A DNA stretch of 64,000 bases from Bacteroidales bacterium (GCA_017614715.1 JAGABI010000001.1:1-64000); one strand, 5' to 3'; counted from the stretch's first letter, positions 1 through 64,000 are shown. Numbers and translations: made by a program. Notes: generated from the sequence alone by a model not told the origin.

Positions 1-3000
1 GAGTATCCATGGAAAATCAACCGGTTTATGGTGAGCATGGATGGCATCCCCTTCCTCTGCACAAAAGACTCAAGGTTAATCCAAGGCGAGGATAAAAATA
101 TTGCATCGGGAGTCAACGACATTTTCCGCATTGGCCCTTACATCGCCTTCCAGAGAAACGGCTCTTCTGTGCTGGAGTCTGTCGCCCCCGTATCCGGCAC
201 GCGCCACATGATGGACGTAGATGGCGTCGTAACGGCAGTATCACAATATGATGACGGCATCCTAGTGGCGACCTCAACCGGATTATACAGATTTGAGGAT
301 ATGGATGCCACGGCAGAGACAGTGATAGCCGGCATGCCTGTACTAGCCGTGCATGCCGCGAGTCAGGGCATAATCTGGGCCGGCACAGATATGCGTGGCG
401 TCGCAGAGATCATTCCGGCAAGGGACGAGTTTACCACAGTTACAGACATCTTCGGCGGGAGCGCAGTGCGTTGCTTTACGCAGGACGATGAAGGGCAGCT
501 TTATGTCGGCACAAAAGGCTCTGGCATCTTTGTCTTCTCGCTCAGCGGTGATTTAATAAAGAATATTACCACAGCAGACGGCCTGCCGGACAATTCTGTT
601 TATTCCCTGGATTACCACGACGGTTATGTATGGGCAGGCACCGATGGAGTCGGTATAGCGCGCATAAAAAACGGCTGCCTGAAACTGTTTCAGGTGGATC
701 CGCTGCTCCGGTCGGTATATTCAATACATTTCACACGGGACGGTCGGCTGATTGCCGGAACCAGCGGCAGCGGACTGTATATAGTCACTCTCAACGCCCT
801 GGAGCCTTCCGGATTCACCAACTACGGGGCCGGCCAGCTTGGGAGCTATGTAGTTTATTCAGTCAGGGAGAGTTCAGACGGCACCATCTGGGTCGGCACC
901 CGCGGAGGCGGACTCAGATCCATCTCTCCCGATGGCACAATCGCCTCTCACGAAGGCGCTTACGATGTAATCTGTCTGGAGGAGGCCCCTGACGGTACAT
1001 TATGGGCGGGCTCCTCCACAGGCTTGTACCACATGAATTCCCAGGGAGATGTGTTGCGTCGTTATACTAAAGACGACGGCTTGCCCAACGCCACAATCCA
1101 TGGCGTTGTCGCCGAGCCAGACGGTGACGTATGGGCCGGAACCAGCCACGGGCTTTGCCGCATCTCTTACGACGGAGAAGCATATTCTTCCTATTATCTC
1201 CAGGACGGCCTTCAAGACAATGAATTCTCCGACGGGGCCTGCCTTCTGGCTCACGGGAAGATATACTTCGGCGGCATTCATGGATTCAGCAGCTTTGATC
1301 CTTCAGAACTGAAAAGTACCGGGGAGTTCCCGGACCTGTTCTTATATGCCGTATACATGGATAACGAGAGAGTCCCTATGGACAAAAACCTTCAAGGCGG
1401 GACATTGACGGTAAAGCCGGAATACACCACCCTGAGTTTCAGCTTTGTACCTTTAGACTACATCTATTCCCACAGGTGCGAACTGTCTTACAGGCTGGAT
1501 GGATTCAACTCCGAATGGGTCAGGCTCGGTACATCTTCCGACTTGATGGTCTTCTCCAATCTCAAACCGGGGAAATACACTCTAAATGTGCGCTGTACCA
1601 ATGCAGATGGGCGATGGAACCCCCAGGCATACAGGTTATCTATACGAGTTCTACCAAAATGGTATGCCAGCACTCCGGCCAGGATTATATTCGTTATTGC
1701 CCTCCTGCTTATTATATTGCAGATTATAAGATTTTTCCGCTACAGGGCAAGGATGCAGACCATAGAGAATGTACACGAAGGTAAACTCCAGTTCTTCACC
1801 AACATCGCGCATGAATTCTCCAACTCTCTCACTCTCATCTCCGGCCCCTGCGAGCAGCTTCACCAAGATCGCAAACTCACATCGGCACAAAAACATTGCG
1901 TGGATGTAATAGAGTCCAACTCAGAGAGGATGCAGGCGCTTATCCGGGAACTGATAATGTTCCGCAAAGCAGAAAACGGCCATCTGACCGTAAAAATCAC
2001 ACCAGTGAGGGTTGATGAACTCGCCGGGAAAATAGTCTCACTTTTCCGCGACAAGGCGGAGCAGTCCGGAATAGGCCTCAAGGTACCTTCAGAGCCACTT
2101 CTTTGGAACACCGACAGCGTCTGCCTTGAGAAGATATTGTTCAATCTTGTTTCAAATGCAATAAAATACACACCTGCAGGGGGCATCATGTCAATTGACT
2201 ACGGCGTCAATGGCGGCAAGCTGGTCATTAAAGTCACAAATACCAGCGTCGGCATCACCAGGAAAGAGATGTCGAGGGTATTTGACCGTTATGCGGTACT
2301 CGACCGTTTCGAAAAGGAGATTTCCAAAGGCCACGTGAGCAACGGCATCGGCCTGTCGCTTTGCAAAAGTCTCGCAGAGGCCCTTGGCGGCAGCATCACT
2401 CCCGACTCCGACGGCTCTTCTTATGTATCGTTCACCGTGACGTTGCCTCAGCATGAAGTGACTGCACAGGCGGCAGAAACCGTCAATGAAGAGCCAGACG
2501 CCGATGTGGCAATAGCTCAGGCAGAAGAAGATGACACTCCGGGCTCGGTCTTTAACAAAGATATTCTCGTGGTAGATGACAACCCCGACATACGCGATTT
2601 TATCCTCGGCCTTTTCCGCACCCGGTTCAATGTGATGGAGGCCGGTGATGGAGAAGAGGCCCTGAAACAGATTGCAAAGCGCCAGCCGGTGCTTATCATA
2701 AGCGACGTGATGATGGACGGCATGGATGGGAATCTGCTCCTGCGGGCAGTTAAGGACAATCCAGCCACCCGCCATATTCCGTTCATCCTGCTATCCGCCC
2801 GCAGCTCGCTAGAGAACCAGATAGAGGGTATTGAGAGCGGCGCCGACGCATACATCGGCAAGCCCTTCAGCCCGCGTCACCTAGTTGCCATGGCAGACCG
2901 GCTCATCGGTCAGGGGCAGATAATAAAAGAGTACAGCGAATCCGCCCACGCAGCTGTGCAGCAGTTTGAAGGCAATCTGGTCAAGAACGAAGACAAAGAC

Positions 3001-3315
3001 CTGATTATCCATATCACCGATTTGATTATCGCCAACATGGATAATGAAAACCTCTCTATAGACGATATCGCCTCAGAAATTGCCGTGAGCAAAATGAAAC
3101 TCTACCGGAAACTGAAAGAAACCGTCGGCATGAGTCCGACGGAGTATATACGACACATCCGCCTGGAGAATGCCGCACGCCTGCTCAAAACGACCCGCAA
3201 GACAGTCCAAGAGATAATCTACGCCTGCGGCTTCTCCAGCAGGACATGGTTCTACCGTGAGTTCCAGAAAAAATACGGCATCACCCCCAACGAATACAGA
3301 AACTTACATAGATGA
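1..3315 (+). CDS. Hybrid two-component system regulator (HTCS), 5' end outside the window
   Basis: The frame is open from base 1, so the N-terminus (signal peptide and first propeller blades) is missing; 1104 codons remain. Seen in order: two-component beta-propeller blades with repeated W/L-x-G-T motifs to about nt 1300; a Y_Y_Y Ig-like domain (about 1400-1650); one membrane helix (about 1675-1735); a histidine kinase with the phospho-His codon at 1810-1812 (HEFSNSLTLI) and N-box LVSNAIKY; a receiver with phospho-Asp at 2704-2706 (SDVMMDG); and a C-terminal AraC-type double HTH. Such proteins usually sense an oligosaccharide in the periplasm and switch on a polysaccharide utilization locus through cytoplasmic DNA binding. 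The target locus is presumably left of the window. The usual RTP after the kinase HEF is SNS here, and the G1 box reads NTSVGI instead of DxGxGI. Confidence 0.93.
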   Translation, partial: EYPWKINRFMVSMDGIPFLCTKDSRLIQGEDKNIASGVNDIFRIGPYIAFQRNGSSVLESVAPVSGTRHMMDVDGVVTAVSQYDDGILVATSTGLYRFEDMDATAETVIAGMPVLAVHAASQGIIWAGTDMRGVAEIIPARDEFTTVTDIFGGSAVRCFTQDDEGQLYVGTKGSGIFVFSLSGDLIKNITTADGLPDNSVYSLDYHDGYVWAGTDGVGIARIKNGCLKLFQVDPLLRSVYSIHFTRDGRLIAGTSGSGLYIVTLNALEPSGFTNYGAGQLGSYVVYSVRESSDGTIWVGTRGGGLRSISPDGTIASHEGAYDVICLEEAPDGTLWAGSSTGLYHMNSQGDVLRRYTKDDGLPNATIHGVVAEPDGDVWAGTSHGLCRISYDGEAYSSYYLQDGLQDNEFSDGACLLAHGKIYFGGIHGFSSFDPSELKSTGEFPDLFLYAVYMDNERVPMDKNLQGGTLTVKPEYTTLSFSFVPLDYIYSHRCELSYRLDGFNSEWVRLGTSSDLMVFSNLKPGKYTLNVRCTNADGRWNPQAYRLSIRVLPKWYASTPARIIFVIALLLIILQIIRFFRYRARMQTIENVHEGKLQFFTNIAHEFSNSLTLISGPCEQLHQDRKLTSAQKHCVDVIESNSERMQALIRELIMFRKAENGHLTVKITPVRVDELAGKIVSLFRDKAEQSGIGLKVPSEPLLWNTDSVCLEKILFNLVSNAIKYTPAGGIMSIDYGVNGGKLVIKVTNTSVGITRKEMSRVFDRYAVLDRFEKEISKGHVSNGIGLSLCKSLAEALGGSITPDSDGSSYVSFTVTLPQHEVTAQAAETVNEEPDADVAIAQAEEDDTPGSVFNKDILVVDDNPDIRDFILGLFRTRFNVMEAGDGEEALKQIAKRQPVLIISDVMMDGMDGNLLLRAVKDNPATRHIPFILLSARSSLENQIEGIESGADAYIGKPFSPRHLVAMADRLIGQGQIIKEYSESAHAAVQQFEGNLVKNEDKDLIIHITDLIIANMDNENLSIDDIASEIAVSKMKLYRKLKETVGMSPTEYIRHIRLENAARLLKTTRKTVQEIIYACGFSSRTWFYREFQKKYGITPNEYRNLHR

Positions 3316-3999
3316 AGCAATCATCAACACAGAAGGTATGTTGATGATGCAGTGAAGCAGGACGCCCCACCAGAAGCCGAGGTTAACTCGTGCGTAGGTG
3401 ATGGCACAACCTCCGGCCATGGGCACCATAATGGTTGCCAGTGCATAAGGAAACACCTGCCCGTTCAGGACAGAGAATGCCCTCAAATGCAGCAAGCCAA
3501 AACCGATTGCCGATATCCACATGGCAAGAATGATGTATCTCTTCCGCCAGTCTTTCCATTGTTCGTCGGTAGTGAAACGGCAAATCAGCCAATATAAAAG
3601 CGCCCCGGCGGCAGCAAGTCCCAACAGGATGTACCAAACCCGGCATTTATAGAGGAAAAAGGCGCATACAATTGGGAGGAGGCCAACCCAAAGGGCAACG
3701 GTCTGCCGCTTGAAAGAGAGTCCCAGCCGAAACATAATCTCCTCTGCCAGTGGCGCGACAATTATAAAATGAAGCAACGTCTTCCACGTGGCATTGCCCA
3801 TATAATTGGCAGGATCACCAATGAACTTGGTCAGCTCTGCAGGATTAATGCCCCTGGACATATAGACGGCAGTACAAACAATTTTCAACAGAATTGCCCC
3901 CACCATCAGTATCGCAAACCATTTCAGGGTAATACCGATAATTCTCTTTTTTGAAAGGGATAAAAAATCATCCGGCCTGTTCAGAATAAACTTCGCCAT
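3304..3999 (-). CDS. CPBP family intramembrane metalloprotease (Abi/Rce1-like)
   Basis: 231 aa when started at the Met before AKFILNRPDD; a longer in-frame start would run into the neighbouring gene. There are several hydrophobic helices and the CPBP signature: motif 1 with paired glutamates (APLAEEIMFR), motif 2 with His (FGLLHL), and a third His near the C-terminus (LLHCIIN). CPBP proteins are membrane-embedded proteases related to Rce1; bacterial members act in peptide maturation, immunity to self-made bacteriocins, or have unknown roles. The last 12 bp overlap convergently with the end of the hybrid regulator. No bacteriocin gene is adjacent, so substrate and role are unknown. Confidence 0.85.
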   Translation of the reverse strand: MAKFILNRPDDFLSLSKKRIIGITLKWFAILMVGAILLKIVCTAVYMSRGINPAELTKFIGDPANYMGNATWKTLLHFIIVAPLAEEIMFRLGLSFKRQTVALWVGLLPIVCAFFLYKCRVWYILLGLAAAGALLYWLICRFTTDEQWKDWRKRYIILAMWISAIGFGLLHLRAFSVLNGQVFPYALATIMVPMAGGCAITYARVNLGFWWGVLLHCIINIPSVLMIASSM

Positions 4000-4042
4000 A
4001 AAGCAATACTCTATTATTCGATTTCCGCAGACCCTAGTCGCT

Positions 4043-4744
4043 CTATTTTGAGACGGGGCGGACAGAGTACCCATTAAAACGGTAGTTGCCGTACCTGTAC
4101 ACTCCTCCTGAATTGAAGTAAATGTTTCTCGCGTGGTACAGGTGTTCCATATCGAGGGAAGATGACCAGTAGTAGCCGTCGGTACCCGTATCGCTGAGGT
4201 AGGTATAGATCCGGTATCCAGCGGCGGGAAGAAATATGCTGTTGCCGTTAATCTTACTGGTTACCATGTAGCCATTCACGTCGTTCTGAGTTGTCCACGT
4301 CCAAGTGCATTTGGTTCGCAGTTCTGTCCATTCCGCATCTGTGGGCATACGCCATCGTCCTCCAAGCTTGGCATTGGCAACATCATCCACTTCATCCAGA
4401 ACCGTCTTGTTGTCCACACTGCCATAAGAACCACTTGTATTATATTTGGTTAAGGAATCATGAGAACCGTTGCACCATATATATACAGACCAATTATAAT
4501 TCTCCTTGGTCTCGGTTTCGCCCCAGGCGTAATAATCCCCAAATTCTTCCGGCTGATTTGCGCCAAGGTTACATGTCGCCCACTTGACCGAAAGTCCCAA
4601 ATCAACATACCCACTTTCATCCGTGTCAAGTTGAGACTCCGAAACCAAACATTTATGCGCGTGCATCGTCAGCGCAATCAGGCACATCGTGCAAATCAAA
4701 AATACTTTTTTCTTAAAGAAACGGTTGCGGGCGGCGACAGCCAA
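4043..4744 (-). CDS. FISUMP-domain (Fibrobacter succinogenes major paralogous domain) exported protein
   Basis: The mature part carries the Bacteroidales FISUMP pattern: YVDLGLSVKWATCNLGA, YYAWGET, GGRWRMPTDAEWTEL, and a terminal YSVRPV. These are secreted or surface proteins of unknown function with a C-type-lectin/SUMF1-like look. The start is unusual. A Lys-rich signal peptide (KKKVFLICTMCLIAL) has no ATG in front of it; the only upstream start is TTG at 4744, two codons after an in-frame TAG. The first ATG (4687) would leave a very short hydrophobic leader. The gene begins only 11 bp beyond the 3' end of a tRNA-Arg on the same strand, so it may be read through from the tRNA promoter or may be a 5'-truncated paralogue. 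Confidence 0.75.
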   Translation of the reverse strand: MAVAARNRFFKKKVFLICTMCLIALTMHAHKCLVSESQLDTDESGYVDLGLSVKWATCNLGANQPEEFGDYYAWGETETKENYNWSVYIWCNGSHDSLTKYNTSGSYGSVDNKTVLDEVDDVANAKLGGRWRMPTDAEWTELRTKCTWTWTTQNDVNGYMVTSKINGNSIFLPAAGYRIYTYLSDTGTDGYYWSSSLDMEHLYHARNIYFNSGGVYRYGNYRFNGYSVRPVSK

Positions 4745-4755
4745 TCCCTATTTCG

Positions 4756-4827
4756 TAGCCCCTACAGGAATCGAACCTGTATTTAAGGTTTAGGAAACCT
4801 CCGTTCTATCCGTTGAACTAAGGGGCC
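4756..4827 (-). tRNA. tRNA-Arg (anticodon CCU)
   Basis: The minus strand folds as a 72-nt cloverleaf: acceptor GGCCCCT pairs with AGGGGCT (first pair G-U), D arm GTTC/GAAC, anticodon stem GAGGT/ACCTT with loop TTCCTAA (anticodon CCT), T arm ACAGG-TTCGATT-CCTGT, discriminator A. No CCA is encoded. It reads AGG codons. Confidence 0.93.
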
Positions 4828-4895
4828 TTATAATGAAAAAGGGGCCTGAAAGATACCCCCAATTCATTCCGGGCTAGAAGCCCTGTTAAATCAAA

Positions 4896-5075
4896 TTACG
4901 CCTTCTTGGCAATAATCTGACGTCCGCGATAGTAGCCGCACTCAGGGCAAACGTGGTGATACATTACGGTCGCGCCACAGTTGGAGCAAGTCGCCATAGT
5001 GGGGACGGGAGCTACATCGTGGGTTCTTCTTTTGTCTCTGCGCTGCTTGGAGACTTTTCGTTTAGGATGTGCCAT
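4896..5075 (-). CDS. rpmF: 50S ribosomal protein L32
   Basis: 59 aa, starting MAHPKRKVSKQRRDKRRTHD. Two CxxC pairs (CSNC and CPEC) form the zinc ribbon of the C+ type of L32. It is a structural protein of the large ribosomal subunit. It lies 12 bp downstream of the DUF177 gene on the same strand, the conserved bacterial pairing, so the two are almost certainly cotranscribed. Confidence 0.97.
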   Translation of the reverse strand: MAHPKRKVSKQRRDKRRTHDVAPVPTMATCSNCGATVMYHHVCPECGYYRGRQIIAKKA

Positions 5076-5087
5076 TGTTTATAATTT

Positions 5088-5618
5088 TTAATCTTTATTA
5101 TTTTTCCTGTTCTGTTTCAACAAATCCTTCAAACCGCTGAAGGGGGTGTTCGCCGGAGCGTCCTTTTTTGCATCTGCCTCGTCGCTAAGGCGAGAGAGGG
5201 CTGCAGGGCTGCACTGCCCCTCGGGATGAACCTTCTGCATAGGGAGCGAGACGCATATCAAATCGTAAATCGTCTGCGCCAGATCCACCTCTGAGGTGCC
5301 TTCGCGGAGGATGATTATGTTGTCATCTTCATTTACGACATCACCCGGCTCGGCATCAAAGCGGATGGTGAGACGCTGGTCTATTTCGATTGGCATCTGA
5401 AGCTCTTCCAGACACCTGTCGCACTCGACCTTAGCCGCCCCCGCCACCTTGCAGTGTATTTCAATCCAGCCCCCTTTCTGCTCTGCAACAAGGTCTGCAC
5501 GGGCATCCAAGCCCTGAATCAAGTCGCGCGAGAATCTCTCCAGAAAATCATCGCCCAGCGAGAATTCAAACTCCTGACCGCCGCGTGTAAGCCCGTGAAG
5601 TGGAATGACAATCTCCAT
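5088..5618 (-). CDS. DUF177 (YceD-type) protein paired with rpmF
   Basis: 176 aa with the family signature C-x2-C (VECDRCLEEL) at about residues 66-70 and the later acidic DLAQTIYDLI stretch. YceD/DUF177 proteins are nearly always encoded just before rpmF and are linked with 23S rRNA/large-subunit homeostasis, though the mechanism is not settled. The C-terminus is Lys/Asn-rich. A good Bacteroidota promoter lies directly upstream (5649-5679). Confidence 0.93.
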   Translation of the reverse strand: MEIVIPLHGLTRGGQEFEFSLGDDFLERFSRDLIQGLDARADLVAEQKGGWIEIHCKVAGAAKVECDRCLEELQMPIEIDQRLTIRFDAEPGDVVNEDDNIIILREGTSEVDLAQTIYDLICVSLPMQKVHPEGQCSPAALSRLSDEADAKKDAPANTPFSGLKDLLKQNRKNNKD

Positions 5619-5648
5619 TATCTTCTAACTTCTGCAGATTAGGGGGTG

Positions 5649-5679
5649 CAAATATAACAATATTTTTTTGGTTTGCAAC
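5649..5679 (-). promoter_or_regulatory. Bacteroidota sigma-A promoter of the DUF177-rpmF operon
   Basis: On the minus strand, a GTTG -33 element (5676-5679) is followed after 19 nt by a perfect -7 box TATATTTG (5649-5656). It sits about 30 nt before the DUF177 start. Confidence 0.7.
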
Positions 5680-7479
5680 CTATTTTAAGGCAGCGCGCTT
5701 GCGTGCAGTCTCGTCAAGCAGTATCTTGCGCAAGCGCATCGAGTGGGGCGTAACCTCAACCAGTTCGTCCTCCTGAATATACTCCAGCGCCTCTTCGAGG
5801 CTGAATTTAATGGCGGGAGGTAGCATCACCTTCTCGTCGCTGCCGGCGGCGCGGACGTTGGTGAGTTTCTTGGTCTTGCAGATATTGATGTTGAGGTCGC
5901 GCTCGCGGGTGTGCTCGCCCACCACCTGTCCGGCATAAATTTCATCGCCGGGCTCCACGAAGAAACGGCCGCGATCCTGCAACTTGTCCATTGCATAGGC
6001 AATAGCGGTGCCTGTATCCAGGGAGACCAGGGAACCGTTGATACGCTTTTCAATGTCGCCCTTGTATGGCTCATAATCCTTGAAGCGGTGCGAAACCACA
6101 GCCTCTCCTGCAGATGCGGTGAGCAGGTTGCTCCTGAGACCCATCATACCGCGGGAAGGGATATCGAAATCGAGGTGCGTGCGGCCGTCGCGGGAATCCA
6201 TGTGAACCAGTGCCCCTTTGCGGCGGGTCGCCATCTCAATGGCGCGCCCCACGAACTCGTCAGGGACGTCGATGGTCAGGTTCTCGATAGGTTCGCAACG
6301 CTGGCCGTTGATGGTCTTGTCCAGCACTTTTGGCTGACCGACCTGAAGTTCGAACCCCTCGCGGCGCATAGTCTCAATCAGGATGGAAAGGTGCAGCACG
6401 CCGCGACCGTAAACCACGAAGGAATCGGTGCCGACGCCAGGTTTCACGCGCAGCGCAAGGTCCTTCTCAAGCTCGCGGTCCAGACGCTCCTTGAGGTGAC
6501 GGCTGGTCACAAACTTGCCATCCTTGCCAAAGAAGGGGGAGTCGTTGATGCTGAACAGCATGCTCATGGTGGGCTCGTCCACGGCAATGGGCGGCAGAGC
6601 CTCAGGATTTTCAAAATCGGCAATGGTATCGCCAATCTCAAAGCCGTTGATACCCACAACCGCGCAGATATCACCGCACTGGACGCTCTCTACAGGGGTC
6701 TTTTCCAGCCCGTTGAAAACCATCAGGTCTTTTATCTTCTGCTTCTCAATTATATCGTAGCGCTTGCAGAGCGATATGTTGTCATTCTTGTGCAGAGTGC
6801 CTCTGGTGATACGGCCCACAGCGATACGCCCCACATACGGGGAATACTCCAGGGAGGATATAAGCAACTGGGGCGTGCCCTCCAACACCTCCGGCTCAGG
6901 GATTTCACTGAGGATGACGTCCAGCAGCGGAGTTATGTTGTCGGTGGGCTTGCGCCAGTCGAGCGACATCCACCCCTGCTTTGCACTGCCATAGACTGTC
7001 TTGAAATCGAGCTGCTCTTCTGTTGCATCCAGCGTAAACATCAGGTCAAACACCTGCTCGTTCACAAAATCGGGACGACAGTTGGGTTTGTCCACCTTGT
7101 TTATCACCACGATGGGCTTTTTACCCATGCTTATGGCCTTCTGCAGCACGAAACGGGTCTGCGGCATGGTCCCCTCAAAGGCATCCACCAGCAGCAGCAC
7201 ACCGTCTGCCATATTGAGCACGCGCTCTACCTCACCGCCAAAATCGGCGTGGCCGGGAGTGTCTATAATATTGATTTTAACACCCTTATACGTTACTGAT
7301 ACATTCTTTGCCAGGATAGTGATGCCGCGCTCGCGCTCCAGATCGCCGGAGTCCAGAATCAGGTCACCCATCTTCTCCACCTCGCGCATGTGGGTGGTTT
7401 GCTGTATCAATCTGTCCACCAGGGTAGTCTTGCCGTGGTCAACGTGGGCTATAATAGCTATGTTTCTAATATTCTGCAT
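5680..7479 (-). CDS. typA: Ribosome-associated translational GTPase TypA/BipA
   Basis: 599 aa from the Met before QNIRNIAIIAHVDHGKTT; 12 extra in-frame codons upstream lie in the promoter region. The G domain has G1 AHVDHGKTT, G2 RERGITI, G3 DTPGHADFGGEV and G4 NKVDKP, followed by the domain 2 beta barrel, EF-G-like domains and the TypA-specific C-terminal domain (VEVTPHSMRLRK). It is a ribosome-dependent GTPase needed for 50S assembly and growth at low temperature or under stress. Length and motif order are standard. It is divergent from guaA with a 74-bp spacer, and single-gene transcription is likely. Confidence 0.97.
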   Translation of the reverse strand: MQNIRNIAIIAHVDHGKTTLVDRLIQQTTHMREVEKMGDLILDSGDLERERGITILAKNVSVTYKGVKINIIDTPGHADFGGEVERVLNMADGVLLLVDAFEGTMPQTRFVLQKAISMGKKPIVVINKVDKPNCRPDFVNEQVFDLMFTLDATEEQLDFKTVYGSAKQGWMSLDWRKPTDNITPLLDVILSEIPEPEVLEGTPQLLISSLEYSPYVGRIAVGRITRGTLHKNDNISLCKRYDIIEKQKIKDLMVFNGLEKTPVESVQCGDICAVVGINGFEIGDTIADFENPEALPPIAVDEPTMSMLFSINDSPFFGKDGKFVTSRHLKERLDRELEKDLALRVKPGVGTDSFVVYGRGVLHLSILIETMRREGFELQVGQPKVLDKTINGQRCEPIENLTIDVPDEFVGRAIEMATRRKGALVHMDSRDGRTHLDFDIPSRGMMGLRSNLLTASAGEAVVSHRFKDYEPYKGDIEKRINGSLVSLDTGTAIAYAMDKLQDRGRFFVEPGDEIYAGQVVGEHTRERDLNINICKTKKLTNVRAAGSDEKVMLPPAIKFSLEEALEYIQEDELVEVTPHSMRLRKILLDETARKRAALK

Positions 7480-7553
7480 AGTCGTTTTCAAAAACAGGGC
7501 GCAAAAATACAACATTTTTTATACTTTTGCTCGCTCCACACTCCTTATTTATT

Positions 7554-9128
7554 ATGACAGAAAATATACTCATTCTGGACTTCGGCTCTCAGGTTACCCA
7601 ACTTATCGGCCGCCGGGTCCGGGAATTGAACGTTTATTGCGAAATACACCCTTTCAACAAGATGCCGGAGATTGGCCCCGATGTACGCGGAGTGATACTC
7701 TCCGGCAGCCCTGCGTCTGTGCGTGATGCAGCCGCCCCCCGCATAGATTTGAGCGGCATCAAGGGGCGTCTCCCCCTGCTTGGGATATGTTATGGCGCTC
7801 AATATCTGGCTTATAATTATGGCGGAAGCGTAGAGAACTCCGGCAGCCGCGAATATGGCCGCGCCATGTTGCATGTGGTGGATTCTTCATCTCCGCTGTT
7901 TGCAGGGGTCAGCACCCAGTCACAGGTATGGATGTCCCACGGAGACACCATCACCGCCCTCCCCGCCGCAGCTGAGGTAATCGGCTCCACGGATGATGTC
8001 GTGAATGCCGCCTATCACATAAAAGGTGAAGACACCTACGCGGTTCAGTTCCATCCGGAAGTATTTCACAGCAAAGAAGGCCCAAAAATCCTTGAGAACT
8101 TTGTGAAGGGTATCTGCGGCTGCTGCGGCGACTGGACTCCGGAAAGTTTCATAGATACCACCGTGGCCGCGCTGCGCGAAAGAATTGGCGGCGACCACGT
8201 GATTCTGGGCCTCTCAGGCGGTGTGGATTCCACCGTGGCGGCAGTTCTTCTGAACAAGGCCATCGGCAGCCAGCTGCACTGCATATTCGTGGACAACGGA
8301 CTGCTCCGCAAAAACGAATTCACAGACGTGCTGGAATCTTACAAGGATATGGGCCTCAACGTTATTGGCGTGAATGCCGGGCAGCGGTTCCTCTCTGCAT
8401 TGAAGGGCATCTCCGACCCGGAAAAGAAGCGCAAAGCCATCGGCAACGCCTTCATTGAGGTATTCGATGCCGAAGCGCAGAAAATAACCCACGCCCGTTA
8501 TCTGGCACAAGGCACCATTTACCCCGATGTTATTGAGTCCTGCTCTGTGAACGGACCATCCGCAAAGATAAAATCCCACCACAACGTGGGCGGCCTGCCA
8601 GAGAAGATGAACCTCCAGATAGTGGAACCGCTCCGCAGCCTCTTCAAAGACGAGGTGCGCCGCGTGGGGCGTGCCCTGGGCATCAAAGATGAACTGGTGG
8701 GACGCCACCCTTTCCCCGGGCCGTCACTGGGTATCCGCATCCTTGGCGACATCACGGAAGAGAAACTTGAGATACTGCGCAATGCCGACGATATCTACAT
8801 CCGCAGCCTGCGCGCATATAAGTGCGACCTCCCCTCTGCAAGTGAACCGCTGCGCCGCGCCACCAACCTGTACGATGCAATCTGGCAAGCCGGCGTGATT
8901 CTGCTGCCGGTGAAAAGTGTTGGTGTGATGGGTGACGAACGCACCTATGAATATACTGTGGCCCTTCGTGCCGTGGTATCCACAGACGGCATGACCGCCG
9001 ATTGGTTTCCCCTCCCGTACGACTTCATAGCCAAGGTCAGCAACGACATCATCAACAAAGTCCGCGGCGTCAACCGCGTCTGCTACGACATCTCCTCCAA
9101 ACCGCCGGCAACGATCGAGTGGGAATGA
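7554..9128 (+). CDS. guaA: GMP synthase (glutamine-hydrolysing)
   Basis: 524 aa from [17 protein letters not shown]. The N-terminal class I glutamine amidotransferase has its nucleophile in GICYGAQ and His/Glu in VQFHPEV. It is followed by the ATP-pyrophosphatase domain with the P-loop [11 protein letters not shown] and the GMP synthase dimerization tail ending [18 protein letters not shown]. It converts XMP to GMP with Gln and ATP in the cytoplasm. A TACTTTTG -7 box (7522-7529) lies 24 nt before the start. The amidase gene follows after 21 bp, so a loose operon is possible. Confidence 0.98.
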
Positions 9129-9149
9129 TGGACATTAATGATAATCCCA

Positions 9150-10295
9150 ATGAAAACACTTAAAAGAATACTTCTCTGGACGGTCGTGATTCTGGCCGCC
9201 CTTTGCATCGCGGTTGCCTTGATGTGGGGAGGTGAAATAGCAACACTCCGCACTGTTTCCCAGGTAAACGACAACCAGTATCTCTACCAAATGGAATACA
9301 AGGCCGATTATGACCTTGACGAAGTTATTGAAAAAGACATCGATTCCAACGCCAAGCTTCTCGGATACGTTATCAGCCGGATAGGCAAAGGACTCAAGAT
9401 TAAGATCAACAGCGCCCAGGTGGCCGACGAGAATGGCGAGATGGCGACCTTCAACTGCACCAGCTTCCAGGCCGCCCAGGCTGACGGCGAAGGCTTCTGG
9501 TACGGCCGTAACTACGACTATTTCAAGAATCCCACCATGGTGACTATTTCCCACCCCAAAAAGGGATACGCATCCATCGCGGTGAGTGATATGTCGCACT
9601 TCGGCTACTCTCTGGAGAAACTTCCTGCCAAATTCACATCCAGAGTCAACTGTCTGGCGGCAGTATATGCCCCGGTGGACGGTATCAACGAGAAGGGCCT
9701 CTGCACCTCTATAATGGCGCTGCCCAAGCAGCCGGCACAGCAGGATGCGGGTCATCATAAGGTTGGTACCACGATAATCATGCGACTTTGGCTGGACCGT
9801 TGCGCAACTGTGGCAGAGGCGCTGGAGCTGCTATCTACGCTGGATGTTTGTCACGACACAGCTGTGGGCAGCGGCTATCACTACATGGTGGCAGATGCGA
9901 CCGGCGACTGCGCAGTAGTGGAGTTCGACAAGGAAGACGGCTGGAAGACCATGATTGTCCGCAAGGCAGAGGGCGAGAACGCTATGCTAGTGACCAATCA
10001 CCTGCTGAGTGAGAAGTATTATACCACCGAGCCCGACGAAGCGGTGGGCAACCCGCACAGCAAGAGTTGGTGGCGCTACGAGACTGCCGGGGCTTATCTG
10101 GCTGCGCATAACGGCGTTCTGACCCTGGATGAGGCGCAGGAATGCCTCTCCCAGGTCCACTGGAAAGACCTTGTTTGGGACAATGGCATTATTGAGGATA
10201 CCCAGTACAGCAACGTCTACGACCAGAACGCAATCAAGCTGTACCTCCGGAACTGGAACGACTACGAAGCTACACAGGAATTCTCTCTGGATTAG
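9150..10295 (+). CDS. Exported choloylglycine-hydrolase-family linear amide C-N hydrolase
   Basis: 381 aa. The start is set at MKTLKRILL, which gives a clean signal peptide or anchor (hydrophobic to about residue 25); an in-frame ATG 12 bp upstream is possible. Family marks are the Ntn nucleophile motif NCTSFQA, the YGRNYDY motif, NEKGLCTSIM, and the late TNH. The superfamily includes bile-salt hydrolases, penicillin V acylases and acyltransferases, which cleave or form linear amides. Classical bile-salt hydrolases expose Cys at the N-terminus without a leader; here Cys is about 95 residues in, as in the longer C45/exported members, so a bile-salt substrate should not be assumed. GltS follows after 18 bp. 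Confidence 0.82.
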   Translation: MKTLKRILLWTVVILAALCIAVALMWGGEIATLRTVSQVNDNQYLYQMEYKADYDLDEVIEKDIDSNAKLLGYVISRIGKGLKIKINSAQVADENGEMATFNCTSFQAAQADGEGFWYGRNYDYFKNPTMVTISHPKKGYASIAVSDMSHFGYSLEKLPAKFTSRVNCLAAVYAPVDGINEKGLCTSIMALPKQPAQQDAGHHKVGTTIIMRLWLDRCATVAEALELLSTLDVCHDTAVGSGYHYMVADATGDCAVVEFDKEDGWKTMIVRKAEGENAMLVTNHLLSEKYYTTEPDEAVGNPHSKSWWRYETAGAYLAAHNGVLTLDEAQECLSQVHWKDLVWDNGIIEDTQYSNVYDQNAIKLYLRNWNDYEATQEFSLD

Positions 10296-10313
10296 TTTAC
10301 AAACAAGCGGGCG

Positions 10314-11540
10314 ATGGGAACTACGCTAGCATTGAATATGTACGCCAGCGCCGGAGTCGGCGTTCTGGCTTTACTGCTGGGGATGGCGCTGACCCGTTAT
10401 ATCCCCTTCCTCAAGCGTTTCTGCATCCCTGCTCCGGTAACTGGCGGCCTGATTATTTCTCTTGCCACCCTCCTGCTCTACTCAGTCTGGGGCATAGAGT
10501 GTAGCTTCGACGGCACCATCAAGGATATCTGCATGATGCTCTTTTTCACTTCGGTGGGCTTCCAGTGCGACCTCTTCGCAATCCGCAAGGGCGGCCGGCT
10601 GATGGTGATAATGGTAATTCTGGTGGCGGTGCTGATCACAGTTCAGAACTTCATTTCGGTGGGAATCGCAAAGGGGCTGGGCCTCAGTCCGTTGCTAGGA
10701 ATGGCCGCAGGCTCCATCCCTATGTGCGGCGGCCACGGCACCTCGGGCGGCTTCTCTCCCCTGCTGGAGCAAATGGGGCTGCAGGGGGCATCGTCCATTA
10801 CCATGGCAGCCGCGACATTCGGGTTGGTGGCGGGTTCGCTGATTGGCGGGCCGCTCGCAGAATTGCTGATACACCGGCACCGGCTGGCCAGCCAATCGAC
10901 CAAAGACGATGTCATGAAGGGCGTCGAAGCCATAGAAGCCGGCATCCAGAATAAAACCGACATCTCCAAAGAAAAGGCGTTCCGGGAATACCTGACCGCT
11001 ACCTGCCAGTTGCTGATAGCGATGGCGCTGGGCAGCGGCATCAGCTACCTGCTGGCCATGACCGGTATCACCTTCCCCACCTATTTTGGGGCGCTGCTGG
11101 CCGCGTTCGCAATGCGCAACCTGCTCGGACTCTCCCCCCGCCTCGCCAAAGGGCTCTGCGTCGGCCGCATAATCTCCATAGGCGACATCTGCCTGTTGCT
11201 CTTCCTGGGTATGGCGATGGCCAGCCTGCGGCTGTGGGAACTCGCCTCCATGGCGCTGCCACTGCTGCTGATACTCATATGCCAGATGGCGTTCATGGCT
11301 CTTTACGCCGCATTTGTCGCCTTCCCTATTATGGGCAAAAGCTACAATAGTGCCGCGCTGGTCAGCGGCCTGGTCGGCTTTGGCCTTGGCGCCACCCCAA
11401 ACGCCATGGCAAACATGTCGGCCGTCTGCCTCAAATATCGCTACACCGCCGTCCCGTTCATAATCGTCCCTATAATCGGCGCGATGTTCGTCGACATCAT
11501 CAACACCGGCATCATCACCATCTTCCTAAATCTGATTTAA
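10314..11540 (+). CDS. gltS: Sodium/glutamate symporter, GltS family
   Basis: 408 aa and highly hydrophobic, with about ten helices in two inverted halves. The diagnostic GGHGTSGGFSPLL motif lies near residues 138-150 and the paired motif GLGATPNAMANM near residue 360. It imports glutamate with sodium across the inner membrane. The neighbouring upstream amidase could supply amino-acid products, and the 18-bp gap suggests cotranscription. Its stop codon abuts the stop codon of the convergent fimbrillin-like gene with no spacer. Confidence 0.92.
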   Translation: MGTTLALNMYASAGVGVLALLLGMALTRYIPFLKRFCIPAPVTGGLIISLATLLLYSVWGIECSFDGTIKDICMMLFFTSVGFQCDLFAIRKGGRLMVIMVILVAVLITVQNFISVGIAKGLGLSPLLGMAAGSIPMCGGHGTSGGFSPLLEQMGLQGASSITMAAATFGLVAGSLIGGPLAELLIHRHRLASQSTKDDVMKGVEAIEAGIQNKTDISKEKAFREYLTATCQLLIAMALGSGISYLLAMTGITFPTYFGALLAAFAMRNLLGLSPRLAKGLCVGRIISIGDICLLLFLGMAMASLRLWELASMALPLLLILICQMAFMALYAAFVAFPIMGKSYNSAALVSGLVGFGLGATPNAMANMSAVCLKYRYTAVPFIIVPIIGAMFVDIINTGIITIFLNLI

Positions 11541-12494
11541 TTACGTAGTAACCTCGTCGTCAAATTCGAAATCGGAAATAGTTGCTGTAGGGTTGGCTAC
11601 CACAGATTCATCTATGAAATCATCTAAGAAACGCAGGAACGCCGCCTTTCCCCTTTCAATTACGCGGGGTGTAACCGGAGCCCAGTATTTCTTGCTTCCC
11701 ACAGCTATCGTCGCGGTAACTGACTTCTGGCTGAAATCGACCGGCTGGACGGCCATATATGCCCTGACCGTTTCTTTGGCAGTAGTTGTAGTGACATTGG
11801 CAAACGTAAGGGTGAGCTTGTCTGTCATATTGATAGGCTTCACTACCGGGGTATCACCAGAGATATCCAATGCGGCTTTTTCAATAAAGATGGCATCATT
11901 GCACGAGATAGTCAGTGACTTTACCGCTCCCGCCTTGGGGACCTCAATATCTATATAGAGAATTGATCCCTGCCTTACCATCTGGAATGTCACGGCATTA
12001 TTCATGGGTGTCGCCTTGTCAGAAGCCAGAAAGTCGTAGGCAGAAAGGTGTGCGAAACCTCCGTTGCCATCTTGCACCTGACCGGTGTAATCCATCATAA
12101 TAGTCTCATTGTCCCTGTGATAATCCCAAACGCTGAACGGATAGTATGCAGCGTAGGATGCATTGTTCTTCAATGCCCAACCGCCGCCATCAAAAGTGGC
12201 GCTCGTGGAACTCTGGGCAGCGGTTATGGGGAACTCTACCTGATTGCCCTTATTGGGGAAGATACCCAGGGTGTCGCCCACCGCCCAGTTGAAAACCAAT
12301 GCGCTTCCATCCTGGATAGAGGTTCCCTTGGTAGAGACTGTCACATCCTTGGGGGCCAATACATTGATTGTCTGAATCTCATCCACTGGATCCGGACCCG
12401 GACCGGGACCCGGCTCTGGTTGATCCTTCTCACAGGCAGACAACGAAAACAGTACGGCAACTGCCGACAAGGATAATAATAACGCTTTATTCAT
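11541..12494 (-). CDS. Fimbrillin-family-like lipoprotein
   Basis: 317 aa. The lipoprotein signal has its lipobox at LFSLSAC. It is followed by a low-complexity linker (EKDQPEPGPGPGPDP), then a beta-rich domain with the pattern of Bacteroidales fimbrillins/Mfa2-like proteins: VGDTLGIFPNKG, ASYAAYYPFS, a late MAVQPVDFSQ, and KAAFLRF near the end. Such proteins are surface-exposed pilus subunits or related adhesins. Only one copy is visible, with no tip or anchor genes nearby, so polymerization is uncertain. The tiny peptide gene at 12530-12658 lies just upstream on the same strand and likely shares its transcript. Confidence 0.75.
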   Translation of the reverse strand: MNKALLLSLSAVAVLFSLSACEKDQPEPGPGPGPDPVDEIQTINVLAPKDVTVSTKGTSIQDGSALVFNWAVGDTLGIFPNKGNQVEFPITAAQSSTSATFDGGGWALKNNASYAAYYPFSVWDYHRDNETIMMDYTGQVQDGNGGFAHLSAYDFLASDKATPMNNAVTFQMVRQGSILYIDIEVPKAGAVKSLTISCNDAIFIEKAALDISGDTPVVKPINMTDKLTLTFANVTTTTAKETVRAYMAVQPVDFSQKSVTATIAVGSKKYWAPVTPRVIERGKAAFLRFLDDFIDESVVANPTATISDFEFDDEVTT

Positions 12495-12529
12495 CTGTAA
12501 ATACGTTAAAAGCTAAAATCGTCAAGAAA

Positions 12530-12658
12530 TTAATCCGGATATTCAGGAGGCGGACCTACGACAACATTTCCTGACCCATTGAGGATGCAGGAATCACTTC
12601 CGATCTGCATAACAGATACTTGCGGCACCTCATAGTGCTCTTTGCTGATTCTTTCCAT
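12530..12658 (-). CDS. Small peptide gene upstream of the fimbrillin-like lipoprotein
   Basis: 42 aa, beginning MERISKEHYEVPQVSVMQIG, then a Ser/Gly-rich stretch (NGSGNVVVGPPP) ending EYPD. It resembles the short uncharacterized Bacteroidales peptides (a PxxxxxxI/M core followed by a G/S-rich tail) often found next to fimbrillin or outer-membrane lipoprotein genes. In-frame ATGs at 12664 and 12676 would extend it by 2 or 6 residues; 12676 lies 8 nt from the -7 box, so leaderless translation from it is also possible. The gap to the lipoprotein start is 35 bp. Function unknown; it could be secreted by an unknown route or serve as a translational leader. Confidence 0.6.
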   Translation of the reverse strand: MERISKEHYEVPQVSVMQIGSDSCILNGSGNVVVGPPPEYPD

Positions 12659-12684
12659 AGTCATTACTTTATACATAGTTATTG

Positions 12685-12715
12685 CAAAGTTAAATCAATT
12701 AATCTGAAAAAACAA
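12685..12715 (-). promoter_or_regulatory. Promoter for the small peptide/fimbrillin-like operon
   Basis: Minus strand: TTG (12713-12715), 20 nt, then a perfect -7 box TAACTTTG (12685-12692). Confidence 0.6.
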
Positions 12716-12781
12716 TATGTCTGTTTTCGTGTGAGAATTCCGGTGATGCTGCATTTCATATACAAACGAAAAACAACTGTT

Positions 12782-14305
12782 ATGAAAAAACTCACTTCGA
12801 TTGCAGCAGTAATTGCTGTTCTCGCCACCTGCGCCTCTTGCACCAAGTCATTTGGATTTATAGACGGCTATCGCGAAGCCATATACGACAACGCACAGTA
12901 TGCCATGGATACCGATGCAGAATACGGAGAAACAGATCCGCAAGAGCCATTCGACGGCGACAACTTTGACCAAATTGTAGAGAACGACTTTATCCAGACC
13001 ACCAAGGAGCCCACCTCGACTTTTTCCATTGATGCCGACGGCGCCGCCTACGCATATATGCGCAGGTCCATCAAAAATGACCGCCTGCCCAACGCCAACA
13101 GCGTCCGCATCGAGGAGTTTTTGAACTACTTCACCTTTGACTATGCAGACCCCACAGGCAACGAGACAGTTGCAATAAATGCAGAACTTGGCGACTGCCC
13201 CTGGAATGCCGACCACAAACTGCTCCGCCTCGGCTTGAAGGGCAAACCCATCCCCGAAAGTGATATTCCCGACGCAAACTACATTCTTTTGATAGACGTA
13301 TCGGGCTCCATGACCGGCGATGACCGCATCGGTCTGGTCAAGAAGGGACTTTGCAGCATGATAGACCATATGAAGCCCACCGACCGCATCGCCATCATCA
13401 CCTACTCCGGCGAAGTGAAAAAATTGCTGAAGTCGACCCCCGTGTCAGAGGCCAAGAAAATCAAGAACGCTATAAAACAGCTCAATACCGACGGCTACAC
13501 CCCCGGCGGTGCAGCCATGAAGATGGCATACGAAGAAGCTGTACAGAACTACATACAGGGCGGCAACAACCGCATCATAATGTGCACCGACGGCGACTTT
13601 AATGTAGGGGTGACCGACACCGACGCCCTCGTGGATATGGTAGAGAGTTATCTGGACAAGGGCATCTACCTGAGCATCATGGGTTTTGGCACCGGCAACT
13701 ACGAAGATGCCCGCATGGAGAGCCTTTCCAACCACGGCAACGGAACCTACACTTACATCGATTGCGAGCAGGAGATGCTCAAAGTGTTTGTTGACGAACG
13801 CAGCCATTTCTACAGCGTGGCCAACGACACCAAGTGCCAGATTACCTTTACCCCGGAAGCCGTTGAAAGCTACCGCCTGATAGGCTACGAGAACCGAGTG
13901 ATGAACAACGAAGATTTTGAGGACGACACCAAGGATGCCGGCGAGATTGGCGCAGGGCAGACAATCACCGCACTATATGAGATTGTACCTGCAGAGGGCT
14001 TTACTGCCGGTGCTTCAATGGCCAGCTACGATGTGCGCTACAAGAAAGCGCTCGGTGGCGATAGCCGCCCCCTCAATCTGAACGTAACTGTGCCTGGGCA
14101 AAGCGCAGCCGCCTCTGCCAACATGAATCTTGCCTCTGGCATTGCCGCCTACGGCCTCACCCTGCGCAACTCGCAATACAAAGGCTCGGCGTCTTACAGT
14201 ATGGCCAAAGAGCTGGTAGCAGCATCCAACAATAATCAGGACAAGTACCGCACAGAGCTTGTCGAACTCATCACAAAGGCACAAAATATAGCCAACAAGC
14301 AGTAA
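12782..14305 (+). CDS. YfbK-type von Willebrand factor A domain lipoprotein
   Basis: 507 aa from MKKLTSIAAV; the longer upstream frame has no credible leader. The lipobox is ATCASC. Residues about 75-150 match the YfbK N-terminal domain (FSIDADGAAYAYMRR, VRIEEFLNYFTFDY). A VWA domain with a complete MIDAS follows (LLIDVSGSM; a later Thr/Gly motif, GYTPGG; MCTDGDFNVG). Then comes the YfbK C-terminal domain. VWA lipoproteins bind divalent metal and protein ligands at the cell surface or periplasm, and the family role is unknown. The TonB receptor follows after 36 bp but has its own -7 box. Confidence 0.88.
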   Translation: MKKLTSIAAVIAVLATCASCTKSFGFIDGYREAIYDNAQYAMDTDAEYGETDPQEPFDGDNFDQIVENDFIQTTKEPTSTFSIDADGAAYAYMRRSIKNDRLPNANSVRIEEFLNYFTFDYADPTGNETVAINAELGDCPWNADHKLLRLGLKGKPIPESDIPDANYILLIDVSGSMTGDDRIGLVKKGLCSMIDHMKPTDRIAIITYSGEVKKLLKSTPVSEAKKIKNAIKQLNTDGYTPGGAAMKMAYEEAVQNYIQGGNNRIIMCTDGDFNVGVTDTDALVDMVESYLDKGIYLSIMGFGTGNYEDARMESLSNHGNGTYTYIDCEQEMLKVFVDERSHFYSVANDTKCQITFTPEAVESYRLIGYENRVMNNEDFEDDTKDAGEIGAGQTITALYEIVPAEGFTAGASMASYDVRYKKALGGDSRPLNLNVTVPGQSAAASANMNLASGIAAYGLTLRNSQYKGSASYSMAKELVAASNNNQDKYRTELVELITKAQNIANKQ

Positions 14306-14312
14306 AAAGGGT

Positions 14313-14320
14313 TATCTTTG
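14313..14320 (+). promoter_or_regulatory. -7 box (TATCTTTG) upstream of the TonB receptor gene
   Basis: A perfect TAnnTTTG box 21 nt before the ATG at 14342. No clear -33 element. A short hairpin (GCCTG/CAGGC) sits between box and start. Confidence 0.5.
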
Positions 14321-14341
14321 CCTGCCCCAAAAAACAGGCAG

Positions 14342-16342
14342 ATGAGAAGGATAACATTGTGCATATCGATAGCTTTGGGGCTGGCATTCGCCGGTCCCAA
14401 AGCATATTCACAGGAGACATACGCCCTCGACAGCGTTGCGGTGACGGCTACAAGAATGCCGGTTGCGCTTCACGCCGGGGCAAGGGCGGTGACCTTTCTG
14501 GACAGCGCAGCGATAGCTTCTGCCCCCGTACAGACGGTCAATGACCTGCTCAAGTATTCCGTAGGGGTGGACGTACGGCAACGTGGCGCATTTGGCATGC
14601 AGACCGACATCAGCATGCGCGGCGGCACCTACAACCAGGTGGCGGTGCTCCTAAACGGCATCAATATCACCGACCCGCAGACAGGGCACAACAGTTTTAT
14701 CTTTCCCGTAAACATGGGCGACATAGACCACATAGAGGTGGTTGAGGGCCCGGCCGCCCGCGTATACGGTTCATCGGCCATGGTTGGCGCCATAAATATC
14801 GTCACCAAGGGGCATTCCCGGCAAGCCTCATACAGTACCATGGGCGATGCTGACCTCGATGGACGGATCTGGCACCGCGAGGAGAGCCGCAAGTCCCACT
14901 CACTATTCGCCAACCTGGAGGGCGGTTCGTTTGGCTATTGCAATGCAAACGGCTCCTGGTCGATGTCCGGCAACCGCAACTATCACAACATCTCCTTTGG
15001 CGTTTCGCGAAGCAACGGTTACAGCAGATGCTCAGAAGGCACTTCCAACTCAGATTTCACATCTGCAAAACTTTTCTACAACGGTGGTCGTGACTGGAGC
15101 AAGCGCAACTTGACATGGCAGGCAGGCCTGACAGGCAATTACTTTGGTGCCAGCACATTCTACAGTCCGAAATACGACAACCAGTTCGAGCGCACAGCAA
15201 AGGCATACTTTGCCGTACGGAGCGAAGGGCGTGGCAAACTGCACTTTACCCCGGCGGTTTACTGGAATTATGGCGAAGATGAGTTTCAACTGTTCCGCGG
15301 AGAGCCGGAGAAGTATCCATACAATTACCACAGGACCAACGTACTGGGCGCGAACATCAACTGCCACGTCGATACCCGTCTGGGACGCACGGCGTTCGGC
15401 GCCGAAGCCCGTCACGAGGCCATCCGCAGTACCAATCTGGGAGAAAAACTGGATAATCCCAAAGGCGTCTATGTTTGCGGACTGGGCCGCACAGCATACA
15501 GTGCATTTGTAGACCACAAGGTCAATGTGGGTTGGTTCTGTTTTTCGGGAGGAGTCACCGCCGCCTACAACACCGGCAATACAGAAGGGGTCAAACTCTT
15601 CCCCGGCGGAGAAATCAGTTTGAGGTTCCCCGCCATCGGAGTTAATGGAGAAGGCACCCTGTACACCTCCTACAATTCCTCTTACCGCATGCCAACCTTC
15701 ACCGATTTGTACTATTCAGTGGGCGGGCACAAGGCCGACCCCAACCTCAAATCGGAGAAGTTGAATGCGCTGGAGTTCGGGTTCAAGCTTTCAGAGAAAG
15801 GATTCCGGATGAACGGATCCATGTTCTTCAATACCGGTTACGACATGATAGACTGGATCATGGACACCTCCGCCGGCAGCGACGCTCCATGGACCAGCAT
15901 CAATCACAGCTTAATAAAGACCTTTGGGAAGGAGTGCACGTTTCAGCTGGACATTCCACAGATTTTTCAAATTGAGAGGTTCTTTATTAAAGACTTGACC
16001 CTGGCGGTTATTTCACTCTCCCAGAGCAAAGACCTGGAGGAGAACCTGCGAAGCTTGTACTCAATGGAGTACATCCGCGAGAAATTTACCGCATCAGCCA
16101 ACCTGAACATTCTCAAGCGGCTCAGCGCCAATGTATCGTACATTTATGTAGACCGCGCCACCGGGTCGGAACTCATCAAGCCCTATCACCTGCTGGACGC
16201 AAAGTTGAACTACGATGCCAATGACCTGCAGGTTTATCTGCGTGCCAACAACATCCTAAACCGCACCTACTACGACTTCGGAGACATCCCCCAGCCCGGC
16301 TTCTGGTTCATCGCCGGCATATCCCTCAAACTGGGGTACTAA
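14342..16342 (+). CDS. TonB-dependent outer membrane receptor, BtuB/vitamin-siderophore type
   Basis: 666 aa. Signal peptide MRRITLCISIALGLAFAGPKAYS, then a TonB-box-like DSVAVTATR. The plug domain contains VNDLLKYSVGVDVRQRG, DISMRGGTYNQVAVLLNG and VVEGPAARVYGSSAMVGAINIVTK. The beta-barrel ends in an aromatic terminal strand. It lacks the carboxypeptidase-like N-domain of SusC proteins and has no SusD partner, so it looks like a cobalamin- or metal-chelate-type receptor rather than a glycan importer. Ligand unknown. It is followed by a convergent 330-bp repeat-rich spacer. Confidence 0.9.
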   Translation: MRRITLCISIALGLAFAGPKAYSQETYALDSVAVTATRMPVALHAGARAVTFLDSAAIASAPVQTVNDLLKYSVGVDVRQRGAFGMQTDISMRGGTYNQVAVLLNGINITDPQTGHNSFIFPVNMGDIDHIEVVEGPAARVYGSSAMVGAINIVTKGHSRQASYSTMGDADLDGRIWHREESRKSHSLFANLEGGSFGYCNANGSWSMSGNRNYHNISFGVSRSNGYSRCSEGTSNSDFTSAKLFYNGGRDWSKRNLTWQAGLTGNYFGASTFYSPKYDNQFERTAKAYFAVRSEGRGKLHFTPAVYWNYGEDEFQLFRGEPEKYPYNYHRTNVLGANINCHVDTRLGRTAFGAEARHEAIRSTNLGEKLDNPKGVYVCGLGRTAYSAFVDHKVNVGWFCFSGGVTAAYNTGNTEGVKLFPGGEISLRFPAIGVNGEGTLYTSYNSSYRMPTFTDLYYSVGGHKADPNLKSEKLNALEFGFKLSEKGFRMNGSMFFNTGYDMIDWIMDTSAGSDAPWTSINHSLIKTFGKECTFQLDIPQIFQIERFFIKDLTLAVISLSQSKDLEENLRSLYSMEYIREKFTASANLNILKRLSANVSYIYVDRATGSELIKPYHLLDAKLNYDANDLQVYLRANNILNRTYYDFGDIPQPGFWFIAGISLKLGY

Positions 16343-16379
16343 CGTACCGACGGACAGACACTATCGCGTAGTCGGAGGT

Positions 16380-16664
16380 CGGCACTTACCTCAAAGAAAC
16401 CGTGGGCGCCCGTGCCCTCGTAAAACGGGAGGGGCCCGCAAGATGCTAGTTATCGCGTAGCGATGACGTAGCAGATTGTGGGAGGGATGAAGTGAGCGTA
16501 GCGAACGGAAGTTTCTAGAGGTAAGTGCCGCCGCAGCGTAGCGGTGTCATATATCCGTGGCAGCCTCATCGCTCATTATCAGCACGTTAACAAAAGTCGC
16601 TTGCGTAAATTTACACAAGCGACTTTGAGTAAACAGCTGGGTATCAACACTCAAGCTGCCACGG
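16380..16664. repeat. Nested inverted-repeat element in a convergent intergenic region
   Basis: This 331-bp gap (16343-16673) holds no gene but a stacked set of inverted repeats. Arm CGGCACTTACCTC (16380-16392) is perfectly inverted at 16518-16530. CCGTGGCAGC (16555-16564) is perfectly inverted at 16655-16664. Inside the second pair, 16593-16626 is a 34-bp palindrome with one mismatched pair, centred on GTAAATTTAC. Several GTAGCG/TATCGCGTAG words recur between the arms. The 34-bp palindrome could end transcription from both sides. The whole looks like a dispersed structured repeat or the remnant of a small mobile element. Confidence 0.7.
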
Positions 16665-16673
16665 GGACGGGCG

Positions 16674-17576
16674 CTACGCCTGCTCCCACTGGTTGCGGAT
16701 AAGTTCTACGGCACCGGGAGTTGTGACGGCGGGGTCGCCAATGCTGCCGCACTCAAGGCTGATGTACTTGTCGTAACCCATCTCCTTGAGAGCGCGGAAA
16801 CCATCCACGTAATTATCCACGTCGCCGTCCTCACCCGGATTGCAACGGTTTGCACGGCTGGCGATGTGGATGTGCTGCAGATAGTCACGTGCAGAGATAA
16901 GCGCTGCATAGTCGCTGGTCTCCTCCTGCATGTGCCAGAAATCGCCCATGCACTTGACGCCTTCGCTCTTGGCATCGCGGCAGATAGCAGCTGCAGCAGA
17001 AACCAGACGGAGGTAGAAGCACTCGCGGCGGTTAAGCGGTTCCAGGATTACGGTAGTGCCACATTTAACGGCAAACTCGCCGAGTTCATGCAGCTCATTG
17101 CACAGGTAGTCGTAAGTCTCCTGGTTGTTGGGCTTGCAGGGCTCCTGACGGGAGAAAGCAGGCACCATGATGACACCAGTAGAACCTATTGCCCCGGCAG
17201 CCTCCACGATGCGGCGCATAGATGTATCAAACGCCTCTTTCTGAACCGGGTCGTCAGCCAGAATAAAGCCGCTGAAACCTGCGCAGAGGGCAGCAATTTT
17301 CACATTGCGGCCTTCCAGAGCCTTTGCTATCTCATCAAAATTCTCCACCATCTCCATTCCGCCCGGCTCATAACCGGTCACGCCAAGCGATTCGCAATAA
17401 TCGAGCTGCTCAGCATAACTTTCGCCGATGGCCTTGCCACTCTGCAGGCAGACATTCAATTTGGCACCGGTATCGGCTTTTTTCTCCGGAGTGCAGCAAG
17501 AAGACAAAAGCGAGGGAGCCGCAGCAACTGCGGCCGCTCCGAAAAGGGAGGTCTTAAAGAATTCTTTCCTGTTCAT
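16674..17576 (-). CDS. Exported sugar phosphate isomerase/epimerase-like TIM-barrel protein
   Basis: 300 aa from MNRKEFFKTSLFGAAAVAAAPSLLSSC; the 7-codon longer start would overlap the preceding stop region. The N-terminus is a Tat-like or lipoprotein-type signal (NRKEFF plus hydrophobic stretch and Cys). The mature part is a xylose-isomerase-like TIM barrel with expected metal ligands in VILEPLNRRE, GDFWHMQEE, HIHIASRANR and ISLECG. Such proteins isomerize or epimerize keto-sugars and often work with Gfo/Idh/MocA oxidoreductases. It is the last gene of a minus-strand operon, 7 bp after the oxidoreductase. Substrate unknown. Confidence 0.82.
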   Translation of the reverse strand: MNRKEFFKTSLFGAAAVAAAPSLLSSCCTPEKKADTGAKLNVCLQSGKAIGESYAEQLDYCESLGVTGYEPGGMEMVENFDEIAKALEGRNVKIAALCAGFSGFILADDPVQKEAFDTSMRRIVEAAGAIGSTGVIMVPAFSRQEPCKPNNQETYDYLCNELHELGEFAVKCGTTVILEPLNRRECFYLRLVSAAAAICRDAKSEGVKCMGDFWHMQEETSDYAALISARDYLQHIHIASRANRCNPGEDGDVDNYVDGFRALKEMGYDKYISLECGSIGDPAVTTPGAVELIRNQWEQA

Positions 17577-17583
17577 AGTGCGC

Positions 17584-18957
17584 TTATTCTTCTGCATTGT
17601 TATCGCCGGGAACTGCTATTACGGGATGCTGTACTGCATCAAGAGTGCACAGGGTCAGTGCATCAGGCTCGCCGGGGAGATAATCCATATCCATACCCAT
17701 AATTTCATCCCAGGTTACGGTCTTGCCGGTGTAGGCAGCTTCGCGGCCCATGACGCCGGCCAGGGTGGACATTGCGGTCTCAGTTGCCTGATCTATACCC
17801 TCTCCCTTGCGGATATGGTTGATAAGATCTACATGCTCCAGGGTGTAAGGGTCGCACTGCTTATGGTTGGCAGCCTCGGCTTCACCGTCAAACTTCCAGA
17901 GGATGTTGCCACTCAGGTCACGGATAGTGCCGTCGCCGGACCACCAGTAACCCTTGGTACCGCGTACCATCTCGCTCACGTTATTGGAGCAGCCGTTTAT
18001 CTGGCGGCTCATAGAGTGCAGATGCACGCCGTTCTCAAACTCAAAGTCGATGCTGAAGTTATCGTACTGGTCGCCGGTAACGCGCCTCTGGCGGGAACCG
18101 AAACCGGTAGCGGAGATGGGGTGTGCACCGCCCATCATCCACATAAATACGTCAATATTGTGCACGTGCTGCTCCACGATGTGGTCGCCGGAGAGGAACT
18201 TCCAGTTTACCCAGTCGCGGATAGCCCACTCCATGTCGCTCCAACCCTTCTCGCGCTCGCGATACCAGAGCATGCCTTGGTTCCAATATACGTTACCGCT
18301 GGTAATGTCACCAATCATACCCTCCTGGATGAGCTTGAAGGCCTCTACATAACTGCGCTGGTGGTGACGCTGGGTACCGGTCACAACGGCCAGCTTCTTG
18401 GCCTGTGCCTGCTTTGCAGCCTTGATCACAGTGCGGCAGCCCTTGGCATCAACTGCCACCGGTTTCTCAAGGAATGCGTGAACACCCTTGGAAACGGCAT
18501 ACTCAAAATGATAGGGACGGAACAAAGGCGGAGTTGTGAGGATAACTACATCCACGCCGCTGTCTATAACCTTTTTATAAGCGTCAAAACCGACAAATTT
18601 CTGTGCGCCTGAAACGTCGTAACCCCATTCGGTGAGGTTTGCGATGGATTCCTCTATCCTGTCCTCAAAAACATCGCCGAAAGCGGTGAGTTTAACGCCG
18701 TCTGCTGCAGAAAGCATATTTGCCACTGCACCTGTACCACGTCCGCCGCAACCTATCAGGCCGGCCTTGAGTTCACGGCCGTCAGCAGCCTTGTCGTCCA
18801 AAGTGGGGAGGTAATACTCTTCGGGGCTGCGCAGGGGGACCATCTTTGCAGATTTGTCACCGCTGCATGAAGTCAGCAGCGGGCTTGAAGCCAGCAGTGC
18901 AGAACCGCCCAAAGCTGCGGTGCAGCCAAAAAAGTCGCGTCTTGAAATCTTGCTCAT
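17584..18957 (-). CDS. Gfo/Idh/MocA family oxidoreductase with Tat signal
   Basis: 457 aa. Twin-arginine leader SRRDFFGCTAALGGSALLASS, then a Rossmann fold with GLIGCGGRGTGAV and the family hallmark EKPVAVD (Lys-Pro at the active site). A C-terminal substrate domain follows with GDHIVEQHVHNIDVFMWMMG. Such enzymes oxidize or reduce sugars with tightly bound NAD(P); Tat export means folding with cofactor in the cytoplasm before transport to the periplasm. Some relatives are GH109 glycosidases using bound NAD, which is possible here given the rhamnosidase upstream but not shown. It is 13 bp after the NapC/SUMF1 gene. Confidence 0.88.
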   Translation of the reverse strand: MSKISRRDFFGCTAALGGSALLASSPLLTSCSGDKSAKMVPLRSPEEYYLPTLDDKAADGRELKAGLIGCGGRGTGAVANMLSAADGVKLTAFGDVFEDRIEESIANLTEWGYDVSGAQKFVGFDAYKKVIDSGVDVVILTTPPLFRPYHFEYAVSKGVHAFLEKPVAVDAKGCRTVIKAAKQAQAKKLAVVTGTQRHHQRSYVEAFKLIQEGMIGDITSGNVYWNQGMLWYREREKGWSDMEWAIRDWVNWKFLSGDHIVEQHVHNIDVFMWMMGGAHPISATGFGSRQRRVTGDQYDNFSIDFEFENGVHLHSMSRQINGCSNNVSEMVRGTKGYWWSGDGTIRDLSGNILWKFDGEAEAANHKQCDPYTLEHVDLINHIRKGEGIDQATETAMSTLAGVMGREAAYTGKTVTWDEIMGMDMDYLPGEPDALTLCTLDAVQHPVIAVPGDNNAEE

Positions 18958-18970
18958 GATTGTATATATT

Positions 18971-20494
18971 TTATTGTTTTATTTCCTTGGGAACTTCGCA
19001 CACTACGCGGAATCCAATACCCTTGATATCGGAATACCACCAGATGCTCTTGGGCACCTGAGGGTCGGTGCGCAGCCATGCATCGTGCTCCGTGTGAGCG
19101 CGTGCGGCGCAACGCAAATCGGCAGCATCTGAAAGATAATAACCGCCACGCACCACATGCTCGTCGCCGCTGTCGGGGCCCTTAGGGTCAACAGCGCCAT
19201 CGGCCAGCTGACTATAAGCATCCTCTGCATACCAGTCGGAGCAGTACTCCATCACGTTGCCCAGCATGTTCTTAAGTCCGAACGGGTTGGCCGCAACCGA
19301 CTCCGGCAGGGCGGTACGGTTGCGGCTGTTGACCGCATATACCGCATTGCTGGCAATCACAGCAGTATCCACGCCGAACAATTTGTTCATGAAGCCTTCT
19401 GCAGAGAACTTCTTGGGGTTGCCCTCAAAGTAATAGGGGGTTGATGTACCACCGCGGACAGCATACTCCCACTCCGCCTCTGTGGGGAGACGATATGTGC
19501 GGCCTGTCTTCAGGCTGAGCCACTGGCAGAAGGTCTCCGCTCCGTAGTGGGTCATGGTTATGGCAGGACGGTCACCCTTGCCCCAACCCTGGTCGGGAGC
19601 TCCGTAAGGAGGCGTAGGGCCGCTCACGGCATCAATATCATCGCGGGTATTGTTGGCATAAATCTTACTGGGCGCGGTGCGACCCGGGGACTGGGTCTCC
19701 AGGAAGAACGACCAGTACTGAGTCCAGGTAACCTCAACCTCAGACATAAAGAAATCAGAAACGGTAACCTTGCGCACCGGACCTTCGTCGGCTTTGTGGA
19801 AAGGTTCTTTCTCAGATGAACCCATCTCAAAAGTGCCGCCGGGGATGGCCACCATATTGATGGCGCATACTGTGCCGGGCACCGTCTCTGTAAAACTCTC
19901 AAAAGATGTGACAGTTGCCGCCTCAGTGAAAGGTTCGATATCGGGCATACTGTCGTCCACGCCGGCAACATTGTTACCGTGCTTATAGTTGGGATTGAAG
20001 TGCCCTGCGTCCAGATGGCAGTTGATACACTGCAGGTTATAGTCTTTTTCGTGATCCTCGTAATAGAGGTGGCTAATGAGCGCATCATCAGAGATTCCCT
20101 CCGGGAACAGATCCTGATGACACCTCTTGCAGGAGGAGTTGAAGACTATCTTTGATGCGTAATCGAGTTCGCGCTTTGCCTCCCAGTTGATCTTGCTCTT
20201 ATCCTTGAAGATATAGCTGAAAAGATCCTTGGTACCCATCTTAGCCTTGGCCATGAAATGCTCAGATGGCGTACCTGCGGGCAAGTGGCACTCCGCGCAA
20301 TCGGTAACCACGCCGCTGGAGTTGCGGTAGTGCATGGAGAGCATCCATAGCGAGTCGGCCTCGGTGTGCACGTGGCACGACATGCAACTCTTGTTGGACG
20401 AACTCTTTACGAAAAAAGAGTTGAGCACTATCATCAGGGCGAACCCCACGACAAAGCCCCCCAATGTAAACCAGACTGTTTTCTTATTGCGCAT
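18971..20494 (-). CDS. NapC/NirT-type tetraheme cytochrome fused to a SUMF1-like domain
   Basis: 507 aa. An N-terminal membrane anchor (about 8-28) is followed by four CxxCH heme sites (CMSCH, CAECH, CKRCH, CINCH, about residues 37-160) in the NapC/NirT/NrfH pattern: quinol-oxidizing cytochromes handing electrons to periplasmic partners. From about residue 215 a complete formylglycine-generating-enzyme-like fold follows (MVAIPGGTFEMGSSE, RLPTEAEWEYAVRGG, MLGNVMEYCSDWY, HVVRGG, GFRVV). The RGGYYLSDAADLRCAAR stretch lacks the paired catalytic cysteines of true FGEs, so it is probably a GldK/GldJ-like structural or binding domain. The gene sits between a rhamnosidase and an exported sugar oxidoreductase and might pass electrons to or from it; this is inference. 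Confidence 0.85.
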   Translation of the reverse strand: MRNKKTVWFTLGGFVVGFALMIVLNSFFVKSSSNKSCMSCHVHTEADSLWMLSMHYRNSSGVVTDCAECHLPAGTPSEHFMAKAKMGTKDLFSYIFKDKSKINWEAKRELDYASKIVFNSSCKRCHQDLFPEGISDDALISHLYYEDHEKDYNLQCINCHLDAGHFNPNYKHGNNVAGVDDSMPDIEPFTEAATVTSFESFTETVPGTVCAINMVAIPGGTFEMGSSEKEPFHKADEGPVRKVTVSDFFMSEVEVTWTQYWSFFLETQSPGRTAPSKIYANNTRDDIDAVSGPTPPYGAPDQGWGKGDRPAITMTHYGAETFCQWLSLKTGRTYRLPTEAEWEYAVRGGTSTPYYFEGNPKKFSAEGFMNKLFGVDTAVIASNAVYAVNSRNRTALPESVAANPFGLKNMLGNVMEYCSDWYAEDAYSQLADGAVDPKGPDSGDEHVVRGGYYLSDAADLRCAARAHTEHDAWLRTDPQVPKSIWWYSDIKGIGFRVVCEVPKEIKQ

Positions 20495-20498
20495 CGTG

Positions 20499-20506
20499 CA
20501 AAGTTA
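20499..20506 (-). promoter_or_regulatory. -7 box TAACTTTG four bases before the NapC/SUMF1 start codon
   Basis: A perfect TAnnTTTG box on the minus strand ends 4 nt before the ATG at 20494, which would put the transcript start at or next to the start codon. No clear -33 element. Confidence 0.45.
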
Positions 20507-20527
20507 TCAAACTAAATTGATATTCCG

Positions 20528-23146
20528 CTATAATTCACTTGAAAAAACATAATGGCCGCTGCCGACTTCGTGGCGGGTATAGCCGTCGGAAGAGGGCACG
20601 TATACCTCCGCAGTGGTGTTGAACGGAACTTCCACCTCCAGCGTAAAGAGATTGCCATCCAACTTCCAGGATGATACCGCATTGCCGTAAGGGGTGATCT
20701 GCTCTGCCTTCATATAGGTGAAGCCGCCGCCCGGGTGGGGTTTGACGCATATCTTGCTGAAGCCCGGTTCTGCCTCCTTAAGCCCCGCAGCCTCGCGGTA
20801 GAGCCAATCCCCTATCGCACCGTAAGAGTAGTGGTTAAAGGAGTTCATTCCGTTGTCGGGGATGGTACCGTCGGGCATCATGGAGTTCCAGCGCTCCCAG
20901 ATGGTGGTCGCCCCCATCTTAACGGGATAGAGCCAGCCCGGATATCCTTCGTGAAGTAAAAGCTTGTAAGCAACATCGTCCAGTCCGCAGGCGGTGAGAG
21001 CCGTGGTTACGTGGGATGTCCCAAGGAAGCCAGTGGTGATATGCCCGTAGCTTTCCACTCTCTCTTTGAGTTTGGAGGCTACCAGCGGGCGCATCTCTGC
21101 TGGAATCATATCGTATGCAAGCGCCACCACATAGGCGGTCTGGGTGTGCGAAACCAGATAGCCGTCGGCGGTAATATACGCCTTGCAGAAAGCCTCGCGG
21201 GCCTTTGCTGCGACATTGCGGTAGTAGAGTTCGTCATCTGCACGGCCCAGCACCTTTGCTGCATCGGCCATTATTGTAGCCGAATTTGCAAAGTGGCACT
21301 GCTGCAACAGCGGGACGTAGGTCACAGAAGAGCGGCCCGCCACGTCGTTGTCCACATCAAACGCGAGCCAGTCGCCATAGTGCCAACCGGTGTTCCAGAG
21401 GCAGCTTTCCCCCGCAGCGCCGATAATGAAATCCACCCATTTTTTCATACTTGCATACTGATCCTCAAGCACCTGGGGGTCTCCGTATGCCATATATAAA
21501 GTCCAGGGGATTATGGTGGCGGCATCTGCCCAGCCCACGTGACCGGCACCCACAAGGCCGTGCACCATGGGGACAATATCGGTCACCTGGCCGTCGGGCA
21601 GCTGGTCAAACGCCAAGTCCTTGAGCCATTTGCTGTAAAAGGCATAGGAGGCGCGGTTGAAAGTTGCGGTACGGGCAAAAATCTCTGCGTCGCCTGTCCA
21701 GCCAAGCCGTTCGTCGCGCTGCGGGCAGTCGGTGGGTATATCCACAAAATTGCCGCGCAGGCCCCACTGGATGTTGCTCTGTAGCTGGTTTACCAGCGGA
21801 TTAGAACATTCAAAAGTGCCGGTTGCATCCAGGTCGGAATAGCGCACCTCGGCCACTATATCGTCAAGATTAATCTCATCTTTGGGAATTCCTTCCAGCT
21901 TGATGTAGCGGAAGCCGTAAAATGTGAAGCGGGTGGTGTAATCGTGACGCTTCCCGTCGCAAATATATTTGCTCTGGGCCTGGGCGCTGCGCAGATTGTG
22001 GGTATAGAAGTTGCCGTTCTCGTCAAGCACCTCCGCGTGGGATACGGTTATCTCCTGACCCGGCTTGCCGGCGTAAGATATCACCTCGCTCCCCACCAGA
22101 TTCTGCCCGAAGTCTATCACAAGTTCACCTGCCGGAGTCACTATCAGCTCTTTGGCAGGCATGAGTTCGTGGGTAACCACAGGCTCGTTGGTCTGCGGCT
22201 CAAGGTTGTCATAACCATAATTGAGAGTCTCGACAGTTTTCCAGGCCGATGCATCGAATTGTGAAGTGCACCACCCTTCCGGCACCTTGCGGGCGTCGAA
22301 TGTCTCTCCGTCGTAGATCGCGCTGTGCAGCACGCCTCCCGTTGAAGCCTTCCAACTGCCATCAGTAACTATAACGTCCTGGGTACCATCCTTATATGTT
22401 ATCACAATCTGACCCAGGAGGGCCATCTTGTCGCCTTCAAAGTTCGGTTTGTACATCGTGGGGTCGCTCCACCCCATATTGCTGAAGTGCCAGCCTCGGG
22501 CAAGTTCTGCCCCAACGACATTCTCGCCACGCTTAAGCAGCTCCGTAACATCGTATGTCTGATACATCAGATGGTGATTGTAGCTGGTGTAGCCGGGGGC
22601 CATAAATGCGATGCCTAACTTTTCTCCGTTCAGAAAAGCCTCATAAACTCCGTGCGCAGTGAAATACGCTATTGCGCTTTTAACCGGTTTATTAACAGTA
22701 AAACTGCCCCGCACCAGCGGCGAAGCCTCGCTCATTTCGGGGGCAATCCATGTGGCCTTCCAATCCTCACGCGGCAATCCGGTAACAAAAGAGCCTTTCT
22801 GACTCCACCGGCCAGCCTTCCCTGCAGCATCCCAGAGACGCACCTGCCAGAAATAAGTTGATGCAGGCTTCAGCTCGCTCCCGGCGTATTTTACAGCCAC
22901 AGAATTGTCTGAAAGCACTTTACCGGTACTCCATACAGGGCGGCCGCCGATGTCGGTCACCTTTATCTCGTAAGCGCTCTGGCTGTCGCATTGCCTGTCG
23001 CTCACCGCAATCCAACTGAATGTAGGATTACCCAGCACCCCGCCAGGAGATGTCATATGGTTAACCTTTAGTGAAAGAACGTCAACTTTTGCCGCTGCGG
23101 GAAGCGTCACCGCCAGAAGCACTATTGCAAGGAGCCTTTTTATCAT
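20528..23146 (-). CDS. Glycoside hydrolase family 78 alpha-L-rhamnosidase
   Basis: 872 aa from MIKRLLAIVLLAVTLPAAAK, a classical signal peptide. Longer in-frame starts run into divergent proC and are rejected. Domains: fibronectin-like Bac_rhamnosid_N region (FSWIAVSDRQ, FWQVRLWD), the beta-sandwich Bac_rhamnosid domain, and the (alpha/alpha)6 catalytic barrel with the GH78 hallmark DIPTDCPQRDERLGWTGDAE (general acid region). ATTIWERWNSMMPDG and GMNSFNHYSYGAIGDW are late barrel motifs. It removes terminal alpha-L-rhamnose from plant or bacterial polysaccharides or flavonoid glycosides in the periplasm. It is first in the operon with the NapC/SUMF1, Gfo/Idh and isomerase-like genes. Confidence 0.94.
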   Translation of the reverse strand: MIKRLLAIVLLAVTLPAAAKVDVLSLKVNHMTSPGGVLGNPTFSWIAVSDRQCDSQSAYEIKVTDIGGRPVWSTGKVLSDNSVAVKYAGSELKPASTYFWQVRLWDAAGKAGRWSQKGSFVTGLPREDWKATWIAPEMSEASPLVRGSFTVNKPVKSAIAYFTAHGVYEAFLNGEKLGIAFMAPGYTSYNHHLMYQTYDVTELLKRGENVVGAELARGWHFSNMGWSDPTMYKPNFEGDKMALLGQIVITYKDGTQDVIVTDGSWKASTGGVLHSAIYDGETFDARKVPEGWCTSQFDASAWKTVETLNYGYDNLEPQTNEPVVTHELMPAKELIVTPAGELVIDFGQNLVGSEVISYAGKPGQEITVSHAEVLDENGNFYTHNLRSAQAQSKYICDGKRHDYTTRFTFYGFRYIKLEGIPKDEINLDDIVAEVRYSDLDATGTFECSNPLVNQLQSNIQWGLRGNFVDIPTDCPQRDERLGWTGDAEIFARTATFNRASYAFYSKWLKDLAFDQLPDGQVTDIVPMVHGLVGAGHVGWADAATIIPWTLYMAYGDPQVLEDQYASMKKWVDFIIGAAGESCLWNTGWHYGDWLAFDVDNDVAGRSSVTYVPLLQQCHFANSATIMADAAKVLGRADDELYYRNVAAKAREAFCKAYITADGYLVSHTQTAYVVALAYDMIPAEMRPLVASKLKERVESYGHITTGFLGTSHVTTALTACGLDDVAYKLLLHEGYPGWLYPVKMGATTIWERWNSMMPDGTIPDNGMNSFNHYSYGAIGDWLYREAAGLKEAEPGFSKICVKPHPGGGFTYMKAEQITPYGNAVSSWKLDGNLFTLEVEVPFNTTAEVYVPSSDGYTRHEVGSGHYVFSSEL

Positions 23147-23186
23147 GATTAATTGTATTATCCGGACAAATTTAAGAAGAAAAAGA

Positions 23187-23194
23187 TAACTTTG
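23187..23194 (+). promoter_or_regulatory. -7 box TAACTTTG four bases before proC
   Basis: A perfect TAnnTTTG box 4 nt before the proC ATG, implying a leaderless or nearly leaderless mRNA. No clear -33 element. Confidence 0.5.
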
Positions 23195-23198
23195 CGGT

Positions 23199-23984
23199 AT
23201 GAAAGCAGCATTTATCGGAACTGGAAATATTGGCAGCGCAGTAGCTCGCGGCCTCATTTCAAAGAACATTCTGGCGGCGGGCGACGTGACCTGCTGCGAT
23301 ATTATAACCGGCTCCCTGGAGCGCATGCAACAATCCTGCCCCGGCATCAAAACCACCACCAGCAGCCGCGAAGCGGTGAAAGGTGCAGACTGCATCGTGC
23401 TGGCGGTAAAGCCTTGGGCGGTTGAAAGCACCCTGGCCGATTTCAAGGACCTTCTGGACCTCAAGCATCAAAACCTGATAGTTATAGCCGCCGGCATAAC
23501 CTTCAGTATGCTCTGCGAATGGCTGGGCAGCGACGCCACCCTGTTCCGCGTGATTCCCAACACCGCCATTGCGGTGGGGAGCAGCATGACCTTTGTATCG
23601 GCGCTTAACGCATCCGAAGAGCGCACCGCAGAGGTGGTCAGGATGTTTGACGCGCTGGGCAGCGCAATGCTGATTCCGGAGGAGAAGATGAGCGCCGGCA
23701 CAGCCCTGGCATCGTGCGGCATTGCATACGCGATGCGCTACGTACGCGCCGCAACAGAAGGTGGTGTAGAACTCGGTTTCCCCGCAAAGGATGCACAGCG
23801 GATTGTTATGAACACCATGAAGGGCGCAGTTGAGCTGCTTGCAGCCACCGGCGCAAATCCGGAAGAGGAGATTGACAAAGTCACCACCCCGGGCGGCATC
23901 ACCATCAAAGGGCTCAACAAAATGGAAGAGCAGGGCTTCAGCAACGCAGTCATTGCGGGCCTGAAGGCCAGCCAGAGCAAATAA
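23199..23984 (+). CDS. proC: Pyrroline-5-carboxylate reductase
   Basis: 261 aa. N-terminal Rossmann fold (AFIGTGNIGSAVARGL), substrate-loop AVKPWAV, FRVIPNTA, and the C-terminal dimerization helices with the P5C reductase signature VTTPGGITIKGLNKME. It catalyses the last step of proline synthesis, P5C to proline with NAD(P)H. It is directly followed by proB (6-bp gap) and proA, so all three proline genes form one operon. Confidence 0.96.
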   Translation: MKAAFIGTGNIGSAVARGLISKNILAAGDVTCCDIITGSLERMQQSCPGIKTTTSSREAVKGADCIVLAVKPWAVESTLADFKDLLDLKHQNLIVIAAGITFSMLCEWLGSDATLFRVIPNTAIAVGSSMTFVSALNASEERTAEVVRMFDALGSAMLIPEEKMSAGTALASCGIAYAMRYVRAATEGGVELGFPAKDAQRIVMNTMKGAVELLAATGANPEEEIDKVTTPGGITIKGLNKMEEQGFSNAVIAGLKASQSK

Positions 23985-23990
23985 TTCCGC

Positions 23991-25070
23991 ATGGACCGCA
24001 TAGCGATAAAGATAGGCAGCAATGTGCTCACCCGTCGCGACGGGAGCATCGATTTTACCCGCATCTCGGCGCTGGTAGACCAGGTGTGCGACCTTCGCCG
24101 GCAGGATATCGAGGTGATAATGATCTCATCCGGCGCCGTGGCGTTTGGGCGCGATTCGCTTAACGTGAGCGCTCCGCTGGACACCGTATCGGCCCGTCAG
24201 CTCTTCTCTGCCGTGGGGCAGACCAAGCTGATGCACACCTATTACCAGCTTTTCAAAGAGCGCGGCCTGGAATGCGGACAGGTGCTCACCACCAAGGAGG
24301 GTCTCTCTACCCGTCATCATTACCTCAACCAGAAGCACTGCATGGAGGTGATGCTCTCGGCGGGAGTTATCCCCATCGTAAATGAGAACGACACCATCTC
24401 CCTCACGGAGCTGATGTTTACTGATAACGACGAACTCTCCGGGATGGTGGCCACAATGATGGAGGCCCGCATGCTTATTATCCTCTCCGATGTAGACGGC
24501 ATCTTTACCGGCGACCCCAGCGAACCCGACAGCGAACTTATTCGCGAGATAGCCCCCGGCAGCGATGAGGCAGAACAATTCATACTCGGCACCAAATCGT
24601 CGCGCGGCCGCGGCGGGATGCGCACCAAATATGCAATCGCCCGCAAACTGGCGCTGGAGGGGATTCCGGTGGCCATTGCGTGCGGCAAGCGGGACGGCAT
24701 CCTGAACGCCGTTGCAGCGGGCAGCAGCGACCTCCCCTACACCCTCTTCAGGGCGGCGGAGAAGCCTATTTCCGGCGTCAAGATGTGGATAGCTCACAGC
24801 GGCGGGTTTGCAAAGGGAAGCGTCACCGTTAACGCCGGGGCTGCCGAAGCACTTCTGGGTGACGGCGCCACATCGCTCCTCCCGGTCGGCATAACAGCCG
24901 TGGAAGGGGACTTTGAAAAGGACGATATCGTGAAGATTCTCGACCCCGACGGGCGCTGCATTGCGGTTGGCAAAGCCAATTGCGACGCCTACACCGTCCG
25001 CAGCCAGATGGGTCGCCGCAACGCAAGGGAGTTTATACACTACGATTATCTTTATATCGAGCAGATATGA
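23991..25070 (+). CDS. proB: Glutamate 5-kinase
   Basis: 359 aa. N-terminal amino-acid kinase domain (IAIKIGSNVLT, MISSGAVAFGRDSL, VNENDTIS, LLSDVDG-type LILSDVDGIFTGDP) and a C-terminal PUA domain (about residues 270-359). It phosphorylates glutamate to gamma-glutamyl phosphate, which is handed to ProA. The kinase domain is the usual target of proline feedback. Its stop overlaps the proA start in an ATGA junction, indicating translational coupling. Confidence 0.96.
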   Translation: MDRIAIKIGSNVLTRRDGSIDFTRISALVDQVCDLRRQDIEVIMISSGAVAFGRDSLNVSAPLDTVSARQLFSAVGQTKLMHTYYQLFKERGLECGQVLTTKEGLSTRHHYLNQKHCMEVMLSAGVIPIVNENDTISLTELMFTDNDELSGMVATMMEARMLIILSDVDGIFTGDPSEPDSELIREIAPGSDEAEQFILGTKSSRGRGGMRTKYAIARKLALEGIPVAIACGKRDGILNAVAAGSSDLPYTLFRAAEKPISGVKMWIAHSGGFAKGSVTVNAGAAEALLGDGATSLLPVGITAVEGDFEKDDIVKILDPDGRCIAVGKANCDAYTVRSQMGRRNAREFIHYDYLYIEQI

Positions 25071-26311
25071 TCCAGGATATACTTTCACAGGCCAAAGAGG
25101 CTGCCGGCACCATTGCGGGCCTTAGCGACCATCAGCGTAGCAAGGTGCTGCTGCAGGTGGCCGACGCTATCGACGCCAATACGCGTTACATACTGAACGC
25201 CAACAAGGAGGATTTGTTCAGGATGAATCCGGAAGATCCCAAGTACGACCGGCTCAAACTGACGCCAGAAAGGATAGCCGGTATCACCTCCGATATGCGT
25301 GCGGTTGCCGGTCTCTCTTCTCCCCTGGGCAAGGTTCTGGACAGTCGCGTCCGTCCCAACGGGATGCAGATAGACAAGGTGAGCGTGCCGTTTGGCGTAG
25401 TGGGCGTCATCTATGAGGCCCGGCCAAATGTAACTGCCGATGTCTTTGGATTGTGCTTCAAGAGCGGCAACGTAGCCGTCCTCAAGGGTGGCCACGAGGC
25501 CGACACCTCCAACCGCGCCATTTCTGATGTTATCCGCGACGTGCTGGTGCTCAGCGGCCTCCCCCGCGAAGCCTGCACCCTGCTGCCCACGGGGCGCGAA
25601 GCCTCATCAGAGATGCTCCACGCAAACGGCCTGATTGATGTCATCATCCCCCGCGGCAGTTCTTCCCTGATCAATTTCGTGCGCCAGAGCGCCACCGTAC
25701 CGGTGATTGAGACCGGTGCCGGGGTATGCCATACCTACTTCGATTCAGACGGCAACACCTCTATGGGCAAGGAGATTGTTTACAACGCCAAGACCCGCCG
25801 CGTGAGCGTTTGCAACGCCCTCGACTGCCTGCTGATTGCCCGCGACAGGCTCGCCGACCTGCCCGAAATCTGCAAGCGTCTCTCCGATAGCAACGTCATA
25901 ATCTATGCCGACGAAGAATCCTTCGCAGCACTTGCCGGGAAATATCCCGCAGAGTTGCTGCAGCACGCTGCCGAAGATGACTTTGGCCGGGAATGGCTGG
26001 ACTATAAGATGAGCATCCGCACAGTAACCGGCGTGGAAGAGGCTATAGCACACATTGCCCGCTACGGGAGCGGCCACAGCGAGAGCATCGTTACCCGCGA
26101 CCAGGAGACCGCCGACATGTTCACCGCCAGGGTCGATGCCGCATGCGTGTATGTCAACGTCTCCACCGCCTTCACCGACGGCGCCCAGTTTGGATTTGGC
26201 GCAGAGATTGGCATCAGCACCCAGAAACTCCATGCCCGCGGCCCCATGGCCCTCCCGGAACTCACCACCTACAAATACATCATCCGCGGCAACGGCCAGG
26301 TCCGTTGGTAA
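25067..26311 (+). CDS. proA: Gamma-glutamyl phosphate reductase
   Basis: 414 aa from MIQDILSQAKEAAG; the ATGA overlap with proB decides this start over a longer frame inside proB. Aldehyde-dehydrogenase fold with PFGVVGVIYEARPNVT, GNVAVLKGGHEA, ETGAGVCHTYFD and the catalytic Cys region RRVSVCNALDCLL. It reduces gamma-glutamyl phosphate to glutamate semialdehyde with NADPH in the proline pathway. Confidence 0.97.
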   Translation: MIQDILSQAKEAAGTIAGLSDHQRSKVLLQVADAIDANTRYILNANKEDLFRMNPEDPKYDRLKLTPERIAGITSDMRAVAGLSSPLGKVLDSRVRPNGMQIDKVSVPFGVVGVIYEARPNVTADVFGLCFKSGNVAVLKGGHEADTSNRAISDVIRDVLVLSGLPREACTLLPTGREASSEMLHANGLIDVIIPRGSSSLINFVRQSATVPVIETGAGVCHTYFDSDGNTSMGKEIVYNAKTRRVSVCNALDCLLIARDRLADLPEICKRLSDSNVIIYADEESFAALAGKYPAELLQHAAEDDFGREWLDYKMSIRTVTGVEEAIAHIARYGSGHSESIVTRDQETADMFTARVDAACVYVNVSTAFTDGAQFGFGAEIGISTQKLHARGPMALPELTTYKYIIRGNGQVRW

Positions 26312-26342
26312 TAAACAAAAGGAGCCGGACAAGCCGACCCCT

Positions 26343-26365
26343 CACTATTCCTTTTTAGGATAGTG
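26343..26365. terminator. Hairpin between the convergent proA and M49 peptidase genes
   Basis: CACTATTCCT and AGGATAGTG form a stem (one bulged T) around a TTTT loop between the two converging genes. No long U-tract follows, so its efficiency is uncertain; it may serve both strands. Confidence 0.4.
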
Positions 26366-26395
26366 ATTATTATCATTCCTACAAATAAAGAGGGC

Positions 26396-28387
26396 CTATA
26401 ACGTAGCGTACTTCTCGCCGTATTCAAGCTGCTGGGCCAGGAAATTGTCACAGTATTCTATGCGGTAGTCCACTACCTTCCCTTTTTTCACTACGGGTAC
26501 GATAGAGGGGTTCACAAATCCGCGGTAAGGCTTCAAGTCCAGAGCCGCGTAGCGCTGCAGCACCTCCTTGTGCAGGAACGGATCTATATTCACCGCATAC
26601 TTCTCCACAAGTTCACGGCCGGCAGCATAATCGCCTTCTGACTTGATGCGCTGTATCTCTGCCAGCAAATCGGCGAACAGGCCGCGCAGCGCCTCATAAT
26701 CGTTGATAACGAAATAGGTTTTGCCGTCGCGCTGCTTCATCTCAATCACATTATTTGCCGCCCCTTTCTCAAAGCACCAGTCGGCAATGAGTTTGCGGTT
26801 CTGCATGTGAGCCTCTGTGTTCTGCTTACCCAGCTCGATGCGGGTAAACTGGGTGAAGATACCGTTGCGGATATAGCTGTCGTATTCTGCCTTGTATGCC
26901 TCCGGATCGGTGAGAAGGCCCAGTTCCAGAAGCTTGGGATCTGCCAGATAATAGAGGGCGAACAGATCGGCACGCGCCTCCTCCAGGGTGGAGCTGTACT
27001 CCTTGAGGGCATTGGGATTGGTCCCCTCCAGCAACTGGCCGGAGCCGTGACCCAGACACTCGTGCAGGTCGGTGTGCAGGTTGCTGGTGATATAACCGTA
27101 CTTCTTTATGCGGGTACGCTCTGCATCATCCCAAGCAAACTCCGCAAGCACGCTGTTTGGCTTCTCCAGGCTCGCCTTATCGTAAGCCTCAGTTATATTG
27201 GCAATTGTCACAGATTTGCTGCCGTGCTCTTTACGAATCCAGTCGGCGTTGGGAAGGTTAATACCGATAGCAGTGGAGGGATAGGTATCGCCCGCAATAA
27301 CAGCGGCATTGATAACCTTTGCGGAAACGCCCTTCACCTTTGCCTTTTTAAAGCGGTCATCAATCGGAGAATTATCCTCGAACCACTGGGCGTTGGCGCT
27401 GATTATCTCGGTGCGGCGGGAGGCCTCGATGTCCTTGAAATTAACCATCGCCTCAAAGTTGCCCTTCAGCCCCAGCGGATCGCCGTAAACCTCTATGAAT
27501 CCGTTAATAAAATCTACGCGGGAGAGGGTGTCATCGGCCCACTCTACGCTGTATTTATCCCAGGTGCGCAGGTCGCCGGTGCGGAAATAATCCACCAGGT
27601 CTGCTATAGTCTGCTTCTGGACGTCGTTCTGCGCCACCTCAGCCGCGCGCTCCAGGTTCTCGCAAATCTTTGTGAGCGCCGCGCCATAAAGGCCATCAGT
27701 GGTATATTTCAGTTCAACCAGATTGCCGTCTGCATCCTTAATCAGCCTGCTGTTCAGGCCATAAGAGATGGGGTGCGGGTCGGCGGGATCCTCCATGTCT
27801 GCATAGAACTTCTCCGCCTCGGCCTGGTTCACCCCCTCATAAAGATGGTTGGCAGAGGCCAGGATAATATCCTTGTCGGTGCCTTGATATTTTCGCACCG
27901 GGGCGATGTCGGGGTTATATATAATCTCTACCAGGTCGCCATTAAGGCCGCAGGCTTTAAAAAGACCCGCCATATAGTCGCGCCCGCAATCGGGAAAAAA
28001 CTTATGCTCGCCATAATGGTGGTGTATTCCGTTAGAGAAAAAGACGCGCTTTGCATACACCAGGAACTGCTCCCACTGCTCACCTTCGCGCTCGCCTTCA
28101 TAATCTTTGATGATTGTCTCCAGGGCCTTGCGGATAGGCAGATTATACTGATAATTCTGCGCCCAGATGATGTCGCGGCCATACTTGGCAGCCTCTGCGA
28201 GATAATAGACATACTCCTTCTCCTGCAGCGAGAGCGAATCCCAGTCGGGAATCTGATACTTGATCACGCCGATATCGGCAAACTCGTCCACGCAATATTT
28301 GAAATCGTCCTGCCCCTTCTCGCGGTCGCAGGCAGAAAACAGAACACACAATGCAGATGCTACAGCCATAATTGTAAGGTTTCTCAT
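26396..28387 (-). CDS. Dipeptidyl-peptidase III-like M49 metallopeptidase lipoprotein
   Basis: 663 aa from MRNLTIMAVASALCVLFSAC, a lipoprotein leader with Cys at the end; an 8-codon longer start is less likely. It carries the M49 zinc motif HECLGHGSG (HExxGH variant) and the downstream glutamate motif EEARADLFALYYL. DPP III enzymes release dipeptides from the N-terminus of short peptides; Bacteroidales homologues are exported and take part in peptide use. The start region is back-to-back with purB and the two promoters overlap (28409-28425). Confidence 0.92.
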   Translation of the reverse strand: MRNLTIMAVASALCVLFSACDREKGQDDFKYCVDEFADIGVIKYQIPDWDSLSLQEKEYVYYLAEAAKYGRDIIWAQNYQYNLPIRKALETIIKDYEGEREGEQWEQFLVYAKRVFFSNGIHHHYGEHKFFPDCGRDYMAGLFKACGLNGDLVEIIYNPDIAPVRKYQGTDKDIILASANHLYEGVNQAEAEKFYADMEDPADPHPISYGLNSRLIKDADGNLVELKYTTDGLYGAALTKICENLERAAEVAQNDVQKQTIADLVDYFRTGDLRTWDKYSVEWADDTLSRVDFINGFIEVYGDPLGLKGNFEAMVNFKDIEASRRTEIISANAQWFEDNSPIDDRFKKAKVKGVSAKVINAAVIAGDTYPSTAIGINLPNADWIRKEHGSKSVTIANITEAYDKASLEKPNSVLAEFAWDDAERTRIKKYGYITSNLHTDLHECLGHGSGQLLEGTNPNALKEYSSTLEEARADLFALYYLADPKLLELGLLTDPEAYKAEYDSYIRNGIFTQFTRIELGKQNTEAHMQNRKLIADWCFEKGAANNVIEMKQRDGKTYFVINDYEALRGLFADLLAEIQRIKSEGDYAAGRELVEKYAVNIDPFLHKEVLQRYAALDLKPYRGFVNPSIVPVVKKGKVVDYRIEYCDNFLAQQLEYGEKYATL

Positions 28388-28408
28388 ATAATCGATATTT
28401 AGTGTTGC

Positions 28409-28425
28409 CAAAATTAGTAACTTTG
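28409..28425. promoter_or_regulatory. Back-to-back -7 boxes of the M49 peptidase and purB genes
   Basis: Minus strand TAATTTTG (28409-28416) faces left toward the peptidase gene (start 28387). Plus strand TAACTTTG (28418-28425) faces right toward purB (start 28453). One base separates the boxes, so polymerases must compete for this site. Confidence 0.55.
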
Positions 28426-28452
28426 GCGCTCATTTCTAATACATTTTTAAAA

Positions 28453-29796
28453 ATGTTAACTCCACTCACCGCCGTATCCCCCATTGACGGCCGTTACCAG
28501 TCCAAAACAGAAAAACTTGAAGAGTATTTCTCTGAATTCGCCCTCATCCGCTACCGCGTCAAGGTAGAAATTGAATATTTCATAGCGCTTTGCGAGATTC
28601 CCCTGCCGCAGCTGAAGGGTTTTGACCACTCCCGTTTTGACGCCCTCCGCGCCATTTATAAAGACTTCTCAGTAGAAGATGCCGGAATGGTGAAGGAGAT
28701 TGAGCGCACCACCAATCACGACGTTAAGGCGGTGGAATACTTTATCAAGAAGAAGTTTGCCGCTTTGAACATAGATGCCCGCTTTGGGGAGTTCGTCCAC
28801 TTTGGACTCACCTCCCAGGACATAAACAACACCAGCGTGCCGCTCTCTTTGAAAGAGGGCATTTCAGATGTGTTCCTGCCCGCACTGGACGAGGTTTGCG
28901 GCATTATCGAGGGGTTTGAGCAGCAGTGGAAAGATGTGCCGATGCTGGCCCGCACCCATGGACAGCCCGCCTCCCCCACCCGCCTGGGCAAAGAGTTTGG
29001 CGTGTTCGCCGCCCGTCTGGCAGAGCAGCGCCGGCAGCTGGCCGCATGCACCTATCCCGCAAAATTCGGCGGCGCCACCGGCAATATGAACGCCCACCAT
29101 GTGGCCTATCCCGCCATCGACTGGAAGGCCTTCGGCGACAGGTTTGTAAATGAAAAACTCGGGCTGAAACGCTCCTGGCCCACCACCCAGATTGAGCACT
29201 ACGACAATCTGGCGGCCCTGTTCGACTGCCTTGCGCGCATCAACACCATACTGATGGATCTCTGCCGCGACATCTGGACATACATCTCAATGGAATACTT
29301 CCGCCAGAGGGTCGTTGCCGGCGAAGTCGGTTCCTCGGCAATGCCGCACAAGGTCAATCCCATCGACTTTGAGAATGCCGAGGGCAACCTGGGCGTGGCA
29401 AACGCCGTATATCGCCATCTGGCAGAGAAACTCCCGATCTCGCGCCTGCAGCGCGATCTCACCGACTCCACCGTGCTCCGCAACGTGGGCGTGCCGGTAG
29501 CGCATTCGCTCATTGCCCTTGCATCACTGAAAAAGGGACTCGGCAAACTCATCCTTAACGAGAGCAAACTCGCCGCAGACCTGGAGAACAACTGGGCAGT
29601 GGTGGCCGAGGCCATCCAGACCATACTCCGCCGCGAAGGCTACCCCAACCCCTACGAGACCCTCAAGGCCCTCACCCGCACCGGAGAAGGCGTCAGCCGC
29701 GAAACCATCGCCCGCTTCATCGACACCCTCGAGGTAAGCGACAGCGTCAAAGCCGAACTGAGGGCGATATCCCCCAGCTCATACACAGGGCTATAA
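28453..29796 (+). CDS. purB: Adenylosuccinate lyase
   Basis: 447 aa from MLTPLTAVSPIDGRY, the usual PurB N-terminus; upstream in-frame Met codons lie in the promoter. Fumarase/aspartase superfamily features: TTNHDVKAVEYF, FVHFGLTSQDINNTS, ARTHGQPASPT, and the signature loop VGSSAMPHKVNPIDFENAEGN (mobile active-site Ser). It acts twice in purine synthesis, on SAICAR and on adenylosuccinate, releasing fumarate. Confidence 0.97.
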   Translation: MLTPLTAVSPIDGRYQSKTEKLEEYFSEFALIRYRVKVEIEYFIALCEIPLPQLKGFDHSRFDALRAIYKDFSVEDAGMVKEIERTTNHDVKAVEYFIKKKFAALNIDARFGEFVHFGLTSQDINNTSVPLSLKEGISDVFLPALDEVCGIIEGFEQQWKDVPMLARTHGQPASPTRLGKEFGVFAARLAEQRRQLAACTYPAKFGGATGNMNAHHVAYPAIDWKAFGDRFVNEKLGLKRSWPTTQIEHYDNLAALFDCLARINTILMDLCRDIWTYISMEYFRQRVVAGEVGSSAMPHKVNPIDFENAEGNLGVANAVYRHLAEKLPISRLQRDLTDSTVLRNVGVPVAHSLIALASLKKGLGKLILNESKLAADLENNWAVVAEAIQTILRREGYPNPYETLKALTRTGEGVSRETIARFIDTLEVSDSVKAELRAISPSSYTGL

Positions 29797-29813
29797 TACT
29801 GGAGCCACACCGG

Positions 29814-30377
29814 TTATTCGGCATACCACTTGGCTAAAGTAATTTGGGTCGGATGTGTGCCGGGTTTGAAATCTGATTCGGTGAAAAGCGGGTCGGTGCC
29901 GTCAAGATAGGCGCCATCCGCTTTTTTCTGGCCGGAAGGAGTGAGTTCCATATATGAGAAAAGCATTCCTCTGAAAAGCAATCCCTCAAAACCATAGTTG
30001 TCACAATAAGATTCGGCCCCTGCAGCAAGCAACTGAGAGACAGTTTTATTCAGGCCAAAGCCATCCTTTGTCTGGATCTTATCGGAAAGAATTTCTATGG
30101 CGTGAATCTTTCCCTCGTTCTCTATCAGAGTAGCAATCCTTTCACCGTTAAAGACAAGATGATACTCGGTCCCTTCGTAGTCAAACGCCTCGATTCTTTC
30201 AGGCTCAATCTGGTCATACAGACCCTCTGATGATTTGGGCAAGTTTTTAATAACGACACCAAGGCGAACGGGACCAAACCCGTCCGCCTTAAGTGAATTG
30301 TCCTCGACAGTTGCGCAAGAAGTACCAATAATCAGGCTTATTGCGATAACAGCAAGTGTTCTAATAGTCATATTCAT
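29814..30377 (-). CDS. Hypothetical lipoprotein
   Basis: 187 aa (an alternative start two codons in, at 30371). N-terminal lipoprotein signal with lipobox LIIGTSC. The mature part starts with a KADGFGPVRLG motif and has alternating beta strands (EYHLVFNGERIATLIENEGKIHAIEIL). This recalls small periplasmic lipoproteins of the DUF1131 kind, but I cannot confirm the family. It is convergent with purB. No partner genes are evident. Confidence 0.6.
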   Translation of the reverse strand: MNMTIRTLAVIAISLIIGTSCATVEDNSLKADGFGPVRLGVVIKNLPKSSEGLYDQIEPERIEAFDYEGTEYHLVFNGERIATLIENEGKIHAIEILSDKIQTKDGFGLNKTVSQLLAAGAESYCDNYGFEGLLFRGMLFSYMELTPSGQKKADGAYLDGTDPLFTESDFKPGTHPTQITLAKWYAE

Positions 30378-30420
30378 TGCATTTACTCCACTAAGATACT
30401 AACTTTTCGGAACTTGAAGT

Positions 30421-30978
30421 CTATCCCCGGCGACGGCGATAGACTTCGTCACGACCAAAATTCAGGGCTTTTGCAAACTCCCTGTTTTCCCTGGACTCGC
30501 GTTCTTCATCGGCCCACATAAGCCTCCAGGTCTGGTCAGCCTCAGTCACGATGTCCAGAGTCTTGTCCAACCCGCTCTCTGACATCTTATACTTGAGCGC
30601 AGGATATTGCCAGACCAGATCCTTGCATCGGCCGTACATTGCGAAGAATCTTCCCCGCAGGGGGCGGCATAAAATAGCGCCAAACTCATCATCGTATTTC
30701 CAGTTGTTTTCCGAACGGCAGCAACAATCGGCGGCTTCGGCAAACTGATTGAACGCATCTTCAATCCGGCCCAGCTCCAGAAGCCTGAATCCGAACCTTT
30801 CGTAAGCTTCACTCACTTGCAAGAGGTCCCGGACTTCGTATCTGGTTCCATACCTGACTTTGTCGATGAGGCTGTCAATCTCATCAAGAGATTGATGCAT
30901 AAACGATGTGACTTCGCTGGGAATCATTCTGACCTGTCCATTACAAGTCCAGGCCACTAGTTGATAAACTTTTGCCAT
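30421..30978 (-). CDS. Hypothetical protein, helical
   Basis: 185 aa from MAKVYQLVAWTCNG; six further codons upstream include another ATG. Not recognised. It is predicted soluble and mostly helical, with Arg/Glu-rich ends and a CCCRSE cluster in the middle; EAYERFGFRLLELGRIEDAFNQFAEAA looks like one or two TPR-type helical hairpins. The neighbours on the same strand are also unknown, and no operon is obvious. About 195 bp upstream (30979-31191) hold no gene I can identify. Confidence 0.5.
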   Translation of the reverse strand: MAKVYQLVAWTCNGQVRMIPSEVTSFMHQSLDEIDSLIDKVRYGTRYEVRDLLQVSEAYERFGFRLLELGRIEDAFNQFAEAADCCCRSENNWKYDDEFGAILCRPLRGRFFAMYGRCKDLVWQYPALKYKMSESGLDKTLDIVTEADQTWRLMWADEERESRENREFAKALNFGRDEVYRRRRG

Positions 30979-31191
30979 AACAGTAACGTATTTCAATGAA
31001 CATTCCGGCTACCCGGCCCTTCGCATCAGGGCGCAGTGCTCCCTGGGAGTGGACCTTCGTCCGGGCTTGTTCAGTTACATGTTATGGTTGGAAAAGAAAA
31101 TCAGGTGCTCATAAAAACCGCTTCTGTTTGCAAATTTACGATATAAAGACGGATTGACAAACGATATCTATCATCAAGATTCATCTTTTAA

Positions 31192-31503
31192 TCATTTCCA
31201 GGGACTTACTTCTTCTCCATTCTCCAGTATCTGATAAACATCCACGTAAAGCTCCGCCGGGTAAATGACCGAGATGTGGTATCTGTTGCCGGTTTTCAGA
31301 TTGGTCACATAGATGTGAGATTCGTCAATATCGACTATTTTCCATTCTATATGGAAGTCCCGTTCTATACCGTTCACCAATTCTTTATCAGCCTCATAGA
31401 GCTCGTGATAAACCGGATGATTTTTCAGCGACCCTGTCCACTCCAGATTACCCAGGGCCAATGAGAAATCCTGTTTGATTCTTTCTTCTTCTCTCATATA
31501 CAT
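31192..31503 (-). CDS. Hypothetical protein, 103 aa
   Basis: Not recognised. Short acidic soluble protein, alpha at the N-terminus (REEERIKQDFSLAL) then beta strands (FHIEWKIVDIDESHIYVTNLKTGNRYHISVIYPAELYVDVYQIL). There is no signal peptide. It is the last gene before the accessory island and is divergent from the triple-AAA gene. An orphan immunity- or regulator-like protein is possible but unsupported. Confidence 0.5.
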   Translation of the reverse strand: MYMREEERIKQDFSLALGNLEWTGSLKNHPVYHELYEADKELVNGIERDFHIEWKIVDIDESHIYVTNLKTGNRYHISVIYPAELYVDVYQILENGEEVSPWK

Positions 31504-31608
31504 TATTGGTTCTTTATGAAACGACGTCTACAATATAGACAGCAATAATCTAAAAAACTATCATTTTATCTTATTATTCTTTCTTGCTGATAGATTTGGT
31601 CTACCCCT

Positions 31609-31640
31609 ATTGTCTTACTAACAGATTATTTCTATTTTTG
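31609..31640 (+). promoter_or_regulatory. Promoter of the triple-AAA gene
   Basis: ATTG (31609-31612), 20 nt, then -7 box TATTTTTG (31633-31640), 27 nt before the ATG at 31668. It is the first promoter of the island. Confidence 0.6.
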
Positions 31641-31667
31641 AGAATTACAGCTAAATAAAACCACTTT

Positions 31668-34600
31668 ATGGCGAAAAAGACCAATCTTGCCGACCTGCCT
31701 GAAAATCAACTCGATGCTCTGAAGGAGGTTTTTAAAATTATCGATGAACAAGGTGAACTTGGTGTTGTTGATCGCAAAACTGTAGAAGAAACCATTCAGA
31801 CTATGCTGGATGATGACAGGCTTATGGCGATTTGCCGGGCCTATATGGACTATAAATATCCTGATTTTACCGGCAAGGCCCAAAGCAAGCGTACCCAAGA
31901 AGATATACTGGAATTCGGTGCCGATCTGGACGAGGACGACGAAGACGAAGAGGACAAAGAGCACGATTCCATGTTTAACAGGCTGCTTAACGCCTTTATC
32001 AGGGGAAAGGCCATTGAGGATGAAACTGATGACTCTGACAGCGATGCCGGATCCGGTTACGATCTTCTCTGCGAACTGAGCGATAATCCCACCGAGTATC
32101 TTGTGCTAGAATCCTTCAAGGAGATAAAACCTATACCAGAGTCGTATGTCCACGTGGACCTGGTTATCCCCGACATTATAGAAAAAGACGAGCTGCGCGT
32201 GGAGGTGACCGCCCTCAGGGGAGCGGGCGTGATGCATGGCTGGTTTGACAAGACCAGTATTCCACTCTACCGCGACGGCAACCATCTGCACCTGAAACCG
32301 GCTTTGCTGAGCGACCTCTTTGGCAAGGATTATAAGCTGGACAGTGACGAAGAGGACCTGTTGGTTATGACTCTCTATAAGAATGAAAAGTGGCTCTACT
32401 CCCGTAAGATTCCCATCAAAGGTCCCTGGCCGCCAAAGGCAAAACCGTTCGAATCGTGCACAAATACCACCAACACCTATCCGGATATTCCCGGGCAGAT
32501 GGCCCTAATCAACGAGCTCCCCGGTTGGGAAAATTTCAAGGCCAGAATGAACGAGATGGTCTCCCGCTGCAGTATCGGTGCACTTCGCAAAGAGGCCGGC
32601 CTTGCCAGCAACAGGCCAACCCTCCACACCGTAATTATGGGCAACCCCGGCACAGGCAAGTCAAGTTGCGTGCCGTACATGACCAGCCTGTACAAAGCGC
32701 TCGGCCTGCTGGATACAGACGATATCCATACTACGCGGGTTTCTATGCTGGCCACATCCAACGTGAACGGCGAATACGAGAGAATGATATCCGAAATCAT
32801 AAATGCGCAGGGTGGCACGCTAGTTTTCGAGAATGCCCACGAGCTATACCGTACTGATAAAAGCAACAATTACGATACCGAGCAACGCATCATACGCGCA
32901 CTTGTTGACGCGCTGGAAGATGACAAGACGTATCCCAGATGGATGCTGGTTCTGGAAGGAGAGCCCGACGGGCTGGAGTCAGTCCTGGCGTCTAATCCAG
33001 ACCTGAAAAAGCATTTGGGACAACCCATTTACATGGAGGATTTCAAGCCGGAAGAACTCTTCCGGATGGTGGATGAATGCTGCAACAGCCGCGACCTTAA
33101 ACTTAGCCCCAAGGCCCGCACGAAGCTGGAAATGTACATCCTGCATAAGTATAATCACCGCGGAGCAGGATTCCAGAACGCGTGGCTGGTGCAGGAGCTC
33201 TTTGACGAGCATATCATACCGGCAATGTACAACCGCCTGCAAGCCTTCAGCAATCCAACCCCGGAAGATCTTCAGACGGTAGAAGCCGCAGATATCCCTA
33301 TGATCTCGATAGCTACCGGCAAAGAGATGGAAGCGCTGGACGAACTTGTTGGCCTCGGCACTATAAAGACCAAAGTCAAAGACTACCTCAACGCAGTCAA
33401 TCTTGCCGGGCGCCGCATGGAGCGCGGGCTCCCCACAAATATGCCCCGCCTCCATATGGCATTCCTCGGCAACCCCGGCACGGGAAAGACCACAGTCGCC
33501 GAGATTATCGGCAAGGTCTTCGCCTCCTGGGGCATCCTCTCCGGCGGCCGCGTCATCCGCACCGAGCGGAGTCAGTTGGTTGGACAGTGGATTGGAGAGA
33601 CTGAGCACAAAATGCGCAATCTGCTGGATCGCGCCCGCGGCAACATCCTCTTCATCGACGAGGCCTATCAGTTAGTAGAAGGCGCCAACGACCGTAAAGA
33701 CTATGGCCGGATAGTGATGGACTCACTTCTTACAGAACTTGGCAAGGATAACCAGGATATGGTGGTCATCCTTGCCGGATACACCGCTCCGATGAAAAGA
33801 CTCCTGGAGAGCAACGAGGGTATCGAGAGCCGGTTCCCTAACGTCTTCAATTTTGAAGACTACACCACCGACGAACTGGTGGAGATAGGGAAACTGATGA
33901 TCAAGAAGCAGGGCTTCACCCTCACCCCCGGCGCAGAAGCCAATATGCGCACCATCATAGAGGCAGAAGCAGAGAAGCCATCTCCCCGTTTTGGCAACGG
34001 CCGCTTTGTATCAAACCTTCTGCAGAACGAGGTTCTGGCAACGCTGGGCGCCCGCACCGCAAAGCTGGATAATCCCACCAAAGAAGATTTGAGCACCATC
34101 CTCCCAGAAGATGTGGTCATTGGCAAGGCGCAAAAGGATGTGATATTCGACGATGTAGCAATTGACGCTGCCCTGGCCCGACTTGACGCACTGGCAGGAC
34201 TCACCGGCGTAAAGGCCGCCATCCACAATTTCGTAAAATCGGCCCGCTACCTGCATTCAATAGGCGAACCTTATGTGGGCAAGGGACTTCTGAGCTGGCG
34301 CTTTATCGGCAAGAGCGGCACCGGCAAAAGCACCGTGGCGGAGATTATGGCCAGCATACTCAAAGGCATGCGCCTGATTGCCAACAGCCATATCACTCAG
34401 GTTAAGGGAGAACGCATCTTGGGAGCATACGACGAGAGCAAGGCCGTGTTAGAGGAAGCGGTCAAAAAGTCCTGCAACGGCCTTATCTTCATTGACGTAG
34501 ATGACTCAAAATTCAACGACGACCGGGCCCGATACACCCGCATCGTGGAGCAGCTGCTCCTCAAGCTCAAGGAGATGACGGTAGAAGCCGGTGGCGAATG

Positions 34601-34985
34601 TGCACTGATTCTGGCCGAACTGGACGCCCCCAACGTGAATGTGGCAGAACAACTTTCCGATGCCGGTATTTACGAATTTGACCATACTCTCATATTCAAA
34701 GATTTCACACCTGATGAGTTGTACGACATCCTCTGCGACTGCTTAAAGAAGTTTGAAATAACCTTCACCCCAGAGGCTGAGAAGCATATGCGCAGCTACA
34801 TAACCACGTTGAGATCATCCATCAACGCAAACGCCCGCACCATGAAACTCATGGCCCGCACCATCCACCAGCAGGTCATCCTCCGCGAGGCGGGCCTCAT
34901 CCGCCGACCCAAGTCCCACCAAGTCCAGCTTGGCGACATTGAGACATTCAAGTGGAACAGCAAGAAAGGGAAAATTGGTTATTGA
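31668..34985 (+). CDS. Triple AAA+ ATPase of the CbxX/CfqX (SpoVK/EccA-like) type
   Basis: 1105 aa, cytoplasmic. An N-terminal region rich in Asp/Glu (about residues 80-130) is followed by a beta-rich domain, then three AAA+ modules with Walker A motifs near residues 325 (GNPGTGKS), 601 (GNPGTGKT) and 881 (GKSGTGKS). Only the second has a normal Walker B (ILFIDEAYQL). The first reads LVFENAHEL and the third LIFIDVDDS, so both lack the catalytic Glu. CbxX-type AAA proteins remodel protein complexes (Rubisco activase CbbX, ESX EccA). One active ring module with two nucleotide-binding-only modules suggests a dedicated remodeler. The last 38 nt run of its C-terminal coding region recurs in the chimera at 40156-40193. 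Substrate unknown; the island context suggests one of its neighbours. Confidence 0.88.
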   Translation: MAKKTNLADLPENQLDALKEVFKIIDEQGELGVVDRKTVEETIQTMLDDDRLMAICRAYMDYKYPDFTGKAQSKRTQEDILEFGADLDEDDEDEEDKEHDSMFNRLLNAFIRGKAIEDETDDSDSDAGSGYDLLCELSDNPTEYLVLESFKEIKPIPESYVHVDLVIPDIIEKDELRVEVTALRGAGVMHGWFDKTSIPLYRDGNHLHLKPALLSDLFGKDYKLDSDEEDLLVMTLYKNEKWLYSRKIPIKGPWPPKAKPFESCTNTTNTYPDIPGQMALINELPGWENFKARMNEMVSRCSIGALRKEAGLASNRPTLHTVIMGNPGTGKSSCVPYMTSLYKALGLLDTDDIHTTRVSMLATSNVNGEYERMISEIINAQGGTLVFENAHELYRTDKSNNYDTEQRIIRALVDALEDDKTYPRWMLVLEGEPDGLESVLASNPDLKKHLGQPIYMEDFKPEELFRMVDECCNSRDLKLSPKARTKLEMYILHKYNHRGAGFQNAWLVQELFDEHIIPAMYNRLQAFSNPTPEDLQTVEAADIPMISIATGKEMEALDELVGLGTIKTKVKDYLNAVNLAGRRMERGLPTNMPRLHMAFLGNPGTGKTTVAEIIGKVFASWGILSGGRVIRTERSQLVGQWIGETEHKMRNLLDRARGNILFIDEAYQLVEGANDRKDYGRIVMDSLLTELGKDNQDMVVILAGYTAPMKRLLESNEGIESRFPNVFNFEDYTTDELVEIGKLMIKKQGFTLTPGAEANMRTIIEAEAEKPSPRFGNGRFVSNLLQNEVLATLGARTAKLDNPTKEDLSTILPEDVVIGKAQKDVIFDDVAIDAALARLDALAGLTGVKAAIHNFVKSARYLHSIGEPYVGKGLLSWRFIGKSGTGKSTVAEIMASILKGMRLIANSHITQVKGERILGAYDESKAVLEEAVKKSCNGLIFIDVDDSKFNDDRARYTRIVEQLLLKLKEMTVEAGGECALILAELDAPNVNVAEQLSDAGIYEFDHTLIFKDFTPDELYDILCDCLKKFEITFTPEAEKHMRSYITTLRSSINANARTMKLMARTIHQQVILREAGLIRRPKSHQVQLGDIETFKWNSKKGKIGY

Positions 34986-34999
34986 TTTCGCATTTTGCG

Positions 35000-35038
35000 T
35001 TTCGCATTTTGCGAAATAAAAATAATTGCCTATATTTG
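35000..35038 (+). promoter_or_regulatory. Palindromic operator overlapping the promoter of the 35056 ATPase gene
   Basis: TTTCGCA-TTT-TGCGAAA (35000-35016) is a perfect 7-bp-arm palindrome, and its first 14 nt are a tandem copy of 34986-34999. The palindrome contains the -33 element TTTG (35008-35011). Nineteen nt later is a perfect -7 box TATATTTG (35031-35038). A repressor on the palindrome would block the promoter; the ATPase's own winged helix is a candidate. Confidence 0.65.
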
Positions 35039-35055
35039 GGCAAATAAACCACATT

Positions 35056-36180
35056 ATGAATCCATTTTATTTGATTCCACATACGCCAGATCCCTATTTT
35101 TGCGATCGAAAAAGGGATACGGATGACATCATCCGTTTCCTTGACAACGGGGCGAATGTCACACTGATTTCTCCCCGAAGATACGGAAAAACGGGTCTGA
35201 TTTATCACGTTTTTGATAAACTTTCGGAGAGAAAGAAGGCCCCGGAGCTATTCTATGTGGACATATATGCCACCGGTAGCGTAGACGAATTCCTGGCCGT
35301 TTTTGCCGAATCCATAGCCAAGGTTCTGAAGAAAGAATCCCTGGTTAAATCATTCCTGAAATTTCTGGGGAGTATCCGTCCTGTCATCAGCCAGGATCCT
35401 TTCACAAGCGAGCCTAAGTTTTCTTTTACTTTCCAGACTGATGCAGAGCGTCGTTATTCGCTGAAGGCCCTATTGGATTACTTGGAAAAAAGGCCCGGAA
35501 AAGTGATTGTCGCTATCGACGAATTCCAGCAGATCAGGAACTATGAGGGGATGTCCATGGAGGCGCTGCTGCGGACCTATATCCAGCCGCTGACCAACGT
35601 GCAGTTCATCTTTTCCGGAAGCCGCAAGCACGTGATGGCCGACATGTTCACGTCTGAGAAGAGCCCGTTCTACGAGAGTGCGGCTCTGTACACGCTGGAT
35701 AAGATTGACCGGGATGTATATGCAGGGTTCATCACTGACCAGTTTAAGAAGCAGAAAAAAAGCATCACGACGGAGGCGGTAGATTACATTCTGGACTGGA
35801 CCCGCTGCCATACGTTTTATACGCAGTCCCTCTGTAACCGGGTGTTTTCTGCCGTGAAGGCGGAAGCTGGTTTGGTGGATGTCCTGATGGGGGCCGATGC
35901 CATCTTGAGAGAGAACCACGACGCCTTCCTGGAACGCCGCTCCCTGCTTACGCCCCGCCAGTGGAAATTCCTGATTGCCGTGGCTAAGGAGGGAGAGGTT
36001 AGCGAGCCTACCGGGGCGGCCTTCTTGCAGAAGTATGGCCTTGGGGCTCCGTCTACGGTGTCGCGGCTGCTGGCGTCCCTTGTTGAGAAAGAGTTACTGA
36101 TGGAAACAAAGACACTGGTCGGCAACGACTATTGTGTGTATAATGTTTTTCTCTCCAGGTGGTTGGAGAGATTGAAATAA
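35056..36180 (+). CDS. Archaeal-ATPase-like P-loop ATPase with C-terminal winged helix
   Basis: 374 aa from MNPFYLIPHTP. Walker A is in the variant form ISPRRYGKTGL (about residue 50) and Walker B in VIVAIDEFQQI (about 155). A sensor-like Arg region (FSGSRKH) follows, and at the C-terminus is a winged helix (LTPRQWKFLIAVAKEG, APSTVSRLLASLVEKELL). These are the promiscuous AAA_34/PF01637-type ATPases abundant and mobile in gut Bacteroidales. Their function is unknown; links to toxin-antitoxin-like or STAND-like behaviour have been proposed. Here the promoter carries a palindrome, hinting at autoregulation. The following 36181-36640 holds no intact gene. Confidence 0.82.
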   Translation: MNPFYLIPHTPDPYFCDRKRDTDDIIRFLDNGANVTLISPRRYGKTGLIYHVFDKLSERKKAPELFYVDIYATGSVDEFLAVFAESIAKVLKKESLVKSFLKFLGSIRPVISQDPFTSEPKFSFTFQTDAERRYSLKALLDYLEKRPGKVIVAIDEFQQIRNYEGMSMEALLRTYIQPLTNVQFIFSGSRKHVMADMFTSEKSPFYESAALYTLDKIDRDVYAGFITDQFKKQKKSITTEAVDYILDWTRCHTFYTQSLCNRVFSAVKAEAGLVDVLMGADAILRENHDAFLERRSLLTPRQWKFLIAVAKEGEVSEPTGAAFLQKYGLGAPSTVSRLLASLVEKELLMETKTLVGNDYCVYNVFLSRWLERLK

Positions 36181-36640
36181 TTGTGAATACATGAGAATGA
36201 GGGTTTCGCGTTCTGATCTGGGTTAGGATGTTTGGACCCGAATCCGTCGAAGAAACCGGCATATCGCTCACTGTGAAGGTCGGTGCGATGATGTCGTTTA
36301 GGCTCTTGGCCAAAAGTGCCTCACAGCGCACGCTTACGGCATCACTATTCAAACCCTCCATGGATCCGACTTTGCGCAGGAAGAGAGCATCGGCTTACTT
36401 GAAGCTATGGCAGCGTTCCATGCCCAGTTACAGATAGCGCTCTGGATGTGCTGATAACCTATTTTCAACAGGCGTTTAGTTTCGTCTTCTAGGACGATCT
36501 TGCTAATCCGGCTGGCATATTCAAACTTCTTTCTGCAACCCGTTTGCGTACTATTTAAAACTGCGTGCTAACCATATTGTTTTTGAGGAGTGTCTTTTCA
36601 GTTGCATATTATCCTGTGTAATAATACCGAAGAAAAACGT
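36181..36640. other. Intergenic stretch with no intact gene; possible decayed coding remnant
   Basis: No supported gene. On the plus strand a frame running from just after a TAG at about 36300 to a TGA at about 36452 reads like protein (it contains HGSDFAQEES and LLEAMAAFHAQL), without a start codon. It may be the tail of a lost gene. I do not recognise its family. Confidence 0.3.
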
Positions 36641-36648
36641 TATATTTG
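36641..36648 (+). promoter_or_regulatory. -7 box TATATTTG upstream of the CHASE2/caspase pair
   Basis: A perfect TAnnTTTG box 39 nt before the ATG at 36688. The -33 region is weak (TGTG 22 nt upstream). Confidence 0.45.
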
Positions 36649-36687
36649 TTTGGCTATTTGTTTGTTTACAAGATTATCACAAGGAAT

Positions 36688-37887
36688 ATGCATATTAAAG
36701 CAAAAAAAACTCCGAGAGAATATCGCTATAAACCGTGGCACTCCGTTGTCTTATCCGGGATTTTATCCGTGATTCTGCTTTTTGTAGTATACATTTCGGA
36801 TAACTATGCTTTTCCTTTCTTCTCAGTTACCCCATATGTGACGTTTATAGAAAGCCTCATTCAGTCGCCGAGGCATGACGTGGTTTCAATTGATACAACA
36901 AGAATCTTTATCAATACCGGATACGAGGCTGCGTTTGTCGAGACTCGGCATGGAAAGGAGAAAATAACTGACAGAGGTGCTCTTCTTCGACTCCTTAATG
37001 ATCTGGAACAGAGAACGGATTATAGGGAAATATTCGTAGATATCCGTTTTGAAAAGGGATTAGTCACCACAGATGACTCGTCCCTGGTTGAACGACTTAT
37101 GGCGATGCCGAACACTTTTGTTGCAAAGCATTGGGACTATGGAAATGAACAAGATTTTCCCCTGATTGATAAGAGACTACTTGAGAAGGCCGGTTATGCC
37201 GACTATTCAGCGTCTATCTTTAATACTGCTTTTTCCCGCTACGAATTCATTCAGCACGGCGGAGAATCAGCGGCATTGAAGATATATAATGACATCAATC
37301 AATCGACTATCAAACATCATGGGTGGGGGATATTCTCTTACTATAAGGATGCGGGAAGACTCTGTAATAACGCAGCTTTTATACGAATCCCGGAGGATAT
37401 GTCTCCCGGTGTTTTGAGATATCGTAATAATCACACCTTTAGATATTATAATCTTGGTGAAGATATCTACGGAACCATGACCCTAGATTCTTCTATGCAG
37501 GACAGATTTTTTGAAGACTGTAAAGACAAGATTATTGTCATCGGTGATTTTGTATTCGACCAGCATGATACTTATTATAACAAGCAACCTGGTCCATATT
37601 TAAACTATCTGGCATACTCGACACTTCGAGAGGGAAGACATATCGTTGATTGGTGGTTGATTGCGATTGCTTTTGCTGTGTACTGTTTAACTTTTTCCTG
37701 GATTCTATGTAGAAAGAGAGGCTCAAGGATTCGATCAAAAATACTGAAAGTCATAATAAACATCCTCGGTTATACTACGCTTTTAGTCGTAGTTTCAATG
37801 ATATTGTTTTTCTTTACAGGAAAGGTTCTATCTATTTTTATTCCGAGCCTGTTCTTTTCTATCATTGATACCTTCTTGCCGGAATAG
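36688..37887 (+). CDS. CHASE2-like extracytoplasmic sensor protein without output domain
   Basis: 399 aa from MHIKAKKTPREYRYK. One N-terminal TM helix (about 20-40), a periplasmic domain with CHASE2 features (VVSIDTTRI, LLRLLNDLEQRTDYREIFVDIRF, KDKIIVIGDFVFDQHDTYY, GPYLNYLAYSTLREG), then two closing TM helices (about 330-350 and 365-390). CHASE2 domains are ligand sensors usually tied to kinases, cyclases or, in cyanobacteria, CHAT caspases. Here nothing cytoplasmic follows, so output must go through a partner. The gene for an exported caspase-like protein starts 51 bp downstream, making the pair a likely sensor-protease unit. AT-rich compared with the core genes. Confidence 0.72.
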   Translation: MHIKAKKTPREYRYKPWHSVVLSGILSVILLFVVYISDNYAFPFFSVTPYVTFIESLIQSPRHDVVSIDTTRIFINTGYEAAFVETRHGKEKITDRGALLRLLNDLEQRTDYREIFVDIRFEKGLVTTDDSSLVERLMAMPNTFVAKHWDYGNEQDFPLIDKRLLEKAGYADYSASIFNTAFSRYEFIQHGGESAALKIYNDINQSTIKHHGWGIFSYYKDAGRLCNNAAFIRIPEDMSPGVLRYRNNHTFRYYNLGEDIYGTMTLDSSMQDRFFEDCKDKIIVIGDFVFDQHDTYYNKQPGPYLNYLAYSTLREGRHIVDWWLIAIAFAVYCLTFSWILCRKRGSRIRSKILKVIINILGYTTLLVVVSMILFFFTGKVLSIFIPSLFFSIIDTFLPE

Positions 37888-37938
37888 ATAATAGCTAATG
37901 ATTTTTTTTCATAATTGAACTCAAATACTATATGCTAT

Positions 37939-40020
37939 ATGTGTATTAGGAACATCCATATTGTAGTGACAGCATTAGTGTGCTGTTTGCTTTTCCCGAC
38001 CGCTATTTCCACAGCGCAAGAGAAATACATCATTGTTTCTATTTATCCGTCTTCTTCTAAGGTAAAAATTAACAATACGTATAGAGATGTTAATTATGTT
38101 TTTAGCGAAGGAGACAAAATAGATTTTGAAAAAGGGCAGGAACTTACAGCAAAGAACTGTACTACAAATCGCCTTTGTATATTCTCAGAAGAAACGTTTG
38201 CTTCGAAGAAAGCTAAGACGATTGCACAATACCTGGGACATAATCAATTATCCTCTCGCGGAGAATGGACAATGATGCAGGGAAAGGAGAATAAACAAGC
38301 TTTCCCTGAAAAACGGATTGCTCTCGTTATCGGCAATGCTAATTATGAGTTTCTTCAACCACTCCAAAACTCCATTAGCGATGCTCAAGCAGTGGCAAAT
38401 AAGCTCCTGTCTCTGGGCTTTAATGTCATGACTGGGTATGACCTCCAAAGTGGTGAATATGGTAGGGGAGATGAGTTTCATGATATCGTTCGAAAGTTTT
38501 ATAAATACGCAGAGGCATATGATGTCGCTCTCCTTTATTTTGCCGGCCACGGACTAAAGTATGAAAAAGAGGATTATCTCCTTCCAAGAGATCTTTCATT
38601 GGAGAATGATGGGAGTTACGGCTTAATGAAAAAGGGGCTTTCTGTTTTAGAGCTTGTCCGCATAGGACATGACAGCGGAGTAAAGGATAATATCCTGGTT
38701 ATTGACGCTTGCCGTAATGAATCTGCAAACTGGTTAAGGGGTGACGCCATTGAAACCGGACAAATAGAACCGCCCGAGAATTGCTGTATTTTTTATTCCA
38801 CTGGGTCTGGCAAAATGGCAGAAGACTGGTCTTCCAGTAAGGATCAGAATAGTCCTTTTGCAAAAGCTTTCCTCACCAGCATCAGCGTGCCTGGAGAGAA
38901 ACTCGTTGTCGCGTTTGAGAATACACGTACGCAGGTGTACAATTCTACTTTGAAAAGGCAGAACCCGGTTTGTATCAATCGCCTCTCAAGTGACTTCGTG
39001 TTTTACAGAATGTCTTCGTCGACAGGAGCGCTATCTGTAACATCTAGCCCTTCAGGAGCCAGTGTTTTCATCGACGGAAGGGATTCTAAAGAAAAAACAG
39101 AGGCTATTATTGGTGAGTTAAGTCCAGGGACCCATTCGGTAGATCTAAAATTGGATGGATACAATGACTTTCACGCTTCGGTCCAGATTAACTCCGGCAT
39201 GACGTCAATGCTTTCTATAGCAATGGAGAAGAAATCATCGTCATCGGTGTCCAATGTTACAAGTACTAGTATTAGTACTACCAATACCAATACTGAAAAG
39301 AAATCTTCCGCTCCGATTATTCCTAAGAATTCCCTCGTCAATCAATCACTTGCGTCGTATTATTCCTTTGATAATAAAGATGCGGATGATGAATCGGGAA
39401 ATCATTTGGATGCCGTTGCCAGTAGTGGTGTGCAGTACGTTGAGGACACGCCATCGGGGATGGGATATGCAGCCCGTTTGAATGGTTTTAAGAAAGGGTA
39501 TATCAACATCCCTTATAATGTTTTTGCTGGAAAAACAAATTATTCAATATCTTTTTGGATAAAGGATTTTGATTATGGGATGGTGGTAACGGCAATCAGT
39601 ACTGATGCCCCCCGTTCCGATTTCCCCAGAGTTGTAGCAACTATGGGGAATAGGTTTAGGTTCTATACTTGTTACGATAATTGGGATTCTACGGAGAGAT
39701 TCGATTTTGATACATCGGTTCTTAAAGATTCAAAATGGCATCATGTGGTAGTTACATGCGCCCGTACAGGTAACTATGGTAATGAGGCTACAAGACAACT
39801 ATATGTAGATGGGCGGCTTGTTTCTGTGAGTAAAGGAAATGTTCACAGATATTACAGTGTTCATGGATATGATGAAGATATTATTTCAAAAATACAGATT
39901 GGAGGAGATAGAAATGGCACGTATGACCAATCCACTTCCATGACAATTGATAATGTGCGATTCTACACCATTGCTATTTCAAAGCAAACAGTTCAAGAAC
40001 TCTACCAACTGAAACTGTAA
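37939..40020 (+). CDS. Exported caspase-like (C14) peptidase with PEGA and LamG-like domains
   Basis: 693 aa from MCIRNIHIVV; a TTG 24 bp upstream is a weaker start. The signal peptide ends near ISTAQ. The caspase p20-like domain (about 120-330) has the metacaspase opener RIALVIGNANY, catalytic His204 in LLYFAGHGL and Cys258 in LVIDACRNES. Next comes a PEGA domain (about 365-430: LSVTSSPSGASVFIDG, GTHSVDLKLDGY), a Ser/Thr linker, and a C-terminal concanavalin-like LamG domain (about 470-693: YYSFDNKDADDESGNHLDA, SISFWIKD, WHHVVVTCAR, LYVDGRL). It should act in the periplasm or at the surface, with LamG binding glycan or peptide. It follows the CHASE2 gene by 51 bp. Caspase relatives serve in bacterial programmed death and defence; the target here is unknown. 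Confidence 0.85.
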   Translation: MCIRNIHIVVTALVCCLLFPTAISTAQEKYIIVSIYPSSSKVKINNTYRDVNYVFSEGDKIDFEKGQELTAKNCTTNRLCIFSEETFASKKAKTIAQYLGHNQLSSRGEWTMMQGKENKQAFPEKRIALVIGNANYEFLQPLQNSISDAQAVANKLLSLGFNVMTGYDLQSGEYGRGDEFHDIVRKFYKYAEAYDVALLYFAGHGLKYEKEDYLLPRDLSLENDGSYGLMKKGLSVLELVRIGHDSGVKDNILVIDACRNESANWLRGDAIETGQIEPPENCCIFYSTGSGKMAEDWSSSKDQNSPFAKAFLTSISVPGEKLVVAFENTRTQVYNSTLKRQNPVCINRLSSDFVFYRMSSSTGALSVTSSPSGASVFIDGRDSKEKTEAIIGELSPGTHSVDLKLDGYNDFHASVQINSGMTSMLSIAMEKKSSSSVSNVTSTSISTTNTNTEKKSSAPIIPKNSLVNQSLASYYSFDNKDADDESGNHLDAVASSGVQYVEDTPSGMGYAARLNGFKKGYINIPYNVFAGKTNYSISFWIKDFDYGMVVTAISTDAPRSDFPRVVATMGNRFRFYTCYDNWDSTERFDFDTSVLKDSKWHHVVVTCARTGNYGNEATRQLYVDGRLVSVSKGNVHRYYSVHGYDEDIISKIQIGGDRNGTYDQSTSMTIDNVRFYTIAISKQTVQELYQLKL

Positions 40021-40032
40021 GTTGTATAACCC

Positions 40033-40287
40033 ATGACCGACCAGGAAATCATTCAGGGCCTGATTGCCCGTGACGACAAGATTACCTCGTACTTTTTCTT
40101 TACGCGGTGCCAGCCGCTGTTTTACGGCATCATCAGCGACGTTTTCGACCACAACGCCCGCACCATCCACCAGCAGGTCATCCTCCGCGAGGCAGGCCTT
40201 TCCAGACGCCCCGCTGCACATCAAGTCAAGTTGGCCGACATCGCAACCTTCAAGTGGAACGGGAAGAAAGGGAGAATTGGTTATTAA
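40033..40287 (+). pseudogene. In-frame chimera: start of a sigma-C39 gene joined to the end of a triple-AAA gene
   Basis: 84 codons with intact start and stop. Codons 1 to about 40 match the start of the sigma factor at 45545 (both begin MTDQEII, with IARD and YFFF following). From about 40156 the sequence matches the last 44 codons of the AAA gene (34854-34982), with 38 identical nt at 40156-40193. The switch falls at a short AAYGCC microhomology. This is best read as the scar of a deletion between second copies of the two genes. It could still be translated, but neither parental domain is complete. Confidence 0.85.
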
Positions 40288-40306
40288 AGTCTTTTTGGGG
40301 TTATTG

Positions 40307-40351
40307 TTTGTAATTATGCTCCAAAAACATTATGTTTGTACAGCATAATTA
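40307..40351 (+). promoter_or_regulatory. Promoter with inverted repeat ahead of the DUF234 ATPase
   Basis: TTTG (40307-40310), 20 nt, then -7 box TATGTTTG (40331-40338). The inverted repeat TAATTATGCT / AGCATAATTA (40311-40320 and 40342-40351) brackets the -7 box. Positions 40312-40338 are identical to the orphan copy at 50664-50690. Confidence 0.6.
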
Positions 40352-40360
40352 TTTGCGTTT

Positions 40361-41731
40361 ATGGAATTCGTCGACAGAAAAGTAGAAATTGAGCGTTTAA
40401 AAGGGCTTTTGAGCGCCTCCAAGCCCTCTTTTGTGATTGTCAGAGGTAGGCGCCGGATTGGTAAATCGGCACTGATTGGGCGCGTATTGACTGATAAGGA
40501 CATTTACTTTGAGGCTGATCGTACCGACGCAATTGAGCAAATACGCTTATGCGCCGAGGTTATTTCATTACGCTTCCCTGGTTTTGCAGAAGCTGAGTAC
40601 AAAGATTGGCGGGCTTTACTGACAGCATTGAATTACCGTGTAACAGACAGGATTACTTTGTGTCTGGACGAATTCCCGTATCTGGTTGAGAACTCACCGT
40701 CTCTCCCGTCCATAATCCAAGGTCTTTTGGACAGCGGTGAATTAAAATACCACCTGATTTTGTGCGGCTCGTCCCAAACCATGATGTACAATCTTACTCA
40801 CGACGAACAGTCTCCCCTGTTTGGCCGCGGTGATTCTGACTTCAATATGCGCCCCATCAAATTGCCGTTTTTGCAGGAGGCTTTGGGATTGAATGCTGAA
40901 CAGACCATTGAAGATTATGCTGTCTGGGGAGGGGTTCCGCGTTATTGGAAGCTCCGCGAAACATCCGCCAGTCTCCGTGATGCCCTTGATGTTCATGTAT
41001 TCTCTACTTTGGGAATTTTGTATGAAGAGCCGCAACGGCTTTTCAAAGACGACATAAAAGACACTGTCAAGGTTTCCACCATAATGTCCATTGTGGGGAG
41101 CGGAGTCCACCGCCTTAGCGAAATCGCCTCCCGATGCGGGGAGCCGGCCACAAACCTTTCGCGCCCACTTGCCAAATTGGTCGATTTAGGCTATCTGGAA
41201 AAAGAAATTCCCTTTGGAGAGTCTCCAAAGAACAGCAAGAAGAGCCTGTACCGTATAGCAGATCCATTTTTAAGTTTTTACTACAAGTTTGTGGTTCCCA
41301 ATCGTTCATTTATCGAGTTGGAGCGGCGTGGGCCAATAGACATGTCAATGGAAACTGATTTCCCGAGCCACGTGGGATATTGGTGGGAGCGCCTTTGCAG
41401 AGACGCTGTATCTGGCAACACAATAGATGGCATCACCTATGGCGAAGCCCGCCGCTGGTGGGGTAAAGTTATGGTAGATGACGAATGGGAAGATGTGGAA
41501 CTGGATATCGTGGCTGAATCACTTGACCACAAGACACTTCTTATAGGCGAATGCAAGTGGTCCTCCGGCGAGAATGGCAGATTGCTCACGCATAGCCTTG
41601 AGCGCATTGCCACCGCCCTGCCACTCGCGCAAGGGAAAGCAGTGAAAACCGTTTTATTCACGAAATTGCCACCGGAGGAAGATCAAGGGAATTCCATGAG
41701 GCCGGGGGAAGTGATAGGATTATTAAAGTAA
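40361..41731 (+). CDS. DUF234-containing P-loop ATPase with nuclease-like C-terminus
   Basis: 456 aa. Walker A VRGRRRIGKSALI (about residue 30), Walker B TLCLDEFPYLVEN (about 105), helical lid, winged helix (IASRCGEPATNLSRPLAKLVDLGYL), then DUF234 with a PD-(D/E)XK-type core: ELDIVAE followed by LLIGECKWS (Asp then Glu-x-Lys). This is the second class of mobile Bacteroidales/archaeal ATPases. The nuclease-like tail could process DNA or RNA. The promoter is bracketed by an inverted repeat also found, gene-less, at the far end of the island, so the family seems to come and go here. Confidence 0.82.
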   Translation: MEFVDRKVEIERLKGLLSASKPSFVIVRGRRRIGKSALIGRVLTDKDIYFEADRTDAIEQIRLCAEVISLRFPGFAEAEYKDWRALLTALNYRVTDRITLCLDEFPYLVENSPSLPSIIQGLLDSGELKYHLILCGSSQTMMYNLTHDEQSPLFGRGDSDFNMRPIKLPFLQEALGLNAEQTIEDYAVWGGVPRYWKLRETSASLRDALDVHVFSTLGILYEEPQRLFKDDIKDTVKVSTIMSIVGSGVHRLSEIASRCGEPATNLSRPLAKLVDLGYLEKEIPFGESPKNSKKSLYRIADPFLSFYYKFVVPNRSFIELERRGPIDMSMETDFPSHVGYWWERLCRDAVSGNTIDGITYGEARRWWGKVMVDDEWEDVELDIVAESLDHKTLLIGECKWSSGENGRLLTHSLERIATALPLAQGKAVKTVLFTKLPPEEDQGNSMRPGEVIGLLK

Positions 41732-41735
41732 GGCG

Positions 41736-41782
41736 TTTTTCATTTCGCATTTTGCGAAATGAAAAAAAGTGCGTACCTTTTG
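41736..41782 (+). repeat. Perfect palindrome and relic ATPase promoter after the DUF234 gene
   Basis: TTTTTCATTTCGCA / TGCGAAATGAAAAA (41736-41749 and 41753-41766) is a perfect 14-bp-arm hairpin with a TTT loop, 5 bp after the DUF234 stop. It resembles the operator at 35000 and has the same TTTG (41751-41754)-N19-TACCTTTT arrangement, but the ATG that follows at 41803 meets a stop within 12 codons. Probably the promoter of a lost ATPase gene; it may also act as a terminator. Confidence 0.6.
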
Positions 41783-41880
41783 GCAATAAGCTAATAGTAA
41801 TCATGAGATCTTCTACCCCTTCCCATGGGGCTCAATGAGGATATTTACAAAAAAGTCCATAATACCGACTAACGTAGAAT

Positions 41881-42600
41881 ATGAAAAAGCCAGTTGATAA
41901 TAATCCTTTGAAAGCTAAGGATAGTTTGATTTTATGGTTTGCGTATTATCTGTTTGATGCACTGAGACAAGTGTCTTTGTTTCAGCAGATTCGCAATATT
42001 GCCAAAGGGTGTTTCTTCCTTCGCTTCAAGCGCAAAAATGTAGGCGTTCCCAGTAAGGATGCCGATGCAGCGTGGCGGAGTTCCCAGCCTTTTGTTACTA
42101 GCTATGCCTTCTCAGATTTATGGGCGATTTTACATCTTGCCCTGGGATTGGCAGGCTGCTCTATCGTAGCCCATACTTCCCTCATTTGGCTTCGATGGAT
42201 ATTCGTCATTTATGCCGTTTTGAGAACATTTGAGATCTTTGTTTATCAGATTAATGTTCTGTTGTTTGATCCTATTAAAGTCGGCCGGGCAAATTATCGT
42301 ATCAAATCGGCCACGCGGATGATTCTTCTGCTTTTGTGTAATATCATCGAATATATCCTGTGGTTTTCTATCATTTATTTGTTTGTCTTCAGCAATTCGG
42401 GAAGTTCGGTAAACGCTATACAGATGATTCATGAGAGCTTCCTGATTATATCAAATAATGCCCGCCCCGAAGAAATGCCCAATTCTTTCGTGGCGGCAAT
42501 AGGCTATGTGGAATTTGTATTGGGCATGTTCATGAACATCCTTTGCTTGGCCAGATTTATATCCTTGTTGCCGGCTGTTCAGCAGGTTGATGATTATTAG
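41881..42600 (+). CDS. Multi-pass membrane protein, possibly 2TM-channel-related
   Basis: 239 aa with about four membrane segments (roughly residues 82-105, 105-128, 143-165 and 200-230). The last third has the shape of an Ion_trans_2 potassium-channel pore module: a pore-helix-like segment (IHESFLIISNNARP), then an inner helix with conserved-looking Glu and Gly (AIGYVEFVLGMFMNILCLARFI). The TxGYG filter is absent (SNNARP instead). A degenerate or non-selective channel is therefore a guess, not a call. It is 20 bp upstream of the next membrane-anchored gene, so the two likely form an operon. AT-rich. Unknown function. Confidence 0.6.
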   Translation: MKKPVDNNPLKAKDSLILWFAYYLFDALRQVSLFQQIRNIAKGCFFLRFKRKNVGVPSKDADAAWRSSQPFVTSYAFSDLWAILHLALGLAGCSIVAHTSLIWLRWIFVIYAVLRTFEIFVYQINVLLFDPIKVGRANYRIKSATRMILLLLCNIIEYILWFSIIYLFVFSNSGSSVNAIQMIHESFLIISNNARPEEMPNSFVAAIGYVEFVLGMFMNILCLARFISLLPAVQQVDDY

Positions 42601-42620
42601 ACCCCTTATCGTATCGTCGC

Positions 42621-43895
42621 ATGAACAAGTCCTTTACTCCAATTGCAATTATTATTGCTGTTGTTCTGGGCGTTATCCTTTTTGTCCTGATTTGTATCTG
42701 GACAGGCGCTCTTACACAGAATGTGGTTTACTTAGGCTCACTGCTGTCAGCGGCCCTGGCGATTTTGGCTTTGATTGTGAGTATCTTAACATACATGTCC
42801 ATCGATTCAGTGGATGCCATAAGCCGCATGGACGGAAATGTTCTGGAGAACGAGGGTTATCGAACAGATTTGTCTCAGATCCTATACGAGTTTGGTTCCC
42901 GGAAAGCTCAAACGAAGAGCATAGTCGAGATGATGGAACAGCCGTATAAAAACCGTCTTTCTTCCGGAACACAACTGGCAGACAATCTACAGAAGACCAT
43001 TGACTATCTTGTTCTGATTCCTTTCATCATTCCAGGCAGAACGCTGCATAAAGAATTGAACGAAACGGCTGAAAAGGAGGCCTTCTCCAGGGCAATCACC
43101 AGGTTACTGAAGCGAATCCAGCATCAGGTCCATAGATTTGAAAGGGTTAATGCGGGGTCCAATATTCTGATTGACGAAACGTTCAAGCTTATCAAGGCTG
43201 TCCTTTATCAGCAGGTTAAAAGATATCTTCCTTTGAATGATGATAATCTGAGAGTTCTATTGCCTTCCGTTCGGGGAACGATGCTAAAGAATTCTGTCTC
43301 CAAGGTGATGTATTACAATTATTTGGGTCTGTTCTATATGCATAAAGCGCAGGACATGATGGAAGAGGCTCTCGAGGCATCAATGGAAACGATTCGGGGA
43401 TTGTCTCTTTGTCGCTCTGGTCAGGTACATGACGACAGAATAATGGATTATCTGTCCATTGCCGAGCAGAGCTTTAAGGAAGCGTTGGATGTTATTGGGG
43501 ATGATATCATGTGGAAGGCGTTCATCACCTTCAATTTGGCTCGGGCATCCTTTTTCCGGATGAGCCTCTCAGGGAATGCTTTCGATGCGGGAAGATTGTT
43601 TGACAATTCTGTTGAATGGAGACATCGACTTAATGTTTATATTGCTGACTTCATAGAAGAGAATGGGAAAGACACCCCCAGTCTTATTCTCATCAAACAT
43701 GCATTCATCGCTCAGGAATTACAGGCTCGCCTACAGAAAATCAGTTGTCTTATGGCCACTGGGCAAAGTCTGATCTCTCTTGATAACCCTGATCTATCGG
43801 CCGCTAGGCTCGAAATAGAACGGGGCAATGACTTCGGGCGGTTAAGACTAAGATACAACGACATCATGGCTACCTTTAGAGACAATCAAACATGA
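42621..43895 (+). CDS. Membrane-anchored helical protein of unknown function
   Basis: 424 aa. Two adjacent N-terminal TM helices (about 7-30 and 36-62), then a long cytoplasmic all-helical region. The region 200-300 (SKVMYYNYLGLFYMHKAQDMMEEALEAS, YLSIAEQSFKEALDVIGD) looks like TPR-type repeats. Architecture recalls membrane-anchored abortive-infection or conflict proteins that pair two TM helices with a helical sensor, but no family is recognised. It follows the channel-like gene by 20 bp. About 109 bp after it (43896-44004) contain no gene. Confidence 0.6.
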   Translation: MNKSFTPIAIIIAVVLGVILFVLICIWTGALTQNVVYLGSLLSAALAILALIVSILTYMSIDSVDAISRMDGNVLENEGYRTDLSQILYEFGSRKAQTKSIVEMMEQPYKNRLSSGTQLADNLQKTIDYLVLIPFIIPGRTLHKELNETAEKEAFSRAITRLLKRIQHQVHRFERVNAGSNILIDETFKLIKAVLYQQVKRYLPLNDDNLRVLLPSVRGTMLKNSVSKVMYYNYLGLFYMHKAQDMMEEALEASMETIRGLSLCRSGQVHDDRIMDYLSIAEQSFKEALDVIGDDIMWKAFITFNLARASFFRMSLSGNAFDAGRLFDNSVEWRHRLNVYIADFIEENGKDTPSLILIKHAFIAQELQARLQKISCLMATGQSLISLDNPDLSAARLEIERGNDFGRLRLRYNDIMATFRDNQT

Positions 43896-44004
43896 CGCGT
43901 CTCCCACAAGCTATTCACACAGAGTTTGTTATAGACAATTATTGATAGATGCTTACGAAACCTCCATAATAATACATATACAAACTGATTAGACTAGCCA
44001 CCAA

Positions 44005-45531
44005 ATGAACCATCGTTCTCATATTATCCTTCTAACTCTTTTGTTGTCGTTGTTTTCGATGACAGTACAGGCGACGCCGCAGTTAAAACGAGGGGATACT
44101 TATCCATGGTTGGTTGAAGCGCGCACAAACCTTAATGTCCGTTCAGGACCGGGAATGGGATATGATAAGTTAGGTGAACTAAATAGAGGGGCTAAGTTCT
44201 ATGCCCTTAATCAAAGAACAAATTATTGGATAGAGATTCAGTATCATGGACAGCAAGCCTTCGTAAGTTCTGAGTATATTGAATTCTTATATCAAGTTAA
44301 GCCTCAAAGCGTGTATGGAGACAAAGAGAAGAAGCCACAGAGCCCTATATTGTCTTTCCTCTCTTCCACATGGGGCTTGGTTAAAGTCATACTCATCATA
44401 ATTGCCATTCTTGTTGTTCTTGCATTCAAAGAAGAGATTGGAGCATTAGTAGCTACCGTTCTTGTGTTTGCCGGAATAGGCGCATTGATATTCTGGATTA
44501 TATTTAGGAATGCCAGCTTAGGCGGAATTATTGGCGCTATTGTCGGATTATTAATTTGGCTGAGAACGATAGTTGATTTGGGAACGATAGGCGGAGTGCT
44601 TTTATACATACTTACCTCCGGGTATTTCATTATATCCTTCCCGTTTTATTGCCTGAACCGACTCCAGTTCTTTTTGTCAGAGCCTTGGCGGAATGCCTTC
44701 AAGTATGATAATACGAGCGAAGAAAATAAACCAGCACTGCGTACCGTACTGGAGATACTGAAGATTTTGCTTTACATAATCATCACTCCGCTCCGACTGC
44801 TTAACGCTGTATATTATAATATCATAGTTCATGGACTCGTTGTTGTTTACGATCTGTTTATGGCCGTCATGGTGCCTTGCAACGAGAAAGAAGGTAAAGG
44901 CAGTTTCTGGTTATGGTTGCTTATGTTCCCTTGGCGAGTTGTCCGCTATTTAGTCATTCACGGTGTATTGTCAATCATAGAATGCATCATCTGGACCATT
45001 ATTGATATTTTTATTCCAGCTATTACTCTATACCATGGCTCCGATTTGACTGCAGGGCAGGCGATAGTCGGAAGCCGTAACAGGAACAAATCATTATCTT
45101 GGAAAAGCGGGACCTTTACCGCAAGTAAGAGCAGTTGGGGCGGAATTGGCGTTTATTTCGCTTCGAGTCGTCAAGTTGCTTTGAGATATGCTTACGACCC
45201 TAATAGATTAAGTGATTCCAATCCAGTCATAATAGTTTGCCGTGTCTCTCCAGGGCGTATTATTAACTATGCTTTAGCGCCAAATCAAGTTTATTGTGCA
45301 GCAGGCCAGTATGGCAATCCCGCCACATTAAATGATTATGGTCAGAAGCATCATTTCACTACCGGGGAATGGTGGAATGGCAGAGGAGGTTATTGGGAAT
45401 ACTGCCTTTTTGACTGGAAGAACTTGTATAATAATCGCTGGCGTATCCGTCCGCTTTACGTCTATAATGATAGGACCCATTTCATTCAGCACATAAAGGG
45501 GGGAATGGCGCATTGGACATTCAAGTTATAG
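44005..45531 (+). CDS. SH3b, multi-TM and ADP-ribosyltransferase (PARP)-like fusion protein
   Basis: 508 aa. The signal peptide (to about 24) precedes a bacterial SH3 domain (about 35-95: ARTNLNVRSGPGMGYDKLGEL, AFVSSEYIEFL). Several hydrophobic helices (about 120-230 and 250-340) follow. The C-terminal 165 residues look like the PARP/ART fold: LYHGSDL at about 343-348 (nicotinamide-binding His-Gly), GIGVYFASSRQVALRYAY at about 380-395 (the GxYFA/YA motif), and WEYCLFD at about 464 (candidate catalytic Glu). If so, it would ADP-ribosylate a target using NAD. Membrane topology decides whether the ART domain faces the cytoplasm and cannot be settled by eye. The sigma-C39 gene starts 13 bp later. 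Confidence 0.68.
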   Translation: MNHRSHIILLTLLLSLFSMTVQATPQLKRGDTYPWLVEARTNLNVRSGPGMGYDKLGELNRGAKFYALNQRTNYWIEIQYHGQQAFVSSEYIEFLYQVKPQSVYGDKEKKPQSPILSFLSSTWGLVKVILIIIAILVVLAFKEEIGALVATVLVFAGIGALIFWIIFRNASLGGIIGAIVGLLIWLRTIVDLGTIGGVLLYILTSGYFIISFPFYCLNRLQFFLSEPWRNAFKYDNTSEENKPALRTVLEILKILLYIIITPLRLLNAVYYNIIVHGLVVVYDLFMAVMVPCNEKEGKGSFWLWLLMFPWRVVRYLVIHGVLSIIECIIWTIIDIFIPAITLYHGSDLTAGQAIVGSRNRNKSLSWKSGTFTASKSSWGGIGVYFASSRQVALRYAYDPNRLSDSNPVIIVCRVSPGRIINYALAPNQVYCAAGQYGNPATLNDYGQKHHFTTGEWWNGRGGYWEYCLFDWKNLYNNRWRIRPLYVYNDRTHFIQHIKGGMAHWTFKL

Positions 45532-45544
45532 AATAATACAACAT

Positions 45545-46585
45545 ATGACCGACCAGGAAATCATTAAGGGCTTGATTGCCCGTGACGAAACAATTACGCA
45601 GTACTTCTTTTTTGAGAGGTGCAAGTCGGTCTTTTATGCCGTCCTGAAGGATATCTTCGACTACAATGCCGATTACGACGAGTTGGTGAACGAACTCTAC
45701 GAGCATCTTATGGCGAACGATGCGCGTCGTCTCAGGATGTTCGAAGGGCGCTCGAATATTTATTCCTGGCTATCAAAAGTGGCCCGGAATTATTTCCTTG
45801 ATAAAAAAAATCGCGAAAGCTTGATAGAAAAAGGGCTTGACGAGCGTCTTTTAAAGGAAGCCGGGAAAATTGAAGATGAGAATCCTGGCCAGCCGGACAA
45901 AAAGCAGGAAGAAGAAGAGATGCGGGTTGCCGCCATACTAGACCAGATTGATAACGAGAGATACAGGTTCGTTATCAGGGAGCATATTCTCGAAGGGAAA
46001 GACTTCGATGAACTGGAGAAGCTGACCGGCATCAAAAAAGCCAATCTTTACAACATCAAAAAGCGGGCACTGAAAAAATTGGAGCAAATCATGAAGATTG
46101 CCCATACCAGAAGCGATTCGCTCTGTGCTGTCCGTTGCGAGGAGTTTGTATTGCATTGTTTCGGTATACATAAATCGCTGGACGATCTGCGCGATCTTGC
46201 TATTGCCAAGGGATGGCTCATGGAAGATGGCGCCAAGGTCCATGACTTGGGCAATATCGCAAAAGAGTTTGGATTGCATGTAGAGAAAGTGGAGAATGCC
46301 ACCCTTCACGATATATTGAAGGCGCTTGACGATGGTAAGCAAATCATTGCGGCCGTGGATGGAGGGGAGCTTATTGGGGACCGCGTTGAGGAAAAACTGG
46401 AAGACATTATGGTCGGTGGCATAGTGGATCATTGCGTGGCGGTGCTGGCCGCTGACGTTGAAATGGACGACGTTGCTCTCTATGACCCGGCCTTCGGCCC
46501 CATTCCTTTGTCTGTTTCCGTTGAGCACTTCATGGATGCCTGGGCCGACTCTAATTATCACTGCGTACTGATAAGCAAAGAGTAA
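45545..46585 (+). CDS. ECF-type sigma factor fused to a C39-like papain-fold domain
   Basis: 346 aa. Residues 1-180 are sigma-70 like: region 2 (about 40-95: DYDELVNELYEHL, IYSWLSKVARNYFLDKKNRE) and region 4 with an HTH (about 135-180: FDELEKLTGIKKANLYNIKKRALKKL). Residues about 185-346 resemble a C39/papain-like peptidase: Cys in SLCAVRCEEFVL, HDLGNIAKEFGL, His in GGIVDHCVAVLA, Asp in ALYDPAFGPI. The fused domain could be a protease, a self-processing switch, or an inactive ligand sensor. It lies 13 bp after the ART-like gene and 23 bp before the alpha-CTD-like gene, so they are probably cotranscribed. A partial second copy survives in the chimera at 40033. Confidence 0.8.
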   Translation: MTDQEIIKGLIARDETITQYFFFERCKSVFYAVLKDIFDYNADYDELVNELYEHLMANDARRLRMFEGRSNIYSWLSKVARNYFLDKKNRESLIEKGLDERLLKEAGKIEDENPGQPDKKQEEEEMRVAAILDQIDNERYRFVIREHILEGKDFDELEKLTGIKKANLYNIKKRALKKLEQIMKIAHTRSDSLCAVRCEEFVLHCFGIHKSLDDLRDLAIAKGWLMEDGAKVHDLGNIAKEFGLHVEKVENATLHDILKALDDGKQIIAAVDGGELIGDRVEEKLEDIMVGGIVDHCVAVLAADVEMDDVALYDPAFGPIPLSVSVEHFMDAWADSNYHCVLISKE

Positions 46586-46608
46586 ATGCAAGATAAGAAC
46601 ATCATTCT

Positions 46609-47415
46609 ATGTCTTCATCACAAAAGCACAGCCTGAACAAAAAGCCAATCCCCGTAAATCCCTGGTTGGCGGAAGTTATTAGAGAATACCGTCAAAATCG
46701 TGGAGATGACTACCTGCGCAAACGATATAAATCATTCCAAGATGATTACCCAAGAATAGGCTGGACTGAATTCCTTGAGTACACTGCTTTAGAAGACAAA
46801 GTGGCCAGGGAGCCCTTCCTCCTTACAGCGCGCAAGGATTTCGGGTTTTCCCAACACTTGACAGACCTGCTTAATTCTTTTCAAATCTGCAATGTGGCCG
46901 ACCTGCTTCAATTTACAGTTGAAGAGATGAAAATGTTGCTGGAAGATTTGAATGAATCTGTGGACCCCATTGAGCAGTTTCTTGCCCTCCATGGGTATCA
47001 TCTCTATAGTCACAAAGAGAACACATACAAGATGACGGTCCTTTCTGTCGATAAAGAACAAGATGAGCAGAAAGATATCATCCGCACCCTAACGGGCAGG
47101 ATTACCAAGATAATGAGCGCGACATCTGTACCTAGACGCCAGAAAGTTGAAGAAGCCTTTTCTTCTTTTATAGACCTTGAGCAGATGATCCGCAACGCCG
47201 ACTCCAATCTCGCCTCTCAATTAGATGTTGTTATCGAATTCGGGAAATTTCTGGAAGCGCAAATGGCAGATTACCCGGACCTGGCGAGAGAGGCGCAGCG
47301 GATATGTGAACGTGCGCTATATCTTACAGATATAATTCACGGCAAGAGCCACCCTGTAACCACCGAGGTCAACGAGATGTGCGAGGCCATCTACAAAAAG
47401 CTGAAGAATCTCTAG
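46609..47415 (+). CDS. Protein with an RNA polymerase alpha-CTD-like domain
   Basis: 268 aa, soluble. Residues about 75-135 (FGFSQHLTDLLNSF, ICNVADLLQFTVEEMKMLL, EQFLALHGYHL) follow the helix-hairpin-helix pattern of the RNA polymerase alpha C-terminal domain (S-x-R-x-x-N-x-L, I-x-T-V-x-D-L, L-G-x-K-S/T). The C-terminal third (ADYPDLAREAQRICERALYLTDIIHGKSHP) looks like TPR helices. It starts 23 bp after the sigma-C39 gene. An alpha-CTD-like module next to a sigma factor suggests a transcription accessory that helps recruit or position polymerase at the island's promoters; this is inferred from pattern and context only. Confidence 0.6.
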   Translation: MSSSQKHSLNKKPIPVNPWLAEVIREYRQNRGDDYLRKRYKSFQDDYPRIGWTEFLEYTALEDKVAREPFLLTARKDFGFSQHLTDLLNSFQICNVADLLQFTVEEMKMLLEDLNESVDPIEQFLALHGYHLYSHKENTYKMTVLSVDKEQDEQKDIIRTLTGRITKIMSATSVPRRQKVEEAFSSFIDLEQMIRNADSNLASQLDVVIEFGKFLEAQMADYPDLAREAQRICERALYLTDIIHGKSHPVTTEVNEMCEAIYKKLKNL

Positions 47416-47441
47416 GCGCATACGGTATCTGCGACCTCAAC

Positions 47442-48530
47442 CTATCGCAGTTTCATCGTACACACCCTCCCGGACTTCTGCATCCAGCTGGAGTGCTGTT
47501 CGTAGGCGTACTCGCTCTCGCATACCCACAGGATGTTTGTCTTGAAGCCGGCCGGAATCTCCGGAGCCGGAGCTTCGCCGTCGGTGAGAATGACTAGTCC
47601 GTCATAATTCCGCTCGGCGGCATAATCGATGGGGGCCTGGAAATCGGTTCCGCCGCGACCAACGGCGATTGTATCTTTTATTGCATGCTTAAGAGTCTGG
47701 CTAGTTGTCACTTCTGTCTCAAACTGAATCACTTCTATCTCTGTGATGCCGTACTTGAAGGCGCTGTTGACTACGCCCAGGAAATAACTGATGGCATCGC
47801 TGGTGACTGAACCGCTGACGTCCAAGGCAATCAGCAGGCGGCTGGTGAACTGACGCACCGAGCCCATATTGTCGAAGCCGGTACGTCGTGAGGGGCGCAT
47901 CCGCGTGAGGTGACGCTCCTGCGAAAGGACCTGTGCCCGGAACCCGAAGAGGACCTTCTTCCAGTCGATAGACGCACGCGAGGAGGCTTTGACCATTTCG
48001 GCAAGGTCTCCGGCGATCGACCCCCAGTCTTTGATACCGGCAATGAGACCGTTGATAATGGCTATCTGCAGCGGGTCGTCATCCCATAGTTCTGACAGAT
48101 CTGTGTTCGCATCCCGTCTGTCGCTCTCCTCTCCGCTCTGTTCTGCCAGGTGGGCGTATGTCTCATATGGCAACCCGGGCTGGAATCCGTAATCAGCAGG
48201 TGTTTTCATGCCGAAACGGGCGAATGGGTAGTTGTCGGCAACCGTGAGGTTGCTTCCCACTGCGATTGCCTCACCGCTGCAACCGTCCGGACGGCGTTCA
48301 TATGGGTGCTTGAGCAGGATGCGGATAGCCTCTGTCTTCAGGGCTTCCTCCAATGCAATGTCGGACATCTCCCTCACAAAATCGGGGTTATACTCTATCC
48401 TGCCGCAACCGCTACGCACCGGGCATTTGATTTGATGGTTAGGGACGACCTCGTGGGAACAGATTATTACGAAGAGCGCCGGCTCGCTGACAAACCAGCG
48501 CTCAAAAATCTTATCAATCCTTGCCCTCAT
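47442..48530 (-). CDS. DUF2201 / VWA-like protein partnered with MoxR ATPase
   Basis: 362 aa. The C-terminal VWA-like domain has a complete MIDAS: ALDVSGSV, GRGGTDF, LTDGEAP. The N-terminal half corresponds to the DUF2201 predicted metallopeptidase, but the expected HExxH-type helix reads TEAIRILLKHP, so at least two metal ligands are gone and peptidase activity is unlikely. Its ATG directly abuts the MoxR stop (TAG then ATG), giving tight coupling. MoxR-VWA pairs act as chaperones that load metals or remodel partner proteins and occur in several conflict systems. It converges on the alpha-CTD-like gene with a 26-bp gap. Confidence 0.85.
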   Translation of the reverse strand: MRARIDKIFERWFVSEPALFVIICSHEVVPNHQIKCPVRSGCGRIEYNPDFVREMSDIALEEALKTEAIRILLKHPYERRPDGCSGEAIAVGSNLTVADNYPFARFGMKTPADYGFQPGLPYETYAHLAEQSGEESDRRDANTDLSELWDDDPLQIAIINGLIAGIKDWGSIAGDLAEMVKASSRASIDWKKVLFGFRAQVLSQERHLTRMRPSRRTGFDNMGSVRQFTSRLLIALDVSGSVTSDAISYFLGVVNSAFKYGITEIEVIQFETEVTTSQTLKHAIKDTIAVGRGGTDFQAPIDYAAERNYDGLVILTDGEAPAPEIPAGFKTNILWVCESEYAYEQHSSWMQKSGRVCTMKLR

Positions 48531-49610
48531 CTATTTTATGCTTTTTACGTACAGGACCAGAGTCATTGTGAGCACCTGACATTCGCGGGCTATGAAGGCT
48601 ACCGCGTTGGGGTAGGTCGCTTGCACATAGAGGTTGGCAAAATGGGCTGCAGCCTCCTTGCGGTTCTTTACCAGAAAGTCAAAGTAGTCATTCAGATTCT
48701 TCCTTACATCTTCTTTCTTGTCGGCAGGCACCTTCTCCACCTCCAGCAGACGGAAAACGCCCTCGTTGACAATAGACATCTCGTGCAAAGAGTAAGGAGT
48801 AAGTTTCTCCTTCACCTTCTCAAAGTTGTAGAGTACATCTTTGCCAGAGACTACCTTCTTATTGTTGACACTTCCCATAAAAGCGACGGTGGCTTTGGCC
48901 CCCACTACGGAGGCGATTACCTTCTGATGGAGCGTGGTCAGGGCTTCGGCTCCCTTGATGATGTCGGATACACGCTTCCAGGCGCGGCGGTCGGGAGTCT
49001 TGTCCAGGCCGGTGTCTTCATTCTCCTTGGAATCGGCGTTGCGGTCCAGCCAAAGGCTGTTCCCTTCGATGAAGTCAATGACCCGGGGGTCTACTTCTTC
49101 CCGCTTTGCCCAGAGAAGCCACTCCTGCACGGTGGGCTGGAAATTTATGATATTGAAGCGACTTACGAGTGCCGGATCCAGGTCCGTCAGCTGATACTGC
49201 TCGCCTTCGTTGACGGCGCTGATTATACGGCTTCCCTCCGGGAGTTGACGACCGGCAAGCTTCCGGTTGAGTGCAAGGTCCATGATGGTCTGGAGAATCT
49301 CCGGACGGGCTCGGTTGAGTTCGTCAAGGAACAGGACTATAGGCTTGCCGTCCAGAGGGAACCAGTAGGGCGGCATGAACTCGGTCTTGCCGGTCGCCTC
49401 GTTTTTGGATGGAATACCAATCAGGTCGCCCGGGTCGGCCATCTGCCCAAGGAAGAGCGCCACTACAGGCATGCCCTGCTTGGCAAAGTATTCGGTGAGG
49501 ATTTCGGACTTGCCTATGCCGTGGCGTCCCACCAGCATCAGGTTGTGATGTGCCGGAGTCACTTCCAGCATCTGCATAAGTTCAATTGTGTTTACTCGGA
49601 TATTAGACAT
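48531..49610 (-). CDS. MoxR family AAA+ ATPase
   Basis: 359 aa. Walker A LVGRHGIGKSEIL (about residue 28), Walker B PIVLFLDELNRARPEI (about 92), sensor-like RIISAVNEGEQYQL, LVSRFNIINF. This is the MoxR pattern, a hexameric ATPase that works with VWA proteins. It is upstream in a two-gene operon with the DUF2201/VWA gene. Orientation is opposite to the rest of the island, so it may be an independent neighbour rather than a component. Confidence 0.9.
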   Translation of the reverse strand: MSNIRVNTIELMQMLEVTPAHHNLMLVGRHGIGKSEILTEYFAKQGMPVVALFLGQMADPGDLIGIPSKNEATGKTEFMPPYWFPLDGKPIVLFLDELNRARPEILQTIMDLALNRKLAGRQLPEGSRIISAVNEGEQYQLTDLDPALVSRFNIINFQPTVQEWLLWAKREEVDPRVIDFIEGNSLWLDRNADSKENEDTGLDKTPDRRAWKRVSDIIKGAEALTTLHQKVIASVVGAKATVAFMGSVNNKKVVSGKDVLYNFEKVKEKLTPYSLHEMSIVNEGVFRLLEVEKVPADKKEDVRKNLNDYFDFLVKNRKEAAAHFANLYVQATYPNAVAFIARECQVLTMTLVLYVKSIK

Positions 49611-49651
49611 ACTATGGATTGATGAGCATTTTATAGACGCACCGGGTTAAA

Positions 49652-50440
49652 TTATCTATCACTGGCGATAGATAATTCTTCTACAACATCGAATAGAGAT
49701 AGGGAACTTAACCCATAATTGCTGACGAAATCACTGTAAGTCTTCCCAATGCAGTTCTGATAATAAATAACTTCAGAGACCACTATCTCTCTTCTTGATG
49801 AGCAGGTTGGACACCATGTATGCAGTGTCCAGGCGTCATCGTACCATCCTTCGTCATTATCATCTATGTCAATTATCATAGGTGCGTTTTTGCAGTTGCA
49901 GCCCCCGCCCTGCCACGTCCTGAACAAATCCTGATTGTCTTCTATAGCCTTTAACATAACTCCGAGCGGGACATAAGCAAAAAGCGGAGAATAATAGAAT
50001 CCTGCCTTTGTATAGAACATGCGTGGGTCAGCGTATATTGTCTTCCGTTTTTTCCAAAAGAGAGGAAAGTACCGCCTGTAGACCTCGTGCAGGTTGTCAT
50101 CGGACAATAGAATGCCTTCCAATCTGTCTTGAATGATTGTGCGGGCCATCTCGGCCTGAGTGGCATCTATGGATCCATCCTCGGCCAAATAGTATCTGGA
50201 GAGGACGTTGAAACTGCGGGTTCTTTGGTTATATGATGCGATTGACTCGTTTTTACGGGGATTTCTGCCAGAACTGTAACAATCTACCACAAGGGTAGTG
50301 CCGTCGAGCCGGTCCATAAGTTCGGTCGGACTGGGGTCCAGCATCGGAATAATACGCTTGTTGGTCAGGCCGGCCGTAAGAAAGAGATAGTCTGTGTAAT
50401 CGTCGCTGTGGTGGATGTTAAGGATGATTTTGTCAATCAT
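49652..50440 (-). CDS. Hypothetical protein with Cys-rich segment
   Basis: 262 aa from MIDKIILNIHHSDD; 17 further in-frame codons upstream look non-coding. Not recognised. The middle (TLVVDCYSSGRNPRKNES) is charged; the C-terminal part has a Cys/His cluster (GGGCNCKN, then HTWCPTCSSRRE) that could form a zinc ribbon. There is no signal peptide or TM helix. It is 41 bp upstream of the MoxR gene on the same strand, so it may be the first gene of that operon. Confidence 0.55.
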   Translation of the reverse strand: MIDKIILNIHHSDDYTDYLFLTAGLTNKRIIPMLDPSPTELMDRLDGTTLVVDCYSSGRNPRKNESIASYNQRTRSFNVLSRYYLAEDGSIDATQAEMARTIIQDRLEGILLSDDNLHEVYRRYFPLFWKKRKTIYADPRMFYTKAGFYYSPLFAYVPLGVMLKAIEDNQDLFRTWQGGGCNCKNAPMIIDIDDNDEGWYDDAWTLHTWCPTCSSRREIVVSEVIYYQNCIGKTYSDFVSNYGLSSLSLFDVVEELSIASDR

Positions 50441-50663
50441 AAGAAAAGTACTTGCGACAATAAAGACGCCTCCCCATGGAAAATCTATCAAAATGTAACA
50501 GAAAAATGACCGACCATATTATGTAAGTTTAAATTATTTAGATTTAAATAATTGGGTTTTAAATAATATCATTGCAAAGATTAATACGTTCTGGCACTGA
50601 AGATTTAGCGGAGCCGTAGGATTAAGCTGGAGGGACTTAAGTACCAATTGGGGCCATAATCAA

Positions 50664-50702
50664 AATTATGCTCCAAAAACATTATGTTTGCGGAGCATAA
50701 TT
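50664..50702. repeat. Orphan copy of the DUF234-ATPase promoter palindrome
   Basis: AATTATGCTCC / GGAGCATAATT (50664-50674, 50692-50702) is a perfect 11-bp inverted repeat around CATTATGTTTG. The 27 nt 50664-50690 are identical to 40312-40338, but the -33 TTTG is missing and no gene follows. The rest of 50441-50802 contains no gene; a small hairpin (50718-50740) and the terminator below occupy its right end. Confidence 0.65.
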
Positions 50703-50748
50703 ATTTTTACGCATAAAGCATACCCAGAACTGGTGTATGCTATATAAC

Positions 50749-50780
50749 AAAAATACCGGCCTTTTCGGGTCGGTATTTTT
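50749..50780. terminator. Rho-independent terminator after tpiA
   Basis: AAAAATACCG / CGGTATTTTT arms with inner GCC/GGG pairing and flanking A/T tracts; it works on both strands. It ends tpiA transcription from the right and any transcript from the island side. The arms are identical to those of the rpmH terminator at 55200. Confidence 0.8.
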
Positions 50781-50802
50781 GCTCATGCTGCCTATGCAGA
50801 TC

Positions 50803-51624
50803 CTAGTCTCTGGCTGGCATAATAATTTTGGAACCGCCGCTTACGCCGTCGAGGGCGTCGTCACTGATGGTGTAGCTCTGTGCGATGGCAATGAAGTCTG
50901 CTGCCTTGAGGGAAGCGCCGCCAATCAGGCCGCCGTCGATGTCGGGGCAAGCGAAGAGCTCCTTGGCGTTGGAGGGTTTGCAGCTGCCGCCGTAGAGGAT
51001 GGTGCAGTCTTCTGCAATCTGCTTTCCAAATTTATCTGCAATGAGTTTGCGGATGAATGCGTGAATCTCCTCTGCCTGCTCGCTGGTTGCGGTGAGGCCG
51101 GTGCCGATAGCCCAAACAGGCTCGTAAGCAATCACCACGTGACCCATCTGCTCGGGAGTAAGGCCAAAGAGAACTTCCTCTATCTGAGCCTTAACCACGT
51201 CAAAATGCTTGTTATCCAGACGCTCATCTTTCATCTCGCCTACGCAATATATGGGCTGCAGGCCGTTCTCGAGTGCGAGGGCCATCTTTGCCACCAGGGT
51301 AGCGGAGGTCTCACCATAATACTGACGGCGCTCTGAGTGGCCGAGGATTACATACTGGCAACCGATGCCGGCAAGCATGTTGGCTGCTACCTCGCCGGTG
51401 AATGCACCCTTGGGCTGGTCTGCACAGTTCTGTGCGCTGAGTGCGATCTTGCTGCCTTTGATGGCTTCGCCCACGCTGGTGAGGTGTACAAACGGCGGTG
51501 CCACCACCAGGTTAACGTCAGAGGGAACTTGGCTCATGGCAGCTACCAGTTCTTTGGCCAGTGCCACGCCTTCTGCAACTGTGGTATTCATTTTCCAGTT
51601 GCCTGCAACTATTTTTCTACGCAT
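50803..51624 (-). CDS. tpiA: Triosephosphate isomerase
   Basis: 273 aa, starting MRRKIVAGNWKMN. Active-site motifs: Lys in GNWKMN, His in YVILGHSERR, Glu in YEPVWAIGTG, and the phosphate-binding GGSCKPSN and GLIGGASL. It interconverts dihydroxyacetone phosphate and glyceraldehyde 3-phosphate in glycolysis. It carries about 20 residues more at the C-terminus than the usual 250-aa enzyme. It is divergent from polA. Confidence 0.97.
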   Translation of the reverse strand: MRRKIVAGNWKMNTTVAEGVALAKELVAAMSQVPSDVNLVVAPPFVHLTSVGEAIKGSKIALSAQNCADQPKGAFTGEVAANMLAGIGCQYVILGHSERRQYYGETSATLVAKMALALENGLQPIYCVGEMKDERLDNKHFDVVKAQIEEVLFGLTPEQMGHVVIAYEPVWAIGTGLTATSEQAEEIHAFIRKLIADKFGKQIAEDCTILYGGSCKPSNAKELFACPDIDGGLIGGASLKAADFIAIAQSYTISDDALDGVSGGSKIIMPARD

Positions 51625-51667
51625 ATTGTTAGGTATTAATTTGTTTGATATCAGCTTTCGCGGGTGG

Positions 51668-51696
51668 CAAAGATACGAATATAATTTTTACCTTTG
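51668..51696. promoter_or_regulatory. Divergent -7 boxes of tpiA and polA
   Basis: Minus strand TATCTTTG (51668-51675) points to tpiA. Plus strand TACCTTTG (51689-51696) points to polA and ends only 5 nt before its ATG, suggesting a leaderless polA transcript. Confidence 0.5.
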
Positions 51697-51701
51697 TCAA
51701 G

Positions 51702-54326
51702 ATGGATAAATTATTCTTAATAGATGGTCACTCCTTGATTTTCAGGATGTACTACGCATTCATGCGGCGTCCGATGATCAATTCCAAGGGAGAGGACACA
51801 TCGATACTCTACGGATTCACCAAATACCTTCTGGAGATTATAGCCCGCGAGCAGCCGACCCACCTGGCGGTGGCGTTTGACCCGCATGCGGCCACTTTCC
51901 GCCACGAGGCGTATCCCCAATACAAAGCCAACCGCAGTGCAGCCCCAGAACTGGTACACGAAGCGCTGGAGCCCCTCTGCGAGCTGATGAAGGCGATGGA
52001 GATTCCGGTGCTGATGCGCCCCGGATTTGAGGCGGACGATGTGATTTGCAGCGCTGCGAAGCATTTTGCAGGCGAGAATCTGCAGGTATATATGGTGACC
52101 CCGGACAAGGACTTTGGCCAGGCGGTGCACGGCAACGTTTTCCAGTACAAGCCGGGCAAAGCGGGCGGAGACGACACAATTCTGGACGAAGCGGCCATCT
52201 GCGCCAACTACGGCATCGAGAGCTCCCGCCAGGTGATAGATATCCTCACCATCTGGGGCGATGCCTCCGACAATGTGCCCGGAGTAACCGGCGTGGGTGA
52301 GGTCGGCGCCAAGAAGCTGATTGGCAAATACGGCACCGTAGAGAACATATATGCCCATCTGGACGAACTTACCCCCAAAATGCGGGAGAGTTTTGAGGCG
52401 GCGCGGGACCACATTGAAATGAGCAAGTTCCTGGTCACCATCAAGGACGACATCGACGTAGGCGTAAACCTCAGTGACCTGCGTCTGACCGCCAGTTGCA
52501 ACGCCCAGGTGCGCGAACTGTTTGACAAATACGAGTTCCCCAGCCTCATAAAGATGCTGCCCGAGGGAGAAGGCTCTGCAAAAGTGCCCCAGATTAATCA
52601 TCTGGACTGCACCCGGGCCGATGGGGACGAGATAATTGGCCTGGCACGCAGCACAGGCTGTGTAGCGGTCAGTGTGGGTAAGGAGATAATTCTCGCCGCA
52701 GGTGACCGTTACGCCACTTACAACATAGATAACGCCGCAGCACAGGCACTTCTGGCCGACAAAACCATTGTCAAATGCGGCCACGGCATAAAAGAGAGCA
52801 TGCACAACCTGGCAACAGCAGGAGGGCGCATTGCCGGTCCGTTGAAAGACATCGAGATAATGCACTATCTGCTAAACCCGGAGGTGAGCCACAAGACCGA
52901 CTACCTGCTGAAGAGCTATCTGGACATGGTACTTGAGGCAGAAAATGCCGGCGAAGAGCAACCTCAGGCGGTGCAGCTGGACCTCTTCTCCATGGCATCT
53001 GCAGATACGCAGGCAAAAGAGGACGAAACCGCCTGCCGCAGTTGCGTGGCTGCGGGACGGCTGGCGCCTGTCATTGAGGATGAACTCCGCAAAGCGGGTC
53101 TGTGGCATCTCTACGAGACAATCGAGATGCCGCTCATAGATGTGCTTTTTGATATGGAAACCAACGGCGTCAAGATAGACACCGCCCAGCTGGCATCGTT
53201 CGGTGCCTCTATAGAGGGTGATATAGCCCGCCTGGAGAGCCAGATCCGCGACATCGCCGGGGATCCCAGCCTCAACGTCCAGTCTCCCAAGCAAATAGGG
53301 ATACTGCTCTTTGAAAAGCTAAAACTCGATACCAGAGTCAAAAAGAGCCGTACAGGTGCCTATTCCACCGACGAGGAGACCTTGCAGGCCCTTAGCGACC
53401 GCCACCCGGTAATCGGGATGATACTTGAATACCGCGGCCTCAAGAAACTGATGAGCACCTATGTGTCACCGCTGCCGGGCTACATAGACCCCGCTGACGG
53501 CCGCATCCATACCACATTCACCCAGGCTCTCACCGCCACCGGTCGCCTTAGCAGCATCAAACCCAATCTGCAGAACATACCTGTGCGGACATCGCTGGGG
53601 CAGGAAATCCGCCGCTCGTTTGTACCGGGTGCCGACTGGATTGTGGCGGCCGACTATTCGCAGATTGAACTGCGCATAATGGCGCACCTTAGCGGCGACC
53701 CTTCGCTTGTGGCCGACTTTGCCACAGGCGACGACATCCACGCCGCCACCGCCGCAAAAATATTCGGAGTACCGGTGGCGGAGGTCACCAGAGACCAGCG
53801 ACGCCAGGCCAAGACCGCCAACTTTGGCATCATGTACGGCATATCGTCGTTCGGGCTGGCACAGCGGCTGGGCATCCCCCGCGCAGAGGCCAAAGCCCTG
53901 ATTGAAGATTATTACCGCACTTTCCCCGGCATCCGCACATATATAGACAAGGTGATTGCACAGGCTTCTGAAAAGGGTTACGTAGAGACCATCTTTGGCC
54001 GTCGCCGCTATTTGCCCGACATCAAATCAAAGAACTTTAACGTACGCAGCCTGGCAGAGCGCAACGCAGTTAACGCCCCCATCCAGGGTAGCAGCGCCGA
54101 CATCATAAAGCTGGCTATGATCAACATTCACCGCCGCCTTAAAGAGGACGGGTACCGCAGCAAGATGGTGCTCCAGATACACGACGAACTACTGTTTGAC
54201 GTGTATGAGGATGAGCGGGAAAAACTGATGGCGATGGTGGTGGAAGAGATGCAAAACGTATGCAAGCTGGCGGTGCCGGTCACCGTAGACTGCAACGCCG
54301 GTAAAAACTGGCTGGAAGCACATTAG
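51702..54326 (+). CDS. polA: DNA polymerase I
   Basis: 874 aa from MDKLFLIDGHSLIFRMYYAF; the longer upstream frame is promoter. An N-terminal 5'-3' exonuclease (about 1-290: MVTPDKDFGQAV, WGDASDNVPGVTGVGEVGAKKL) and a complete family A polymerase domain (DYSQIELRIMAHLSGD, RRQAKTANFGIMYGISSFGLAQ, LQIHDELLFDV) are intact. The middle 3'-5' exonuclease region (about 300-460) has lost its DEDD metal ligands: where FDTET is expected it reads VAVSVGKEI, and the exo II helix reads GHGIKESMHNL. So it probably does not proofread. It handles Okazaki fragment maturation and repair. rsmG follows after 4 bp. Confidence 0.95.
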   Translation: MDKLFLIDGHSLIFRMYYAFMRRPMINSKGEDTSILYGFTKYLLEIIAREQPTHLAVAFDPHAATFRHEAYPQYKANRSAAPELVHEALEPLCELMKAMEIPVLMRPGFEADDVICSAAKHFAGENLQVYMVTPDKDFGQAVHGNVFQYKPGKAGGDDTILDEAAICANYGIESSRQVIDILTIWGDASDNVPGVTGVGEVGAKKLIGKYGTVENIYAHLDELTPKMRESFEAARDHIEMSKFLVTIKDDIDVGVNLSDLRLTASCNAQVRELFDKYEFPSLIKMLPEGEGSAKVPQINHLDCTRADGDEIIGLARSTGCVAVSVGKEIILAAGDRYATYNIDNAAAQALLADKTIVKCGHGIKESMHNLATAGGRIAGPLKDIEIMHYLLNPEVSHKTDYLLKSYLDMVLEAENAGEEQPQAVQLDLFSMASADTQAKEDETACRSCVAAGRLAPVIEDELRKAGLWHLYETIEMPLIDVLFDMETNGVKIDTAQLASFGASIEGDIARLESQIRDIAGDPSLNVQSPKQIGILLFEKLKLDTRVKKSRTGAYSTDEETLQALSDRHPVIGMILEYRGLKKLMSTYVSPLPGYIDPADGRIHTTFTQALTATGRLSSIKPNLQNIPVRTSLGQEIRRSFVPGADWIVAADYSQIELRIMAHLSGDPSLVADFATGDDIHAATAAKIFGVPVAEVTRDQRRQAKTANFGIMYGISSFGLAQRLGIPRAEAKALIEDYYRTFPGIRTYIDKVIAQASEKGYVETIFGRRRYLPDIKSKNFNVRSLAERNAVNAPIQGSSADIIKLAMINIHRRLKEDGYRSKMVLQIHDELLFDVYEDEREKLMAMVVEEMQNVCKLAVPVTVDCNAGKNWLEAH

Positions 54327-54330
54327 AAGC

Positions 54331-54954
54331 ATGGAAGAGATACTTAAATATTTCCCCGGACTGGACCCTCTCTGCAAAGAGCGGCTCTCTGCCCTCTATG
54401 ACCTCTACGCCGACTGGAATTCCAAGATAAACGTAATCTCCCGCAAGGATATGGAGAGTTTTTATACCCACCATGTGCTCCATTCGCTTGCGATATCGGC
54501 GGTGATGGACAATGTCCTCTGCGCAGGCGGGCAGAGAATCCTGGACCTTGGCACCGGCGGCGGCTTCCCCGGCATACCGCTGGCCATCCGCTATCCGCAG
54601 AACGAGTTTGTTCTCTGCGACTCTATCGGCAAAAAGATAAAGGTGGCGAGTTCGGTTGCAGAATCGCTTAAGTTGGATAATGTACAGTGCGTGAATGCCC
54701 GTGCAGAGACCCTGGAGGGCCGTTTCGATTGGGTAGTATCGCGCGCGGTCGCCCCGCTGGACAAGATTCTCGGCTGGGTTCGCGGCAAATGGACCAGGGG
54801 TGTGATTTGCCTCAAAGGGGGTGACGTAGAGAGCGAGATAGAGCTCTGCATAAGCAAGTGCCTGCTTGACCCCAAGAAGGTCATGGTCAGCGACATAAGC
54901 ATATTTTTCAAAGAAGATTGGTTCGAAGGGAAAAAAGTTATAACTGTTTCGTAA
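54331..54954 (+). CDS. rsmG: 16S rRNA (guanine527-N7)-methyltransferase
   Basis: 207 aa. The Rossmann methyltransferase has the SAM-binding motif ILDLGTGGGFPGIPLAI (about residue 70) and the family patterns ADWNSKINVISRKD near the start and VVSRAVAPLDKIL. It methylates G527 of 16S rRNA in the decoding region; loss gives low-level streptomycin resistance in other bacteria. The gap to polA is 4 bp, so they are cotranscribed. Confidence 0.95.
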   Translation: MEEILKYFPGLDPLCKERLSALYDLYADWNSKINVISRKDMESFYTHHVLHSLAISAVMDNVLCAGGQRILDLGTGGGFPGIPLAIRYPQNEFVLCDSIGKKIKVASSVAESLKLDNVQCVNARAETLEGRFDWVVSRAVAPLDKILGWVRGKWTRGVICLKGGDVESEIELCISKCLLDPKKVMVSDISIFFKEDWFEGKKVITVS

Positions 54955-54959
54955 GTAAA

Positions 54960-54991
54960 TTTGGTATTTTGCTAAAGACTATTTACTTTTG
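54960..54991 (+). promoter_or_regulatory. Promoter of rpmH
   Basis: TTTG (54960-54963), 20 nt, then TACTTTTG (54984-54991). A full Bacteroidota sigma-A promoter, 37 nt before the rpmH start. Confidence 0.7.
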
Positions 54992-55028
54992 CAGTCCTCA
55001 AAAATAGAAGTAATAAAAATCTATAAAT

Positions 55029-55181
55029 ATGAAACGTACATTTCAACCCTCGATTCGCAAGCGTCGTAACAAACACGGCTTCCGCGAGCGTATGTCCACT
55101 CCCAACGGCCGCCGCGTGCTCGCAGCACGTCGTCGTCACGGGCGCAAGAAACTCACCGTTTCTTCTGAAGACAGATTCTAA
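55029..55181 (+). CDS. rpmH: 50S ribosomal protein L34
   Basis: 50 aa, [20 protein letters not shown] with the L34 signature ([22 protein letters not shown]). A small, highly basic large-subunit protein. It has its own promoter and a strong terminator right after it. It is not next to rnpA or dnaA here, as is common in Bacteroidota. Confidence 0.97.
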
Positions 55182-55199
55182 TATCTGAACCGGATATAC

Positions 55200-55236
55200 A
55201 AAAATACCGACCAGAAATGGCCGGTATTTTTGTTTT
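55200..55236. terminator. Rho-independent terminator after rpmH
   Basis: AAAAATACCG / CGGTATTTTT stem (55200-55209, 55222-55231) with inner ACC/GGC pairing and a following T run (GTTTT). Also placed to end the convergent TolC operon. Confidence 0.85.
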
Positions 55237-55249
55237 ATGTCAGTTGGTG

Positions 55250-56719
55250 CTACTCTGCCCTGTCGTAGACTATCGGCTGCTGCTGCTGGAAGTCGAACAG
55301 CGTCAGGGCGCGGAGATGATAATATGTCACCCAGTAATTCTGAAGGGAGGCGATAAGATTCTGGCGGGCGTTCTGCCAGTGGGTCTGTGCCAGTGACAGA
55401 TCATTGACATTTGCCTGGGAGAGCATAAACCTCCGCAAGGTCTGGGTGTACGCATCCTCTGCTATCTCCAGCGCCTGGCGGGAGTTGTCCACCATAGCTT
55501 TGCGCTCGTTGAAAGCATCCACGGTGATCATCACATCCTGCTCTATCTCCCGCTCGGCTTGCTCTTTGGTCCTCTCAAGGGCATCCACCTTGCTGCGGGC
55601 GGCCAGCCAGGCGTTGCGCCGTTTGCCCCAGTCCAACAACGGGACATTCAGCGAGAGTGACACCTGGTCCTGCGGCAGCAGGTTACGGTAGACTTCGTTT
55701 ATCTTGGTAGAAACCTGGTTATAACCGACAGAGACATCCGCTCCCAGATTGAGATTCTTCTCCACGCGGGCCTTTGCCTCCTCCTTGCGGGCCTCGGTGC
55801 TAGCCAGCTGAAGCGCAACATAGTTAGGATTGTTCTTCTGTGCATACATTACAGCCTGGTCGGCATCTATTACGAGTTCACCGGTAACTTCCGGCACCAC
55901 CACCTCGATATTTGCAGAAGGGTCCAGATTTAGCACCGTGGCGAGCTCTCGCACAGCCTTGCCACGGGCTATACGGGCGTTTGCAAGCATGTTCTCTGCA
56001 TTGACCTTCTCGAGTTCAAGGATGCTCAGCTCCGCCTTTGATATTGAAGAGATGCGATATCGGCGCTCTGCAATGGCAAAAATGGTATCGCAAGAGGCCA
56101 GGTACTCCTCGCACATCTTCATCTGGTCCTCTGCAAGGGCGAGGGTAAAAAAGCGGCTTACAGCATCCTCATTATTGCTCTCGATATTGTATGCCAGCTC
56201 TTTCTCTGCCTGGGTGAGTTCCAGGTTGGCAATCAGTTTCTCCCACTTGAGGGGGTTGAAAAAGAGCAGATCCTGCTTATACCCCATGGAGAAGGGTATG
56301 GACATGAACTGATTCTGCCCGGTATCGCCAAATGTGCGCATGTAACCCAGCTGAGAAGTCACATAAAACTCACCCCCCAGGGGATTCACCGTCTGGCGGG
56401 CAGTGACACCGGCATCGGAATAGATATACCTCTGCTGACGGTAGATATCTACATCCTGATCGCTCAGGTAGCGGCGTGTCATGTAGCGCTCAAACTGAAG
56501 CGGAGTCGACTCAAGGGAGAACTGCGGCAGGCGGGAGGCCTTCCAGGAGAGGTAATTATAGCGGGAGATGTCATACTCGCTCAGATAGCGGCGCACCACC
56601 AGGGAACTGTCCTTGGCCAGCTGCAGGGTGCGGTCCAGATCGAGCCGCAAGGTCTGCTGTCCAAAGGCAGAAGACAGTGCTCCGGTCAGTAAGACGATGG
56701 TCAGAAAAAACCTCCTCAT
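55250..56719 (-). CDS. TolC-family outer membrane efflux protein
   Basis: 489 aa. The signal peptide (FFLTIVLLTGALSSAFG) precedes long heptad-rich helices with the outer membrane efflux protein repeats (for example RTKEQAEREIEQDVMITVDAFNERKA in the second half, split by VSLSLNVPLLDWGKRRNAW). It forms a trimeric channel in the outer membrane. It is the last gene of the NHLM-type export operon, 8 bp after the adaptor, and would give exported peptides a path out of the cell. Confidence 0.92.
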   Translation of the reverse strand: MRRFFLTIVLLTGALSSAFGQQTLRLDLDRTLQLAKDSSLVVRRYLSEYDISRYNYLSWKASRLPQFSLESTPLQFERYMTRRYLSDQDVDIYRQQRYIYSDAGVTARQTVNPLGGEFYVTSQLGYMRTFGDTGQNQFMSIPFSMGYKQDLLFFNPLKWEKLIANLELTQAEKELAYNIESNNEDAVSRFFTLALAEDQMKMCEEYLASCDTIFAIAERRYRISSISKAELSILELEKVNAENMLANARIARGKAVRELATVLNLDPSANIEVVVPEVTGELVIDADQAVMYAQKNNPNYVALQLASTEARKEEAKARVEKNLNLGADVSVGYNQVSTKINEVYRNLLPQDQVSLSLNVPLLDWGKRRNAWLAARSKVDALERTKEQAEREIEQDVMITVDAFNERKAMVDNSRQALEIAEDAYTQTLRRFMLSQANVNDLSLAQTHWQNARQNLIASLQNYWVTYYHLRALTLFDFQQQQPIVYDRAE

Positions 56720-56727
56720 ACCCTACT

Positions 56728-57594
56728 CTATTTTATGATATCCACGTTCATTCCGTCGAACAGCCCTTCGCTGTTGCGCAGCTCGGCGCGGAGTTTAACA
56801 GCACCCTGCGCATCCACGATGGGGTTGATTTCAACCACCTCGGCCTCATAAACGGAATTGGGTCGGGCCAGGGGGATAACGGTGAGAGTTGTCCCTACAG
56901 GGAATGATGCCAGGTCGGTCTCAATCACCAGGAACTCCACCTCCATCTTATCTGCCGCCACCACCCTGCAGATGGGGACACCCGGCTGGGCAATCTGACC
57001 TGCCTGTACAGCGACATTGGCAACCACACCGTCAAACGGGGCGGTAACGACTCCGGCACGACGCTCGTAGCGGGCCGCCTCCAGACGGCTGCCTGCCTGC
57101 TCCAGCTGATTCTGAGCCAGGCGATATCCGGATTTCACTTCTGATGTTGCCTGAACTGTCTGGGGCACGGAGGTCATATTCTCCGGATCATAGCCCTGTG
57201 AGATAATCACGTCCTGCTTCTGCAGGCGGGCCTGTTCTATCTGCAGCTCGGCCTGCTGCACTGCAAGCGCCTGCTGCTGAATGGCATTATCCAGTGTAAA
57301 CACCTCCAGGGAAGCAATCACCTCTCCCCGGCGTACCTTCTGGCCGTTGTGCACCAGCACGCGCGAAACAGGCAGTGCCTGCCTGAAGGCCAGATCGGCA
57401 TATCGGGAGGCGATGACCTTGCCGGTCATGCGCACATCTGTGGTGGCTGCAATCTCTTCCTCCTGCTCAACCTGCTCTACAGCAACGGCTTCCTCAGGAG
57501 CGGGCGCCGCCGGCTCTTGTTGTACATTCTGGGCAGACTCCCGGCAAGAAAAGAGCGCCATGGCTGCCAGCAGCAATATGGTAAAACGCTTCAT
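56728..57594 (-). CDS. RND/HlyD-type periplasmic adaptor lipoprotein
   Basis: 288 aa. Lipobox AAMALFSC, then a Pro/Ala/Glu-rich linker, a barrel-sandwich hybrid (lipoyl) half (VSRVLVHNGQKVRRGEVIASLE), a coiled-coil hairpin (about 100-180), the second lipoyl half (GVVTAPFDGVVANVAVQAGQIAQPG) and a short beta-barrel (VIETDLASFPVGTTLTVIP). It bridges the inner membrane transporter and TolC. It lacks the long C-terminal domain of many MexA-type adaptors. 8-9 bp gaps to both neighbours indicate one operon. Confidence 0.9.
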   Translation of the reverse strand: MKRFTILLLAAMALFSCRESAQNVQQEPAAPAPEEAVAVEQVEQEEEIAATTDVRMTGKVIASRYADLAFRQALPVSRVLVHNGQKVRRGEVIASLEVFTLDNAIQQQALAVQQAELQIEQARLQKQDVIISQGYDPENMTSVPQTVQATSEVKSGYRLAQNQLEQAGSRLEAARYERRAGVVTAPFDGVVANVAVQAGQIAQPGVPICRVVAADKMEVEFLVIETDLASFPVGTTLTVIPLARPNSVYEAEVVEINPIVDAQGAVKLRAELRNSEGLFDGMNVDIIK

Positions 57595-57603
57595 ATCTTA
57601 ATT

Positions 57604-59772
57604 TTATAATTGTCTTAAACTCATTTCGTAGAACAGCCCCTTCTTCTCCATCAGCTGCTCAAAATTGCCCTCTTCTGCAATCTTGCCCTTGTCCAGCACA
57701 ATGATTCTGTCGCAATGGCGGATGGTAGAGAGCCTGTGGGCAATCACCAGACGGGTGCAATTGAGCTGGTCAAGATTGTCAGAAACCTGCTTCTGACTGA
57801 TGTTGTCAAGGGCACTGGTAGCTTCGTCAAAGAAGATTATTTCCGGCTTGGATATCAGGGCTCGGGCAATCAGTATGCGCTGTTTCTGTCCGCCGGAGAA
57901 GCCGCCGCCACCTTCACTAACCAGAGTATGCATCTGCATGGGCATACGCTTCACATCTTCGTCCAGGCTGGCCATACGCAGCGCCTCCCAGGCATCCTCC
58001 TGGGTCGCCCAGGGTGCAGTGATTGTCACATTGTGGAAAATATCGCCGGTAAAGAGCGACCCGCTCTGCAGGCAGCAGCCAATCTTGCGGCGCAAGCTCG
58101 TCTTGTCGACCTTGGAAAGATCGTAATTATCATAGTAGATACCGCCGGAAAGTGGCTGCTCAAAGCCCAGCAGCAGTCGCATCAAGGTCGACTTGCCGCA
58201 TCCGGACTTGCCCACTATGCCCACATATTCACCCGGTTCAATCTTCAAATCCAGATTGTCCAGAATCAGCGGACCATCTTCCTGATAGCGGAAAGACAGG
58301 CCTGAAACCTCGATAGAGCCGAACAGATCCTCTACCTGGGGCGCCTTTGCCTCCATCTCCGGCACCGCTTCTAATATCGGCTTCACCGACTCCAGGAGCG
58401 GCTGTGCCTTTGACAGTTCCGGTATAATCTTGTGCATCTCAGCTACCGCAGCTGTCATCAGGCCGAAAGCGGAGCTGAACGCGATGTAGTCAGACGGCGC
58501 AATACCCAGCGACAGAGTGTACCAGAAGATGAATGCCGCACCGCCAAGGGTAACCAACAGAGTCAATGCCCGGAACACAACCTCTTTTGTCGAAGGATTA
58601 TATAAGAGCTGGGCATGTTCACTGTAATTGTCCAGCCAGCGGGTAAAAGCCCGTTTCTCACTTCCGGAGAGTTTCAGCTTCTGGATGCCTGCAAACATGT
58701 TATACTCCATTCCGCTCAGGTGCGCAGCATGCTCTGTATGTTTTCTGTTTACAGCCAGCGCAATCTGGTAATTGCGCAGCAACAGCCAAATCTGGATGGT
58801 CATTATCACCATTACGGGGAAAATCAGCTTCCCTCCATATATCCATACCTGAATCAGGTAAATGATGGAAAGCATGCCTGTCAGAAGTATTCCGACGACC
58901 CCTTCGTTAATCAAAGCGCACAACTTGGTGACGTTATTGAGCTTAGCAGAGAGTTCACCACTCGGGTTCTTGGAGAAGAATGTCGGACTCAGCAGGAAAG
59001 TGCGGGCCATTATGGCATTCTGGGTGTGCAATTCAACTATATTGCGAATCCTGTGGACATACAGGTTACGGGTGAACGTCATCAGCACCGTACCGATAAC
59101 GGCACCAGCCAGAAGGCCTGTTATGGGGAGCAGGTCTGCTGCATCTCCGGTAGGTATCACCGTATCAAATATGAGTTTGTTTGCCATGGGGGTAAACATA
59201 CCCAGCAACAGCACAATCAGGGTAGAAACTATCAGCATCAGGACGTTAGGGCCGCCGATTGTACTCCAGGAGAACTTCAGCAGGTCTTTTACGCCAAGGC
59301 TCTTGAAAGGCAGCGGCTTGGTGAATGTATAGGCGACAGATTTCAGGTTTTCCGCCATCTCTTTATGGCTGACCTTGCGGATGAAACCTTCTGAATCGCG
59401 ATACTGATAACCAAGTCCGGAACGGGTCTGTGTCAAGGCCACCAGACGGCCGTCTTTAGAATAGCCCAGCAGAGGGCCTACACATTCGTTCCACCACTTG
59501 CCCTTGAGGCGGATGCGGCGCATCATGATGCCACGGGGGCGAAGGATACCGGTGAGAAGCTCCTCTGCAGAGAGCATACCGTCATCCTCAAATTCATAGT
59601 CATTCACATCCAACGCCGCCAATATCTGCACCAGGGCAGAGCGGTCGTCCTGCGGAACAGACCTGCGCTCGAATCTAAAACCAAGCCGCTCGGCAGTGCG
59701 CTGCCGGACCTCTGCCAGCTGGGCATCTTCCAGCTGACGACGCTTTTTGATTTGATTTATAAATATAGCCAT
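57604..59772 (-). CDS. NHLM-type export ABC transporter, permease/ATPase without peptidase domain
   Basis: 722 aa. A 130-residue N-terminal domain without the C39 catalytic Cys motif, six TM helices (about 175-430), and an ABC ATPase: Walker A VGKSGCGKST, signature FSGGQKQR, Walker B EIIFFDEATSAL. Layout matches the second ABC component (NHLM_micro_ABC2 type) of nitrile-hydratase-leader microcin export systems. It probably forms a heterodimer with the peptidase-bearing ABC protein encoded 3 bp upstream. Confidence 0.88.
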   Translation of the reverse strand: MAIFINQIKKRRQLEDAQLAEVRQRTAERLGFRFERRSVPQDDRSALVQILAALDVNDYEFEDDGMLSAEELLTGILRPRGIMMRRIRLKGKWWNECVGPLLGYSKDGRLVALTQTRSGLGYQYRDSEGFIRKVSHKEMAENLKSVAYTFTKPLPFKSLGVKDLLKFSWSTIGGPNVLMLIVSTLIVLLLGMFTPMANKLIFDTVIPTGDAADLLPITGLLAGAVIGTVLMTFTRNLYVHRIRNIVELHTQNAIMARTFLLSPTFFSKNPSGELSAKLNNVTKLCALINEGVVGILLTGMLSIIYLIQVWIYGGKLIFPVMVIMTIQIWLLLRNYQIALAVNRKHTEHAAHLSGMEYNMFAGIQKLKLSGSEKRAFTRWLDNYSEHAQLLYNPSTKEVVFRALTLLVTLGGAAFIFWYTLSLGIAPSDYIAFSSAFGLMTAAVAEMHKIIPELSKAQPLLESVKPILEAVPEMEAKAPQVEDLFGSIEVSGLSFRYQEDGPLILDNLDLKIEPGEYVGIVGKSGCGKSTLMRLLLGFEQPLSGGIYYDNYDLSKVDKTSLRRKIGCCLQSGSLFTGDIFHNVTITAPWATQEDAWEALRMASLDEDVKRMPMQMHTLVSEGGGGFSGGQKQRILIARALISKPEIIFFDEATSALDNISQKQVSDNLDQLNCTRLVIAHRLSTIRHCDRIIVLDKGKIAEEGNFEQLMEKKGLFYEMSLRQL

Positions 59773-59775
59773 GGT

Positions 59776-61932
59776 CTATTCACTTGACATTAGGTTGCGG
59801 TAGAGTCCCTCCTCCTGCATCAGGGAGTCATGAGTTCCACGCTGCAGTATCTTGCCCTGATCCATCACAATTATCTCGTCGCAGTCGCGGATGGTAGAGA
59901 GCCTGTGGGCAACAATTATCTGGGTGGGGCCCATCATACGGATGGCAGTCATCACCTCATCTTCTGTGGTGGGATCGAGTGCGGAGGTCGCCTCGTCCAT
60001 AATCAATATGGAGGGCTCCTTTGCCAGTGCGGTGGCAATCTCTATGCGCTGACGCTGCCCGCCGCTGAAGTTCTGGCCACCCTTGACCACCTTTGTGCTG
60101 AAGCCCTCGGGACGGCTCACGATGTCGGCACGGATCTGGGCGTCGTTGCAGGCCATCATCACCGTGAAGTCCTCAATACTCTCGTCCCACATGCGAACAT
60201 TCTGCATTACGGTATCGTCGAACAGCACAACATTCTGGTCGATGACTGCAACAGAGTTGGTAAGCTCTTCTGAAGAGATGCTCTCGATTGGACGTCCGTC
60301 AAACAAAATCTCTCCTGACCAGGGCTTGTAAAGGCCGGAAATGAGCTTCGCGAGGGTGGATTTTCCGCAACCGCTGCTCCCCACGAATGCCACGCTGTGA
60401 CCGGGCTCTATCCGCAGGTTAAAGTTCTCAATCAACGGCGGCTGGAGCGGAGAGTAGCCGAACGTTACATCCTTCATCTCCAGCAAGCCGCCCAATTTGC
60501 CCTCGGCCATCTCGCCTTTGCTGTCGCGATGGTCCTCCGGATATTTCATCACATCCTCGATGCGCTCCATCTGGCTGCGCATCTCCACGATGGTCTGGGA
60601 GGCATTCACCACCTGGTCCACAGGCGCCATGAAAGAGGTTATGAACCCCTGGAACGCCAGCAGCATACCAACTGTAAGGTTACCTTTCAAAATGAGCAGG
60701 GCACCGAGCGACAGCACCGCGGTATTGACAACTCCCCCCACGAGTATCGGGAGCAGGCCAATCTTCATCTGCTGCTCGTCAGCCTCAGCCTCCATATTGA
60801 ATTTCTTTGCCCAAAGACCGCTCCAATACTCAAAGAAACCGGTTTCTGCACCAGCCGCCTTGATGCTCTCCATATTGTCTATGCACGAGATTGTGGCGGA
60901 ATAATATTTCCCTTCGCTCTGCTCGAGCGAACGGACCATATTGATGCGCTGCTTAGAAAAATAGAGCACCGTCATCATATTGATGACCGCAGCCAGGACA
61001 CCTATCAGCGTCAGCGACACAGAATAGCTGAGCATCAAAACCAGATATAGAATCAGCAGAGCTATGTTGATAATCTGCGGGGCAAGCACCTCCACCAGCG
61101 AGTGAGTGACAGTCTCGTTAAGATGCTGGCGCTGCTGCAGATCGCCCACACCGCGCATGGCGAAGAACGACATCGGCAGGTGCAGGACATGCTGCAGATA
61201 TGAAACATTCCCCTTCAAGGCCAGCGCCCCCGCTATTCGTTTGGAGTAGCGACCGGACAACAAGGCCAGCACAAACTGGAATATTGCGATGGCCCCTATT
61301 GCGATAAAGAACGGGGTTGCCCACGACGGGTTGTGCCCCGATATAATTTCATCGATGAAGATACGGGTAAAAAGCGGCGTAATCAACGCGATGAACGCTG
61401 CCAGAAGTGCAAAGATAAAGGTCAGCCTGAACGCTTCGCCCGCCCCGCGGATGTTTTTCTTGAGGTAGGAGAATATGCTGGTCGGCTGGCCGCCACGCTC
61501 AAACTTATCGGTCGGATTGAAGGTCAATGCGATACCGGTAAACGACTTGCGGAATTCGTCCATCGGAACCTCAACCGGCCCCACTCCGGGGTCGTTGAGG
61601 CAGGCGCGCCCCTTGCGGTACCCTCGGAACACGACAAAGTGCTCAAAATTCCAGTGGATAATGGCAGGACGCAACTCCTCCAACCCCTCCGGGGTCGTGC
61701 GATATCCGGAAGCCTCCAGACCGTAATTGCGGGCCGCATGGAGAATGCTTTTCGCAGAAGAGCCGTCGCGGCTCACACCGCAGGCAACCCTGACCTCCTC
61801 CAGCGGCAGCCATTTACCAAAGTGAGCCAGTATCATTGTCAGTGATGCGGCACCGCACTCCACCGCCTCCATCTGCATCACCATCGGCACTTTGATCACC
61901 TTGTGTTTACGCTGCTTCATACGACTTTGCAT
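59776..61932 (-). CDS. NHLM-type export ABC transporter with C39 leader peptidase
   Basis: 718 aa. N-terminal C39 peptidase with catalytic Cys in QMEAVECGAASLTMIL (about residue 27), His in HWNFEHFVVFRGY and Asp in LNDPGVG, then six TM helices and an ABC ATPase (VGSSGCGKSTL, FSGGQRQR, ILIMDEATSAL). It removes leader peptides after a double-Gly site and exports the cargo (NHLM_micro_ABC1 type). Its start overlaps the stop of the HlyD gene by 1 bp. No precursor peptide gene is visible in the window, so cargo must be encoded further right or elsewhere. Confidence 0.92.
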   Translation of the reverse strand: MQSRMKQRKHKVIKVPMVMQMEAVECGAASLTMILAHFGKWLPLEEVRVACGVSRDGSSAKSILHAARNYGLEASGYRTTPEGLEELRPAIIHWNFEHFVVFRGYRKGRACLNDPGVGPVEVPMDEFRKSFTGIALTFNPTDKFERGGQPTSIFSYLKKNIRGAGEAFRLTFIFALLAAFIALITPLFTRIFIDEIISGHNPSWATPFFIAIGAIAIFQFVLALLSGRYSKRIAGALALKGNVSYLQHVLHLPMSFFAMRGVGDLQQRQHLNETVTHSLVEVLAPQIINIALLILYLVLMLSYSVSLTLIGVLAAVINMMTVLYFSKQRINMVRSLEQSEGKYYSATISCIDNMESIKAAGAETGFFEYWSGLWAKKFNMEAEADEQQMKIGLLPILVGGVVNTAVLSLGALLILKGNLTVGMLLAFQGFITSFMAPVDQVVNASQTIVEMRSQMERIEDVMKYPEDHRDSKGEMAEGKLGGLLEMKDVTFGYSPLQPPLIENFNLRIEPGHSVAFVGSSGCGKSTLAKLISGLYKPWSGEILFDGRPIESISSEELTNSVAVIDQNVVLFDDTVMQNVRMWDESIEDFTVMMACNDAQIRADIVSRPEGFSTKVVKGGQNFSGGQRQRIEIATALAKEPSILIMDEATSALDPTTEDEVMTAIRMMGPTQIIVAHRLSTIRDCDEIIVMDQGKILQRGTHDSLMQEEGLYRNLMSSE

Positions 61933-62768
61933 TATTTGCCGCTCACATTCTTCACGGCATTGTCAACAGCGCCGGTCAGCACACGCCAAACCTTCTTGCG
62001 GTCGGTAACAATCTGGATGTTGCATAAAGAACCCGTGCCGACCTGCAGTTCAGAGCCTTTCTTACGGCTCCAGACCAGCTTGCCATCTTTCTCGTCGAGC
62101 AGGACGCGAACCTCATACACGGCATCGCCTTCCTTGATAAACGTCGCCAGCGGGTCAAGTTTGAGGCGGCGAACCACCTCGTCACGGGAGGTGGGGAACT
62201 GCTCTATACCGACAATATGTCCGTATGCATAGCCCCACTTCTCACGCTGCAGATCGGCGGGAGTGGTCTGCACCTGCATACCAATCTTCAACTTGCGCAA
62301 ATCTTTGTATGAGACGTAACACAACATCTCACGGCCGGTCATATCGGCGGTCTGGGGCATTATCCACGCCACAGCCTCACGCGCCTTGAACTCGGTCCCT
62401 TCCGGCAGGGTGTTGAGAACCACGCCGCTGCGATTGGCCTGCAAGGTGGTTGTCGCAAGCGCAGAGCGCACCTGCAGCAGCGCATCGCCGGCAGATACGA
62501 CCTGCCCGTGCACAGCAATTACCCTTCCGATGGTTCCGTCATAGGGCAGGCTTACGGGAGAGGCCTCACCAAAGGGGAAGACCACGCCCTGGGCATTTAC
62601 CTTATAGTTTATCGTTCCAAAAATACACCAGTAGAGCGCCACTATCACCATAGCCAGCATCGCCGCCAGCACGACTGAAAGCCGTGGCGACGAGACGCGG
62701 GCCATCTCTTCGGCCTCACTGTGGTCGTCCAGAGCCTCAAGGGCCTCCTTGTTGAAAAGGTCGGACAT
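61932..62768 (-). CDS. NHLM system HlyD-like secretion protein
   Basis: 278 aa. A cytoplasmic N-terminus (about 1-28) precedes one TM helix (about 29-50: LSVVLAAMLAMVIVALYWCIFG) and a barrel-sandwich region (GTIGRVIAVHGQVVSAGDALLQV). No long coiled coil is present, as in the short HlyD proteins of NHLM systems (NHLM_micro_HlyD type). It connects the ABC pair to the periplasm. 1-bp overlap with the next gene and a 4-bp gap from the STAS gene. Confidence 0.85.
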   Translation of the reverse strand: MSDLFNKEALEALDDHSEAEEMARVSSPRLSVVLAAMLAMVIVALYWCIFGTINYKVNAQGVVFPFGEASPVSLPYDGTIGRVIAVHGQVVSAGDALLQVRSALATTTLQANRSGVVLNTLPEGTEFKAREAVAWIMPQTADMTGREMLCYVSYKDLRKLKIGMQVQTTPADLQREKWGYAYGHIVGIEQFPTSRDEVVRRLKLDPLATFIKEGDAVYEVRVLLDEKDGKLVWSRKKGSELQVGTGSLCNIQIVTDRKKVWRVLTGAVDNAVKNVSGK

Positions 62769-62772
62769 ACCG

Positions 62773-63078
62773 CTATGCCTGTTCTACTGTCAGATGGCGT
62801 GTAAAGCCCGTCATCTGGAGGATTTTATATATCTCGGGACGGACATGGGTGAGCTTCATCTGCCCGCCCAGGGTACGTATCACAGTTCTCATGGTAGCCT
62901 GCATCACGCGCAGACCGGAACTGGACATATATGTGAGTTCAGAACAATCTATCTCCAGGTTGACACCCTGGACCAGTGCCGGTTCAAGTTCCTTCTCAAA
63001 TGTGGCTGCGCTGAAAGTATCGATACGCGCGTCGGTCTTTACTACGGTCTTTCCTTCTGCATTGATAATCTCTGCCAT
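62773..63078 (-). CDS. STAS-domain anti-sigma factor antagonist
   Basis: 101 aa, a single STAS domain with the phosphorylatable serine motif YMSSSGLRVM (about residue 53-62). RsbV/SpoIIAA-type proteins bind the kinase partner when dephosphorylated and release its target. It lies 4 bp after the RsbW-like kinase gene in a SpoIIE-type phosphatase, kinase, antagonist order, the classical partner-switching module, here fused operonically to an export system. Confidence 0.92.
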   Translation of the reverse strand: MAEIINAEGKTVVKTDARIDTFSAATFEKELEPALVQGVNLEIDCSELTYMSSSGLRVMQATMRTVIRTLGGQMKLTHVRPEIYKILQMTGFTRHLTVEQA

Positions 63079-63082
63079 AGCT

Positions 63083-63496
63083 CTACTTGTTTAAAAATTT
63101 CTTCATTGTCAAAAGGTTCTTGCCTTCAAGGCGCTGGTACGTCACTTCATTCATGATGTTCTTGACGATAAAGATTCCCAGGCCACCCTGCTCTCGATCC
63201 ATGGGATTGACATCTAAATCCACATCCTGCTTCATGGTGGGGTCAAAAGCTTCGCCCTTGTCAGAGAGCAGGAATGTCAGCTCCTTGCCGTCACTCTCTG
63301 CAACCAGGGTTATCTCTGAACTGGTACCTTCAGGGTAGGCGTAGAAAATAACATTGCTGACCATCTCTTCCAGCACCAGCTGCAAGTTCATGGCAAGCTC
63401 CATATCCAGCCCCAACTCATCCACGATCTCCTCAACAAAACCGGACACCTTCATGAGCTCCGATTCATCATTTTTAATTGTAAGTTCTCGTTTCAT
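63083..63496 (-). CDS. RsbW-like anti-sigma serine kinase (HATPase)
   Basis: 137 aa. GHKL ATPase with the N-box LVLEEMVSNVIFYAY, G1 LSDKGEAFDP and G2 GGLGIFIVKNIM. It phosphorylates the STAS protein and binds the regulated partner. A sigma factor target is not encoded in the window's right end, so the output could be a sigma factor elsewhere or another protein. Spacing to neighbours 4 and 15 bp. Confidence 0.9.
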   Translation of the reverse strand: MKRELTIKNDESELMKVSGFVEEIVDELGLDMELAMNLQLVLEEMVSNVIFYAYPEGTSSEITLVAESDGKELTFLLSDKGEAFDPTMKQDVDLDVNPMDREQGGLGIFIVKNIMNEVTYQRLEGKNLLTMKKFLNK

Positions 63497-63511
63497 AGGT
63501 CTATAATTATA

Positions 63512-64000
63512 TTATTTCAATTTCAGACAAACCATGGTCAAATCGTCGTTAGGCTCGGCGCCGTCACGGAATGCGTTCACAGATGCGACAATCTTCTCTA
63601 TTGTCTCCTTGGATTTGAGGTCATTGAAACTCTTGGCCTCCTGGGCAAGACGGTCGTCGCCGAACTGATCCTGGACAGTGTTCTCAGCCTCGTTGAGGCC
63701 GTCGGTATAGAGCAGCAGCTTCCTACCCCGGATGTTGTCAATTGACTCACCCACAAACTCTTCATCGTCCCAGATGCCCAGGGGCACATTGGTCTCCATC
63801 TCCATGAATTCGCCGTCCAGCAGGGGCGGGTTATGGCCGCAGTTGCAATAATCCATCTTGCCGGTTACCAGATTGATCTGACCGATGAACATAGTGACAA
63901 ACATGTTCTGCTCATTGTCCCTGGAGAGGTTTGCATTCAGCTTGTTAGCTATCTCCTGCGGGGGAAGCTCGCGCTGCGCCTCTACCCGGAACAGGTTCCT
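63512..64000 (-). CDS. SpoIIE/RsbU-type PP2C serine phosphatase, 5' end outside the window
   Basis: The last 162 codons are visible and the frame is open to the window edge. It shows the PP2C/SpoIIE pattern: NMFVTMFIGQINL, YCNCGHNPPLL, GRKLLLYTDGLNEAEN, and the terminal NDDLTMVCLKLK. The enzyme dephosphorylates the STAS antagonist to flip the partner switch; sensor domains, if any, lie outside the window. It is the first visible gene of the operon that ends with TolC. Confidence 0.92.
   Translation of the reverse strand, partial: RNLFRVEAQRELPPQEIANKLNANLSRDNEQNMFVTMFIGQINLVTGKMDYCNCGHNPPLLDGEFMEMETNVPLGIWDDEEFVGESIDNIRGRKLLLYTDGLNEAENTVQDQFGDDRLAQEAKSFNDLKSKETIEKIVASVNAFRDGAEPNDDLTMVCLKLK

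What the first reader, a model, noticed from the sequence alone, without database searches (positions are those of the whole stretch)
31668..49610. Candidate multi-component stress or conflict system with sensor, caspase, ART-like and pore-like proteins, AAA+ remodelers and its own transcription module
Seen: a triple AAA+ protein, CHASE2 sensor, exported caspase, 2TM-channel-like and TM-anchored helical proteins, SH3-TM-ART-like protein, sigma-C39 fusion, alpha-CTD-like protein and a MoxR/DUF2201 pair, in about 18 kb between housekeeping genes. Known: caspases, PARP-like domains, AAA chaperones and MoxR-VWA pairs each recur in bacterial conflict systems. Inferred: they form one regulated system that senses envelope state (CHASE2, SH3, LamG) and triggers a lethal or stress response. 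I know of no described system with this exact set.
Basis: partly seen in the sequence, partly recalled or inferred. Interest (0 to 1): 0.85.

Follow-up and report, generated by a model that had tools for sequence, protein, structure and literature searches.

The report
Sigma-protease island with caspase and ART
A gut/rumen Bacteroidales genome carries a 21-kb movable gene island whose parts (a sigma factor fused to a protease-like domain, a triple AAA+ motor, a caspase with its sensor, and a membrane PARP-like enzyme) recur together, reshuffled, in related bacteria; this fits a previously undescribed, self-regulated stress or cell-death/defence system whose function is still untested.

Summary
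The genes lie in a 21.1-kb variable island (29775-50877) between purB and tpiA; a congener has 751 bp there. Confirmed: a CbbX-type triple-AAA protein, CHASE2, an exported caspase with intact His/Cys, a PARP-like ART with an invariant H-Y-E triad, a sigma factor fused to a C39 papain-fold domain (Z 15.5) that keeps its Cys/His, and MoxR/DUF2201. Not confirmed by profiles: "2TM channel" and "alpha-CTD".

The parts recur together: 19 ART loci, mostly rumen Bacteroidales, carry the AAA, sigma-C39, alpha-CTD-like or CHASE2/caspase genes in reshuffled combinations at unrelated sites. A scar (40033-40287), a sigma N-terminus joined in frame to a second AAA C-terminus, shows a collapsed repeat containing caspase, sigma and AAA.

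Elsewhere in Bacteroidales the sigma and C39 halves are separate, overlapping genes. The C39 protein carries an anti-sigma-like N-terminus, often a RyR domain, and heads operons with TIR, STAND, dynamin or Hsp70 genes.

Best reading: a mobile, self-regulated conflict/stress island whose sigma factor is controlled by its own protease-fold domain. Lethality, trigger and phage defence are inferred. No described match was found in the papers held.

The parts
29775..50877 (.). Island limits: variable segment between purB and tpiA
   Evidence: Congener G092 aligns at 91-93% up to window 29774 and from 50878 and has only 751 bp between; G114 and G034 hold other short content there
30421..30996 (-). 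u191: small conserved protein divergent from the AAA gene; left-hand gene of the cassette
   Evidence: 37-63% identical homologue next to AAA3 or ART in L052, L053, L054, L101 at unrelated chromosomal sites
31192..31503 (-). u103: small protein, possible island gene
   Evidence: Short homologous remnants in L070 and L062 near ART remnant or gene
31668..34985 (+). Triple CbbX-type AAA+ protein (AAA3); middle module canonical, modules 1 and 3 with degenerate Walker B
   Evidence: Pfam AAA + AAA_lid_6, CbbX/EccA1, motifs; 62-64% homologues at ART loci L053, L054, L101
35026..36180 (+). ATPase_2 protein following AAA3
   Evidence: PF01637 E 2e-11; 66% homologue follows AAA3 in L101
36646..37887 (+). 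CHASE2 membrane sensor
   Evidence: PF05226 E 1.7e-5; homologues beside caspase in L066, L067, L058
37915..40020 (+). Exported caspase (H212/C266) with PEGA and LamG
   Evidence: PF00656 E 2e-26, PF08308, PF13385; catalytic motifs
40033..40287 (+). Recombination scar: sigma N-term (43 aa) fused in frame to the C-terminal tail of a second AAA3
   Evidence: 65-67% to sigma-C39 N-term, 81% to AAA3 tail
40361..41731 (+). ATPase_2-DUF234 protein (probable passenger)
   Evidence: PF01637, PF03008
41881..42600 (+).
   Evidence: Hydropathy only; no Pfam hit
42621..43895 (+). TM-anchored helical protein
   Evidence: Two N-terminal hydrophobic segments; homologue 32% near ART and a RyR protein in L068
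44005..45531 (+). Signal peptide-SH3-TM bundle-PARP-like ART; H344, Y384, E465
45545..46585 (+). ECF sigma (1-182) fused to C39 papain-fold domain (185-344; C194, H296, D314)
46609..47415 (+). alpha-CTD-like protein, conserved island family
   Evidence: Homologues at ART loci L054 (two), L058, L069 and in only 2 of 200 family genomes; RpoA-CTD resemblance not confirmed by Pfam
47442..49610 (-). DUF2201 vWA + MoxR AAA pair, island cargo
   Evidence: 89% and 94% homologues on the same side of the island in L052; also found alone in G080 and G015
49652..50491 (-). N279: unknown protein, island cargo
   Evidence: Homologues beside VWA/MoxR in L052

Best explanation
A mobile, self-regulated conflict/stress island. 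SHOWN: the genes form a recurrent, recombining set found at unrelated chromosomal sites, and the sigma factor is covalently joined to a C39 papain-fold domain whose separate homologues look like anti-sigma partners heading TIR/STAND/dynamin/Hsp70 operons. INFERRED: the C39 domain holds the sigma factor inactive until a signal, perhaps an envelope disturbance sensed by the CHASE2 protein or SH3 domain, makes it change shape or self-cleave. The freed sigma then switches on the island. The CbbX-type AAA motor, with one canonical module, remodels or gates a partner and sets the threshold. The outputs are proteolysis by the exported caspase and ADP-ribosylation by the membrane-held PARP-like enzyme, giving growth arrest or death of the stressed or infected cell.
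For: Recurrence: AAA3, sigma-C39, alpha-CTD-like, CHASE2/caspase or the helical protein in reshuffled sets at 11 of 18 ART loci. L053 is a compact u191-AAA3-sigmaC39-ART run; G163 keeps u191-AAA3-ATPase_2 ... sigma remnant-ART ... alpha-CTD-like. G000 and G163 are the only 2 of 200 family genomes with the alpha-CTD-like gene and with near full-length AAA3 above 60%. G404, the only other ART genome among 272 of the order, also has AAA3 and the sigma/C39 pair, at other loci. The scar links caspase, sigma and AAA3 in one ancestral repeat. Different sites: flanks are purB/tpiA, pnp, a dihydrolipoamide-dehydrogenase-like gene, an M28 peptidase, and esterase/phosphatase genes. Module: sigma genes overlap the C39 gene by 8-23 nt in 8 of 9 measured loci; Cys and His of the C39 triad are conserved; anti-sigma-like zf-HC2 N-terminus (E about 0.01) and RyR (E 1e-31). 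Downstream genes: dynamin, Hsp70, TIR, nSTAND1.
Against: AAA3 relatives in other Bacteroidales lack these partners in the stretches read, and 7 of 18 ART loci show none of the core partners (some lie near contig ends). Most ART loci were found through ART itself, so the counts are ascertained. G404 holds the genes at separate loci. No function was tested. PADLOC gives no complete known system. The ART family was absent from viral contigs, phages and plasmids, so how the island moves is unknown. One sister sigma (L035) sits by SusC/D-like genes.
Confidence: 0.55

Rival explanations
1. A defence-island hotspot: independent mobile defence or stress genes accumulate at tolerant sites, and their co-occurrence reflects shared mobility, not a joint mechanism.
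For: purB-tpiA is a variable spot in the genus; MoxR/DUF2201 occurs without the rest; gene order is shuffled; ART also sits by a tubulin-like operon (L063).
Against: The same few rare families recur together at unrelated sites and in direct adjacency (L053, L059); the caspase-sigma-AAA scar; AAA3 and alpha-CTD-like are rare in the family.
Confidence: 0.22
2. A non-lethal envelope-stress regulon: the sigma factor senses envelope damage and induces repair or remodelling; caspase and ART act as regulatory modifiers.
For: Exported caspase with PEGA/LamG, CHASE2, SH3 and TM proteins all face the envelope; ECF factors commonly serve envelope stress (general knowledge).
Against: Mobile and patchy distribution (ART in 2 of 150 and 2 of 272 sampled genomes, own genome included); sister sigma-C39 operons carry TIR and STAND genes, typical of immunity.
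Confidence: 0.15
3. An interbacterial antagonism locus in which the ART is a delivered toxin.
For: PARP/ParT/MbcT-like ART fold; a stray C-terminal ART fragment in L070 recalls polymorphic toxins.
Against: No secretion or immunity genes seen; the ART sits behind a multi-TM bundle that would keep it in the producer's membrane.
Confidence: 0.05

Closest known systems
EACC2-caspase / ECF sigma systems (Kaur et al. 2021, PMC8195603)
   Same: Caspase, variable modules including CHASE2, and a coupled ECF sigma factor
   Different: There caspase and CHASE2 share one polypeptide with an EACC2 domain, with a DUF1822 TPR partner; here the sigma is fused to a C39 domain and joined by a triple AAA and a PARP-like ART
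Metacaspase operons with sigma-70 genes, and a CHASE2-metacaspase protein (Asplund-Samuelsson et al. 2012, PMC3501461)
   Same: Caspase next to a sigma gene (Myxococcus, Fibrobacter and others); caspase joined to CHASE2 in Trichodesmium
   Different: Different phyla; no C39, AAA3 or ART described in the passages read
[quoted passage not shown] 2020, PMC7159879)
   Same: MoxR + vWA pair in a conflict-type island
   Different: No third component (VMAP, iSTAND, beta-propeller) seen; DUF2201 protein has no C-terminal effector
CmdTAC (PMC11618068) and ParT/MbcT ART toxins
   Same: ADP-ribosyltransferase as likely output; fold resemblance to ParT and MbcT
   Different: Membrane-bundle SH3-ART architecture and sigma/AAA regulation are not part of those systems (own knowledge; only abstracts seen)
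CbbX / EccA1 AAA+ proteins
   Same: AAA modules and lid (E 1e-46 to CbbX)
   Different: Three modules in one chain, two with degenerate Walker B

Membership tests
ECF sigma factor | sigma2 and sigma4 regions with sigma fold, no large extra regions | tested here: met
   Pfam sigma2 E 0.008, sigma4 E 9e-4 (below cut-offs); Foldseek hits SigE, SigH, RpoE; VIA to E. coli sigmaE region Z 10.5, rmsd 2.4, 91 aligned
Peptidase C39 (papain fold) | C39 fold | tested here: met
   3erv Z 15.5, ComA Z 15.1, rmsd 2.2-2.7
Peptidase C39 (papain fold) | Cys-His-Asp/Asn catalytic residues | tested here: met
   C194/H296/D314; Cys and His conserved wherever the domain was aligned correctly, third residue D or N
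Peptidase C39 (papain fold) | proteolytic activity | not testable with these tools
   needs biochemistry
PARP-like ADP-ribosyltransferase | ART fold with H-Y-E triad | tested here: met
   H344, Y384, E465 invariant in 20 sequences; 13/20 match PF00644, best 3e-8; Foldseek PARP/tankyrase E about 2e-3; VIA Z about 7, moderate
EACC2-caspase-ECF sigma system | EACC2 domain fused N-terminal to the caspase | not tested
   no EACC2 profile was available to me
EACC2-caspase-ECF sigma system | DUF1822 TPR partner | tested here: not met
   no DUF1822 in Pfam scans of the window genes
MoxR-vWA ternary system | third component and effector fused to vWA | tested here: not met
   362-aa protein with DUF2201_N at 165-217 and DUF2201 at 233-339; no other domain or partner found
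Known anti-phage systems (PADLOC 2.0) | complete set of system genes | tested here: not met
   only partial generic hits (caspase E 8e-8, IetA-type AAA); DUF2201, N279 and DUF234 proteins were not scanned

The most novel reading that the evidence does not exclude
The sigma/anti-sigma-C39 pair is a dedicated transcription switch for immune-like operons across Bacteroidales: a protease-fold anti-sigma (often with a RyR domain) gates an ECF factor that turns on exchangeable TIR, STAND, dynamin, caspase or ART effectors; in this island the switch has become one polypeptide, a sigma factor regulated by its own protease-fold domain.
Probability: 0.4. Interest if true: 0.85.

Novelty: new variant of a known kind. 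Interest (0 to 1): 0.68.

Why it matters
If right, Bacteroidales, dominant in ruminant and human guts, use an inducible, sigma-driven programme to deploy caspase and PARP-like effectors, linking transcriptional control to bacterial immunity in a phylum where few defence regulators are known (own assessment). A sigma factor fused to a papain-fold domain is a directly testable switch.

Tried and rejected
MoxR/vWA ternary system: no third component. MoxR/DUF2201 as mere housekeeping flank: rejected, since purB and tpiA are 0.7 kb apart in G092, so the pair is island cargo; yet it also occurs alone. Phage or plasmid origin of ART: no relatives in viral contigs, phages or plasmids. Direct repeats at the island ends (12-14 bp exact): none. 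Conserved promoter upstream of AAA3: no convincing alignment. Distant multi-AAA relatives: no shared partners within the stretches read. Literature queries for RyR/C39/sigma, ART/caspase/sigma and sigma-regulated defence gave no matching system; most subscription papers are not held. CHASE2-caspase 'fusion' in L066: one open frame, but a probable caspase start lies inside it, so I count it as adjacency.

Full report
WHAT IS THERE. Between purB (28402-29796) and tpiA (50803-51624) the window holds a 21.1-kb segment. In congener G092, window 26359-29774 and 50878-53135 align at 91% and 93%, with only 751 bp between them; G114 and G034 have other short contents at this site. GC is lower (0.39-0.50) for most island genes than for flanks (0.56); AAA3 (0.53) and MoxR/vWA (0.54-0.56) are closer to the flanks.

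DOMAINS. Pfam confirms the AAA, caspase-PEGA-LamG, SH3, DUF234/ATPase_2, DUF2201 and MoxR proteins and weakly CHASE2. The AAA protein has three CbbX-type modules, only the middle with a canonical Walker B. The ART domain: PF00644 is weak in the window copy but reaches 3e-8 in relatives; the triad H344-Y384-E465 is invariant in 20 sequences; the model (mean pLDDT 76) resembles PARP/tankyrase, ParT and MbcT. It sits behind a multi-TM bundle; Prevotella versions often lack the signal peptide and SH3. The sigma-C39 model (mean pLDDT 84) matches C39 peptidases at Z 15, with C194, H296 and D314 in the catalytic positions. The '2TM channel' and 'alpha-CTD' assignments found no profile support.

RECURRENCE. 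A scan of 84,980 genomes with the ART alignment gave 19 loci, all Bacteroidales or Bacteroidetes and mostly from ruminant stomachs. Neighbourhoods: L053 u191-AAA3-sigmaC39-ART; L054 u191-AAA3-GT-like-ART-alphaCTD-alphaCTD; L059 AAA3-ART; L061 sigma-AAA3..ART; L066 ART, AAA3, CHASE2+caspase; L067 CHASE2, three caspases, ART, AAA3; L058 caspase-CHASE2-ART-ART-alphaCTD; L052 u191..ART..sigmaC39..N279..vWA-MoxR. G163 (= L069; L101 and L043): u191-AAA3-ATPase_2-(AAA3 tail remnant)..GT-like-(sigma C-term remnant)-ART..alphaCTD. Flanks differ: purB/tpiA in the window, pnp in L053, a pyridine-nucleotide disulphide oxidoreductase in L054, M28 peptidase in L101, esterase and His-phosphatase in L052. Within the family the alpha-CTD-like gene and near full-length AAA3 above 60% identity occur in just G000 and G163 of 200 genomes. 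In the order, ART occurs in G404 only (besides G000) of 272 genomes; G404 also has AAA3 and the sigma/C39 pair, on other contigs, and its ART is split over two frames.

THE SCAR. ORF 40033-40287 starts 12 nt after the caspase stop, as the intact sigma starts 13 nt after the ART stop. It reads MTDQEIIQGLIARDDKITSYFFFTRCQPLFYGIISDVFDHNA (sigma N-terminus) followed in frame by RTIHQQVILREAGL...GKKGRIGY (AAA3 C-terminus). The simplest reading is a former tandem arrangement [AAA3..caspase-sigma][AAA3..ART-sigma] that lost the stretch between sigma and the second AAA3.

THE SIGMA-C39 MODULE. Outside this island the two halves are adjacent genes, usually overlapping by 8-23 nt. The C39 protein begins with an anti-sigma-like segment (zf-HC2 E 0.008-0.01 in L170 and L167) and in many loci ends with RyR (E 1e-31) and sometimes zinc ribbons. 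Genes that follow or lie nearby encode M48 peptidase, RCK-channel, TIR-FGE, TIR, nSTAND1, WD40/ankyrin, dynamin and Hsp70-like proteins. One sister sigma (L035) sits beside SusC/D-like genes, so not every relative is conflict-linked. Fusion plus conserved adjacency argues that the C39 domain acts on the sigma factor (inference).

MECHANISM. Most likely an inducible conflict/stress island: the signal relieves C39 restraint, sigma drives the island, AAA3 gates, and caspase and ART execute. Steps shown: architecture, catalytic residues, recurrence, recombination. Steps inferred: signal, inhibition, proteolysis, lethality, phage relevance.

KNOWN RELATIVES. Caspase-sigma linkage and CHASE2-caspase proteins are published (PMC8195603; PMC3501461); MoxR-vWA ternary systems likewise (PMC7159879). 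No paper found describes sigma-C39, triple AAA and PARP-like ART together. I rate it a new variant of a known kind, with a less likely, more novel reading centred on the sigma/anti-sigma-C39 switch.

LIMITS. Most loci are MAG contigs, many truncated; genes were called by a simple longest-ORF method; co-occurrence counts are ascertained through ART; the binomial is a rough guide only.

Noticed in passing
window 29775-50877; G092, G114, G034: purB-tpiA is a variable insertion spot in this genus: 0.75 kb, about 2 kb, about 3.5 kb or 21 kb of unrelated content.
   Followed up: partly
L063:438-9836: ART gene directly follows an operon with a Tubulin_2-like GTPase protein (1176 aa), a 719-aa and a 1233-aa protein; ART may plug into other systems.
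   Followed up: no
L166, L167, L169, L170, L165: Sigma/anti-sigma-C39 pairs are near or head operons with dynamin, Hsp70, TIR and nSTAND1 genes in several Bacteroidales families.
   Followed up: partly
L034, L036, L037: Related sigma/C39-RyR loci encode a 690-700 aa TM-RCK (TrkA/Slo-like) protein ending in a RyR-like stretch; L036 and L037 also have an M48 peptidase and a zinc-ribbon protein.
   Followed up: partly
window 34986-35026 and 41731-41881: Palindromic TTTCGCATTTTGCGAAA sequences upstream of one ATPase_2 gene and downstream of the other.
   Followed up: no
L070:8606-10252: Stand-alone C-terminal fragment of ART (84 aa, 68%) with a u103 remnant nearby, in the same genome as L054.
   Followed up: no
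L164:9116-10463: G404's ART is split over two frames, a possible pseudogene or assembly error.
   Followed up: no
L054:7545-9914, L056:7654-9840, L101:15319-17463: A 714-789 aa protein with a glycosyltransferase-like N-terminus (by eye) and TM helices lies directly upstream of ART at three loci; no Pfam hit for the L054 copy.
   Followed up: no
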